IMG/VR virus record: IMGVR_UViG_3300006033_000067
Location: 1-34,790 of that record
Length of the DNA: 34,790 nucleotides
Strand: one strand, 5' to 3'
Origin: a virus
Numbering within the stretch: the first letter of the stretch is position 1; each line of letters opens with the position of its first letter. Made by a program: the position numbers and the translations under genes. The notes beneath the pieces are model-generated. The model was not told the DNA's origin, ran no database searches, and was given only the letters and a program-made list of their open reading frames with translations. Below are positions 1-34,790 of the stretch, piece by piece.

Positions 1-118
1 GCTTGTCCTTCCACTTTTCGGTGGTGGCAACTGAAAACATGGCCATCGTTCCCTTTGAATTGGTATTTATCCTTGGGTCTTGCCCCAAATTACCTATTAA
101 CCTTACCTCATTCAGCAT
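1..118 (-). CDS. ssb: Single-stranded DNA-binding protein, N-terminal part (cut by window edge)
   Basis: The first 39 residues are visible and begin MLNEVRLIGNLGQDPRI, followed by TMAMFSVATTEKWKDK. This is the classic start of the SSB OB-fold: the L-x-G-N-L-G-x-D-P strand and the F-S-V-A-T-x-E-x-W segment. SSB coats single-stranded DNA during replication and recombination. The gene starts at ATG 118, overlapping the end of the preceding small gene by 11 bases, so the two are probably translationally coupled. It follows DNA polymerase and a helicase in the same direction, which fits a replication operon. The rest lies beyond position 1, so length and the acidic C-terminal tail cannot be judged. 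Confidence 0.93.
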   Translation of the reverse strand, partial: MLNEVRLIGNLGQDPRINTNSKGTMAMFSVATTEKWKDK

Positions 119-245
119 TTTCGCCCTCACAGTCAATTGGATTGCAGTCGGGATCGTGATCTTCCCACCCTTCCGCGTTTTCGCACCTGACAGGTTCTGT
201 TACCCCGTCACCTACCATCATTCCGCCGCACTCATTACATGTCAT
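108..245 (-). CDS. Small Cys-rich acidic protein (45 aa)
   Basis: A 45-residue frame begins MTCNECGGMMVGDG and contains five cysteines: a CNECGG knuckle at residues 3-8, one at about 21, and a C-x4-C pair near 34-39. The rest is rich in D, E and N. The CxxCGG knuckle suggests a small zinc-binding protein of unknown role. Its ATG (245) overlaps the polymerase stop codon as ATGA, with GGGGGAAC just upstream as ribosome-binding site, and its own end overlaps the ssb start. This tight packing between two replication genes is the main argument that it is expressed. Confidence 0.6.
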   Translation of the reverse strand: MTCNECGGMMVGDGVTEPVRCENAEGWEDHDPDCNPIDCEGENAE

Positions 246-2077
246 AGTTCCCCCAAAAGTTGTACTTCTCCCCATGAACGGCCAACCTCAGGTTTTGTCC
301 TGATGGGTATGTCGGTCAGCCCCTTGAACGTGTCCTGCATCACTCGTTGAATCTCAAAAGCGATCTCTGCGTTGTCAATACTAAAAATAAGTTCATCGTG
401 GACAGATAAATGTGGTATTTGTCCCAACTCCAGGTAAACATCTACCATGGCCTTTTTAATCAGATCGGCAGTAAAGCTCTGGTAAAGGTAGCCGCTGGCC
501 TTGTAAGTGAATCTCTTATCCGGAAATCGCAAATGTCTGCCACATATCGAGGTAACGTAACCCCGGCTGGCGGCAACGGACGAGGCCATCTTGGACATAT
601 CTTCCGCTCCAGGGATCATGCTATGGTAATGGTTGAAAACTTCAATAGCCTCCGATCCGGGCTTAAGGTAAACTTTACCGTTTCGGCCCAATTCTTCCAC
701 GTACGGCAACTGCATTTGCTTGGCCAGTTTCCCCATGCCCATATTAAAGATCATGGCAAGGTTGATCTGCTTGGCATTGGCCCCGCCACCCGGACCAGGA
801 TTCCGGCGCAATTTCAGCATTTCTGCTACGAAGGTATGAAAATCAGTGTCCGGATCATTCTCGTACGCTTTTAGTACGGGATGATTCTTATCATTGGTAA
901 CGGAGGCTATATAATGGGCAAACCCCCGCACGTCTGATTGGTCATAATCGCATTTTAAAAGCTGCATGCCATCGTCCGGCAAAAAAAGCGGACGAAGAAT
1001 GGCCTTCATCTCAGGATCTCTTTTTGGAACAGCTTGAAGGTTCGGATTACTGCAGGACAGCCTGCCGGTCACGACCCGTGTTTGATTGAACCAAGGGTAG
1101 ACCCTGCCACCCAACTGGTGGCCCATCAGCTGTGATACGATAAACGTGTCATGGATCTTCCGGTACTTCCGTACTTTTAGGATCATTTCAGCCAGGGGAT
1201 GAGTCATTTCCTCCAGGATTTCCGCGCCCAGGGAAACGGCACCAGTTTTGTCGGAGCAATCGGCCAGGGTGCCATCGATCAACACATACTTACTACCGAT
1301 GTCAATCTCTTCGCCCTTTTTATTCAGCTTAATCTTTTGTGCCCCGGTCCGTTTAGGAACAGTTCTGCCGTCCTTAAGTTCTGTGGCTATCAGCAGGGAG
1401 GCCATCTGAGGGGAAGAATTAACATTGACCTCCATTCCGGCCAGCTTGTCAAGATCCCGTTGTGTTCGATCGATCAAAAGCTGTACATCCCTCTTGGCCT
1501 TGGATAGACGATCAGTGTCGACCCGAATACCTTTCTGCTCCATCTTAATCAGAACATTAAGGACCTTCTTTTCGAGCTCGTGCACTGGCGGCAGATTCCC
1601 TTCCTGACGACGATACAACGTACGCATCGCCTCGATGTCACCAATAGCGTACTTCTCGACAAATTCCCTGGGTGCCTTATGCAAGTTGGGCATCTGAACG
1701 TTCTTGGTGGCCTGTCCACCGAACATCTTGGCCAGTTCCCCGATAATGTCCACCTTCATGCCGGTCAAGGAATCGAGGTCATAGTTCAGTTTGTGCTCAT
1801 CAATTAATTGCTCCCTGACGATGGTGCAGTCCAGGTTCTTATCGGATATATCTATTCCTACGGTACGTAGTGCGTGAGCGTCAAATTTGGTGCCGTGAGC
1901 CACCAGGACTTCGGCCTTATTTACCAGATCTTTAAATTCGTCAATCGAATCAGTCTTTATGTCTTTATACTTGATCGGGCCGTCACCAAAGGCATAGCTG
2001 ATGCCGGTGACACGATCGCTGCCAATCATGTTGAGGCCAGTACCTTCTGTATCTAAAAATAGTTCACACCCACTCAT
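242..2077 (-). CDS. polA: Family A DNA polymerase with 3'-5' exonuclease domain
   Basis: Replicative phage DNA polymerase of 611 residues, related to T7 gp5 and Pol I. The N-terminal proofreading domain shows ExoI FLDTEGTGL (D9, E11), ExoII AHGTKFDAHALR and ExoIII YAIGDIEAM. The polymerase domain has motif A DYDQSDVR (catalytic D377), motif B NAKQINLAMIFNMG and motif C SVHDELIF (D561, E562). There is no 5'-3' exonuclease domain. Two residues are unusual: Asp382 stands where the steric-gate Glu is expected in motif A (canonical DYSQIELR), and Leu440 is at the position of E. coli Phe762. The start overlaps the helicase gene end by 14 bases and the stop overlaps the next small gene. It should act with the helicases, primase and SSB encoded nearby. 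Confidence 0.97.
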   Translation of the reverse strand: MSGCELFLDTEGTGLNMIGSDRVTGISYAFGDGPIKYKDIKTDSIDEFKDLVNKAEVLVAHGTKFDAHALRTVGIDISDKNLDCTIVREQLIDEHKLNYDLDSLTGMKVDIIGELAKMFGGQATKNVQMPNLHKAPREFVEKYAIGDIEAMRTLYRRQEGNLPPVHELEKKVLNVLIKMEQKGIRVDTDRLSKAKRDVQLLIDRTQRDLDKLAGMEVNVNSSPQMASLLIATELKDGRTVPKRTGAQKIKLNKKGEEIDIGSKYVLIDGTLADCSDKTGAVSLGAEILEEMTHPLAEMILKVRKYRKIHDTFIVSQLMGHQLGGRVYPWFNQTRVVTGRLSCSNPNLQAVPKRDPEMKAILRPLFLPDDGMQLLKCDYDQSDVRGFAHYIASVTNDKNHPVLKAYENDPDTDFHTFVAEMLKLRRNPGPGGGANAKQINLAMIFNMGMGKLAKQMQLPYVEELGRNGKVYLKPGSEAIEVFNHYHSMIPGAEDMSKMASSVAASRGYVTSICGRHLRFPDKRFTYKASGYLYQSFTADLIKKAMVDVYLELGQIPHLSVHDELIFSIDNAEIAFEIQRVMQDTFKGLTDIPIRTKPEVGRSWGEVQLLGEL

Positions 2078-3134
2078 TCGGATTACCTCCGTCCACGATA
2101 GTTAACTTCTTTCTCGTCCTGGTTATTGCTGTATACATTAACCGCTTCTCGGCCACTGGGTCAATTTCTGTGGATGTGCGCACCCTTCTGGTGGTTGCGT
2201 TGTAAATAACCACGTGATCGCCCTGGAGCCCCTTTGCCTTGTGGATAGTTAAAACTTTCTTTTTGTCGATCCCGGTCCGTTTGATCAGCTTATAACCAAT
2301 GTAATTGGTCCGGACCAGAACCATGTCTGCCGTCAGAGGTATATCAATTTCCCGGTAGATCTCCCCAATTTCTGTTAATGGGTTAAAATGTGCGTCGGGA
2401 AAGATATCCTTGGCCTTGTTCACTATAACCTTAGGGCAGCGGTAAGACTGCTCCAAGAATTTTTCCTTGCCATCAAAGTGGTACATGAATTTTGGGTCTG
2501 CCCCGGAGTAAGTGTAAATGGCCTGATTTGGGTCCCCCACTATCCACATGTTCTTTACCCCCGCCATGGCCAACTTTTCCAGGGCCATGGTAAGAGAATA
2601 ACTATTATCTTGGGCCTCGTCCACCAGCAAATTTTCCGGTGCCTCGATCGGGTCAAAATTGTCCAGGAGGTCGTGAAATTCGTACACCCCGAAAGTGGAC
2701 TTGTACTGCAGCAGGGACTTTACGAAAAAAACGTACTCGTTAAAAGTGAATTCCACCATGCCGGAGAACCGGAAGAACGCCTCCAGGGGGTCTGTGCCGG
2801 TGGTCCTGGCCCAACTATAAACCTCAAACTGGTGCATTGATGGTTCATATTTTTCAAATCCGGAATTGGGCGGCTCGACCCCGATCATCTTACAAAAGTC
2901 AGCTATTTGCCGCCCTTGCAATATCTGCTGTGGGATGATCCCCATGTCATGGAAACAGAGAGAATGTATAGTTGAGGCTTTATACCCTCTTCCTGCCTTC
3001 ATGGCTATATTCATCGATGCCGATCGAGAATAAGATAGGATTAAAGTGTTGTCCGGGGGGAGAGTGTTCGCAACTTTCGCAAGGTACGTACTTTTCCCGG
3101 CCCCCGGACAACCTATGATAATTTTAACGTTCAC
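2064..3134 (-). CDS. Superfamily 1 DNA helicase (UvrD/Rep/Dda-like)
   Basis: A compact SF1A helicase of 356 residues. Walker A is GCPGAGKST (K14), motif II is LLVDEAQDNS, motif III is VGDPNQAIYTYSG, motif IV is EQSYRCP, motif V is TIHKAKGLQGDHVV and motif VI is YTAITRTRKKL. The short length, lacking the large 1B/2B insertions of UvrD (about 720 aa), resembles phage Dda-type helicases. It is expected to unwind DNA or strip proteins from it at the fork. It overlaps the polymerase start, arguing for coupled expression of helicase and polymerase. Specific partners cannot be read from the sequence. Confidence 0.93.
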   Translation of the reverse strand: MNVKIIIGCPGAGKSTYLAKVANTLPPDNTLILSYSRSASMNIAMKAGRGYKASTIHSLCFHDMGIIPQQILQGRQIADFCKMIGVEPPNSGFEKYEPSMHQFEVYSWARTTGTDPLEAFFRFSGMVEFTFNEYVFFVKSLLQYKSTFGVYEFHDLLDNFDPIEAPENLLVDEAQDNSYSLTMALEKLAMAGVKNMWIVGDPNQAIYTYSGADPKFMYHFDGKEKFLEQSYRCPKVIVNKAKDIFPDAHFNPLTEIGEIYREIDIPLTADMVLVRTNYIGYKLIKRTGIDKKKVLTIHKAKGLQGDHVVIYNATTRRVRTSTEIDPVAEKRLMYTAITRTRKKLTIVDGGNPNEWV

Positions 3135-3147
3135 TTAAACAGGAATC

Positions 3148-3759
3148 TTAGTATGCGTTGCCCAAAGAAATCCTGCGCCAATTGGTGTCACTGACAGTAT
3201 TGTCAGCGATCGCCACGTACAAATAGCTGTTGTCTATCTTTTGATCCTTGGCAGACCCAACCGTACCATTTACCCCGGCTGTGGTGGTGCCCAACGTGTC
3301 CGCGTCAAAAATGTTACTTTCGTGGGTCAAGGTCTGGGTAGTAACAATAGCATTACCAGCCGCGCCCTTGGTTTTGGCCGTAAGGACCAGATTATCGCCC
3401 ACAAAAGCGGCAGCGCAATCAACCGTTGGGTGGGCATCGTTGAGGGTATCTGTACCCTTGATGGCCTTGACGATATTGAGTTTGGTATCGGCCTCAGCCG
3501 CGCCCATGTCAATTTCACCGGCAGCGGCGGCCGTGCCGTTGGCCTTGAACGTATATACCACAGCCCCGATGGTCATGGTATTCTCTGCTGTTACCGGCTC
3601 CGCAATGGTAAGGGTACCCTGAGCAGCAACCGCGTTTACCGGGGTTCCTGTTGCCGGGGTTAAATCAGCAATGGCGCTGGCCACTGCCGCTGCCCCCGCT
3701 CCGGCCACCAATTCATTGATAGCACGGGAACCCGTTTTCCCCATTCGTAATTCGGTCAT
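3148..3759 (-). CDS. Virion-protein-like Ala/Thr-rich protein in the replication operon
   Basis: A 203-residue protein with an Ala/Gly-rich N-terminus, then a domain with GTLTIAEPV, MTIGAVVYTF, LVLTAKTKGAAGNAI and DADTLGTTTAGVNGT. This pattern is common in phage structural, decoration and tail-fibre proteins. The C-terminus (DNSYLYVAIADNT, WRRISLGNAY) also resembles the end of many virion proteins. A good ribosome-binding site (AGAAGGAGATG) precedes ATG 3759. It sits between a conserved small phage gene and the helicase, all on the minus strand, far from the structural genes. The family resemblance is from memory and no catalytic motif is visible, so the role is open. Confidence 0.72.
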   Translation of the reverse strand: MTELRMGKTGSRAINELVAGAGAAAVASAIADLTPATGTPVNAVAAQGTLTIAEPVTAENTMTIGAVVYTFKANGTAAAAGEIDMGAAEADTKLNIVKAIKGTDTLNDAHPTVDCAAAFVGDNLVLTAKTKGAAGNAIVTTQTLTHESNIFDADTLGTTTAGVNGTVGSAKDQKIDNSYLYVAIADNTVSDTNWRRISLGNAY

Positions 3760-3813
3760 TTTACATCTCCTTCTGTTGAAATTAATGAAAAGGGTTTATG
3801 CCCCGTGTGGTGG

Positions 3814-4572
3814 TCAGAATTTATCAGTTTGTGCCGGACGATCGGACTCGGCTTCGTAATCGTCATCAACTTTGTAGCTGACAGCACCAGTGGAGAGATC
3901 CTCGTAAAGTTTCTCGGCCAGTTTGAACAATTCCTGGTTGGGGAAACCGGCGGAATCGACCCGGAAATTCTTAAATTTCTCCCCGGCATTGTTCTTGTCG
4001 TCGACCACGGAAATTTTATACACCCTGCTGAACCTGGGTCCACCGAGCAGGCGAATGGTGGAGTTAAATTGGCGGCTGACCTTGGCCTTGGACTTGGGCA
4101 TCGGGATGGCAATTTCAAACGGCTTGCCATCAGACACGACCAAACAAAGATGAGTCGGGGTATCGGTGGCTTCCCATTCGTCCGGCTCTTCCGTATCCAT
4201 GATGGCGGCGTTGGCTTCCTTCTCGGTATCATACTGACCACCGAACCCGCCACCCTTCTTGCGATCACGCCACAACAGGTACTTTTTCTCGTAAACAATC
4301 GGAATTATCAGGACCTCGGCATAGAGCTTCTTGGTCAGGGTATTAAACATCATGCCGTTTTTGGCCCCCTCAATGTAGGCGGGGTCCTTTTCGTCGAGCT
4401 CCGGACTGATGGCCTGGATGATAGACAAGCGGGGGATTACAAGATCTTCCTTGGTAATACCCTCATTGCCCCGGCTATCTTCGCCCATATCTTTCATCCA
4501 ATCGGGCATTTCCTCGACAACGCCTACGCCGACCGTTGATACCAGTTCCTTTGATTCGTCTTTCTTTGCCAT
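3814..4572 (-). CDS. Conserved phage protein of the replication region (252 aa)
   Basis: A 252-residue soluble protein. An acidic N-terminus leads into DLVIPRLSIIQAISPEL, then NGMMFNTLTKKLYAEVLIIP and YEKKYLLWRDRKKGGGFGG. I recognise this arrangement from phages that also carry family A polymerases, where it is usually left as hypothetical. The C-terminal 30 residues are very acidic (VDDDYEAESDRP), a feature shared with ssDNA-binding proteins such as T7 gp2.5, but no OB-fold motif can be claimed by eye. The start at ATG 4572 has GAGGAAAA upstream. A role in replication or recombination is inferred from position only. Confidence 0.8.
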   Translation of the reverse strand: MAKKDESKELVSTVGVGVVEEMPDWMKDMGEDSRGNEGITKEDLVIPRLSIIQAISPELDEKDPAYIEGAKNGMMFNTLTKKLYAEVLIIPIVYEKKYLLWRDRKKGGGFGGQYDTEKEANAAIMDTEEPDEWEATDTPTHLCLVVSDGKPFEIAIPMPKSKAKVSRQFNSTIRLLGGPRFSRVYKISVVDDKNNAGEKFKNFRVDSAGFPNQELFKLAEKLYEDLSTGAVSYKVDDDYEAESDRPAQTDKF

Positions 4573-4750
4573 TTTGTTTTCCTCGTTTCGTTGGTTGTTT
4601 GTTCTGCGTCCTGTGGTGGTTAACTCCAGTAAAACTTGTTTCCCCTACGCCGTCCAACGACTAAGCTCTATGGGGTCTAATCGACACATGATTAGTGTGT
4701 GGTTTTGGTGGCTATCGCCTATGTCGGTGTTTTCTGATCATTGCCCTCCT
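4573..4750. other. 178-base gap with dyad CTAATC-N7-GATTAG
   Basis: No gene is seen here. The minus strand carries an AACCACCAC sequence at about 4611-4622, the leader motif found before several other genes of this phage. A perfect inverted repeat lies at 4677-4682 and 4690-4695 (CTAATC/GATTAG, 7-base spacer), overlapping ACAC/GTGT arms at 4684-4687 and 4696-4699. This could be an operator or a weak hairpin in the leader of the 252-aa gene. No convincing -10/-35 pair was found. Confidence 0.4.
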
Positions 4751-4969
4751 TTATTTGTCAACAATTTCAGTTTCGCCAATAGAAGCCAAAAATTCCGTCA
4801 TTTTCGTAGCGGCAGCAAACCAAGCATTGCATACTTGTCCAGGTAAATTATTCCATGTCGGGAGATCATCGCCTGTGACAGCGGACTTATTCCCCGTGTA
4901 TGCGGCATAGCCTTCATACCCTGCCCTCGCCATTTTCATTGTTAATTCTTGTGTTTCTGTTAATTGCAT
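4751..4969 (-). CDS. Small conserved phage protein (72 aa)
   Basis: A 72-residue acidic protein with YEGYAAYTGNKSAVTGDDL, PTWNNLPGQVCNAW and FAAATKMTEF. The pattern T-G-x-K-S-x-V-T-G-D-x-L-P-x-W-x-x-L-P followed by a helix with conserved W is familiar from many short phage proteins of unknown function near replication genes. It lies alone between two gaps in the minus-strand series, probably transcribed from the promoter near 6.1 kb. No motif points to an enzymatic role. Confidence 0.7.
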   Translation of the reverse strand: MQLTETQELTMKMARAGYEGYAAYTGNKSAVTGDDLPTWNNLPGQVCNAWFAAATKMTEFLASIGETEIVDK

Positions 4970-4994
4970 TGTTATCCTTTTTACTTGTTTTATT

Positions 4995-5441
4995 TTAACC
5001 CTTGATCCGGGTCAATTGAACCCTGCTGAATGGAGTAACTTTGAAAAGGTCTTCCGGCAGAGCCTCGCCCTTTTTGATGGCCTCTTTTGCCCATGCCTTG
5101 CCGGTTGACGAGTTGACGGTTTCCTGGATGATGTCGCCGTGGCCGTGATCGCGAAGCCAATCAAATGCTTCCTCACGGAGGGCGGCAGGAATGCTGAAAT
5201 AGATATCGGACTGAATAGACACTCTGCCAACACCGGCAACGGTCATGGTGGATACGTCTTCTTCGTCCATCTTTTCGGGAAGAACCATCAGGCGGAGAAT
5301 GTCAAAAATTGCCTGGTGTTCAGATTCGATTTCCTTGGCCGCTTCCAGGGCTTCCTTGGTTTCGGCCATCCTCTTTACGAGGTCAGGAATAGAGAGAAGT
5401 TTGAATTCATCGATAAGCTGACTCTTTTTTTCGGGGTCCAT
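4995..5441 (-). CDS. Conserved phage protein with coiled-coil N-terminus (148 aa)
   Basis: The N-terminal 50 residues are helical and charged (KRMAETKEALEAAKEIESEH), likely a coiled coil. The C-terminal part has VAGVGRVSIQSDIYFSIP, DWLRDHGHGDIIQETVNSST and LPEDLFKVTPFSRVQLTR. The VGRV-Y-W-L-G-D-I-x-x-T-V-N series followed by P-x-x-L-F-K-V-x-P is a recognisable conserved phage family seen beside replication and ssDNA-binding genes; its function is unknown to me. ATG 5441 is preceded by AAGGAGAAT. Confidence 0.75.
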   Translation of the reverse strand: MDPEKKSQLIDEFKLLSIPDLVKRMAETKEALEAAKEIESEHQAIFDILRLMVLPEKMDEEDVSTMTVAGVGRVSIQSDIYFSIPAALREEAFDWLRDHGHGDIIQETVNSSTGKAWAKEAIKKGEALPEDLFKVTPFSRVQLTRIKG

Positions 5442-5479
5442 GGTATTCTCCTTGTTATCTTTTATTCTTAGGTTCTAGT

Positions 5480-5506
5480 CGCCAGCTATTATTTCTCCGG
5501 CTGGCG
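5480..5506. repeat. 7-bp inverted repeat in the gap 5442-5524
   Basis: CGCCAGC (5480-5486) and GCTGGCG (5500-5506) form a perfect 7-bp stem with a 13-base loop, between the genes ending at 5525 and starting at 5441. No T-run follows on the minus strand, so it is not a standard intrinsic terminator. It may be an mRNA-processing or attenuation hairpin. Confidence 0.4.
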
Positions 5507-5524
5507 CGGATTGATCTGGGGGGA

Positions 5525-5995
5525 TCACTCAGTAATTGCAGGCTCTGCCGCCACTGTCACCGGACGACTGGCCTTTTTCCGCAGGCGGCGATCCTTGGCC
5601 TTGGCAGCAAACTTGGCCTTGTACTCGACGTCATCCTTGATGCGACGCTTGTGGCGCTCACGAAGTTTTTCGTGTGAACAGGTCAAGCAGGCGGAAGTTT
5701 TGGTCTTCCGAGGAGCGTCGTGGCCCTTGATGCAGGGTTCGCCGGTGTAATACCGGGAGAAACCGAGCAGAACTGCGGCTGCACGAGACAGTTCGGGGTA
5801 AGGTCCGGGACCATAAAAAACGTCCTGGGTAAAATCAACCGCGTCGGCCTCTTTCTGGGACAACTCGGCCTTGGTCGGTGCCTTTTCCTTCTTGACCGGG
5901 GGAGCTGTTTCTGCTGCTACTTCTACCGGTGCCCCTTCTTCCGGGACTGCGGCCACTTCGGGTTCAACAACTACATCTTCTTTGCGCTTTGCCAT
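5525..5995 (-). CDS. Zinc-finger protein with acidic Ala/Pro/Val-rich leader (156 aa)
   Basis: The first 45 residues are low-complexity E/V/A/P (VVVEPEVAAVPEEGAPVEVA), probably disordered. The middle reads RYYTGEPCIKGHDAPRKTKT then SACLTCSHEKLRERHKRR. C-x-x-G-H followed by C-x2-C is the zinc-binding core found at the start of many phage HNH/endonuclease-VII-like and DNA-binding proteins ('YFTGKPCKRGH...C..C'). No downstream HNH catalytic His-Asn-His is visible, so a DNA-binding role is more likely than a nuclease. The basic C-terminus (KDRRLRKKASR) fits nucleic-acid binding. It is the first gene after the promoter at 6.1 kb, with GGAGG upstream of the start. Confidence 0.75.
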   Translation of the reverse strand: MAKRKEDVVVEPEVAAVPEEGAPVEVAAETAPPVKKEKAPTKAELSQKEADAVDFTQDVFYGPGPYPELSRAAAVLLGFSRYYTGEPCIKGHDAPRKTKTSACLTCSHEKLRERHKRRIKDDVEYKAKFAAKAKDRRLRKKASRPVTVAAEPAITE

Positions 5996-6074
5996 TGTAC
6001 TACCTCCATATGGTGGTTGTTTGGTTGGTCATACTGGGATGAGAGCACCCGCTGTCCTCTCTCCCCTTTCTTTC

Positions 6075-6119
6075 ATTATACCATGACGGGGGGTATCCTG
6101 TCAAGGGTCATGTGTACAA
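6075..6119 (-). promoter_or_regulatory. Sigma-70 promoter P6.1 (minus) with upstream TTGTACAC box
   Basis: On the minus strand TTGACA (6104-6099) and TATAAT (6080-6075) are separated by 18 bases, both perfect consensus, and followed by GAAAGAAAGGGGAGAG. TTGTACAC occupies 6119-6112, exactly 7 bases upstream of the -35, and differs by one base from the TTTTACAC box at the three sister promoters. It should drive the 156-aa gene and the downstream series to polymerase and ssb. It lies outside the neighbouring coding regions, which supports function. Confidence 0.92.
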
Positions 6120-6137
6120 TACAGATTCCAATGTCTT

Positions 6138-6335
6138 TTAGTTCCCATAAGTTGGTCTAACCCCCTGGGTTATTTCAAAACTTCTATGGCAACTCGGACA
6201 GACTACAGTAAAACAGACTTTCTTCCCACTGCCTTCAGGTTTTTCATGACGGGACCAGACACCACAGAACGGACACTTCCTGCCCAACCCTTTTAGGAAC
6301 AATAATTCCCCTTCACCAACTTCTTGATTTTCCAT
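6138..6335 (-). CDS. Small zinc-ribbon protein (65 aa)
   Basis: Two cysteine knuckles, RKCPFCGVWSRHE (residues about 19-31) and FTVVCPSCHRSFEITQG (about 41-57), form a typical C-x2-C...C-x2-C zinc ribbon filling most of the 65 residues. Such mini-ribbons bind nucleic acid or protein partners; no specific partner can be deduced. It is the last gene of the long minus-strand operon ending just before promoter P6.1 and starts 12 bases after the SNF2 helicase stop. Confidence 0.7.
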   Translation of the reverse strand: MENQEVGEGELLFLKGLGRKCPFCGVWSRHEKPEGSGKKVCFTVVCPSCHRSFEITQGVRPTYGN

Positions 6336-6347
6336 TTTAACCCCCTT

Positions 6348-7904
6348 TTATGTGTACAATATGGACCCCAACGAGCCGGTGGCCAGGGCCTGTTTTATCA
6401 TCTGCTCAATCTCTTCCTTTCCCTGCAGGGCTCGGTAAATGAAGCTATCTAATGTTCCGGTCAAGATCAACGGAAAATAAGTCATGGGTCTGGTTTGTGT
6501 CAATCTGGCGATCCGACCTACGGACTGTATCCACATTTCCAGAGAAAAATCAAAAGAATAAAAAGCAGAAAGTCGAGCCGAATCCATATTCAAGCCCATG
6601 GCCCCCACTTGGTATTGACAGATCAGATTCCTGAACTCTCCCCGTTGAAAACTGTTTACGATCTGCTGCCGTTCTACCAGGGGTACTGCGCCATAGATTG
6701 CTCTGGCATCATCCAGTTCCGTTTGCAACATCTTCAATTCTGGAATAAATCGCACAAAAGTAACCAGTTGCTCATCTGGGCTATCCTCCAGGATATCCTT
6801 AATCATGGTCAATTTGGGGCTGCCACCTTTTATGGGCTCCCCGTCCTCGTCAAAACCCCCGGATATCTGACAGATTCGCAACATCTTAGTCAGGACATTT
6901 TTGATGGTAACTTCGCCCCGGACCTTGGACTCGGATATCATCTCGTTTTTTATCCGATCAATCAACCTCTTTTGCTCTGATGTTACCCCGGTTTTTCTGA
7001 CTGTAAAGGTCTGTGGTGGCAGGTGGGGCATAGCCTCCTTTTTGTCAATTACAAAAGAATAGGGGGTAAGATTGGCAATGAGCTCGTCCTGTTTTCTGTA
7101 GCCAATGATCTTATGATCCTTGTACCCACCCATCACACAGTATCGCTTTTTAAAACCGACATAGGTTGAAATACCAATAATCTCCGGATTGAGAAAATTG
7201 TACTGGGCATAAAGGTCAATTTCACTATTCAGCAGGGGGGAACCGGTCATGATATATTTCCGGTCTACGGCCTGTCCGAGATTAGTTATCTTTTCCGTGC
7301 GGGTGGCCTTAGTATTTTTGATTTTGCTCGATTCGTCTACTATCATTAACGTACGTTTTGTTACCCAGGCCAGGATCTTTGAATATAGACTACCTTGGCT
7401 ATAAGACTCGACCCCGGTAATGGCAATCTTATTCCAAGGAACGTCACCATACCAGTGTTTCTCAATCTCCAGTTTCCAGTTTTCGATAATAGACACAATG
7501 CCCACAATTAGGATCTGGTCGATCTGGCCAGCATGCCACAAAGAATGGGCTACGTCAATGGCAATCTTGGTTTTGCCGCTGCCAACCGGAGAAAATAACG
7601 CGCAATGCGGCAGGGAAAGCATCTTGGCAGAGGCCGTGGCCTGAAATGGCTTTGGCTCCGTTTTGAAAAGAAGAGGGACTGACTCGCAGGTGGTGGCCTC
7701 TTCCACGAGATTAGCGGAAGCCAACGGAGAAATTGTGGCCCTGGACAGCAAAGACCGCCTTATAATCTCTCGATTGATCTTGGAATCGTAGACCAGCCAA
7801 CATTTGCGTTTTTTATTCCAACGGCAGTCCAGTTCTTCCAGTAGGTGGTTATGGGCAAACATACACCGGATGAAAAACTTTCCGCCCTCGTAATCAATGT
7901 CCAT
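6348..7904 (-). CDS. SNF2/DEAD-like superfamily 2 helicase
   Basis: A 518-residue SF2 ATPase. Walker A is SPVGSGKTKIA (K111), motif II is LMIVDESSKIKN, motif III is YIMTGSPLLN; the second RecA domain shows QYQVGAMGLNM and motif VI QSVGRIARLTQT. The VDESSKIKN and MTGSP motifs are those of phage SNF2-like helicases. The first 60 residues (CRWNKKRKCWLVYDS) resemble the small N-terminal domain of such phage helicases. I chose ATG 7904 because AGGGGGG lies 6 bases upstream and it follows the previous stop; a TTG at 7943 would add 13 residues overlapping the preceding gene. It probably remodels or unwinds DNA with the primase encoded in the same operon. Confidence 0.92.
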   Translation of the reverse strand: MDIDYEGGKFFIRCMFAHNHLLEELDCRWNKKRKCWLVYDSKINREIIRRSLLSRATISPLASANLVEEATTCESVPLLFKTEPKPFQATASAKMLSLPHCALFSPVGSGKTKIAIDVAHSLWHAGQIDQILIVGIVSIIENWKLEIEKHWYGDVPWNKIAITGVESYSQGSLYSKILAWVTKRTLMIVDESSKIKNTKATRTEKITNLGQAVDRKYIMTGSPLLNSEIDLYAQYNFLNPEIIGISTYVGFKKRYCVMGGYKDHKIIGYRKQDELIANLTPYSFVIDKKEAMPHLPPQTFTVRKTGVTSEQKRLIDRIKNEMISESKVRGEVTIKNVLTKMLRICQISGGFDEDGEPIKGGSPKLTMIKDILEDSPDEQLVTFVRFIPELKMLQTELDDARAIYGAVPLVERQQIVNSFQRGEFRNLICQYQVGAMGLNMDSARLSAFYSFDFSLEMWIQSVGRIARLTQTRPMTYFPLILTGTLDSFIYRALQGKEEIEQMIKQALATGSLGSILYT

Positions 7905-7914
7905 CAACGCCCCC

Positions 7915-8160
7915 CTACCGCGGCAAAGAGTTTGCGTAGTCAATTGCCGCTTTCACGGAATCGTCGCCACGATCTTTTAGCGCTCGAATATTGCGTGCAT
8001 GGCGCTGATGCGCCACCACCGCTAAGGCTGGACCATTGGTTGGCCCATTCTCATCAAAAACAGCCCCTGCTTTATTTTTTTCAACAATAGCATCATGATA
8101 AAGTGCCGCTATTTCAAGGCCCTCAACAATACCTATTTTGTTCATTTCTTCAATAGTCAT
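7915..8160 (-). CDS. Hypothetical phage protein (81 aa)
   Basis: An 81-residue protein with an N-terminal helical part (EEMNKIGIVEGLEIAALYHD) and a C-terminal HARNIRALKDRGDDSVKAAI segment. I do not recognise the family. It is tightly packed between two minus-strand genes (3-base gap before, 10 bases after), and its stop lies directly before the helicase ribosome-binding site. No cysteines, membrane segment or catalytic motif is seen. Confidence 0.6.
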   Translation of the reverse strand: MTIEEMNKIGIVEGLEIAALYHDAIVEKNKAGAVFDENGPTNGPALAVVAHQRHARNIRALKDRGDDSVKAAIDYANSLPR

Positions 8161-8163
8161 GGT

Positions 8164-8412
8164 TTACTCCAATATTAAGTTTAAATTTGGACAGAAAAAT
8201 TCAGTTAAACTACTCGGTACCTTCGTTGGCGGCAGGGGAATGCCGTGCTGGCGTATGAACTCCAGACGATATCTGCCATCCTCGATATAGTCCACGGGCA
8301 TCAACACCGATCTCCCGGCATAGGTGACCATGGCGCATTTCTCGGTCCCGGTGGGGATATCCCGTACCCGGATCAGGTCCCCCCGGTTTATTTTTGTGGG
8401 TCTTATCTTCAT
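8164..8412 (-). CDS. Hypothetical small beta-rich protein (82 aa)
   Basis: Starting at ATG 8412 the protein reads MKIRPTKINRGDLIRVRDI, then VTYAGRSVLMPVDYIEDGRY. The alternation suggests a small beta-barrel of SH3/Hfq-like size, but no family is recognised. A longer start (8466) would overlap the preceding gene by 49 bases and lacks a good ribosome-binding site; AAAAGG lies before ATG 8412. Its first 35 coding bases are part of a 36-bp direct repeat whose second copy lies at 8787-8822, just upstream of the neighbouring gene. Confidence 0.6.
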   Translation of the reverse strand: MKIRPTKINRGDLIRVRDIPTGTEKCAMVTYAGRSVLMPVDYIEDGRYRLEFIRQHGIPLPPTKVPSSLTEFFCPNLNLILE

Positions 8413-8413
8413 A
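8378..8413. repeat. 36-bp perfect direct repeat, copy 1
   Basis: The 36 bases at 8378-8413 are identical to 8787-8822. On the minus strand they hold a gene start: ATGAAGATAAGACCCAC through to AAACCGGGGGGA. In this copy they are the functional start of the 82-aa gene. Confidence 0.9.
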
Positions 8414-8417
8414 CCAA

Positions 8418-8783
8418 CTAACCTTTTACCCCCCATTCTTCCTGGCGCTCTTTGAGCAAATCCCATCGAAGAGTATAGTTGATTCCGTCCTCAGTATCTG
8501 CCATTCTCGCCTCATACAACACTTTCAGGGCGGTTTCCCCGGCAGACATAAAAGAATGGGTACAAATATCGCTGTCTTCATCCACGGACAAATACTGATA
8601 AGCCATGTCCATTAACGCCCCAAGAAGGATTGTGTTTCCTACTTTAAGTTTTGTTATATCATCTTCAAGTAATCTTTCATCCTCTTTAGTATCTAACCCC
8701 AGGTGGTCAGCCAAACTATTTTCAATTTCCGCACACCCGCAGCCATAATCGAATCTACCACAAATTTTACAGATCTGCTCCAT
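8418..8783 (-). CDS. Hypothetical acidic protein with N-terminal Cys cluster (121 aa)
   Basis: The N-terminus, MEQICKICGRFDYGCGCAEI, has a C-x2-C knuckle and a C-x-C pair that could bind one zinc. The remainder is acidic and helical, with DTKEDERLLEDDITKL and SFMSAGETALKVLYEARMAD. I do not recognise the family. Its ribosome-binding site (GGGGGGATCT before ATG 8783) is supplied by the second copy of the 36-bp repeat, so the duplication has created or preserved its translation start. Confidence 0.6.
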   Translation of the reverse strand: MEQICKICGRFDYGCGCAEIENSLADHLGLDTKEDERLLEDDITKLKVGNTILLGALMDMAYQYLSVDEDSDICTHSFMSAGETALKVLYEARMADTEDGINYTLRWDLLKERQEEWGVKG

Positions 8784-8786
8784 AGA

Positions 8787-8822
8787 TCCCCCCGGTTTAT
8801 TTTTGTGGGTCTTATCTTCATA
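8787..8822. repeat. 36-bp perfect direct repeat, copy 2
   Basis: Identical to 8378-8413. On the minus strand it starts with an ATG and encodes MKIRPTKINRG in a frame not used by the downstream gene. It therefore looks like a stray gene head, and its G-run now serves as ribosome-binding site for the gene starting at 8783. Confidence 0.9.
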
Positions 8823-8830
8823 TTAAAATA

Positions 8831-9205
8831 TCAACTTTCCTGAAACTCTTGTAGCATGTTGCAGACATAATTCCTGGCCCCCGGAGGGAGCTTTGATAAA
8901 CAACTACTCGGAAGATCATTCACCCATTGTTCTTCTAAATAGTTATAGAGATCGTCTACAATGTTTCCAAATATCCAGCCGTCCGGGAAAAATTCATCCG
9001 CTATGGCGGCACAATTCATACACATTTTATTGTTACTTATTTTAGCATCCCAAAAAATGGAAGCGAAAATAAAATAATCTCCTCTCTTAATTGTCCCGTG
9101 ACATTCGGGGCAAATATGGTCTTTTGCGGCTTTGAGTTTTCTTTCTTTATACCCAATTTGTTCTTCGTCTTCATGCCAGTTATTTACACCACAAGAACAT
9201 TCCAT
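8831..9205 (-). CDS. Zinc-binding phage protein (124 aa)
   Basis: Cysteine pairs occur at MECSCGVNNWHEDE, DHICPECHGTIKRGDYFIF and NNKMCMNCAAIADEF. The central C-P-E-C-H-G-x-I-K-x-G-D-Y followed by a later C-x2-C is a familiar phage pattern (zinc-binding, function unknown). The C-terminal half is helical (DDLYNYLEEQW, RNYVCNMLQEF). It lies 9 bases downstream of the primase stop, with GGAGAAAATT before ATG 9205. A regulator or partner of the primase is possible but unproven. Confidence 0.7.
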   Translation of the reverse strand: MECSCGVNNWHEDEEQIGYKERKLKAAKDHICPECHGTIKRGDYFIFASIFWDAKISNNKMCMNCAAIADEFFPDGWIFGNIVDDLYNYLEEQWVNDLPSSCLSKLPPGARNYVCNMLQEFQES

Positions 9206-9214
9206 AATTTTCTC

Positions 9215-10756
9215 CTAGAATGTAACGTTAATTCCGGTCCTGGTCTTCTCCAGTATCTTTTTCTGGATCTCCGGGTGTTCTTTTATAAAGGTATTGGTTA
9301 ACTCGATCCTGGCCCCGTTCTGATCCTTGAACACGACCTTACCTTCGCTGTCATTGCACACTACCACATCCTCGGGCCTCATGTCGTTAATAATCGGTAC
9401 CTCCAGCCCCGGTGTCGTCACCCCAAGCATTTTTACCGGGATCTTGATAGCAGGGGAACCGTCGATGATTGATAACTTGCCGATCGATTCCAAGGTAATG
9501 TTGATGTCGTCCCTGGTGATGCCTTGCACCCCGGTCGTAATCAGCCGATTATATACGTCATGGGAGAACATCATTACTTCATCGTCAGAGAGAAATACCG
9601 GAGTGCCTGAATAAAGGTAGGATACCCCCGGCTTGAAATCCTTGGCCCACTTCTTAAGCTGTTGTATAATGAAATGGCCCTTGTCACGGTGGGTCACGAT
9701 GTCAACATGCTCTGCTGTCTCCAGCATCTGGTGCACCATCTGCGTCCATTCACTCTTTTTCATCAATGGCACATCTGTGATTCGGTGCTTCATAATGAAA
9801 TCTAGCCGGATCTTGTGGTTATTGAATACGTCCTCCACGTCAAATACTAGAGATTTATTGTCCACCGTCATTCGGATTTTCGGATCCTCTGCAATATAGT
9901 GTACAATCTCGATCTTTACAACGTCATATGTTTCTGCCACCCGCAATTGGGCTGAAAACCGGCATTTCTCTTTTCGGTTCTCTGGGCAATGGGAACATCC
10001 CAGACCAAACCCCGCCCCTTTTCTGCCTCTTTGCCGTTGGGCAGATGCCACAGTCCTGTCTACCTCGATTTCTGTTAAGGGCGAATCAAGATTGACATTT
10101 AAGACATGCATCAACTTCTTGACATTGGCGATCTCACATAAAACCAAAAAATTGGTCATGTGATACATAAAATTGTTTCGGTCCCCCTCTTCCGGCAGGG
10201 CGGACAAGCAACCCGGCAGGGAAACTAACTGGCGAACTGTCGGCTCATTCTCGAACAGGGGCTGACACTGTTTACCAAAATATGGCGGCCTGATACAATT
10301 GCCGTCTTCTCCGGGGTTCAATACATCTTGCTTGGGGAAAATCTCAATTTCATTGGCCGGGTCGATCAAATGAGAAATGAGAACGGAAAAAAGGCGGAGC
10401 GTGGCCCGCATGTCAGCCGCTGCCACGGGAAAAAGCGAAAAAACGTAAGCATGGGCTCCTTTGCCGGATTTTGAATAGTATAGGTTAAGGGGCAGGTCGT
10501 GCTCTTCAATGAAATACTGTAATCGTTCGTGGTTGACTGGCGGAGCGTCGCCTTTAGCATCAATGTCCAGGGCACCGAAATAGCAAGTATTGTTGTAACC
10601 CAGGGGCGTGATGCACAGGGCCATGTCGCCGGATAAGTGATCTTCCCAGTTTGGTTCTCGTTCCATCCATTTGGGAAAAGCACCATCCAGCAGAGCATGA
10701 CGACCAGGATTGTCAACTCTGAACAGTTTTTTCACCCGATCGACAGTGATGTCCAT
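9215..10756 (-). CDS. Archaeo-eukaryotic-type primase (AEP), TOTE/phage primase-like
   Basis: 513 residues. The AEP catalytic signature is in the first 170: FGALDIDAKGD (metal ligands D64 and D66), YYSKSGKGAHAYVF (nucleotide-binding H102), then NEIEIFPKQD with E138/D144 and GNCIRPPYFGKQ. The 'SKSGxGAH...xxFPxQD...G' string is that of primases of TOTE-type and phage/plasmid AEP families, not DnaG. A cysteine cluster (CSHCPENRKEKCRF) lies near residues 250-265. The remaining 240 residues are of unknown fold, perhaps a PriCT or HTH-like extension. It should synthesise primers for the phage polymerase. Start ATG 10756 has GGAGGAAGC in front and overlaps the BRO-N gene by 25 bases. Confidence 0.9.
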   Translation of the reverse strand: MDITVDRVKKLFRVDNPGRHALLDGAFPKWMEREPNWEDHLSGDMALCITPLGYNNTCYFGALDIDAKGDAPPVNHERLQYFIEEHDLPLNLYYSKSGKGAHAYVFSLFPVAAADMRATLRLFSVLISHLIDPANEIEIFPKQDVLNPGEDGNCIRPPYFGKQCQPLFENEPTVRQLVSLPGCLSALPEEGDRNNFMYHMTNFLVLCEIANVKKLMHVLNVNLDSPLTEIEVDRTVASAQRQRGRKGAGFGLGCSHCPENRKEKCRFSAQLRVAETYDVVKIEIVHYIAEDPKIRMTVDNKSLVFDVEDVFNNHKIRLDFIMKHRITDVPLMKKSEWTQMVHQMLETAEHVDIVTHRDKGHFIIQQLKKWAKDFKPGVSYLYSGTPVFLSDDEVMMFSHDVYNRLITTGVQGITRDDINITLESIGKLSIIDGSPAIKIPVKMLGVTTPGLEVPIINDMRPEDVVVCNDSEGKVVFKDQNGARIELTNTFIKEHPEIQKKILEKTRTGINVTF

Positions 10757-11139
10757 GCTTCCTCCGGAATGTTTATGGTTTCTGCAATATAAAACTTATT
10801 AAAGAGCCATTCCATGAGTGACGCGGACTCCGGTTTCTTGCTCCTGGCCAAAATACACACTATCCCCCGGAGGTTTACCATTCGCACCGGCTGCATGCCA
10901 CCTGGAGTCGCGATATTGAACATTGGAGACTGTTCCTCCGGCAGGTACAACCGGGTGATTCTCCCGTTGTACATCCCCATGGCCTTGGCAATATCCGTGG
11001 CCGAAATAAACACATCTCCATCAATTTCAACCATCCGTATCGGTAAGGCATTGTATGCTAATACCTTTACTTCTCCGCAGGGCAATCCAATATTCGGCGT
11101 TGATTTTCGCTGCGGCCTTGTCTCTATTTTCTTTTTCAA
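10732..11139 (-). CDS. BRO-N domain protein (phage antirepressor-like)
   Basis: The recognisable domain runs PIRMVEIDGDVFISATDIAK, YLPEEQSPMFNIATPGG, RMVNLRGIVCILARSKKP and MEWLFNKFYI. This is the BRO-N/antirepressor DNA-binding domain (V-R-x-x-x-I-D-G-D-x-x-F, NLRGI-x-x-L-x-x-R-S). Such proteins counter repressors or regulate phage genes. The start is uncertain. TTG 11139 has a perfect AGGAGG 9 bases upstream and keeps the whole domain; ATG 11034 would cut the domain's first strand. With TTG 11139 the gene overlaps the preceding zinc-finger gene by 113 bases in another frame. It overlaps the primase start, so the two are likely coupled. Confidence 0.8.
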   Translation of the reverse strand: MKKKIETRPQRKSTPNIGLPCGEVKVLAYNALPIRMVEIDGDVFISATDIAKAMGMYNGRITRLYLPEEQSPMFNIATPGGMQPVRMVNLRGIVCILARSKKPESASLMEWLFNKFYIAETINIPEEAWTSLSIG

Positions 11140-11389
11140 GTCGTTTGTCCTCCTGATATTGCTCATAACTAGCTGGTACAACCACCGGTACAACCACCGG
11201 TACAGTGGGCAAATCTATGTTTATTTTGCCGATCAACGGCCCATCAATCTGGGATCCGCCTCTTTTCCATGCTTTCTTGCAGTTATCTTTGCACTGGTCC
11301 GAACAATATTTGAACCTTTTCCGCCACCGTCGATTCTTGGCATAATATTCAAACTTCTTGCCGCACCACTTACATTCGGGGGTCACCAC
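11027..11389 (-). CDS. Zinc-finger protein whose 5' end is split by a 31-bp tandem duplication
   Basis: From GTG 11389 the frame encodes 120 residues: TPECKWCGKKFEYYAKN, then RFKYCSDQCKDNCKKAWKR, a C-x2-C...C-x3-C finger of the 'KYCS..C' type seen in small phage DNA-binding proteins. A Pro/Val-rich linker (TVPVVVPVVVPASYE) and a charged helix follow. The original start appears to be ATG 11441/11444, preceded by GGGAG: it reads MMPIKYPAVVTPECKWCG and then, because of the 31-bp tandem repeat, shifts frame and stops at 11370. Removing one repeat copy gives a continuous protein. Expression today would need reinitiation at the tandem GTGs 11389/11386 or reversion. Confidence 0.7.
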   Translation of the reverse strand: MVTPECKWCGKKFEYYAKNRRWRKRFKYCSDQCKDNCKKAWKRGGSQIDGPLIGKINIDLPTVPVVVPVVVPASYEQYQEDKRLEKENRDKAAAKINAEYWIALRRSKGISIQCLTDTDG

Positions 11390-11420
11390 TGCCGCACCAC
11401 TTACATTCGGGGGTCACCAC
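11359..11420. repeat. 31-bp perfect tandem duplication (2 copies)
   Basis: Positions 11359-11389 and 11390-11420 are identical 31-base units lying head to tail, followed by five more bases of a third unit. As 31 is not a multiple of three, the duplication changes the reading frame of the zinc-finger gene. The perfect identity suggests a recent event or an assembly artefact. Confidence 0.95.
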
Positions 11421-11440
11421 TGCCGGATATTTAATGGGCA

Positions 11441-11620
11441 TCATTTCTCCCTTATTCTATTTTTTTCGACAGCGACAGCCAAAGAGATGGCCCCCAATAT
11501 TTCAGAATAGGTATAGCCCAAGTAATACTCTTCCCTTTCTTCTTCTGGAAGAAATTCTTTTAAGAATTCAACGGCTTTAGCCATACGAATTTTCCGTATT
11601 TCCCTTTCTTCTGGGTTCAT
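11441..11620 (-). CDS. Small charged helical protein (59 aa)
   Basis: A 59-residue frame starting MNPEEREIRKIRMAKAVEF, rich in E/K/R, with EEEREEYYLGYTYSEI and AISLAVAVEKN later. It starts at ATG 11620 with GGAGGTTAA upstream, overlapping the previous stop as ATGA, and ends overlapping the original ATG of the zinc-finger gene (AAATGATG). Packing and ribosome-binding site argue that it is real. No family recognised. Confidence 0.65.
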   Translation of the reverse strand: MNPEEREIRKIRMAKAVEFLKEFLPEEEREEYYLGYTYSEILGAISLAVAVEKNRIREK

Positions 11621-11829
11621 TTAACCTCCCATAGTGGCCATCTCTTCAACTGCGGCAGGAACTGTTCCTCAGTATACTGGAAACCCCACTCGGTCCCGTA
11701 CTGTCGGACCATTTCCGTCCTGGCGTTCTGGTAAGCATAGGGGCCAGCCGGGACAGCGATCTTTTTGTACCCGTTATCATACCCCTGATTAAAACCGAAG
11801 GTGAAATAGTAATTGACCGTATCGCTCAT
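11617..11829 (-). CDS. Small conserved phage protein with aromatic N-terminus (70 aa)
   Basis: From ATG 11829 it reads MSDTVNYYFTFGFNQGYDNG, then ARTEMVRQYGTEWGFQYTEE and FLPQLKRWPLWEVK. The YYFTFG...GY-x-x-I-A...AR-x-x-M-x-x-x-YG-x-x-W-x-F-Q-Y-T-E-E pattern is a common small phage family of unknown function. GGGGGGAG precedes the start, and the gene overlaps the upstream stop as ATGA. A longer frame from 11868 lacks a site of its own and overlaps the previous gene. Confidence 0.75.
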   Translation of the reverse strand: MSDTVNYYFTFGFNQGYDNGYKKIAVPAGPYAYQNARTEMVRQYGTEWGFQYTEEQFLPQLKRWPLWEVK

Positions 11830-12032
11830 AGCGTTTCTCCCCCCATGGCAGCGGTGATCTCTTTGCACAGCGTCGTAACAACAGTTCTTAGCTTCTTTGA
11901 GCTGTACTTATTCTCATCTGGAACGGTGGCGGTGACAAAATTCTTGCCCACCACAATGTAGAAATGCTCGCCCTCTATAAGGACCCGCCTCCGCTGGCAC
12001 GGGTCCGGCTTTCCTTCTTCCATTCGTAACAT
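11826..12032 (-). CDS. Hypothetical protein (68 aa)
   Basis: 68 residues from ATG 12032 (AAAAGG six bases upstream; GTG 12035 is an alternative). It reads MLRMEEGKPDPCQRRRV, then EGEHFYIVVGKNFVTATVP and LRTVVTTLCKEITAAMGGE. The centre looks like a beta-hairpin followed by a C-terminal helix, similar in layout to the next gene upstream (12036-12224: ISLSGTKFTVFLS then a helix). The two may be distant duplicates. Function unknown. Confidence 0.6.
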   Translation of the reverse strand: MLRMEEGKPDPCQRRRVLIEGEHFYIVVGKNFVTATVPDENKYSSKKLRTVVTTLCKEITAAMGGETL

Positions 12033-12035
12033 CAC

Positions 12036-12224
12036 TCACCTTTTCATTTTGCGCGTGTTTCGGTGTAAACTTCTCAGTCTTCCAGCCAATTTTTTAATTT
12101 TACCGGTTTCACACCCACCGGACAAAAAAACTGTGAACTTTGTCCCGGACAAACTGATCCGCACCCCCGGCTCCAATGCAAGGGCAAATTGTTTTAGATT
12201 CTCAACAGTTGACTCTGGTACCAT
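12036..12224 (-). CDS. Hypothetical basic protein (62 aa)
   Basis: From ATG 12224 (AAAAGGGGGCGACG upstream) the protein reads MVPESTVENLKQFALALEPG, then GVRISLSGTKFTVFLSGG and a strongly basic tail, RLRSLHRNTRKMKR. The tail suggests nucleic-acid binding. It overlaps the following gene through GGTGAGTGATG. Starts further upstream would run into the preceding small membrane gene. Confidence 0.55.
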   Translation of the reverse strand: MVPESTVENLKQFALALEPGVRISLSGTKFTVFLSGGCETGKIKKLAGRLRSLHRNTRKMKR

Positions 12225-12246
12225 CGTCGCCCCCTTTTCATATGGC

Positions 12247-12366
12247 CTACCTCTTGACAAGCAAAAATAACATTGAGATGACAATCTTTGCCGCGTGATA
12301 CATGGCCTTGAAGATCATCACGAAAAAGATTGCTGTAGCTATATCTAATTTGGTGTTACTGTCCAT
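12247..12366 (-). CDS. Miniature membrane protein (39 aa)
   Basis: A 39-residue frame, MDSNTKLDIATAIFFVMIF followed by KAMYHAAKIVISMLFLLVKR. It has one or two short hydrophobic helices (IATAIFFVMIF; IVISMLFLLV). GGAGGCCCG lies directly before ATG 12366 and promoter P12.4 about 20 bases upstream, making it the first gene of the operon leading to BRO-N, primase and SNF2 helicase. Such small early phage membrane peptides often affect host physiology or superinfection; that role here is inference. Confidence 0.6.
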   Translation of the reverse strand: MDSNTKLDIATAIFFVMIFKAMYHAAKIVISMLFLLVKR

Positions 12367-12387
12367 CGGGCCTCCATCGGTCCTTTC

Positions 12388-12431
12388 ATTTAACCACGGG
12401 GGCGTGCTCGTGTCAAGGTCCGTGTGTAAAA
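12388..12431 (-). promoter_or_regulatory. Sigma-70 promoter P12.4 (minus) with TTTTACAC box
   Basis: Minus strand: TTGACA (12416-12411), 17-base spacer containing CACG-CCCC-CGTG, then TTAAAT (12393-12388) and GAAAGG. TTTTACAC occupies 12431-12424, exactly 7 bases upstream of the -35. The flanking bases (ACGGACC) closely match the plus-strand promoter at 18.2 kb. It should drive the long operon from the 39-aa membrane protein to the zinc ribbon at 6138. Confidence 0.85.
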
Positions 12432-12435
12432 CGCC

Positions 12436-12645
12436 TCAAGAAATAAACTTAATCATTTCTACGTAAACATTTTCAATACTTCCATCTTCTTTCTCGATTA
12501 TGGCAGTAGAAAAATTACCGGGGCCATTTTCAAATTCCTCATATCCGACACCAAACTGATGAAAAACCGCTTTTCCGGCCTCGACCTTTTCGTATCTTTT
12601 CCGTTCGTTTATCCATTTGTTTTCAAAATATATTACTTGTCTCAT
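12436..12645 (-). CDS. Hypothetical phage protein (69 aa)
   Basis: 69 residues: MRQVIYFENKWINERKRYEK, KAVFHQFGVGYEEFENGPG, FSTAIIEKEDGSIENVYVEM. The compact pattern ending in 'STAIIE..DG.I..V.VE.I.F' is frequent in small phage proteins near replication genes. ATG 12645 overlaps the previous stop as ATGA, with AGGAGAAG before it. It is the last gene of the operon from promoter P14.8; promoter P12.4 begins right after its stop. Confidence 0.65.
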   Translation of the reverse strand: MRQVIYFENKWINERKRYEKVEAGKAVFHQFGVGYEEFENGPGNFSTAIIEKEDGSIENVYVEMIKFIS

Positions 12646-12980
12646 GGTTTCTTCTCCTTTTTGAAGTAATCTTTGATGTGTTGCAGGGTTTCTTGTAACT
12701 CCGGGGTGGGGGTCGGCAGGGGGGTGGTCGGCCCTTCCATTGTGATGTCTTCCACCACATTCTGGTCCCCCCAGCCCACCAGCTTAGATACCATAGCAGG
12801 GTCCGAACACTTGTCCCGCTTATCAAACATAACCTTTGAATAATAACGGCCAAGTTCGCCCTGGAAAATCTTGTCTCCCAATGGGGCAAAACGCCATTTT
12901 TTCAGAAGCTCATAATAACTGGCCTTGTCGATCCATTCTTTTTGCTCGGCCAGCCATTTGTCGTATTCTTGCCATTTCAT
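12642..12980 (-). CDS. Hypothetical aromatic, lysine-rich protein (112 aa)
   Basis: From ATG 12980 (AGGGGTG upstream, ATGA overlap with the previous stop) the protein begins MKWQEYDKWLAEQKEWIDKA, with later KWRFAPLGDKIFQGELGRYY, a Pro/Thr linker (TTPLPTPTPEL) and a basic end (YFKKEKKP). Rich in W, Y and K, probably mostly helical. No family is recognised and no metal or catalytic motif is seen. Confidence 0.6.
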   Translation of the reverse strand: MKWQEYDKWLAEQKEWIDKASYYELLKKWRFAPLGDKIFQGELGRYYSKVMFDKRDKCSDPAMVSKLVGWGDQNVVEDITMEGPTTPLPTPTPELQETLQHIKDYFKKEKKP

Positions 12981-13273
12981 AATGTACACCCCTCTAGATC
13001 GACCGCGCCACGAGAGCAGAGAAATACTGTGCCGACCACAAAGTCCGTTTTGTCAACGTAAGTTTTCAAGATTTCCGTGGCCACCTTGTTAACTGATAAG
13101 CCCCGCATTTTCCCATCCTCATCCACCCACATTTCGCAGTCTTCATTAATGATCACGCGCTCCACATACTTTGATTCCGTGATCTCCCGCACTTCCCCCA
13201 GGGTGAACTTATGCCCTCTGGTAGATATTGCCCGGGTGGTGCCGCATTCGTTTATAACTACCCCTGCTCCCAT
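12977..13273 (-). CDS. DUF3846-like protein (98 aa)
   Basis: From ATG 13273 (AAAGGAGCTGTT upstream) the core reads ESKYVERVIINEDCEMWVDE, DGKMRGLSVNKVATEIL and DKTDFVVGTVFLC. The order N-E-D-x-E-x-x-V-D-E-x-G-K-x-x-G-L-x-x-N-x-x-A-T followed by D-x-V-G-T-V is that of the DUF3846 family, common in phages and of unknown function. The start at 13273 is preferred over frames reaching into the neighbouring HTH gene. Confidence 0.65.
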   Translation of the reverse strand: MGAGVVINECGTTRAISTRGHKFTLGEVREITESKYVERVIINEDCEMWVDEDGKMRGLSVNKVATEILKTYVDKTDFVVGTVFLCSRGAVDLEGCTL

Positions 13274-13283
13274 AACAGCTCCT

Positions 13284-13580
13284 TTAGCCTCTCGGCTTGT
13301 CGCTAAGTTGTTGCCATTCGGCATTCCCGCGCTCTTTTTGCCATGATTCCCTGTCATACGCTTTTATCCTGTTGGGCTTTAAAACACACTCGTCCTCCCA
13401 GCCCTTTGATAATCTGGTGCGCAGGGTATCGTGGGATATCCCGATTATGCCGGCCAATTCTTTAATCATAAACGAACCAGCATCTGTGTCAATCACTAAT
13501 TTCTTTCTGCTTCTCCCCAGGGAATCTAAAACTTTTTTGTAATACGGAGCCCGCAGGATCTTTGTCGGTTTTTCGGTCAT
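13284..13580 (-). CDS. Small HTH DNA-binding protein (98 aa)
   Basis: The middle reads FMIKELAGIIGISHDTLRTR followed by LSKGW. This is a good helix-turn-helix: K-E-L-A-x-x-x-G-I-S-x-x-T-L-x-x-R-L. It has basic regions on both sides (RSRKKLVIDTD; KPNRIKAYDRESWQKERG). Probably a transcriptional regulator or HNH-associated HTH domain. It starts at ATG 13580, overlapping the preceding stop as ATGA. Targets could include the TTTTACAC boxes, but nothing in the sequence shows this. Confidence 0.7.
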   Translation of the reverse strand: MTEKPTKILRAPYYKKVLDSLGRSRKKLVIDTDAGSFMIKELAGIIGISHDTLRTRLSKGWEDECVLKPNRIKAYDRESWQKERGNAEWQQLSDKPRG

Positions 13581-14005
13581 TCGCTCACCATACAGGATAA
13601 GGATTGATGGGTTGTGATCTGGGTGGTTTCTTTCAACTTACAATTGCCGTTGGAGAAAAATTCCAGGGCCTTTTCGACTTCCCGGCAGAATGCCACAATT
13701 CGGATAGTCTCTCCGCTTTCCTGTACTGTCAGCCGGGTATTAAATCTCACGCTCAGATCGCCGCTCGTGGCTAAATAGTAACAATCCAGGACCGGGTCCA
13801 CGGCTTCCAATTCGTCGATGGTGGCCAGCAGAGAAGCCAGATCCTTACTGGTATTGAGGAATATGATTGAAAGCAGACCCGACACGTGGCCCAGCTTATC
13901 AAAGTCCGGCGGCAGGAAAGGCGAGATGTACGAAAAAACCGTGGCCGACTTTTCCGCGTCCTTCCTTTGATCTTCAAATTGTGCTCTAATTTCTTGTGCG
14001 TTCAT
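13577..14005 (-). CDS. Hypothetical phage protein (142 aa)
   Basis: Starting at ATG 14005 (AAGGGGAGATCCACC upstream) it reads MNAQEIRAQFEDQRKDAEKS, SGLLSIIFLNTSKDLASLLA, VRFNTRLTVQESGETIRIVA and CREVEKALEFF. It looks like a mixed alpha/beta protein with a helical N-terminus. The open frame continues upstream to 14248 but that stretch overlaps the neighbouring gene and has no good start. Function unknown. Confidence 0.65.
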   Translation of the reverse strand: MNAQEIRAQFEDQRKDAEKSATVFSYISPFLPPDFDKLGHVSGLLSIIFLNTSKDLASLLATIDELEAVDPVLDCYYLATSGDLSVRFNTRLTVQESGETIRIVAFCREVEKALEFFSNGNCKLKETTQITTHQSLSCMVSE

Positions 14006-14018
14006 GGTGGATCTCCCC

Positions 14019-14291
14019 TTATCTGATAAAATAATGGCGGCGGGTGTTATCGGTGCCCTTAAAACATTCCGGATAGTCGGTGCCGTTGATGCCGATCGAT
14101 TTGCCGGTCCGGGATTTCTCCATATCGACTGCGGAGAGATACCCAAATCCCTTGTAATTGCCGGTTTTGTGCAGAACGTTTTCGATGTAGCCGCAGATAG
14201 CTCCACGTTCTCTAGTGGCTTCGTCGCCGGAATTGAGCAGAACCTCATTTGCGAGGTCTACCAGGGTCGAAATGTGGATAGTCTTTTTCAT
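14019..14291 (-). CDS. Small conserved phage protein (90 aa)
   Basis: From ATG 14291 (AGGTGATATC upstream) it reads MKKTIHISTLVDLANEVL, TRERGAICGYIENVLHKTG, YKGFGYLSAVDM and, at the end, GTDNTRRHYFIR. The chain 'L...NE.L.....R.A....IE..L..TG.Y.GF.YL' ending in D-x-T-R-R-x-Y is a common short phage family of unknown function. It sits in an overlapping string of small early genes. Confidence 0.7.
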   Translation of the reverse strand: MKKTIHISTLVDLANEVLLNSGDEATRERGAICGYIENVLHKTGNYKGFGYLSAVDMEKSRTGKSIGINGTDYPECFKGTDNTRRHYFIR

Positions 14292-14295
14292 GATA

Positions 14296-14544
14296 TCACC
14301 TGTAAAATTGAATGTAGACGACATGGGGCTTATACGGGCTCATGACTTCTGATATTTCAAAATCAGCCCCGGTTCTGGCACAGACTTTTTCTCCGATCTC
14401 GACGGCAGCAGGGGTGTCGGTATGGACCCGGTATTTGATCTGCTGGGGCTCGGATTTTCGTTTGTCAGACCATTGCCCGGTTACTTTAATTCCGGCCAAT
14501 TCGACTTCTGCCCTGAAAACTCTCATAATACTTTTACGGTTCAT
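14296..14544 (-). CDS. Hypothetical phage protein (82 aa)
   Basis: 82 residues: MNRKSIMRVFRAEVELAGIK, WSDKRKSEPQQIKYRVHTDT, GEKVCARTGADFEISEVMSP and an aromatic end (VYIQFYR). Start ATG 14544 overlaps the previous stop as ATGA. No family is recognised. Confidence 0.6.
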   Translation of the reverse strand: MNRKSIMRVFRAEVELAGIKVTGQWSDKRKSEPQQIKYRVHTDTPAAVEIGEKVCARTGADFEISEVMSPYKPHVVYIQFYR

Positions 14545-14726
14545 TTGGTCCTCTTTATTTGACTGATGACATCGGCTCGGCAGGATTCCAAAGAGTGCCT
14601 GAGAGCCACAAAAGATTTGCCAGACGGCGGGGTAAAAGTGTAGTGAAGTAAAGACATGTTCTGACGAACGGTGCGGACCATAGTTTCGGTGCCCTCGATC
14701 TTCGGGTGCTGACTGATCTGTATCAT
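14541..14726 (-). CDS. Hypothetical protein (61 aa), first gene after P14.8
   Basis: From ATG 14726 with AGGAGAAACACC in front: MIQISQHPKIEGTETMVRTV, LHYTFTPPSGKSFVALRHSL, ESCRADVISQIKRTK. It is the first gene behind promoter P14.8 (-10 at 14783-14778). The leader carries the CACCACCACAGGAGAAACACC arrangement shared with other genes of this phage. The frame upstream of 14726 lies in the promoter, so longer starts are excluded. Function unknown. Confidence 0.65.
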   Translation of the reverse strand: MIQISQHPKIEGTETMVRTVRQNMSLLHYTFTPPSGKSFVALRHSLESCRADVISQIKRTK

Positions 14727-14777
14727 GGTGTTTCTCCTGTGGTGGTGGGCAGCAGGGCCTCTCCCTGCCTTTCTTTC

Positions 14778-14822
14778 ATTATACCATGCCGGATGGCATA
14801 CTGTCAATAATCTGTTTTACAC
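14778..14822 (-). promoter_or_regulatory. Sigma-70 promoter P14.8 (minus) with inverted TTTTACAC box
   Basis: Minus strand: TTGACA (14807-14802), 18-base spacer with the dyad ATGCC-ATCC-GGCAT, TATAAT (14783-14778) and GAAAGAAAGG. The 8-bp box is present 7 bases upstream of the -35 at 14815-14822 but in the opposite orientation (GTGTAAAA on the transcribed-sense strand). It drives the small-gene operon 14726 to 12436. Confidence 0.92.
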
Positions 14823-14951
14823 GGGGCCAGGGTCCGTGATCGAACCCCAGCTGGGACGCGGGCTCTGGGACCTCCATAGAAAGTGTTTGATAAAGGCGCT
14901 GGGACCAGGGCCAGCAGACAAGTCAGAACTGTTGTCATTTGCTAAGGTCAT
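14817..14951 (-). CDS. Possible 44-aa peptide in the control region
   Basis: ATG 14951 has GGAG seven bases upstream and opens a 44-residue frame (MTLANDNSSDLSAGPGPS, then a Pro/Trp-rich end, SWGSITDPGPV) that stops inside the TTTTACAC box of P14.8. The good ribosome-binding site is the only support; composition and position in a control region make it doubtful. Confidence 0.22.
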   Translation of the reverse strand: MTLANDNSSDLSAGPGPSAFIKHFLWRSQSPRPSWGSITDPGPV

Positions 14952-15043
14952 GTCGTCGCTCCACGAACAAAGTAGGCAGGAGGCCTCGTCGGGCCTTCCG
15001 TAGCCTTAATGCCCTGCTCCTTTTTTAAAGAGTCGTCCGATGC

Positions 15044-15104
15044 TGTCTGTCTGTCATTTTGTCATTTTTATTTCATCTATCAATCCATAAATGACAGACA
15101 GACA
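15044..15104. repeat. Perfect 16-bp inverted repeat flanking a 29-base AT-rich loop
   Basis: TGTCTGTCTGTCATTT (15044-15059) is the exact reverse complement of 15089-15104. Each arm contains three TGTC/TGTC-type tetramers (CTGT repeats). The 29-base centre is AT-rich and contains a second GTCATTTTTATTTCAT-like stretch. Candidate operator pair or replication origin. Confidence 0.9.
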
Positions 15105-15114
15105 ACGCCGGGAC

Positions 15115-15180
15115 TTTAAAAAAAGCGAAGCCTCGAGCGGCCACTGCCCCGGAGGCCCCGTCCGTGACGGGCCTTCGCGA
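15115..15180 (-). terminator. Branched hairpin with T-run (minus-strand terminator or structured RNA)
   Basis: Read on the minus strand: GCGAA(G) closes with (C)TTCGC. Inside are two sub-hairpins, CCCGTC-ACG-GACGGG and GCCTC...GAGGC, and TTTTTTT follows directly. It lies downstream of the minus-strand gene ending at 15358. A Rho-independent terminator is the simplest reading; the three-way layout is more elaborate than usual. Confidence 0.6.
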
Positions 15181-15217
15181 ATATGCCTAACACGCCCCTT
15201 CGCTCCATTGTCAGGTG

Positions 15218-15264
15218 TTGTCACTTATGCAGTTGTTTTCGTATTTTACCTGTATAAGTGACAA
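15218..15264. repeat. 11-bp inverted repeat TTGTCACTTAT / ATAAGTGACAA
   Basis: Arms at 15218-15228 and 15254-15264 are perfect reverse complements separated by 25 bases that include TTTTCGTATTTTAC (15236-15249). The same 14 bases occur at 18171-18184, overlapping the box of the plus-strand promoter. This suggests a regulatory site, although no good -10 is found here. Confidence 0.8.
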
Positions 15265-15301
15265 GTCGCATAATGTGTCGGCTCGATCCTAACAACGGCC
15301 C

Positions 15302-15328
15302 GGAGCCCCGAATGTGTTTCGAGGCTCC
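15302..15328 (-). terminator. GC-rich hairpin after the 15358 gene
   Basis: GGAGCC (15302-15307) pairs with GGCTCC (15323-15328), and inner CGAA with TTCG, around a TGTGT loop. It lies 30 bases beyond the stop at 15358 on the minus strand. There is no T-run, so it may only protect the 3' end or weakly terminate. Confidence 0.45.
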
Positions 15329-15357
15329 CGATGCCTAACAACGCCCCTCGGCCTATT

Positions 15358-15882
15358 TTACTTAAACACACTGACCAGCCGATTTCCAAGGACCATCCGA
15401 AATCTGCCGTTGTCCAGGTGCGCGTATTTCTCGATGAGGGCCTCGGCAGGGGTTCCGAGCGGTTCTGCCGCTAGTTTTGCGATTTCTTCTCGGCTCGTGG
15501 CTCCGGCCAGCAGCTCCCGGACCTTGACCCTGGCCTCGCCTGCCGTTCCCGTGGCCGTTCCTTCGCTTCTCCGGGGTGCCCCCGGCCTTTTGGTCGTGGT
15601 CCTCGGCTCGTACAAGGGCGGGGCCTCGGAGGCCTTCTCCAGGGCTATTGCAATTTTGTTTTCGATGGCCTCGGTCGTGGGAAGGATTCTACCGTCCTCG
15701 GAGGCCATGACCAAATCCTCTCCAGCCAGAGACACAGGGCAAAATTCGTTGTGAAATACCAGAATGGTTTCGCCATCGTCGTTCCGCAATTGGTACTGGC
15801 GTGTTTTGTTGTCCCAGCCGACCAAATCCCAGATCCCTGGTCGGTTAAACACATGACATTCGCGCTTGGTTAACTTGTCCAT
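15358..15882 (-). CDS. Hypothetical phage protein (174 aa), last gene of the 17.7-15.4 kb cluster
   Basis: From ATG 15882 (AGGAGACAGGACC upstream) the N-terminal half, MDKLTKRECHVFNRPGIWDL then VGWDNKTRQYQLRNDDGE, looks like a small beta domain. An Ala/Thr/Arg-rich linker (RRSEGTATGTAGEAR) follows. The C-terminal part, AGATSREEIAKLAAEPLGTP, could be a HTH-like or substrate-binding helical domain. No family is recognised. Codon use is GC-rich like the rest of this cluster and unlike the operons to the left. Confidence 0.65.
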   Translation of the reverse strand: MDKLTKRECHVFNRPGIWDLVGWDNKTRQYQLRNDDGETILVFHNEFCPVSLAGEDLVMASEDGRILPTTEAIENKIAIALEKASEAPPLYEPRTTTKRPGAPRRSEGTATGTAGEARVKVRELLAGATSREEIAKLAAEPLGTPAEALIEKYAHLDNGRFRMVLGNRLVSVFK

Positions 15883-15901
15883 GGTCCTGTCTCCTAAATA
15901 G

Positions 15902-15917
15902 GGGGCCTTTCGGCCCC
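15902..15917. repeat. Intercistronic hairpin, copy 1 of a 20-bp repeat
   Basis: GGGGCC-TTTC-GGCCCC (a GAAA tetraloop on the minus-strand RNA). With the next four bases it forms a 20-bp sequence also found at 16265-16284. It lies between the stop at 15926 and the ribosome-binding site of the gene at 15882. No T-run follows. Confidence 0.8.
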
Positions 15918-15925
15918 GGTTGAAT

Positions 15926-16150
15926 TTAAAAGCCCCGCTGGGCCAGGAATTTGTTTGCGTCGAGCGAAACCGAAAAGCTGCTGCTGATTGTCCGGCCTTT
16001 CCGCAATGCGCCCATTTTGCCGACCCAGTAAACGCTGCCGCTGGGCACGGTGAATTTGCGGTACTTCCGGGAGCCGCTGTCCTGCTCAACCCCGCCTTTT
16101 GCCAGTAAAAATGCTACCATTCTCTCGTGTACTGTTGGTTGCTTTGCCAT
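15926..16150 (-). CDS. Hypothetical small basic protein (74 aa)
   Basis: 74 residues: MAKQPTVHERMVAFLLAKGG, RKYRKFTVPSGSVYWVGKMG, ALRKGRTISSSFSVSLDANK. Basic, probably a small winged or beta fold: the 'V.......A.GG...G....Y..F......YWVGK.GA.R.G' pattern recalls small phage proteins without known function. GAGGAACGGACC precedes ATG 16150. Confidence 0.65.
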   Translation of the reverse strand: MAKQPTVHERMVAFLLAKGGVEQDSGSRKYRKFTVPSGSVYWVGKMGALRKGRTISSSFSVSLDANKFLAQRGF

Positions 16151-16162
16151 GGTCCGTTCCTC

Positions 16163-16249
16163 TCAGTGGATGGCTTGTGCCAGTTTGATGATTTCAATCA
16201 AAAAAACGATCGTCGGGATTCCTGCTGCCGTTAGAATGAAGTATTTCAT
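16163..16249 (-). CDS. Miniature membrane peptide (28 aa)
   Basis: MKYFILTAAGIPTIVFLI followed by EIIKLAQAIH: a single hydrophobic helix of about 18 residues with a short polar tail. AGGAGAAACATC, the same leader type as neighbouring genes, lies directly before ATG 16249. Its stop is 12 bases from the next gene. Size and leader argue for expression; the role is unknown. Confidence 0.6.
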   Translation of the reverse strand: MKYFILTAAGIPTIVFLIEIIKLAQAIH

Positions 16250-16264
16250 GATGTTTCTCCTGGC

Positions 16265-16280
16265 GGGGCCTTTCGGCCCC
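16265..16280. repeat. Intercistronic hairpin, copy 2 of the 20-bp repeat
   Basis: GGGGCC-TTTC-GGCCCC, with the following GGTT identical to 15902-15921. It lies between the stop at 16291 and the ribosome-binding site of the 28-aa peptide. Confidence 0.8.
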
Positions 16281-16290
16281 GGTTAAAATT

Positions 16291-16596
16291 TTAGCACATC
16301 AAATCATATGAACGATTGCCTGGCTTCGGTCCCTGAAACGTCTGATTCCAAGTCGGTTTATGGTCGATGATACATACGGCAATAATTCCAAAAGGTTTTT
16401 TACCAACATTCTGCGGATCAAAAGCCCCGGAGCCAGATTCGAGAAAAGCCATTCCGGAGTAGTAGCCGTTATAAGTGACGAGGCCGTTATTTCTAAAGTT
16501 AATATCACTTACCTGGGCGATCCGGGTATCATAGCCAGATTTCGATTTATGGGTGATGAGGAGGATGTCTCCGATGTTAAAGTCTTGAAATTTCAT
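16291..16596 (-). CDS. Hypothetical small beta-rich protein (101 aa)
   Basis: 101 residues: MKFQDFNIGDILLITHKSKS, GYDTRIAQVSDINFRNNGLV, YYSGMAFLESGSG, KKPFGIIAVCIIDHKPTW. The IGDILL...AQVSDI..N.LV pattern suggests a small SH3-like barrel as in KOW or plasmid-maintenance folds, but no family can be named. AGGAGAAACACC precedes ATG 16596 and CCACCACC precedes that, the shared leader type. Confidence 0.62.
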   Translation of the reverse strand: MKFQDFNIGDILLITHKSKSGYDTRIAQVSDINFRNNGLVTYNGYYSGMAFLESGSGAFDPQNVGKKPFGIIAVCIIDHKPTWNQTFQGPKPGNRSYDLMC

Positions 16597-16684
16597 GGTG
16601 TTTCTCCTTTGGTGGTGGTTGGTGGTCCTGGTCCAAATACCAGATCAAGGAATCCGTCCGAATTGGCCCGGATCCCTGAATCCG

Positions 16685-17392
16685 CTATTTCTGGCCTTCT
16701 GCCCGGATTTGTGCTGCCCGGAGGATGTTTCCGCAGTTCATCCGGACCATGCCGTTGTTGCGGTCTGCGTATCGCTGGGTCAGGAAAAACCGGAGGTTGT
16801 TCTCGCACCATGACCCGCCGACGATCGCTTTTCTGAAAGCTTTCACGAACGATTTCGACATGGTCTCGATGCCCAGCCTGACCAGCTCAACCGCTGTTAC
16901 GTCGATGGCTTCGGCTGCCGTTAAACCCCGGAGAAGGTCCGCTGTCCCATCTCCGATGTCCAGCGTGTCGTGGCCGGAGGGCGTGACTCCCAAACCCCGA
17001 AAATAGTGGCTGAGATCGGCTTTGATCCGAACTTTGACCCAAGCCCCGCATTTCGGGCACTGGATCGAGAGATTGAGACGTTTCGGAGTCCAAACGTGCT
17101 CGCATTCCGGGCAGAAAACCTCGATCTGGTCGTCGTTGGCCCAGGAACGCTCGATGGCCTGAGAGGGTTCGACTTCCGGCGAGGGAGCGAGGGCCTGTTT
17201 CTCGGCCTCCAGCGTTTCAGCAATGGCCTCGTGCATCGGCAGCAGGACGCATTTGCCGGAGCGGGCTTTCGTGGTGGATTTGTCCGGAAATTCAAGCGTG
17301 AGCCATCCGGCCTTGGCGGAGAGAACGAGGGCGATCTGGCCATCAACGGAAACGTGGCTGCCTGCAACGATGGTGGTGGTCTGGTTCTTCAT
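16685..17392 (-). CDS. Zinc-ribbon protein with C-terminal helical domain (235 aa)
   Basis: The N-terminal 50 residues (VAGSHVSVDGQIALVLSAKA, GWLTLEFPDKSTTKAR) look like a small beta barrel. A zinc ribbon follows at about 94-118: VFCPECEHVWTPKRL with QCPKCGAWVKVRI. The C-terminal part is helical (LTAAEAIDVTAVELVRLGIE, SFVKAFRKAIVGG, CENNLRFFLTQRYADRN). A nucleic-acid-binding role is likely. AGGAGAACCACC precedes ATG 17392; the same 14-base leader and MKN start occurs at the next gene upstream. Confidence 0.68.
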   Translation of the reverse strand: MKNQTTTIVAGSHVSVDGQIALVLSAKAGWLTLEFPDKSTTKARSGKCVLLPMHEAIAETLEAEKQALAPSPEVEPSQAIERSWANDDQIEVFCPECEHVWTPKRLNLSIQCPKCGAWVKVRIKADLSHYFRGLGVTPSGHDTLDIGDGTADLLRGLTAAEAIDVTAVELVRLGIETMSKSFVKAFRKAIVGGSWCENNLRFFLTQRYADRNNGMVRMNCGNILRAAQIRAEGQK

Positions 17393-17417
17393 GGTGGTTC
17401 TCCTGTGGTTTGGTTGA

Positions 17418-17437
17418 GGGAGGCTCGGAGGCCTCCC
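17418..17437. repeat. Intercistronic hairpin GGGAGGC / GCCTCCC
   Basis: A 7-bp perfect stem (17418-17424 with 17431-17437) around TCGGAG, in the gap between the stop at 17447 and the ribosome-binding site of the gene at 17392. Its position matches that of the hairpins at 15902 and 16265, but the sequence differs. Confidence 0.75.
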
Positions 17438-17446
17438 GTTTGGGCT

Positions 17447-17710
17447 TCAGATGCTTTTCATGGTTTTTTTCTTCTGGACCCAGCAAAAATGGGCAAGCTC
17501 AAAATTCGCGTTGAAGTCAAGAGACTTGAGCGCCCACAAAAGCTGTTTTGATTTGCGTGTTCTTTGTTTGTTGTCTCCAAAGGCAACTTGTGAGGCTTGT
17601 TCAATTGTCCGCGTTTCCCATTCTCGGTGGTCTTCGTTCATTGTTGGTTGAGGGAGACTTTTCCAGGCTTTTGCGAAAGCTCGTTCTTCTGCTGGAGTGC
17701 GGTTCTTCAT
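17447..17710 (-). CDS. Hypothetical basic protein (87 aa), first gene of the minus arm
   Basis: 87 residues: MKNRTPAEERAFAKAWKSLP, TRTIEQASQVAFGDNKQRTR, KSKQLLWALKSLDFNANFEL. Rich in K/R and probably helical. CAGGAGAACCACC precedes ATG 17710. No family is recognised. It is the first gene read leftward from the central non-coding region; no good -10/-35 was found for it by eye. Confidence 0.6.
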   Translation of the reverse strand: MKNRTPAEERAFAKAWKSLPQPTMNEDHREWETRTIEQASQVAFGDNKQRTRKSKQLLWALKSLDFNANFELAHFCWVQKKKTMKSI

Positions 17711-18193
17711 GGTGGTTCTCCTGTTGGTTTTCGGGCCTGTGTGCGGCCTTGCCCCCGGTGCCGCCCTGGCCCCGGTCCTGTGCTGCCCTTCCCTTTTTTT
17801 GTTGCAAGCCCCGTGCCACGACGGCGTCTCTTCGTGGTGCTCCCTGTTGTGTGCCCTTTTGTCCGCACCACCACCGGTTGTGGTGTCTTTTGTCCCTCCC
17901 TGTGTACCACAGCGTGGTGTTTTTCTGCCGTTTCACCTTGTTTCACCTTGTTCCACCTTGTTTCACCTTGTTCCGTTCCGTTCCATACCACGCCGTGGGA
18001 TACCCAGGGGGGGCACCCCCCACCCCCCGTTTCGAGGCCGGGGGGCCTTTACCCTAGAAGCGTTTTCCTCCAATAAATAATTTAGTCCTTTCGCCTATTC
18101 CATTGGTCCTTGGGCCTAACACACCCCCACCGTCCCCAGTGTTGGTGTTTGGCACAGTCTGCCGTTCCCCTTTTCGTATTTTACACGAGGAAC
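17711..18193. other. About 480-base repeat-rich non-coding region between divergent arms
   Basis: This separates the minus-strand arm from the packaging genes. It is strongly C/T-rich on the plus strand. It contains decamer repeats (17931-17970), the dyads CCAC-AGC-GTGG near 17908 and CCAC-GCC-GTGG near 17988, a G6/C6 hairpin (18007-18021), CCCCCCG/CGGGGGG (18023-18045) and a GCCTAAC element (18114). Frames crossing it are low-complexity and overlap on both strands. Lying just upstream of the terminase genes, it is a candidate cos or pac site, or origin. Confidence 0.6.
17931..17985. repeat. Four 10-bp tandem repeats (TTTCACCTTG) plus three TTCCG/A pentamers
   Basis: TTTCACCTTG at 17931, 17941 and 17961 with a one-base variant (TTCCACCTTG) at 17951, followed directly by TTCCG-TTCCG-TTCCA. 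The 10-base period equals one DNA turn, as expected for cooperative binding of a protein (iterons). Confidence 0.9.
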
Positions 18194-18223
18194 TTGACAA
18201 ACCCCCTGCTGCTATGTTATAAT
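18179..18223 (+). promoter_or_regulatory. Sigma-70 promoter P18.2 (plus) with TTTTACAC box
   Basis: TTTTACAC (18179-18186), 7 bases, TTGACA (18194-18199), 18-base spacer, TATAAT (18218-18223), then GAAAGAAAAAGG. Both hexamers are perfect consensus. It is the only promoter recognised for the rightward packaging and structural genes. The start point should be near 18230, which rules out the ATG overlapping the -10 as a gene start. Confidence 0.94.
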
Positions 18224-18248
18224 GAAAGAAAAAGGACGAATTGCCAAT

Positions 18249-18725
18249 ATGAGCACGATCAACATCAGGGAATTAGAACTCGTTTACCGCAATGCTGAAA
18301 CCCAGGAGGAGCTCGATCTCGCCCTGCAGTTTCACGGCATTGCATATGGCGAGTTGTCTGCCCTGGCCACTGATCGCGGTTGGCAGTCCAGCCCCATTGC
18401 CGTAAAAAATCTCGCCGCCCAAATCGATTCTTTCGACCCCACCGTTGAGGCCGACGACAAATTCATTGAGAGCTCAAACAAAGCTTCCATTCGCCGCCTC
18501 CACTCCCTGCTGGAATTCACCGTTACCAAATTTCACCTTGAAGCCAGGGATATGTCTATCGCCGCCATGGCCGATACCCTGGATGTCCTCGTTAAGATCC
18601 GAGAAAAACTCACAAAACTTGAACTGCCGCTTTACGGGTTAAGTACCATGGAACCCGTGGTCGTTGCAAATCCGATCCACGTATTCTTGGATACCGAGGC
18701 AGACGATGAATGTAAATCTGTCTAA
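18249..18725 (+). CDS. terS: Putative small terminase subunit
   Basis: 158 residues from ATG 18249. The N-terminal part, NIRELELVYRNAETQEELDL then GELSALATDRGW, could be a HTH. The middle is helical (IRRLHSLLEFTVTKFHLEAR, MADTLDVLVKIREKLTKLEL), as in the oligomerisation region of small terminases. The assignment rests mainly on position: first gene after the packaging-arm promoter, overlapping the large terminase gene by 20 bases, right after a repeat-rich region. TerS proteins vary widely and I see no diagnostic motif. AAGGA lies 12 bases before the start, a somewhat long spacing. Confidence 0.6.
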   Translation: MSTINIRELELVYRNAETQEELDLALQFHGIAYGELSALATDRGWQSSPIAVKNLAAQIDSFDPTVEADDKFIESSNKASIRRLHSLLEFTVTKFHLEARDMSIAAMADTLDVLVKIREKLTKLELPLYGLSTMEPVVVANPIHVFLDTEADDECKSV

Positions 18726-19962
18726 GCCACAATCCAAAGTATACACGTCACAGTCCAAGTTTGTGGGTTGTGCTGCCGGTCTCGGGTCTGGAAAGACTTT
18801 TACAATAGCTTTGAAGATGCTGGATACCTTCTTCAGGTATAAAGGCTGCAACCTCGCCTATTCAGCACCAACGTACGGATTGATCAGGGACATTATCTAC
18901 CCCCTGCTGGAAGAGTTCTTAATTTCTGCCAACATGCGGTATACCCTTAATAAGGCCGATGCTCAATTATCGGTGCCGGGGTATGGGAAAATCTTCTTTC
19001 GGTCCATGACCAAACCCGAAACGATCATTGGTTTCTCGATCCTGGACGCATTCCTGGACGAGCTGGATGTAATCCCGGAGGCCCAGGCAGAGGTGGTTAT
19101 AGATAAATTCTTGGCCCGGATAAGGCAGAAGATACCGAATAAGCGAAACCAAATATACGCAATATCGTCCCCGGAAGGTTTCAAGTATATGTACAATAAT
19201 TTCGAAAAGAACCCAATTGCCGGTTCAGAACTCATTCGGATGAGTACATATTCCAATCAAGCCAATTTGCCGGACGATTACATCTCCTCGATGGTTGCCA
19301 AATACCCACAATCCATGATTGACGCCTATTTGCTGGGGAAATTTGTCAACATCGCTGCCAATGAGGTATGGAAAGACTTTGACAGAAAATTGAATAATTC
19401 CACGGAAGAGGTAAGGAGTGGCGAAACTTTGCACGTGGGATTCGATTTTAATGTCGGACGGGGTTGTGCCGTACCATATGTTGAACGAGAACTTGGCGGA
19501 GAACCCACCCTCCATGCCGTCAACGAATTCCACGCATCAGCAGATACCCCAGAATCCATCGCCAGGGTCAGAACCACTTACCCCAATCACCCAATCATTG
19601 CTTATCCTGACGCCACTGGAAAAGCCAAGAAATCTGTGGACGCTACCAAGTCTGATATTTCATTGTTAAAAGCAGCCGGTTTCCTGGTAAAGAAAAATAG
19701 CAAGAATCCATCGATCAAGGATAGAGTAACCGCCTCCAACGCCGCTTTTTGCAATGGCAATGGTTTTAGGCGGGTTTTCGTGAATGTCAACAAATGCCCC
19801 CTGTTAACTGAGGCCCTGGAACACCAAACTTACGACGACACGGGCCTGCCGGTAAAAGATGGCAAAATTGACGATATTGTTGACGCCGGAACTTACCCGA
19901 TAGTATATCGTTTCCCGATCAGGGGTGGACGTCCCGGAATAGTTGAATTGGAAGGCGTATGA
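18706..19962 (+). CDS. terL: Large terminase subunit (packaging ATPase and nuclease)
   Basis: 418 residues from ATG 18706. ATPase domain: CAAGLGSGKTFTIA (Walker A, K30) and ILDAFLDELDVI (Walker B/catalytic D118-E119), then YAISSPEG as coupling motif. RNase H-like nuclease domain: VGFDFNVGRGCAV (D248), IIAYPDATGKAKKS and DGKIDDIVDAGTYPIVYRFP, supplying the acidic triad. It drives DNA into proheads through the portal and cuts it. Length is at the short end of the family. Upstream frame extension to 18664 lies within terS and is not needed; GAGG precedes ATG 18706. Confidence 0.95.
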   Translation: MNVNLSKPQSKVYTSQSKFVGCAAGLGSGKTFTIALKMLDTFFRYKGCNLAYSAPTYGLIRDIIYPLLEEFLISANMRYTLNKADAQLSVPGYGKIFFRSMTKPETIIGFSILDAFLDELDVIPEAQAEVVIDKFLARIRQKIPNKRNQIYAISSPEGFKYMYNNFEKNPIAGSELIRMSTYSNQANLPDDYISSMVAKYPQSMIDAYLLGKFVNIAANEVWKDFDRKLNNSTEEVRSGETLHVGFDFNVGRGCAVPYVERELGGEPTLHAVNEFHASADTPESIARVRTTYPNHPIIAYPDATGKAKKSVDATKSDISLLKAAGFLVKKNSKNPSIKDRVTASNAAFCNGNGFRRVFVNVNKCPLLTEALEHQTYDDTGLPVKDGKIDDIVDAGTYPIVYRFPIRGGRPGIVELEGV

Positions 19963-20141
19963 CGAAGTGTTTTTCTGTGCCTATTGATGGCAAACCAGTA
20001 AAAATGACCATGGAACAGGGGAAGCAGCTATACACATGCTTGGACCGATTATTTAAACACGAGCCAATGGCAAAATGTACTGAGTGCAAGTCTGTGCCCC
20101 TGTGCAATATATGTTCCTTGGAGGCCACAAAATGCCAGTAG
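19959..20141 (+). CDS. Small Cys-rich protein (60 aa)
   Basis: MTKCFSVPIDGKPVKMTMEQ, GKQLYTCLDRLFKHEPMAKC, then TECKSVPLCNICS. Cysteines in C-x2-C arrangements at the C-terminus suggest zinc binding. The start overlaps the terL stop as ATGA, and the gene overlaps the portal start by 10 bases and carries its ribosome-binding site, so it is likely translated as a coupling gene. Function unknown. Confidence 0.6.
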   Translation: MTKCFSVPIDGKPVKMTMEQGKQLYTCLDRLFKHEPMAKCTECKSVPLCNICSLEATKCQ

Positions 20142-21595
20142 ATACCAAACATAAAGACTATCTTGCGATGGTATCGGAGTGGGAGAAGATGACCCACTGC
20201 TGCGCATGTGAAAAAGTTGTTCATGCCCAGGGCGAGACGTATTTGTCACGGCTTTCCGGCATGTCTGACGATGCCTATGACGCATATAAAGCCCGCGCCG
20301 CCTTTGTAATGTTCACCAAACGGACAATCGAGGCTTTTGTCGGCATGGTCATGCGGAAACAGGTGGAGATCAACGGTTTTGAGTCCACCAATGTAGACGG
20401 AAAGGGCAACGACCTCAATCACTATGTTGGTAGCCTGCTCAAGCATTTCCTAATGTATGGCCGTTGCGGCACCCTGGTAGACCTTCCGGAAGTAACGGAA
20501 GTTATCACTGTGGCCGATGAAATTAGCAAAAATGTTTTTCCCCGCCTGCTGTTCTACGGTGTAAACGACGTCATCAATTGGCGGACCTCAGTAATTAACA
20601 ATATAGAAGTTTTATCGATGGTAGTTCTGCGGGAAAAGATCGCCAAACCCAATACGGATGAATTTGATACTGAGGAAGAATACCAGTATCGGGTTCTGGA
20701 TCTGGTGGACGGTTTATACCGGCAGCGTCTGTTTGATAAAGACAGCAACGTAATCACGGAGGTCTACCCGAAACACAGCAGTGAGCCGCTACAGTTTATC
20801 CCGTTTAAAATCCATGGCGGCATAACTGTCGAATACCCCCCGCTGCTGTCGGTGGCCGATCAAAACATTCATCATTACCAGCAGGATGCCGACTATAAAC
20901 ATGGCTTGCATTACGTGGCGCTGCCGACCCCTTGGATTACGGGTATGAGCAAGGATGACCCAAACTCCCCGCGATCGATCGGACCCACAACATTGTGGTT
21001 TCTGGACGATGGATGCACCTGTGGTATGCTGGAATTTACCGGAGCTGGTCTGATGCAGATTGCAAAGGCCATGGAGACTACGGTGGAAACCATAGTAATC
21101 CTGGCTAGCCGCATTTTGGCCCCGGAAAAATCGTCCAATGACGAATCCGCCCTTGCTGCCGCCATTCGTTCCAACGCCGAAACCTCGTCACTGGCCGGGA
21201 TAGTTTCTGCTCTATCGAAAGAGATTACGGAAATGATCCGGATAGTGTCCTGGTGGAGCAATAAAGACCCGGAAAAGGTTAAAATTAACATCAATTCTGA
21301 CTTCATGCCAGCAGTCCTTACTGGTTCAGACATGCTGTCATACGTCACTGCTTGGATTAAGGGGGCAATATCTTATGAGACATTGTTTGATACTCTTAAG
21401 AGCGGGGATGTTGTGGCTGGTGATCGAATTATTGATGACGAAATTAAGGCAATTTCCGAAGAGCAGAAAAAACGCCTTGCGGACGAAGTAGCGAAGACGG
21501 AGAAAATAAAAAAGGCGGAAGGGGAAACCGAAGAAGACCCGGATCTTCCAAAAGCCGAGGATGCAGAACCAAAGTTAGATCGTCGTATCTCGTAG
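20132..21595 (+). CDS. Portal protein (DUF4055 type)
   Basis: 487 residues from ATG 20132 (TTGGAGGCCACAAA upstream). Conserved regions: YKARAAFVMFTKRTIEAFVG then MVMRKQVEI; HFLMYGRCGTLVDLPEV; INWRTSVINNIEVLSMVVLR; YQYRVLDLVDGLYRQRLFD; and IHHYQQDADYKHGLHYVALP then TPWITG. This series is typical of DUF4055 proteins, which occupy the portal position in many siphoviruses. As portal it would form the dodecameric head vertex for DNA entry. The highly charged C-terminus (EGETEEDPDLPKAEDAE) is not conserved. Location between terL and scaffold/capsid supports the call. Confidence 0.88.
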   Translation: MPVDTKHKDYLAMVSEWEKMTHCCACEKVVHAQGETYLSRLSGMSDDAYDAYKARAAFVMFTKRTIEAFVGMVMRKQVEINGFESTNVDGKGNDLNHYVGSLLKHFLMYGRCGTLVDLPEVTEVITVADEISKNVFPRLLFYGVNDVINWRTSVINNIEVLSMVVLREKIAKPNTDEFDTEEEYQYRVLDLVDGLYRQRLFDKDSNVITEVYPKHSSEPLQFIPFKIHGGITVEYPPLLSVADQNIHHYQQDADYKHGLHYVALPTPWITGMSKDDPNSPRSIGPTTLWFLDDGCTCGMLEFTGAGLMQIAKAMETTVETIVILASRILAPEKSSNDESALAAAIRSNAETSSLAGIVSALSKEITEMIRIVSWWSNKDPEKVKININSDFMPAVLTGSDMLSYVTAWIKGAISYETLFDTLKSGDVVAGDRIIDDEIKAISEEQKKRLADEVAKTEKIKKAEGETEEDPDLPKAEDAEPKLDRRIS

Positions 21596-21623
21596 TACAC
21601 AACCACCACAACGGAGAAAAATC

Positions 21624-22283
21624 ATGGATGAAGCAGAAATTCAAAAAAAGATCGATGAGGCCACCAAAGGGCTCAAGGATAAAAATACTGAGCTCATAGG
21701 GAAATTGAAGAAGGCCGGAGAGATAGTTGATAAGGTCAAAGACCTAGATATCGACTCTCTGCTGGCTGCCAAAACTGAGCTAGAAACTTTGAAAAGTAAA
21801 AGTGACGAGGAAAAGGGCGAGTATAAGAAGTTGTACGAAACCCTGAAAGCTGAAAAAGACACTGTGGTTGCTGACCTGACCGGCAAAATCAAGGATAAGG
21901 AAAGCAAAATCACCACAATGGTCAAGAAAAATTCAGTCGTGGCTGCTATCATTGAGAACAAGTTATCGATCCCTGGTCCCTTGATGAATATCGCCGTAGA
22001 CAACATCATGGCGGATGTGGCAGTAGACGATACCGGCAATGCCAAAGTTGGCGACAAAACAGTAAACGATTTTGTAAAGGAATGGGCAACGTCGGATATT
22101 GGTAAGCATTTCGTGGCTTCCGGAAATTCTGGTGGTGGCGCAAATGGTGGCGCGGGCGAAAGTGAATCGTCTTGGGCGAAATTCTTCGATAAGAAATCCC
22201 CGCATTACAATCTTACTGAGCAGGCAAAGCTTGCCAAAACGAACATTGATCTTTACAACAGGCTAAAGCAGAAACAAATTTGA
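21624..22283 (+). CDS. Capsid scaffolding protein
   Basis: 219 residues. The first 110 are K/E-rich heptad coiled coil (EIQKKIDEATKGLKDKNTEL, KSKSDEEKGEYKKLYETLKA). The middle has VVAAIIENKLSIPGPLMNIA and WATSDIGKHFVASG, the 'gp20-like' scaffold layout. A Gly linker (SGGGANGGAGESE) and a basic C-terminal helix (LAKTNIDLYNRLKQKQI) follow; such tails bind the capsid protein. Position between portal and capsid agrees. The leader AACCACCACAACGGAGAAAAATC is the motif shared with several minus-arm genes. Confidence 0.88.
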   Translation: MDEAEIQKKIDEATKGLKDKNTELIGKLKKAGEIVDKVKDLDIDSLLAAKTELETLKSKSDEEKGEYKKLYETLKAEKDTVVADLTGKIKDKESKITTMVKKNSVVAAIIENKLSIPGPLMNIAVDNIMADVAVDDTGNAKVGDKTVNDFVKEWATSDIGKHFVASGNSGGGANGGAGESESSWAKFFDKKSPHYNLTEQAKLAKTNIDLYNRLKQKQI

Positions 22284-22349
22284 GAGAAAGCCGTTTAAGA
22301 CGGTTGCCAAAGGCTATCTCGCCAAACACAAATTCAAGGAGTAAATAAA

Positions 22350-23360
22350 ATGGCAACTACCCAAATTACCGACGTATACGTTCCGTTGGTTTTTGACGCG
22401 GCAGTCGATGAGGCCGCAACCGAGAAAAACTTGTTCGTACAGTCCGGGGTAATGGTTGAAAACCCCGTGATCAGCAACATGGCTGCGATCGGCGGCAATA
22501 TTGGCGAGATGCCTTTCTTTGCCCCCCTGGCCACCACTGGTGAGCCGGATTACATTGACGACGACCCCACCCATACGGCAACCCCGGCCAATATCAGTGG
22601 CGCCAAGATGATTTATCGTCGGGCCGATATGCACAAATCCTGGTCGACCATGGATCTGGCTCGCGAGCTGGCCCTAACTGATCCTCTGGCCGCTATCACC
22701 GCCAAAATCGGTGGTTGGTGGGCAACCCAGCGGCAGAAACGCGTAATTCAATCCGTAATGGGTCTGCTGGCCGACAACGTTGCCAATGACGCCGGTGATA
22801 TGGTGAAAGATGTGGCCACCGATGCGGTTCCGCCGATTCTGGCCGCTGATATGATTTCCGCTGATGTAGTTCTTGACGCTGCCCAGACCATGGGTGACGC
22901 TAAAAACGCTCTTGTGGCTATTGCGATGCATTCGGTGGTATATACCACTCTGCAGAAACTGAATCTCATCGATTATATTCCCAACGCCCGTGGCGAAGTG
23001 AATATCCCCACTTATTTGGGTTATGTTGTTATTGTCGATGATGGCATGTCCGCTGTTGCCGGGGCCAATCGGGTTACATACACCTCGGTTCTGTTCGCTC
23101 GGGGCGCGATTGAGTACGGTACTGGCAATGTTCTTCTGCCATCCGAGCTTGAGCGGGTTCCCAATGCCGGTTACGGCGGAGGCCAGGACATTCTCCACAC
23201 TCGTAAGGCTGATATTATCCATCCTCACGGGTTCTCGTTCTTGTCGGCCAATGTCGCCGGTCAGTCCGCCACTCTGGCAGAACTTGCCCTTGCTGCCAAC
23301 TGGAATCGTGTCATGGCTCGTAAGAATATCGGCATGGCCATTATTCAGACCAACGGCTAA
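22350..23360 (+). CDS. Major capsid protein
   Basis: 336 residues, of typical HK97-fold capsid size. Recognisable parts: ITDVYVPLVFDAAVDEAATE, VMVENPVISNMAAIGGNIGE, YRRADMHKSWSTMDLARELA, WWATQRQKRVIQSVMGLLAD, AIAMHSVVYTTLQKLNLIDY and VVIDDGMSAVAG. These are features of the Gp5/P22-like coat families ('G..w......i.....G'; a conserved W-W-A-x-x-x-x-K/R region). It directly follows the scaffold, with AAGGAGTAAATAAA before ATG 22350, and is followed by a strong terminator, as often seen for abundant capsid transcripts. Confidence 0.92.
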   Translation: MATTQITDVYVPLVFDAAVDEAATEKNLFVQSGVMVENPVISNMAAIGGNIGEMPFFAPLATTGEPDYIDDDPTHTATPANISGAKMIYRRADMHKSWSTMDLARELALTDPLAAITAKIGGWWATQRQKRVIQSVMGLLADNVANDAGDMVKDVATDAVPPILAADMISADVVLDAAQTMGDAKNALVAIAMHSVVYTTLQKLNLIDYIPNARGEVNIPTYLGYVVIVDDGMSAVAGANRVTYTSVLFARGAIEYGTGNVLLPSELERVPNAGYGGGQDILHTRKADIIHPHGFSFLSANVAGQSATLAELALAANWNRVMARKNIGMAIIQTNG

Positions 23361-23384
23361 TACCGATAAACCTTAAAACAGGAT

Positions 23385-23417
23385 AAACCCCCGGAGGTTT
23401 AACTCTCCGGGGGTTTT
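23385..23417 (+). terminator. Rho-independent terminator after the capsid gene
   Basis: AAACCCCCGGAG (23385-23396) pairs perfectly with CTCCGGGGGTTT (23405-23416) around an 8-base loop and is followed by T. The 12-bp GC-rich stem and terminal T4 are typical. It should reduce transcription of the cassette downstream relative to capsid. Confidence 0.9.
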
Positions 23418-23426
23418 GGTGAAACT

Positions 23427-23663
23427 ATGGTAAAGGGAAAAGTGGTAAAGGAAAAAGTGGTGAAAGAGGATGAAAACATTCAAGATCCCGAAATGGATGC
23501 AAATGTTGTGGATCCTGATCCCGAAATGGGTACAGACCTACCTGACCCTGAAACAGTTGTGGAGGAAATGGTTAAACAGCCCGCATCTTTGCAAGTATGC
23601 AATCTTGTAGCATCCGGAATGAATTTGAAAGAGGCATTGGCGAAAGCTGGGGAGAATAGTTAA
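23427..23663 (+). CDS. Small acidic repeat protein (78 aa)
   Basis: Begins with a repeat, MVKGKVVKEKVVKEDENIQD, continues with acidic DPEM/DPETV repeats (VVDPDPEMGTDLPDPETVVE), and ends ASLQVCNLVASGMNLKEALA. Low-complexity beginning and a C-terminal helix; no family recognised. It starts only 10 bases after the capsid terminator, so its expression probably depends on readthrough. GGTG lies 8 bases before ATG. Confidence 0.55.
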   Translation: MVKGKVVKEKVVKEDENIQDPEMDANVVDPDPEMGTDLPDPETVVEEMVKQPASLQVCNLVASGMNLKEALAKAGENS

Positions 23664-23664
23664 T

Positions 23665-24030
23665 ATGATCAACAGAACAATTGTGGTTCTGCTGGCGGTT
23701 TTGGTGGTTTGTTTGATCCCAGTCTTTGTGTTGGCGGGCACAATCACCAAATCCGAGACATTTGGGTGGACATACACTGCAGAAGCTGAGGCTGAGATCA
23801 CTGGATTCGAGATTTACCAGCTTGTTGGTGCCGGGGCGGAAAAGGCGGTCATTTCGAACATCCCGAAAACGGCACGATTTGCGACTGGGACAATTACCTA
23901 TGACACGGGGACGATAAACAGGTTCTATATCAAAGCGCTCAACGCATCCGACCCGCTAAACATAGAGTATTCAGGCCCGAGCAACACCGTCAGGCTACTC
24001 GCCAGCCCTGGCCAGTTTAAGCGCAATTGA
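23665..24030 (+). CDS. Exported Ig/FN3-like domain protein (121 aa)
   Basis: A signal peptide is clear: MINRTIVVLLAVLVVCLIPV then FVLAG with probable cleavage after VLAG. The mature part, FGWTYTAEAEAEITGFEIYQ, AVISNIPKTARFATGTITYD, NRFYIKALNASDPLNIEYSG and PSNTVRLL, has the fibronectin type III pattern: W near the start, 'GFEIY', 'FYIKALN', 'SNTV'. This is likely a periplasmic or surface protein made from the phage. The next gene begins with an overlapping TGATG and is a homologue broken by a stop codon. Confidence 0.7.
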   Translation: MINRTIVVLLAVLVVCLIPVFVLAGTITKSETFGWTYTAEAEAEITGFEIYQLVGAGAEKAVISNIPKTARFATGTITYDTGTINRFYIKALNASDPLNIEYSGPSNTVRLLASPGQFKRN

Positions 24031-24365
24031 TGCTCAAGGCGGCGGTTGTATTATTTTCGTTGATATTTCCAGTATCGGCATTGGCTACTAGCATTCACGT
24101 AACATGGGGATATACCCCGCCAATGAGTCCGGCGGTAAGTTGATTCCGTCTGTACCAAGAGGGGAAACCGGTATGTGTAACTCTCGTGCCGTCTGCGCAG
24201 GACATGGATTGCGATGTCAATTTGACCCAGAAGGTCACAGTCTTCACACTGACTGCATTGTTCGCTGACGGTACCGAGAGCCCCCACTCCGCCCCGTATG
24301 CGTTTGATAAGGATGGCCGGTTGCTGGCCCCGTGGGCTTTCAACAAAACAAATGATGGGAGATAA
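24030..24365 (+). pseudogene. Second exported FN3-like gene, interrupted by an in-frame TGA
   Basis: From ATG 24030: MLKAAVVLFSLIFPVSALA (signal peptide), then TSIHVTWGYTPPMSPAVS and TGA at 24141-24143. Read through in the same frame it continues FRLYQEGKPVCVTLVPSA, VNLTQKVTVFTLTALFADGT, SPHSAPYAFDKDGR to TAA 24363. Alignment with its neighbour (ITGFEIYQ versus VS-stop-FRLYQ) places the TGA at the conserved Gly of the FN3 domain, one base from GGA. The frame is otherwise intact for 111 codons, so the change is recent, a sequencing error, or the codon is read through. TGATG overlap couples it to the previous gene. Confidence 0.75.
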
Positions 24366-24369
24366 GAAA

Positions 24370-24711
24370 ATGCACGGAGCACTATTGGTTATCCTTTTGG
24401 CGGCGATGGTAACTGGCGGTTGCGCTTACAATAAGCGGACGACGGAAATCACCATCTACTCAGGATCGGATACTACAATCGATGCCAGCGGCGCGCAGAA
24501 CACCACCGGGACGAGCCAGATGCCACAAGCGGATTTATCCCCCTTGGTTAAGGCCGCACAGGACGCTATTGGGGGCAAGGCGAGCAGTATCGTTGACAGG
24601 ATCACGGATATGATTGGCGGAGATGACGAGATAACCGAGACGGAAGCATTGGAAGACAACGACGCCAATGTTGTACCGACTGACACGGGCGACGTTGAAG
24701 AGGTAGATTGA
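24370..24711 (+). CDS. Small lipoprotein (113 aa)
   Basis: From ATG 24370 (GGGAGATAAGAAA upstream): MHGALLVILLAAMVTGGCAY, a lipoprotein signal peptide with a lipobox-like VTGGC, so the mature protein would be anchored by Cys18. The mature part is Thr/Ser/Asp-rich (TEITIYSGSDTTIDASGAQN) with helix LVKAAQDAIGGKASSIVDRI and an acidic tail. It could be an outer spanin-like or surface-exclusion lipoprotein; nothing decides between these. It overlaps the next gene by one base. Confidence 0.68.
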   Translation: MHGALLVILLAAMVTGGCAYNKRTTEITIYSGSDTTIDASGAQNTTGTSQMPQADLSPLVKAAQDAIGGKASSIVDRITDMIGGDDEITETEALEDNDANVVPTDTGDVEEVD

Positions 24712-25463
24712 TGAACCGATCCTTGCCGATCCTTGCCGCTTTACTCCTATCTATTCCGGTCTATTCCTGGCCAGCGACGGATACCGAACTTTGTGTACAA
24801 AAATGTCTGGACGGTGGAGTCGTTACCCCTCCGACTGAATTAGTATTTCCACACAAGATCACATTTGAAAATTCTGCTGATCAGGCGAATGGCAATGCTG
24901 CAATTTTATTTAGAACGATTCCTGATGGTACGGTCAAAACTGTATCGGTTAATGGTGAATTAGCTAGGCTCGGACGTTCATATAAAGGAGCCTCGGTATT
25001 TCTGCTTAGCAAGTCTGGTGAGCAATATTCCAGACCGCTCAAGTTCGTGATTATTACTAGTGATGGAAAGACCTGGACTGCTACAAGTGAAACTAAAACA
25101 ACTCCTCCGCCTATAGTAACTGGTGATTACAAATTCAATTCGACCTATACCAGTTATGGTATCCGTAACGGTGGCCGGCAGGCATGGAGGATTCCTAAGA
25201 AGGGGCCAGACTTCGGGCAGCCTATTAAGTTTGTATTCTCATCTGGAAAATCTTTTACAGTTAATAACACATCTAAGAACTGTAGAGACCAGGAATCTTG
25301 TAGTAGGAATAGTAAAGCACCTATGTATGGATTTGTATTCAAGCCTGGTATAGGTCCTAATGGCGATGGGGATTCTGATACAGGAACCAGTCATGGTGGT
25401 ATCTATCTCCATGCTCCTTTCGGTGACTCAAGCAAGCAAGTAACTGTGTACTATAATAATTAA
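24711..25463 (+). CDS. Secreted protein of unknown function (250 aa)
   Basis: Signal peptide MNRSLPILAALLLSIPVYSW, then CVQKCLDGGVVTPPTELVFP. Two beta-rich parts follow, separated by a Pro/Thr linker (TKTTPPPIVTGDY). The second contains AWRIPKKGPDFGQPIKFVFS, four cysteines and GDGDSDTGTSHGGIYLHAPF. No enzyme motif is recognised. The second half is AT-richer with more ATA/AGA-type codons than the capsid gene, suggesting separate origin. Periplasmic or surface location is expected. Confidence 0.65.
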   Translation: MNRSLPILAALLLSIPVYSWPATDTELCVQKCLDGGVVTPPTELVFPHKITFENSADQANGNAAILFRTIPDGTVKTVSVNGELARLGRSYKGASVFLLSKSGEQYSRPLKFVIITSDGKTWTATSETKTTPPPIVTGDYKFNSTYTSYGIRNGGRQAWRIPKKGPDFGQPIKFVFSSGKSFTVNNTSKNCRDQESCSRNSKAPMYGFVFKPGIGPNGDGDSDTGTSHGGIYLHAPFGDSSKQVTVYYNN

Positions 25464-25465
25464 CT

Positions 25466-25891
25466 ATGGACACCAAAGCAACCCATCCTTGGTTAGAATA
25501 TAGAGACGGATTTAAATATCAACTCGCTAAAGATTACTGTATCCTTACTGAAATTACGGGATACGTTGTTGATACGAGCTATATTAAGCTGACAGAGGAG
25601 GGTCTGCTGACCCTAAAGTGTGGATATGCTTCGGACGGATCTAGTGGACCAACTGTTGATACCAGAAGTACGATACGTGGCCCTTTTGTCCACGACGCCA
25701 TTTATTGGCTGATTAGAAATGGCCATATTGACTACGCGTACAAGGCATATGCGGACAAATTAATGAAGCGTATTCTTATAGAAGACGGAATGTGGAAAGT
25801 GCGGGCGGGGTGGTGGTATCTTGGTGTAAAATGGAAAGGTGCAGATAGTCTATACCCATCAAAAGAAAGACCAGTGCTGAGGGCTCCGTGA
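25466..25891 (+). CDS. DUF1353-like phage protein (141 aa)
   Basis: LTLKCGYASDGSSGPTVDTR, RGPFVHDAIYWLIRNGHI, MKRILIEDGMWKVRAGWWYL and GVKWKGA match the DUF1353 pattern: strand, then D-G-S-S-x-P, H-D-A-x-Y, a helix and a final W-Y-x-V/G-x-K/R-x-x-G. Such proteins are frequent beside phage lysis or tail genes and their role is not known. It starts 2 bases after the previous stop. Confidence 0.75.
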   Translation: MDTKATHPWLEYRDGFKYQLAKDYCILTEITGYVVDTSYIKLTEEGLLTLKCGYASDGSSGPTVDTRSTIRGPFVHDAIYWLIRNGHIDYAYKAYADKLMKRILIEDGMWKVRAGWWYLGVKWKGADSLYPSKERPVLRAP

Positions 25892-25969
25892 TTAAATAAC
25901 CCAAATTTTCTTGTACATAAACAAAATAACCGGATTTACTTGACAAAGTAGTTGGGATGAGGGCAGCTG

Positions 25970-26296
25970 ATGGATTTACATGGGCGTGGCAATAACAGTA
26001 CCCACATCATAGAGCGCCGTACTCGGACGTTGACCGATGAGGACATTGAGGCTCTGGCCAACGCCCTGCATCAACGGGCCAACGACCACATCACCGCTTG
26101 TCGATTTGGTCGTATTGATCCGGACAAGATGGAGCGAGCAATAGAATTTTGTGAGCGAATTATTAAAGTCATGGACAACTCGGCAAGTTTGGCCGGTAGA
26201 ACAATACTGGTACTGTTTATTACAGCTGCTGTTGGGAGCATGTTTGCTGGGTTCATCGTTAAGATTAAAGACTCATTCAAGGTTCCGCTGCCATGA
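25970..26296 (+). CDS. Small membrane protein, possible holin-like (108 aa)
   Basis: N-terminal soluble part (RRTRTLTDEDIEALANALHQ, DHITACRFGRIDPDKMERAI) and one C-terminal membrane helix (TILVLFITAAVGSMFAGFIV) before a short basic tail. The layout with DHxxCRF and a C-terminal helix is common in phage proteins annotated as membrane or holin-associated. The overlap of its stop with the start of the cell-wall hydrolase gene (ATGA) supports a lysis role, but one transmembrane segment is not proof. GAGGGCAGCTG precedes ATG. Confidence 0.65.
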   Translation: MDLHGRGNNSTHIIERRTRTLTDEDIEALANALHQRANDHITACRFGRIDPDKMERAIEFCERIIKVMDNSASLAGRTILVLFITAAVGSMFAGFIVKIKDSFKVPLP

Positions 26297-26697
26297 CAAA
26301 CATAATTGAAACTGTTTTTTGGCTATGTCTAACTGTTTACTACGAAGCTAGGGGAGAAAGTGTAACTGGCCAGAAGGCAGTAGTTAAGGTAATTTTAAAT
26401 CGTGCGCACAGAAACAATTGGTCGGTTAAAGATGTTGTTCGTTCACGAAAGCAATTCTCTTGTTACAATGACGGTTTAACTTCCAAACTTTTGCACATCA
26501 AAAATATACCGAAATTTATTGAAATACATGAGGTAGTGCAGAAAGCAATTAGGGAGTGGAGTGCCGGGGATACGTTGCAAGGGGCAACTCACTATTACGC
26601 CATTGGCGGCATGGTTGGTCACAAGCCCCCATATTGGGCACCCAGTATGACGTTTATAACAGAAATTGAAGGGCACCGTTTTTTAAGGGAAGGATAA
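26293..26697 (+). CDS. Cell-wall hydrolase, SleB/Hydrolase_2 family (endolysin)
   Basis: 134 residues: CLTVYYEARGESVTGQKAVV, KVILNRAHRNNWSVKDVV, RKQFSCYNDG, ATHYYAIGGMVGHKPPYWAP and an EGHRFLREG end. The signature Y-x-E-A-R-G-E-x-x-x-G-Q-x-A-V-x-x-V-I-L-N-R and Q-F-S are diagnostic of SleB-like lytic transglycosylases, with the catalytic Glu in YYEARGE. It would degrade peptidoglycan at lysis. It has no cleavable signal, so export would need a holin, plausibly the overlapping upstream membrane protein. Confidence 0.92.
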   Translation: MTNIIETVFWLCLTVYYEARGESVTGQKAVVKVILNRAHRNNWSVKDVVRSRKQFSCYNDGLTSKLLHIKNIPKFIEIHEVVQKAIREWSAGDTLQGATHYYAIGGMVGHKPPYWAPSMTFITEIEGHRFLREG

Positions 26698-26698
26698 A

Positions 26699-27388
26699 AT
26701 GATAACTCGGCCCAAAATAAAAACTAAATGGTATTCGCCCAGGTCCCTGGCCATTGCCTTATACCGTTTACGGAAAAAGAAAAAATCTGGCTTTCTTCCA
26801 GATTACTTAAACTTGTTGGCCTGGTACAAACGAGACATCCAAGACGGTCGCCTCCAAGCCTACCGCCCGCTCGGATCATCGACTCCCCAAGTAAAAGGCT
26901 CGCTGTTCACCACTGCCGGAACTGGCGCGGTGACAGGCCTGTTGACAACGGACACCATAACCTCAAGCGGCACGGCTCCGACCTGCTCAGTTGACGGCAC
27001 GTTGACCATTAGTGCAGCATGTTGGGATATCTACGTGCATCGGGCAGGAGTGTTATGGGCATATTGGCCGGGGATCAATGTTGGAGGCACGTTTGAGCTG
27101 GATGCGAGCGGAGAAGGGAACACGCTGTACCTGACTGATACTGCGATCACTGAGCGGGTGGATGGCACTGGGACGAACTGGGCGAATGATGCTGGGTTCA
27201 CGATTGCTGATGGAACAAGTCAATGGCTGGAGGAAACCCACGATACGATTATCGGTGCAGGGTGGAGAATCCCTGCCATACTTGGCTCTACCGGGGAATC
27301 TGCTTCATGGTCTGTCGGATATGATCCGCTAATGATAAGCGGGGAAGCCTTGTCAGTAGACTCTGAAATCTTAAATATAGGTACATGA
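26699..27388 (+). CDS. Putative virion-associated protein (229 aa)
   Basis: The basic N-terminus (RSLAIALYRLRKKKKSG) is followed by YLNLLAWYKRDIQDGRLQAY then a Gly/Thr-rich beta domain (LFTTAGTGAVTGLLTTDTIT; GTGTNWANDAGFTIADGTSQ; WSVGYDPLMISGEALSVDSE). This composition is typical of tail-fibre or adsorption-apparatus proteins, and it directly precedes the tailspike gene by one base. I cannot name the family. It may anchor the spike or act as a related receptor-binding subunit. Confidence 0.6.
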   Translation: MITRPKIKTKWYSPRSLAIALYRLRKKKKSGFLPDYLNLLAWYKRDIQDGRLQAYRPLGSSTPQVKGSLFTTAGTGAVTGLLTTDTITSSGTAPTCSVDGTLTISAACWDIYVHRAGVLWAYWPGINVGGTFELDASGEGNTLYLTDTAITERVDGTGTNWANDAGFTIADGTSQWLEETHDTIIGAGWRIPAILGSTGESASWSVGYDPLMISGEALSVDSEILNIGT

Positions 27389-27389
27389 T

Positions 27390-28985
27390 ATGCCAAATAT
27401 AGATACCACCGGAAGTGCAATTTCCACATACGGCGCGAAATTGTTTGGACAAAGCAGCACTGGTGTTGCGGGCTGGGTAGATTCAGGAATATTGGCAAAC
27501 ACCGAATCAATCAGCGGTAATCATGGCACGAAGCATTTAGACTCTGATGGTCGAATTGCATTAATAGCTCTCTTGGCCGACCCAGCAATAACCACTCATA
27601 CCGATGCAACCACTGTGGGGTCAGTTGCCTGGGCGCTAACTCAATTCCAGGCGTATAGTTCAGGAACAGTTGCATGGACACAAAATCAACGAACTGTAAC
27701 TTTAACTGGTGGGACGTGGAATAGCGATAATGTATGGTCTGGCGCACATATACAATTAGGCGTTAAGGACGATGGCGGGGGTTGGAATGATTACGTAGTT
27801 GAGTCCCTGACAGATGGTACACATCTAACCGTCACCTCGGCAATTAAATTAGCCACCCGCTCTGGAGCACCGTACAGCGTAGGCGTTGTTCCACATATAA
27901 TTTGCGGCGCGGGGGTGTGGTATTTCGGTGATGCAACATTTGCCACTGACCCTCACATAGATATCACGATTAACGGAACAACAATTGAAGGGGTAGGTTA
28001 TGAAACAAATTTTGTTTACACCGGAACCCTATCGAATGTTGGGTATTTAGGCGATACGGGGGTAATTGATCTAAAGGCAAATAAAATCACTATCAAAAAC
28101 CATCGGTGGACGATTGCCGATGCAGCAAATACCAGAGGCAAGGGATTTTTAATCCATGGAGCACCGAACACTTTTGGACACACAATCACAGGCATCGTCG
28201 CGGAAAATATAACAGGATTAATTGCCGTTGGAACCAATGGTGGGGCGATTATTGATCTCTCGAATGCTTATAGATCAACAATAGCGGATTGTATTTTTCA
28301 AAACTGCATTACCCCAGTCGGACTGACTGGCAGCTCAACTCAGTACGGTAATCGCGTGGTAAATAATCTTTTCCTTGGCGGGGTAGCTAATTATTATTTT
28401 ATCTATTGTGATTACCCTTGGGATACCGTCATACATGGAAATGTTTTTGAAGACACTGCCGGTGCTGCTGCGATCATAATCGGGGACAGTTACAACGCAA
28501 AAGGCGGGGTTGTAATAACATCAAACATATTTAATTCAGGGAATGCCGTTAGCATTCGTCTCCTGAATGCTGGATCGGGAAGCCAAAAGCACCAGATAGG
28601 GCCGGGGAATCAGTTTCGCAAAGGGTACATCGAAGTCAACGAAGGCGTGTCAGATTGTCTTTTCGAGGGCAATACTTTTCTGCAAACCGGAACGCAGGCA
28701 CTCTCTATGCGCGGTGGCACCAGGAATGCGATAAGAAACAATTGTTTTGTAGGAAACAATGGTTCAGCCATTACACTGAGCACCACCACTGTCAGCTATC
28801 TATATATTGATAACAATAAATTCAGGAATTATGCAAAACTCCTGGCGGTGACAAATCCTGCCACAGCGCATAATCATATCGCGGTTACAAATAATATTTT
28901 TGAGTCTGTTGCTGCTCAATACGACACGCTTCCAGATAATTATCTAACGTCTGGGAATGTTGGTGTAGAATTAACATTCCCATGA
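27390..28985 (+). CDS. Tailspike/tail fibre protein with parallel beta-helix
   Basis: 531 residues. The N-terminal 80 (NIDTTGSAISTYGAKLFGQS, GNHGTKHLDSDGRIALIA) look like a virion-binding part. From about 180 onward there are repeated coils of I/V-N-N-x-F type: YRSTIADCIFQNC, NRVVNNLFLGG, TVIHGNVFEDTAGAAAIIIG, VVITSNIFNSGN, CLFEGNTFLQTG, AIRNNCFVGNN, YLYIDNNKFRNY and HIAVTNNIFESV. This is the right-handed parallel beta-helix of polysaccharide-binding or -degrading spikes (pectate lyase-like). Catalytic acids cannot be assigned by eye. It should recognise the host surface. Confidence 0.85.
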   Translation: MPNIDTTGSAISTYGAKLFGQSSTGVAGWVDSGILANTESISGNHGTKHLDSDGRIALIALLADPAITTHTDATTVGSVAWALTQFQAYSSGTVAWTQNQRTVTLTGGTWNSDNVWSGAHIQLGVKDDGGGWNDYVVESLTDGTHLTVTSAIKLATRSGAPYSVGVVPHIICGAGVWYFGDATFATDPHIDITINGTTIEGVGYETNFVYTGTLSNVGYLGDTGVIDLKANKITIKNHRWTIADAANTRGKGFLIHGAPNTFGHTITGIVAENITGLIAVGTNGGAIIDLSNAYRSTIADCIFQNCITPVGLTGSSTQYGNRVVNNLFLGGVANYYFIYCDYPWDTVIHGNVFEDTAGAAAIIIGDSYNAKGGVVITSNIFNSGNAVSIRLLNAGSGSQKHQIGPGNQFRKGYIEVNEGVSDCLFEGNTFLQTGTQALSMRGGTRNAIRNNCFVGNNGSAITLSTTTVSYLYIDNNKFRNYAKLLAVTNPATAHNHIAVTNNIFESVAAQYDTLPDNYLTSGNVGVELTFP

Positions 28986-29072
28986 TCAGCGCATGATAAG
29001 AAACTATTACCAACCGCAATAATTGAAGTTCTGAACATAACATGATGTTTCATTGAGGATCTAGTTAATAAT

Positions 29073-29339
29073 ATGATACGCACACCAATACAATATCCTG
29101 GCCCTCTCGGCCTAGACGCACCAGTAACCGTAGGCACAGCCTACCCAAATATCACCATCACTGCACCGCTCGGCCCGGAGTTTCAGGCGATCCCTAGCTT
29201 GACGAACAACGCTGCCGTGGACCTCGCCACGTTCGTCAACACGGATCAGGTTATAGTCGGCCCAATAGGGACGTTAATTTATAAAACACCACTTTCCGTT
29301 GCCAATAAAATTCAGGCAGAAAGATTTGTTGGAGCATAA
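29073..29339 (+). CDS. Small structural-type protein (88 aa)
   Basis: 88 residues: MIRTPIQYPGPLGLDAPVTV, NITITAPLGPEFQAIPSLTN, QVIVGPIGTLIYKTPLSVAN. Rich in P, T, I and V, beta-like, no cysteine. It lies between the tailspike and the first head-tail connector, 2 bases before the latter. It could be a head decoration or the tail of the tailspike cassette. TTGAGGATCTAGTT precedes the start. The 87 bases between the tailspike stop and this gene show nothing further. Confidence 0.55.
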   Translation: MIRTPIQYPGPLGLDAPVTVGTAYPNITITAPLGPEFQAIPSLTNNAAVDLATFVNTDQVIVGPIGTLIYKTPLSVANKIQAERFVGA

Positions 29340-29341
29340 CA

Positions 29342-29773
29342 ATGAATAAATCCGTTATCACCCTTGCAGAGGCAGATGTTATATTGGCCCAGTTTACCGA
29401 TTGGGTAGCATTATCTAATGCCCTGAAGCTGAGTCACATAACCAAGGCATCAGTCTACGCCCAGACCCAGTGGACCTGTGTTGATGTGGACTGGACTGAT
29501 TCCCTGCTTGTCCCTGCCGATATTAAGGAGGCCGTTGCCTATTATGCTGCCGCCGATATGTCCGGCAACTTGTTTGGTGATGTTTCTTCTGCCGATACTG
29601 ACAAGGGTAAAATTAAAAGGGAACGCAGCAAAGTCGGTAGCCTGGAGGAAGAATTTGAATATTCCGGGTCGGTTCCGTTATATGCCACCAGGAGATCTCT
29701 GGGGTATCCGGACGTGTTGATGGGAACTTTATGTACCAAAACCTCTGGCGAAGTCACCTTAACACGGGTATAA
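29342..29773 (+). CDS. Head-tail connector protein (DnaT-like / gp6-like adaptor)
   Basis: 143 residues: ITLAEADVILAQFTDWVALS, KASVYAQTQWTCVDVDW, ADIKEAVAYYAAADMSGNLF, GKIKRERSKVGSLEEEFEYS and RRSLGYPDVLMGTL. The order (EAD near the start, W, A-x-x-x-x-Q, P-x-x-I-K-E-A, K-x-E-x-V-G) is that of connector proteins annotated as DnaT-like or gp6-like, which form a ring below the portal. First of a canonical neck-tail series. Confidence 0.8.
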   Translation: MNKSVITLAEADVILAQFTDWVALSNALKLSHITKASVYAQTQWTCVDVDWTDSLLVPADIKEAVAYYAAADMSGNLFGDVSSADTDKGKIKRERSKVGSLEEEFEYSGSVPLYATRRSLGYPDVLMGTLCTKTSGEVTLTRV

Positions 29774-29777
29774 GGCC

Positions 29778-30137
29778 ATGTACAGCGTTAAATTCCCTGC
29801 TCTGGCGCAACGGTTAATCAGAAAATTTACAGCCGGGACCCATATATTTAAAAAATTTATCAGTGAGTCATATAACACTTCCACTGGCGCGGTAACCTCG
29901 GTGTATGACGACAATTTTTTGGTGGACATGACCCAGGAGGATGCCAAAAACACTTTTGAAAAAGAAATGTATAAAGGTAGCACTATTTTTACTGTTTCTA
30001 GCCTGGATTTGGAAGATATAATACCAGAAAACAAAGATGTCATAGTTAATCCGGATGGGGAAAGTTTTAGAGTTGTCGGGGTTCGGTACGACCAGTACAA
30101 ATCCCGGTATATGTTGGGAACGGAGAAGATTATCTAA
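29778..30137 (+). CDS. Head-closure / head-tail joining protein
   Basis: 119 residues with ALAQRLIRKFTAGTHIFKKF, VDMTQEDAKNTFEKEMYKG, LDLEDIIPENKDVIVNPDGE and FRVVGVRYDQYKSRYMLG. The 'L..RL..K......I.P.D.VI..G..Y.VV.V' plan is typical of head-closure proteins (stopper). Position between the connector and the gp10-like neck protein supports this. Its last base is the first base of the next gene. Confidence 0.7.
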   Translation: MYSVKFPALAQRLIRKFTAGTHIFKKFISESYNTSTGAVTSVYDDNFLVDMTQEDAKNTFEKEMYKGSTIFTVSSLDLEDIIPENKDVIVNPDGESFRVVGVRYDQYKSRYMLGTEKII

Positions 30138-30535
30138 TGGCCGGAACAAACTTTACACAGCAAGTCCGGGCCGAGTTAAAAGCGCTCGGGGCCAAGGCCA
30201 GCGATGCTGTTACCCGTGCGGCAAAAGCGGGTTGGAAAACAGCCGTGGCAAGCACTCCTGTTGATACCGGTCTTTTGCGCCATTCTTGGAGGCTGTCCAG
30301 AGATCGTCGATCGTCTTATGTACCAAGGCCGGGGAAAAGGTCAAAACCACAGGTACCGGATTTTAGTTTTAGAATAACCAAGGACAAAAGGTTTTATCTG
30401 TTTAACAATGTACCTTATTCCTCATATGTTGAAAATGGAGAGGGGCCGGGAAACAGAACCCCCTCACACGCTCTGCTGAAAGCAAAAATAAAAATAGAGA
30501 ATGAACTAAATAGGTTATTGGGGTCTATCAAATGA
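30137..30535 (+). CDS. HK97 gp10-like neck/tail-completion protein
   Basis: 132 residues: RAELKALGAKASDAVTRAAK, TAVASTPVDTGLLRHSWRLS, FYLFNNVPYSSYVENGEGPG. The T-P-V-D-T-G-x-L-R-x-S-W motif followed by N-x-x-x-Y-x-x-x-x-E-x-G is diagnostic of HK97 gp10-type proteins that join head and tail. It overlaps the previous stop (TAATGG) and the next start (ATGA). Confidence 0.88.
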   Translation: MAGTNFTQQVRAELKALGAKASDAVTRAAKAGWKTAVASTPVDTGLLRHSWRLSRDRRSSYVPRPGKRSKPQVPDFSFRITKDKRFYLFNNVPYSSYVENGEGPGNRTPSHALLKAKIKIENELNRLLGSIK

Positions 30536-30939
30536 TTGATTATACCAGCTTTCGTGCGGCCATTGAGGCGTATATAAAAACCAATTTCACCATTGTTGCG
30601 GTGGTTTATGAGAATACTAAACCCCCGGAAGGTGAAAGAATCATGATATCGGAGGCTGATGTATCATCTGAGCCATTTGAAATGGGCTCCAACACCAGAT
30701 TGGTACATGGCAGTTTGATTATAGATATTGACACTAAGTATGGGGCGGGCACCAATAAAGCCAAACAAATAGCTTCTCGGCTGGCTGCCATTTTAATTCC
30801 CGAATGTATTGTCGGAGTTTCGTTTGAAGAACCGGAGTTTAGTTCGGTTGGTAAGTTGGAAGGGGCCGACCTTTATCGGCATAACTTTGTAATCCCGTAC
30901 TGGTATCTGTACGGGGTAAACATCATAAACGCCTGTTAG
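30532..30939 (+). CDS. Tail terminator protein (DUF4128-like)
   Basis: 135 residues: IEAYIKTNFTIVAVVYENTK, TRLVHGSLIIDIDTKYGAGT, AKQIASRLAAILI and LYRHNFVIPYWY. The pattern of a small alpha/beta protein with 'P.......I......G.....A..IA..L...' fits lambda gpU/DUF4128 tail terminators that cap the tail tube. ATGA overlap with the gp10-like gene and position before the tail tube gene support this. Confidence 0.78.
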   Translation: MIDYTSFRAAIEAYIKTNFTIVAVVYENTKPPEGERIMISEADVSSEPFEMGSNTRLVHGSLIIDIDTKYGAGTNKAKQIASRLAAILIPECIVGVSFEEPEFSSVGKLEGADLYRHNFVIPYWYLYGVNIINAC

Positions 30940-30953
30940 GGAGGTAACCCACT

Positions 30954-31718
30954 ATGGCACTTAAAGTAAGTCCCGTTAATTTTGTCGCCGGTCAGAACGC
31001 TGCCGTAATTCTTCATCCGGCCACAGCCACTGAGAAGATGGTGCGCGGCCTGCAGGGCATGGGTCTTTGTCTCGGTTTTACCATGGAGACACAGAAAATT
31101 TCTGAGATGGGTCGGCGCATCGCCCTGGTAATTCCGTCTGGTGGAACCTACGAGGAAACCCAGATCAACTATAATTTTATCCCCGGCGATGGGTCCCTGG
31201 AAGAGTTCCGCGACGCCGCTATCAACAGCACCAAAATTGCGGACATCCGGCTGTATGTAAAGCAGGGCTGCGATTTTTCTGCCCCCGACCTGATCAGCGA
31301 CGCCGCCGCCGGTCTTTATGTCGGGTCGATGAGTGATCCCAAAGTGGATAGCCCCAACGGCATTTTTACCGGCTCTCTCAGTTATATGCCGGGCGGGGCA
31401 TTTGTTTTGTTTGTGGCCCATAAAGTGGGTACCGACCTCACCTACACCGCTTCAACGCGCACTTTGGCCTCTGCCTCTTCTGATTTCGTTACAAAGGGAT
31501 TCGAGGTAGGGGATACCTTGATCATTGACAATATCCCCGGAAAAACCGCCCCGATGTACTTTAAGGCGGAATCAGTTATTGCTGGAGCCATTGTCCTTAC
31601 AGCAGATGTTGGCGATGAGGCTTCTCTTACCGCTGATTTCTCTGGCGGGGCCACCACCGCTGTGCATGGTGCAACCCCGTTGGTCGTTCTCGGTTATACT
31701 GACGCTACTGACTGTTAA
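30954..31718 (+). CDS. Major tail (tube) protein
   Basis: 254 residues: MALKVSPVNFVAGQNAAVIL, GMGLCLGFTMETQKISEMGR, TYEETQINYNFIPGDGSLEE, GIFTGSLSYMPGGAFVLFVA, then a C-terminal domain, LTYTASTRTLASASSDFVTK with GDTLIIDNIPG. The first 165 residues have the layout of siphovirus tail-tube subunits; the last 85 appear to be an added domain of tail-surface type. It follows the tail terminator and precedes the chaperone genes, the usual order. GGGAGGTAACCCACT precedes ATG. Confidence 0.85.
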   Translation: MALKVSPVNFVAGQNAAVILHPATATEKMVRGLQGMGLCLGFTMETQKISEMGRRIALVIPSGGTYEETQINYNFIPGDGSLEEFRDAAINSTKIADIRLYVKQGCDFSAPDLISDAAAGLYVGSMSDPKVDSPNGIFTGSLSYMPGGAFVLFVAHKVGTDLTYTASTRTLASASSDFVTKGFEVGDTLIIDNIPGKTAPMYFKAESVIAGAIVLTADVGDEASLTADFSGGATTAVHGATPLVVLGYTDATDC

Positions 31719-31751
31719 TTTAACTTTCCCCCCGGACCCGGATTGCCTCCT

Positions 31752-31794
31752 GTGGTGGTTGGCAAAGGGCGAGGGGGGATTTTACAACCACCAC
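31752..31794. repeat. 10-bp inverted repeat in the tail-tube/chaperone gap
   Basis: GTGGTGGTTG (31752-31761) and CAACCACCAC (31785-31794) are perfect complements. The right arm is the phage's shared AACCACCAC leader lying just upstream of TTGGAGAAATA and ATG 31806. The hairpin could lower chaperone expression relative to the tail tube. Confidence 0.8.
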
Positions 31795-31805
31795 TTGGAG
31801 AAATA

Positions 31806-32198
31806 ATGAGACTTACATTGGATAAGATCAAACGGGTCGAAGTTCCCGGTGATGAAGATGGGGGATATATTAATATAAAAGCCCTGTCGCTTGAAGATCT
31901 CGCCGGGATCGAGGCCAAGTCATCTGACATGGCGTTTACTGGTGATGGGGGGGTGACGGTATCGGTGAACTCCTACAGCCGCGCCAATCTGGTAGCCAGG
32001 AAATGCTTAACCGGATGGGGCAATTTTTTTAACGAAAAGGGTGAAGAGTTGCGGTTCCCCAAAGATATTGACAGGGCGGCCAAATATTCTATCCGTATCG
32101 GGGGCAAGGAAACACGGTTTTTGGAGTGGGTGGAGCAGGAACACACTAAACACAGGGAAGAAATAGCGGAAGAAATGGGGGCGGCCTCAAAAAACTGA
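31806..32198 (+). CDS. Tail assembly chaperone G
   Basis: 130 residues from ATG 31806 (TTGGAGAAATA upstream): MRLTLDKIKRVEVPGDEDGG, NIKALSLEDLAGIEAKSSDM, VNSYSRANLVARKCLTGWGN, RFLEWVEQEHTKHREE. Position directly before the tape measure gene, size, and a slippery heptamer right before the stop identify it as the lambda gpG equivalent. Such proteins coat the tape measure during tail assembly. Most ribosomes should end at TGA 32196-32198; a fraction would shift into the T frame. Confidence 0.82.
   Translation: MRLTLDKIKRVEVPGDEDGGYINIKALSLEDLAGIEAKSSDMAFTGDGGVTVSVNSYSRANLVARKCLTGWGNFFNEKGEELRFPKDIDRAAKYSIRIGGKETRFLEWVEQEHTKHREEIAEEMGAASKN
32189..32195 (+). promoter_or_regulatory. -1 ribosomal frameshift slippery site A AAA AAC
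   Basis: In the G frame the codons read TCA AAA AAC TGA, so the heptamer A-AAA-AAC is in the correct X-XXY-YYZ phase and lies directly before the stop. A -1 shift enters a frame open to 32524. A direct GCTGG repeat and short GAGC/GCTC stem lie downstream; no strong pseudoknot could be established by eye. Confidence 0.85.
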
Positions 32199-32524
32199 TA
32201 GAGCTGGCTCGCTGGTTCGCTTACGCAGATTGTGAATTGTGTATAGAACTATATGGGGGCAAGGAAAATGCCCCTTGTCAAGCGTGTCGGCCTTTAACTC
32301 ACAAATTTAATATCCCGGTAATTGAGCTATATTTAACTTGTCAAGATCAGATGGTGATGGGATTTTCCGGGCCGGTAGCTTTAAACGATGTAGCCGTTGG
32401 CCATGCCATGACTACCTATTTTGAAGTGGCCGATGAAGACAAATTGGGGCTGTCTTTGTCAGTTAGATCATTTTTTCGTAAAGTTTTGGGATTTATAAAG
32501 GAAAAAACGGATGGCAACTCTTGA
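32195..32524 (+). CDS. Tail assembly chaperone T domain (made as G-T frameshift fusion)
   Basis: After the -1 shift translation continues LIELARWFAYADCELCIELY, then ENAPCQACRPLTHKFNIPVI, YLTCQDQMVMGFSGPVALND and VRSFFRKVLGFIKEKTDGNS: 109 residues, giving a G-T fusion of about 239. There is no good independent start (only TTG 32237 and no ribosome-binding site), so it is expected only as the fusion. The C-x2-C pairs (CELC, CQAC) might bind zinc. It overlaps the tape measure start by 14 bases. Confidence 0.82.
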   Translation: MIELARWFAYADCELCIELYGGKENAPCQACRPLTHKFNIPVIELYLTCQDQMVMGFSGPVALNDVAVGHAMTTYFEVADEDKLGLSLSVRSFFRKVLGFIKEKTDGNS

Positions 32525-34790
32525 GCTGAGTGTAAAATCAAATGCGGTGTCGGAGCTGGGGAGAATTAACCGGCAATTTGATAGTACGTCTCAAAAAGCT
32601 GAAAAGCTGAAAAAACAGTTCAGCACACTTGCTACTCCGGTTAGTAACAAATGGTTGACGTATTTGGGCATTTCTGAAATAGGTAGACAAGTATCGTCTC
32701 TCACCAGTTCCCTGGCCTCTGGCGCTGCTGCCATTGTGACCGCTTTTACCGGCATCAACTCCACGATTGAGCAAACTATCGTAATGTTGGAGAATGCCAC
32801 CGGCTCTGTCCAAAGCGGCAAAGATGCGTTCGCCTACATCGTTGATCTGGCCCAGAAAGCCCCTTACAGTATTGCCGTTCTTACCGATTCCTTTGTAAAA
32901 TTGCGGACAGCCGGAATCCAGGATACTGAACGTGTCCTGGAGTCCCTGGTTGATTCTGTAGCGGCATTTGGCGGTACCGATGAACAATTAAAGCTGGTTA
33001 CTATCGCCATGCAGCAGATGGCCGGTAAAGGCGTAATTTCCATGGAGGAATTACGCAGACAATTTGCGGAGCAGGTCCCCACCGCCATTCGGGCCATGGC
33101 CTCTGAATTGGATATGTCCATTTTGGAAATGACCAAGAAAATTGCCAAGGGCCAACTGTCCAGTGACCTTGGTATTCCTGCTTTGGTCGAGGGCCTTGAG
33201 AAACTCCATACCGGCTCAGCCGCAAAGCGGATGGAAACATTCCAGGGATCTATTGCTCATGCCAGGAACGAGTGGATTCTTTTGTTGAAAGACATTGGAG
33301 ATGGCAACGGTTCGTTCAAAAGCATCTCCAACATGATCAACTCTGTTGCCAATTCCATGAAGGAGTTTCGGACTAGCGCAGAGGGCATGGCCGTTATCGA
33401 TGAATTGTCAAAGAAAATAGCCGATTCCATGAAAAAGATCGCGGAAAACCCGGAAATGGTTTACCAATTTTTTATGGAAATGGGACAATACGCCAGCATG
33501 GCCGGTTCTGCACTGAGTGGTTTAGTCGAGATAGTAAACAACGTAATATCTGCATACGATTTGATGAAGGGGGCAACATCAGCCACTGATTGGGGCCAGG
33601 GCATAATTGACACTGAAAATTTTGACATGTCTAAATATGCTCTTGTTCGATCGGAGCTTCTTGAAATTACCAAGTTACAGCAACAAATTGACCAAATGAA
33701 GCCGGATATTCTCCCGGATAACCCATTCGGCATGATAAGTCAGGCACAGAAGATTAAAGATATGTTTAGCGATCTGGGTAACCCTGACTTTATGAAAAAA
33801 TATGAATTTGAATTCGATGAAGCCAAGGTCCAGGCCCGCATCGATGAATTGAAAAGAAGTATTGAAGACAAATTGAGCGGCAATAAACCGAAAATTGATG
33901 TGGACACCAGTAAGGCGGAAATGAGTTTAAACCGTCTGCTTAAGATTGACCCGTCCAATGAATTTGCTAAGGTAAGTACCACCATGGGCAATGTCGCTGA
34001 TAGTTTTTCCATTGCGATTGACTCCATTATCAATGAGTACGCCAAGGTATCAGAGGAATTGGAAAAAGAGAACGCCCAGATTCTCGAAAAAGAACGCAAT
34101 CTTGCCGATGAACTTAGAGGTATTTTCCGTGAGGGTATGACCGAGGGGGCCGCGTATGATGATTTAATTGCCCAGATTAATGAATATAAAGTGGCGGCAG
34201 AAGAAGCGGCAAAAGCGGGGGATTGGGGCGGACAGTTGGCGGCATTACAGCGGGCTGCTGACCTCATTCGTTCTCTGCCGACTTCTGGGATTGCTGAGAC
34301 AAAGATAGTTTCTCAAGAAGAGGTTGAACGTGCCCGTCAAATTTATGAATATTATGATAGGGTGTCCCGTGGCGGCAGGGCCATGGATATTTCTAAATAT
34401 GCCCAGGAGTATGAAAAGTTAAAAGCTATTTATGAGGGCGAAGGCGAACAAAAAGACGAAATAATCTCAAAACAGGACCAGATAAACCAAAAAGCCACCG
34501 AAACCAAGGAAGTTGGCGAAAAAATACTAGAGCTGGAACGTAAACACAAGGAAGAGCTTGAGGCAAAGAAAAAGGCCCTTGAAACCCAGGTTGAAGAATA
34601 TAAATCGAAGTTAGAGGCCCTGGCCACCCAATCGCAAGGATTGAACGATACCACTGGTCAATTGGGTGCGGTTTGGGTCCAGGTCGGTGACACTTTTGCC
34701 CATGTGGCCGGTGAAATATCAGGAAAACTTGAGGCCCTGCAACAGAAATTAAAAGATTTGATGGGCGACGCTAAAAGTTTGGACAGTTCC
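32511..34790 (+). CDS. Tape measure protein, N-terminal 760 residues (cut by window edge)
   Basis: Open from ATG 32511 to the right edge: MATLELSVKSNAVSELGRIN, VMLENATGSVQSGKDAFAYI, LAQKAPYSIAVLTDSFVKLR, MQQMAGKGVISMEELRRQFA. This matches the N-terminal tape-measure domain family (TIGR02675 type): conserved G-K-G-x-x-S-x-E-E-L-R-x-Q-x-x-E-x-V-P. Long helical coiled-coil parts follow (EELEKENAQILEKERNLADE; ILELERKHKEELEAKKKALE). It sets tail length and, with at least 760 residues, implies a tail of more than 100 nm. It overlaps the G-T frame by 14 bases. Confidence 0.94.
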   Translation, partial: MATLELSVKSNAVSELGRINRQFDSTSQKAEKLKKQFSTLATPVSNKWLTYLGISEIGRQVSSLTSSLASGAAAIVTAFTGINSTIEQTIVMLENATGSVQSGKDAFAYIVDLAQKAPYSIAVLTDSFVKLRTAGIQDTERVLESLVDSVAAFGGTDEQLKLVTIAMQQMAGKGVISMEELRRQFAEQVPTAIRAMASELDMSILEMTKKIAKGQLSSDLGIPALVEGLEKLHTGSAAKRMETFQGSIAHARNEWILLLKDIGDGNGSFKSISNMINSVANSMKEFRTSAEGMAVIDELSKKIADSMKKIAENPEMVYQFFMEMGQYASMAGSALSGLVEIVNNVISAYDLMKGATSATDWGQGIIDTENFDMSKYALVRSELLEITKLQQQIDQMKPDILPDNPFGMISQAQKIKDMFSDLGNPDFMKKYEFEFDEAKVQARIDELKRSIEDKLSGNKPKIDVDTSKAEMSLNRLLKIDPSNEFAKVSTTMGNVADSFSIAIDSIINEYAKVSEELEKENAQILEKERNLADELRGIFREGMTEGAAYDDLIAQINEYKVAAEEAAKAGDWGGQLAALQRAADLIRSLPTSGIAETKIVSQEEVERARQIYEYYDRVSRGGRAMDISKYAQEYEKLKAIYEGEGEQKDEIISKQDQINQKATETKEVGEKILELERKHKEELEAKKKALETQVEEYKSKLEALATQSQGLNDTTGQLGAVWVQVGDTFAHVAGEISGKLEALQQKLKDLMGDAKSLDSS

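Follow-up and report, generated by a model that had tools for sequence, protein, structure and literature searches.

Four Strong Promoters with an Upstream Box

The window, by which we mean the whole stretch of 34,790 nucleotides analysed here, comes from a bacterial virus and carries four strong promoters, P1 to P4, each with an 8-bp box that ends 7 bp before the −35 hexamer. P1 (6075–6119, minus strand) precedes the ORF at 5525–5995 and consists of the box TTGTACAC (6112–6119), the 7-bp gap, TTGACA (6099–6104), an 18-bp spacer, and TATAAT (6075–6080), followed by GAAAGAAAGG. P2 (12388–12431, minus) has leftward genes downstream, those for a BRO-N protein and a primase among them, and is made up of the box TTTTACAC (12424–12431), 7 bp, TTGACA (12411–12416), 17 bp, TTAAAT (12388–12393), and GAAAGG. 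In P3 (14778–14822, minus), the box stands inverted as GTGTAAAA (14815–14822), followed by 7 bp, TTGACA (14802–14807), 18 bp, TATAAT (14778–14783), and again GAAAGAAAGG, while P4 (18179–18223, plus), with the terminase and the rightward structural genes downstream, has the box TTTTACAC (18179–18186), 7 bp, TTGACA (18194–18199), 18 bp, TATAAT (18218–18223), and GAAAGAAAAAGG. The leftward genes at 15.4–17.7 kb yielded no promoter of this type.

All four sites lie, with the fixed gap, exactly where an initial annotation of this DNA had placed them. Its description of the promoters as near-identical is right for P1, P3, and P4, which match the −35/−10 consensus at 12 of 12 positions within the 16–18-bp spacing range, but not for P2, which has the 17-bp spacer and reaches 10 of 12 because its −10 agrees at only four of six positions. 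GAAAG follows the −10 in all four, and a TGn motif precedes it in P1, P3, and P4, as does TGG before the TTAAAT of P2. The box itself, at about −51 to −44, lies a few base pairs ahead of the −35; each copy contains an A/T tract (TTTT or AAAA), which is broken to TTGT at P1. Some copies are flipped about their own centre, both in this phage and in a relative described below (B), and in each of the two phages, taking the reverse complement of the P4 box yields exactly the inverted box of P3. We also considered the box as a divergent or tandem promoter with GTAAAAT as its −10; inspected by eye, it is missing a −35 at a working distance, and the idea was dropped.

The initial annotation had also suggested an UP-like element, which is not supported, given that A+T content and UP-consensus agreement ahead of the −35 exceed background only a little. 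Scored against the UP consensus (TTTT..AAAA type, A/T-rich from −59 to −38), the sequences before the −35 match at 3–7 of 15 positions, with backgrounds of 4.58 and 4.75, and the mean A+T of −60 to −37 is about 0.54 in this phage and in B, compared with 0.51 and 0.52 for the genomes. For this reason, we file P1–P4 only as −35/TGn/−10 promoters together with an unassigned box.

Spacing and Chance Level

The similarity of the upstream sequences was compared at gaps of 0–44 bp from the −35, with 20,000 random sets per genome as a control. In this phage, it has its maximum of 45/48 at gap 7, falling to 33 at gaps 6 and 8, with a random maximum of 30; in B, it is likewise highest at gap 7 (43/48; random maximum 29). 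These counts are small, since no more than two lineages with several promoters came to light; the orthologous promoters are not independent, and the promoters within one genome may themselves be related by duplication.

A promoter rule blind to the box (0–1 mismatch at 16–19 bp, or up to three mismatches plus GAAA) gave six promoter-like sites in the window, four of them with the box, the two box-less sites (30402, plus, and 13492, minus) lying inside ORFs. Under a laxer rule (up to two mismatches, 15–19 bp), there were 15 matches in the window, of which 10 have no box and five fall on the four box promoters, P4 being counted twice. Perfect 12/12 promoters at 16–18 bp number three in the phage's 47.4-kb contig and none in 60 shuffles. 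As to whether the box is equally frequent away from promoters, the answer is divided: the 8-mer alone, with up to one mismatch, is at chance frequency in the window (35 matches, 32.0 expected), but of five exact copies of TTTTACAC in the 47.4-kb contig, three are at promoters.

Conservation and Concerted Change in Relatives

The four strong promoters of the related phage B (G004), whose aligned DNA is 73–79% identical to that of the window phage, likewise have gap 7, with TTTTACG(G/T/A) as the box sequence; B also has a fifth and weaker promoter-like site, which lacks a box. The orthologues of P1 (20268, plus; TTTTACGT, −35 TTGACG), P3 (12432, plus; CCGTAAAA), and P4 (9674, minus; TTTTACGG) all have gap 7, and no counterpart of P2 was found in B. 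Across these three pairs, the box core is identical at 17/18 positions, the same as the −35 (17/18), with lower values for the 20 bp upstream (23/60), the 7-bp gap (11/21), and the spacer (31/54). Box positions 7–8, by comparison, are identical at 0/6, and position 7 is A in all four promoters of the window phage and G in all four of B. This concerted two-letter change between the phages suggests a sequence-specific reader.

Contig C115 of the Desulfobulbus sp. Tol-SR assembly carries TTTTACACACGGACCTTGACA, identical to P2, as the single complete promoter of that contig, and it too has gap 7. Since the strong promoters of B and the one on this contig keep both box and spacing, the proposal that these belong to the promoter stands. 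In the 4.2 Mb of this assembly, the forward pattern has a single match, against 0 in the control, and that match lies on the contig belonging to this phage group; the inverted pattern also has one, against 1 in the control. There is thus no excess outside the phage contig, and the pattern was discarded as a host promoter feature. The assembly was obtained from an enrichment-culture metagenome (PMC4299903), and Desulfobulbaceae as host are therefore a lead and not a result. The primase has no match in the assembly, and a terminase-based search of genome contigs found nothing.

Scanning IMG/VR with perfect hexamers plus GAAA gave matches, in each orientation, in this phage, in two contigs of B, and in a single other contig where no relation was seen; these two unrelated-looking contigs indicate that the pattern can arise by chance in A/T-rich DNA. 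The portions of the literature consulted on TTTTACAC, BRO-N, phage promoter motifs, and conserved Z-phage genes contained nothing on the box.

A Probable 2-Aminoadenine Genome and Candidate Proteins

The phage encodes PurZ (PDB 6fm1, E 7.9e-51; 7odx, E 6.3e-50; phrog_1211, E 2.9e-49), and it has DatZ and a dGTP/dATP diphosphohydrolase as well (phrog_7076, E 5.3e-20; PF18909, E 2.1e-20). Judging from these genes, its DNA probably contains 2-aminoadenine (Z) in place of adenine. The pattern TTGACA-N4-8-CCC-N4-8-ATGKTATAAT was considered as a promoter signature of Z phages and rejected: at least 120 IMG/VR stretches matched it, and a PurZ HMM was positive in none of 201 control stretches, which included 120 from the signature scan and were searched as fetched rather than as complete contigs. 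Promoters of this kind are therefore widespread among phages and do not single out Z genomes.

Among the proteins that could read the box, the small Bro-N-domain protein (10732–11193, minus; PF02498, E 5.3e-6) has a homologue in B (48% over 92 aa) and matches PHROGs named anti-repressor; it is a possible partner, as the initial annotation had proposed. The other partner named there, a possible HTH protein (13284–13580, minus), is weakened, as no tblastn match was detectable in B at E 0.01; its best Pfam HTH match is below the cut-off (E 0.048), and it is 94% in the Tol-SR contig. A further candidate is the zinc-ribbon-like protein at 16685–17392 (minus), having a C-terminal domain common to PurZ phages; its predicted structure has a mean pLDDT of 57.9 from three sequences, with a best Z of 3.9, and a BFVD search gave one match below 0.001 with a TM of only 0.27. 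A second protein at 15358–16089 (minus), whose true start is probably inside the frame, has the same C-terminal domain. This unnamed domain family is present in 12 of the 13 Gram-negative PolA-type PurZ phages examined, the partial G010 being left aside, and 13 of the 14 genes checked sit directly behind a near-perfect promoter.

Comparison with Known Systems

The E. coli UP element resembles the box in lying upstream of the −35 and in having a 4-bp T or A tract, whereas the box differs in its near-background consensus match, its conserved C, and its lineage-specific positions. In phage lambda, CI at OR2 is bound against the −35 of a promoter that depends on this activator, unlike P1–P4 with their consensus hexamers. 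Mor of phage Mu binds at −43.5, also against the −35 (PMC4390567), and here too the activator-dependent promoter contrasts with the consensus hexamers of P1–P4.

The early promoters of T4, described as UP/−35/TGn/−10 "uber" σ70 promoters (PMC2988021), share with P1–P4 an excellent −35, TGn, and −10, the use of the host σ70 polymerase, and extra conserved positions, and T4 DNA is modified too, as that of the window phage probably is. A 38-kb T4 stretch differs in that upstream sequences within that genome (three promoters) reach a similarity of no more than 0.62, at gap 4, and the T4 motif GTTTAC/TTTAC was dismissed as a parallel to the box given that it falls on the −35 itself. Recurrent elements near the −35 of near-perfect promoters were recognized by eye in other PurZ phages, namely about TGYAACA in Vibrio K300 and phiVC8 (within-locus similarity 0.56 and 0.66) and GACGARCGGT in Stenotrophomonas BUCT555, with the difference that sequence and gap are others and that no flipped copies were noticed. 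Some other phage loci show an upstream box of their own close to the −35 (within-locus similarity up to 0.83 in L213 and 0.82 in L165), and finding a box next to a strong promoter of a phage is thus not unusual in itself.

Interpretation

The reading for which we would put the chances about even is that the phage's strong σ70 promoters have in the box a functional element on their upstream side, whose sequence is read by an activating or stabilizing protein that is most likely phage-encoded. Such a reader would be dimeric or indifferent to orientation and, as activator or stabilizer, would most likely contact or tether the host RNA polymerase, because the box sits where σ region 4 and α-CTD sit. 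We infer three separate things here, namely binding by a protein, the phage origin of this protein, and activation, and the sign of the effect is judged from position only. Box and reader would mark P1–P4 as the phage's own promoters, and, further still, consensus hexamers and tether together might make up for the presence of 2-aminoadenine in the template.

With its constant TTTT/AAAA part, the box would be a fitting target for α-CTD too, and it may be that the box is simply the A/T tract contacted by α-CTD in an UP/−35/TGn/−10 promoter, with no need of a phage protein. Its location in the UP region, the slight A+T excess there in both phages, the T4 precedent, and the A/T-rich stretches flush with several −35s in SH-Ab 15497, PMBT28, and Kokobel2 all favor this, and minor-groove recognition could tolerate inversion. 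We nevertheless consider it unlikely, since the UP-consensus matches lie around background and it leaves unexplained the invariant C, the concerted A-to-G change, and the exact reverse complements at non-A/T positions. The initial annotation had also raised the possibility of an operator, through which a phage repressor/antirepressor system would shut all these promoters together; a dimer would fit a site that can be flipped about its centre, as the anti-repressor name of the Bro-N matches fits such a system. The box, however, is outside the core promoter, an unusual placement for steric repression, and the proteins scanned, a subset of the genome's ORFs, included no recognizable repressor or integrase, making this quite unlikely.

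Nor need the box regulate anything if the promoters were one cassette spread by recombination and the box a remnant of its end. P1, P3, and P4 share the leader GAAAGAAA, and genes have been gained or lost right next to the upstream side of the box, both at P1, where the 12-bp repeat TATTGTACACAT occurs at 6110–6121 and 6350–6361, and at P2, whose adjacent ORF (12436–12645) is absent from the Tol-SR contig. This coincidence with the upstream edge of the box–promoter unit we have also counted for the functional element. Copying would not flip 8 bp in place, and the box has changed alike at several promoters while the gap and the upstream sequence drift, and so a mere remnant seems about as unlikely to us as the operator. 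Improbable too is a bolder extension of the functional element, by which Z phages would carry a dedicated transcription adaptor, the zinc-ribbon/C-terminal-domain protein (two copies of this C-terminal domain in this phage), that reads a phage-specific box next to consensus TGn promoters and helps the host σ70 polymerase open Z-DNA, the adaptor and its box diverging together between phages.

What the locus offers is several consensus promoters together in a phage probably having a 2-aminoadenine genome, a short list of candidate proteins, and a box small enough to be mutated and swapped between two relatives. If a protein does read it, the concerted change between the two phages would be a natural specificity switch.

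Leader Hairpins

The P1 leader is predicted to form a hairpin (6036–6066, minus; −17.3 kcal/mol, z −3.72) that is kept in B (−17.6 kcal/mol, z −3.56), and the P3 leader a short G+C-rich one (14751–14769, minus; −12.4 kcal/mol) that does not go beyond base composition (z −0.66), its B counterpart being weaker than that of P1 (z −2.0). Leader hairpins were accordingly dropped as a general feature, for they exceed composition at P1 of both phages and not at the four other leaders folded.

Genomes and gene layout

The window, a 34,790-base virus record, matches an IMG/VR contig of 47,401 bases (G001) at 100% identity over 23,911 and 11,006 bases, and given that both 127-base ends of G001 are also identical, this contig looks like the whole genome of the phage, W, circularly assembled. 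A related phage, B (G004, 45,432 bases, overlapped at 99.9–100% by G005, G006, and G011), shows 73–79% DNA identity to the window in the aligned parts. The third, partial relative comprises G010 (26,847 bases, evidently JROS01000092.1 of the Desulfobulbus sp. Tol-SR assembly) and, grouped with it, C115, a 4,286-base contig of the same assembly. Contigs of a W relative (L258 and L256) are found within a published sulfate-reducer assembly made from an enrichment, which hints at the host, or else at misplaced phage contigs. In the window, the leftward genes read from promoters P3, P2, and P1 encode primase, an SNF2-type helicase, and PolA, and the rightward genes read from P4 encode terminase, portal, and head proteins.

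A promoter element defined by its position

The 8-bp box that ends exactly 7 bp before the −35 (gap 7) is a real, conserved promoter element. A sequence check of the window confirmed every promoter and box coordinate of the initial annotation, namely P1 (6075–6119), P2 (12388–12431), and P3 (14778–14822) on the minus strand and P4 (18179–18223) on the plus strand. P1, P3, and P4 match the hexamers at 12/12 positions and carry a TGn, and the −10 of P2 reads TTAAAT. The 8-mer by itself occurs across the window about as often as expected by chance (35 matches with at most one mismatch, 32.0 expected); the distinctive feature of the box is its position, not its frequency. In a scan of the four sequences preceding the −35 that covered all gaps between 0 and 44, inversion permitted, similarity reached 45/48 at gap 7, dropped to 33 one position to either side, and was 11–19 from gap 12 outward, and none of 20,000 random sets rose above 30. 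The same scan in B gave 43/48 at gap 7 and at most 24 at all remaining gaps, with a random maximum of 29.

Conservation and turnover around the box

A promoter rule blind to the box (0–1 mismatch, or at most 3 mismatches plus GAAA) found five promoter-like sites in B. It had been proposed that relatives keeping the promoters while losing the box or its spacing would speak against a shared role; instead, four of these five B sites carry the box at gap 7. The remaining site, 43882 (plus), lacks the box, has a spacing of 19 and TATCAT, and lies just outside the B block that aligns, reversed, to window 29337–34780. Three of the four box promoters are orthologues of P1, P3, and P4; no counterpart was found in W for the other, P3b (10381, plus), nor in B for P2. 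In window 17711–18178, corresponding to the P3b location, no P1–P4-type promoter was found for the leftward genes at 15.4–17.7 kb.

Across the three W/B orthologous pairs, the 6-bp core of the box is identical at 17/18 positions, the sole exception being the G in TTGTACAC, and is thus conserved like a −35 (17/18); the gap (11/21), the 20 bp upstream (23/60), and the spacer (31/54) make up the other parts compared. Box positions 7–8 are identical at 0/6, and since the box ends in ACAC in 4/4 W promoters versus ACG plus G, T, or A in 4/4 B promoters, these two end positions changed together. In W and B alike, the inverted P3 box and the P4 box are exact reverse complements of each other. On C115, the promoter matching P2 carries the identical 21 bases, and the box of a second promoter is not visible because the contig end cuts through it.

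Genes also appear to come and go beside the boxes. A 12-bp direct repeat, TATTGTACACAT, at 6110–6121 and 6350–6361 (minus) flanks ORF 6138–6335, one copy including the P1 box and the other being the end of the SNF2 helicase gene; this ORF has no match in B and looks like an insertion at the P1 box. Immediately upstream of the P2 box, ORF 12436–12645 (minus) is missing in the Tol-SR relative, whose preceding gene stops at the box, and is, judged from this comparison, a second gene gain or loss located at a box.

Specificity of the box–promoter combination

In the IMG/VR scan, the forward pattern, made up of the core, perfect hexamers, and GAAA, occurred in four stretches (G001, two B contigs, and L122) and the inverted pattern in G001, the same two B contigs, and L126. 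L122 and L126 look unrelated by their differing ORFs; their records gave no terminase match, but such an empty answer shows little. In the 4.2-Mb Tol-SR assembly, C115 holds the only copy of the forward pattern (control 0); the inverted pattern also has a single copy (control 1), and TTGACA-N17/18-TATAAT is absent.

We also surveyed 210 loci or genomes (201 control stretches, 8 PurZ phages, and a T4 stretch), 87 of which have at least three promoters with at most one mismatch. Over 30 gaps, the best within-genome upstream similarities among these 87 were 0.83 (L213) and 0.82 (L165, similar in sequence), versus 0.94 in W and 0.90 in B at gap 7, the survey values being computed with a faster scoring than the W/B gap scan. 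As L213 and L165 show, an upstream box of their own can occur in other phages too. Read by eye, repeated motifs near the −35 of near-perfect promoters are seen in L130, L254, L269, L165, and L213, approximately TGYAACA in Vibrio PurZ phages, GACGARCGGT in BUCT555, and GTGAAATTARCC in L165/L213.

Putative reader of the box

The case for a specific reader is good. The 8-bp length, the use of both directions about the box's own centre, and the in-step change across promoters are best explained by a sequence-specific protein, which would read the box as a symmetric dimer or indifferently to orientation. With the box at about −51 to −44, this putative reader would sit next to sigma region 4 and the alpha-CTD, and would act, in the option we favour, as an activator or tether; protein binding at the box, the reader's identity, and the sign of its effect are all what we infer. 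The UP-like element initially suggested is not supported, given that from −60 to −37 the A+T content (0.42–0.67, mean about 0.54, versus 0.51 and 0.52 for the genomes) and the match to the UP consensus (3–7/15, mean 5.25 per phage, backgrounds 4.58 and 4.75) are little above the genome background. As for the proposed partners, the HTH protein has no tblastn match in B at E 0.01, which makes it an unlikely reader of the box in that phage. BRO-N is conserved in B at 48% over 92 aa, mid-range of the 30–81% for genes common to both phages, and remains only a candidate.

A probable 2-aminoadenine genome and a protein family of PurZ phages

W probably has 2-aminoadenine DNA. The part of G001 to the left of the window carries genes for three relevant enzymes (L021:8492–10895), namely PurZ, a DatZ-like phosphohydrolase, and a dATP/dGTP diphosphohydrolase. 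The best matches of this PurZ among solved structures are 6fm1, the phiVC8 PurZ (PMC8342488), and 7odx, and its identity is 71% in B and 88% in G010; the nearest GenBank protein to the window PolA is a polymerase annotated DpoZ (38.5%). Consensus promoters might compensate for such DNA, but promoters of this kind are common in phages anyway, as a separate IMG/VR scan showed.

The proteins of window 16685–17392 and 15358–16089 (minus) have a C-terminal domain (..YAHLNNGMQRMNLGNxLRGAxKR..) common to proteins of other PurZ phages, an unnamed family with further members at L127:35832–36521, L128:34011–34928, L132:6538–7443, L130:37372–38013, and L254:37495–38094 and 32538–33230. An HMM built from W, SH-Ab 15497, PMBT28, Kokobel2, K300, and phiVC8, which match by construction, also matched B, PSA28, Klebsiella K21lambda1, Barton, BUCT555, and ZP6, for a total of 12 PurZ phages. 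It found no member in the PurZ-bearing S-2L (PrimPol type), Ochrobactrum OH (PolA type), Arthrobacter Wayne, and partial G010, nor in the T4 stretch and 201 control stretches, where PurZ was not found either. By tblastn (E 0.001) against 50,697 phage records, the Kokobel2 protein matched 55, spread over eight genera. Compared as genus totals, the family and PurZ counts are similar in Vibrio (37/38), Acinetobacter (10/10), Klebsiella and Alteromonas (2/2 each), and Providencia (1/1). The single Stenotrophomonas match, BUCT555, is annotated with an adenylosuccinate synthetase adjoining a DUF550 gene. PurZ also occurs in five genera for which the Kokobel2 search gave no match: Arthrobacter (105 PurZ records), Microbacterium (18), Gordonia (6), Streptomyces (5), and Ochrobactrum (2).

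A tally covering family genes only, 14 of them from 10 annotated phages, showed a promoter with no more than one mismatch ahead of 13, the sole exception being the second K300 gene. The −35 begins 27–134 bp before the annotated start; at 27 bp this start overlaps the promoter, and the true start must therefore lie further on. These promoters, together with the location of the B orthologue of 16685–17392 after P3b, make the family a candidate partner of the box, and no more.
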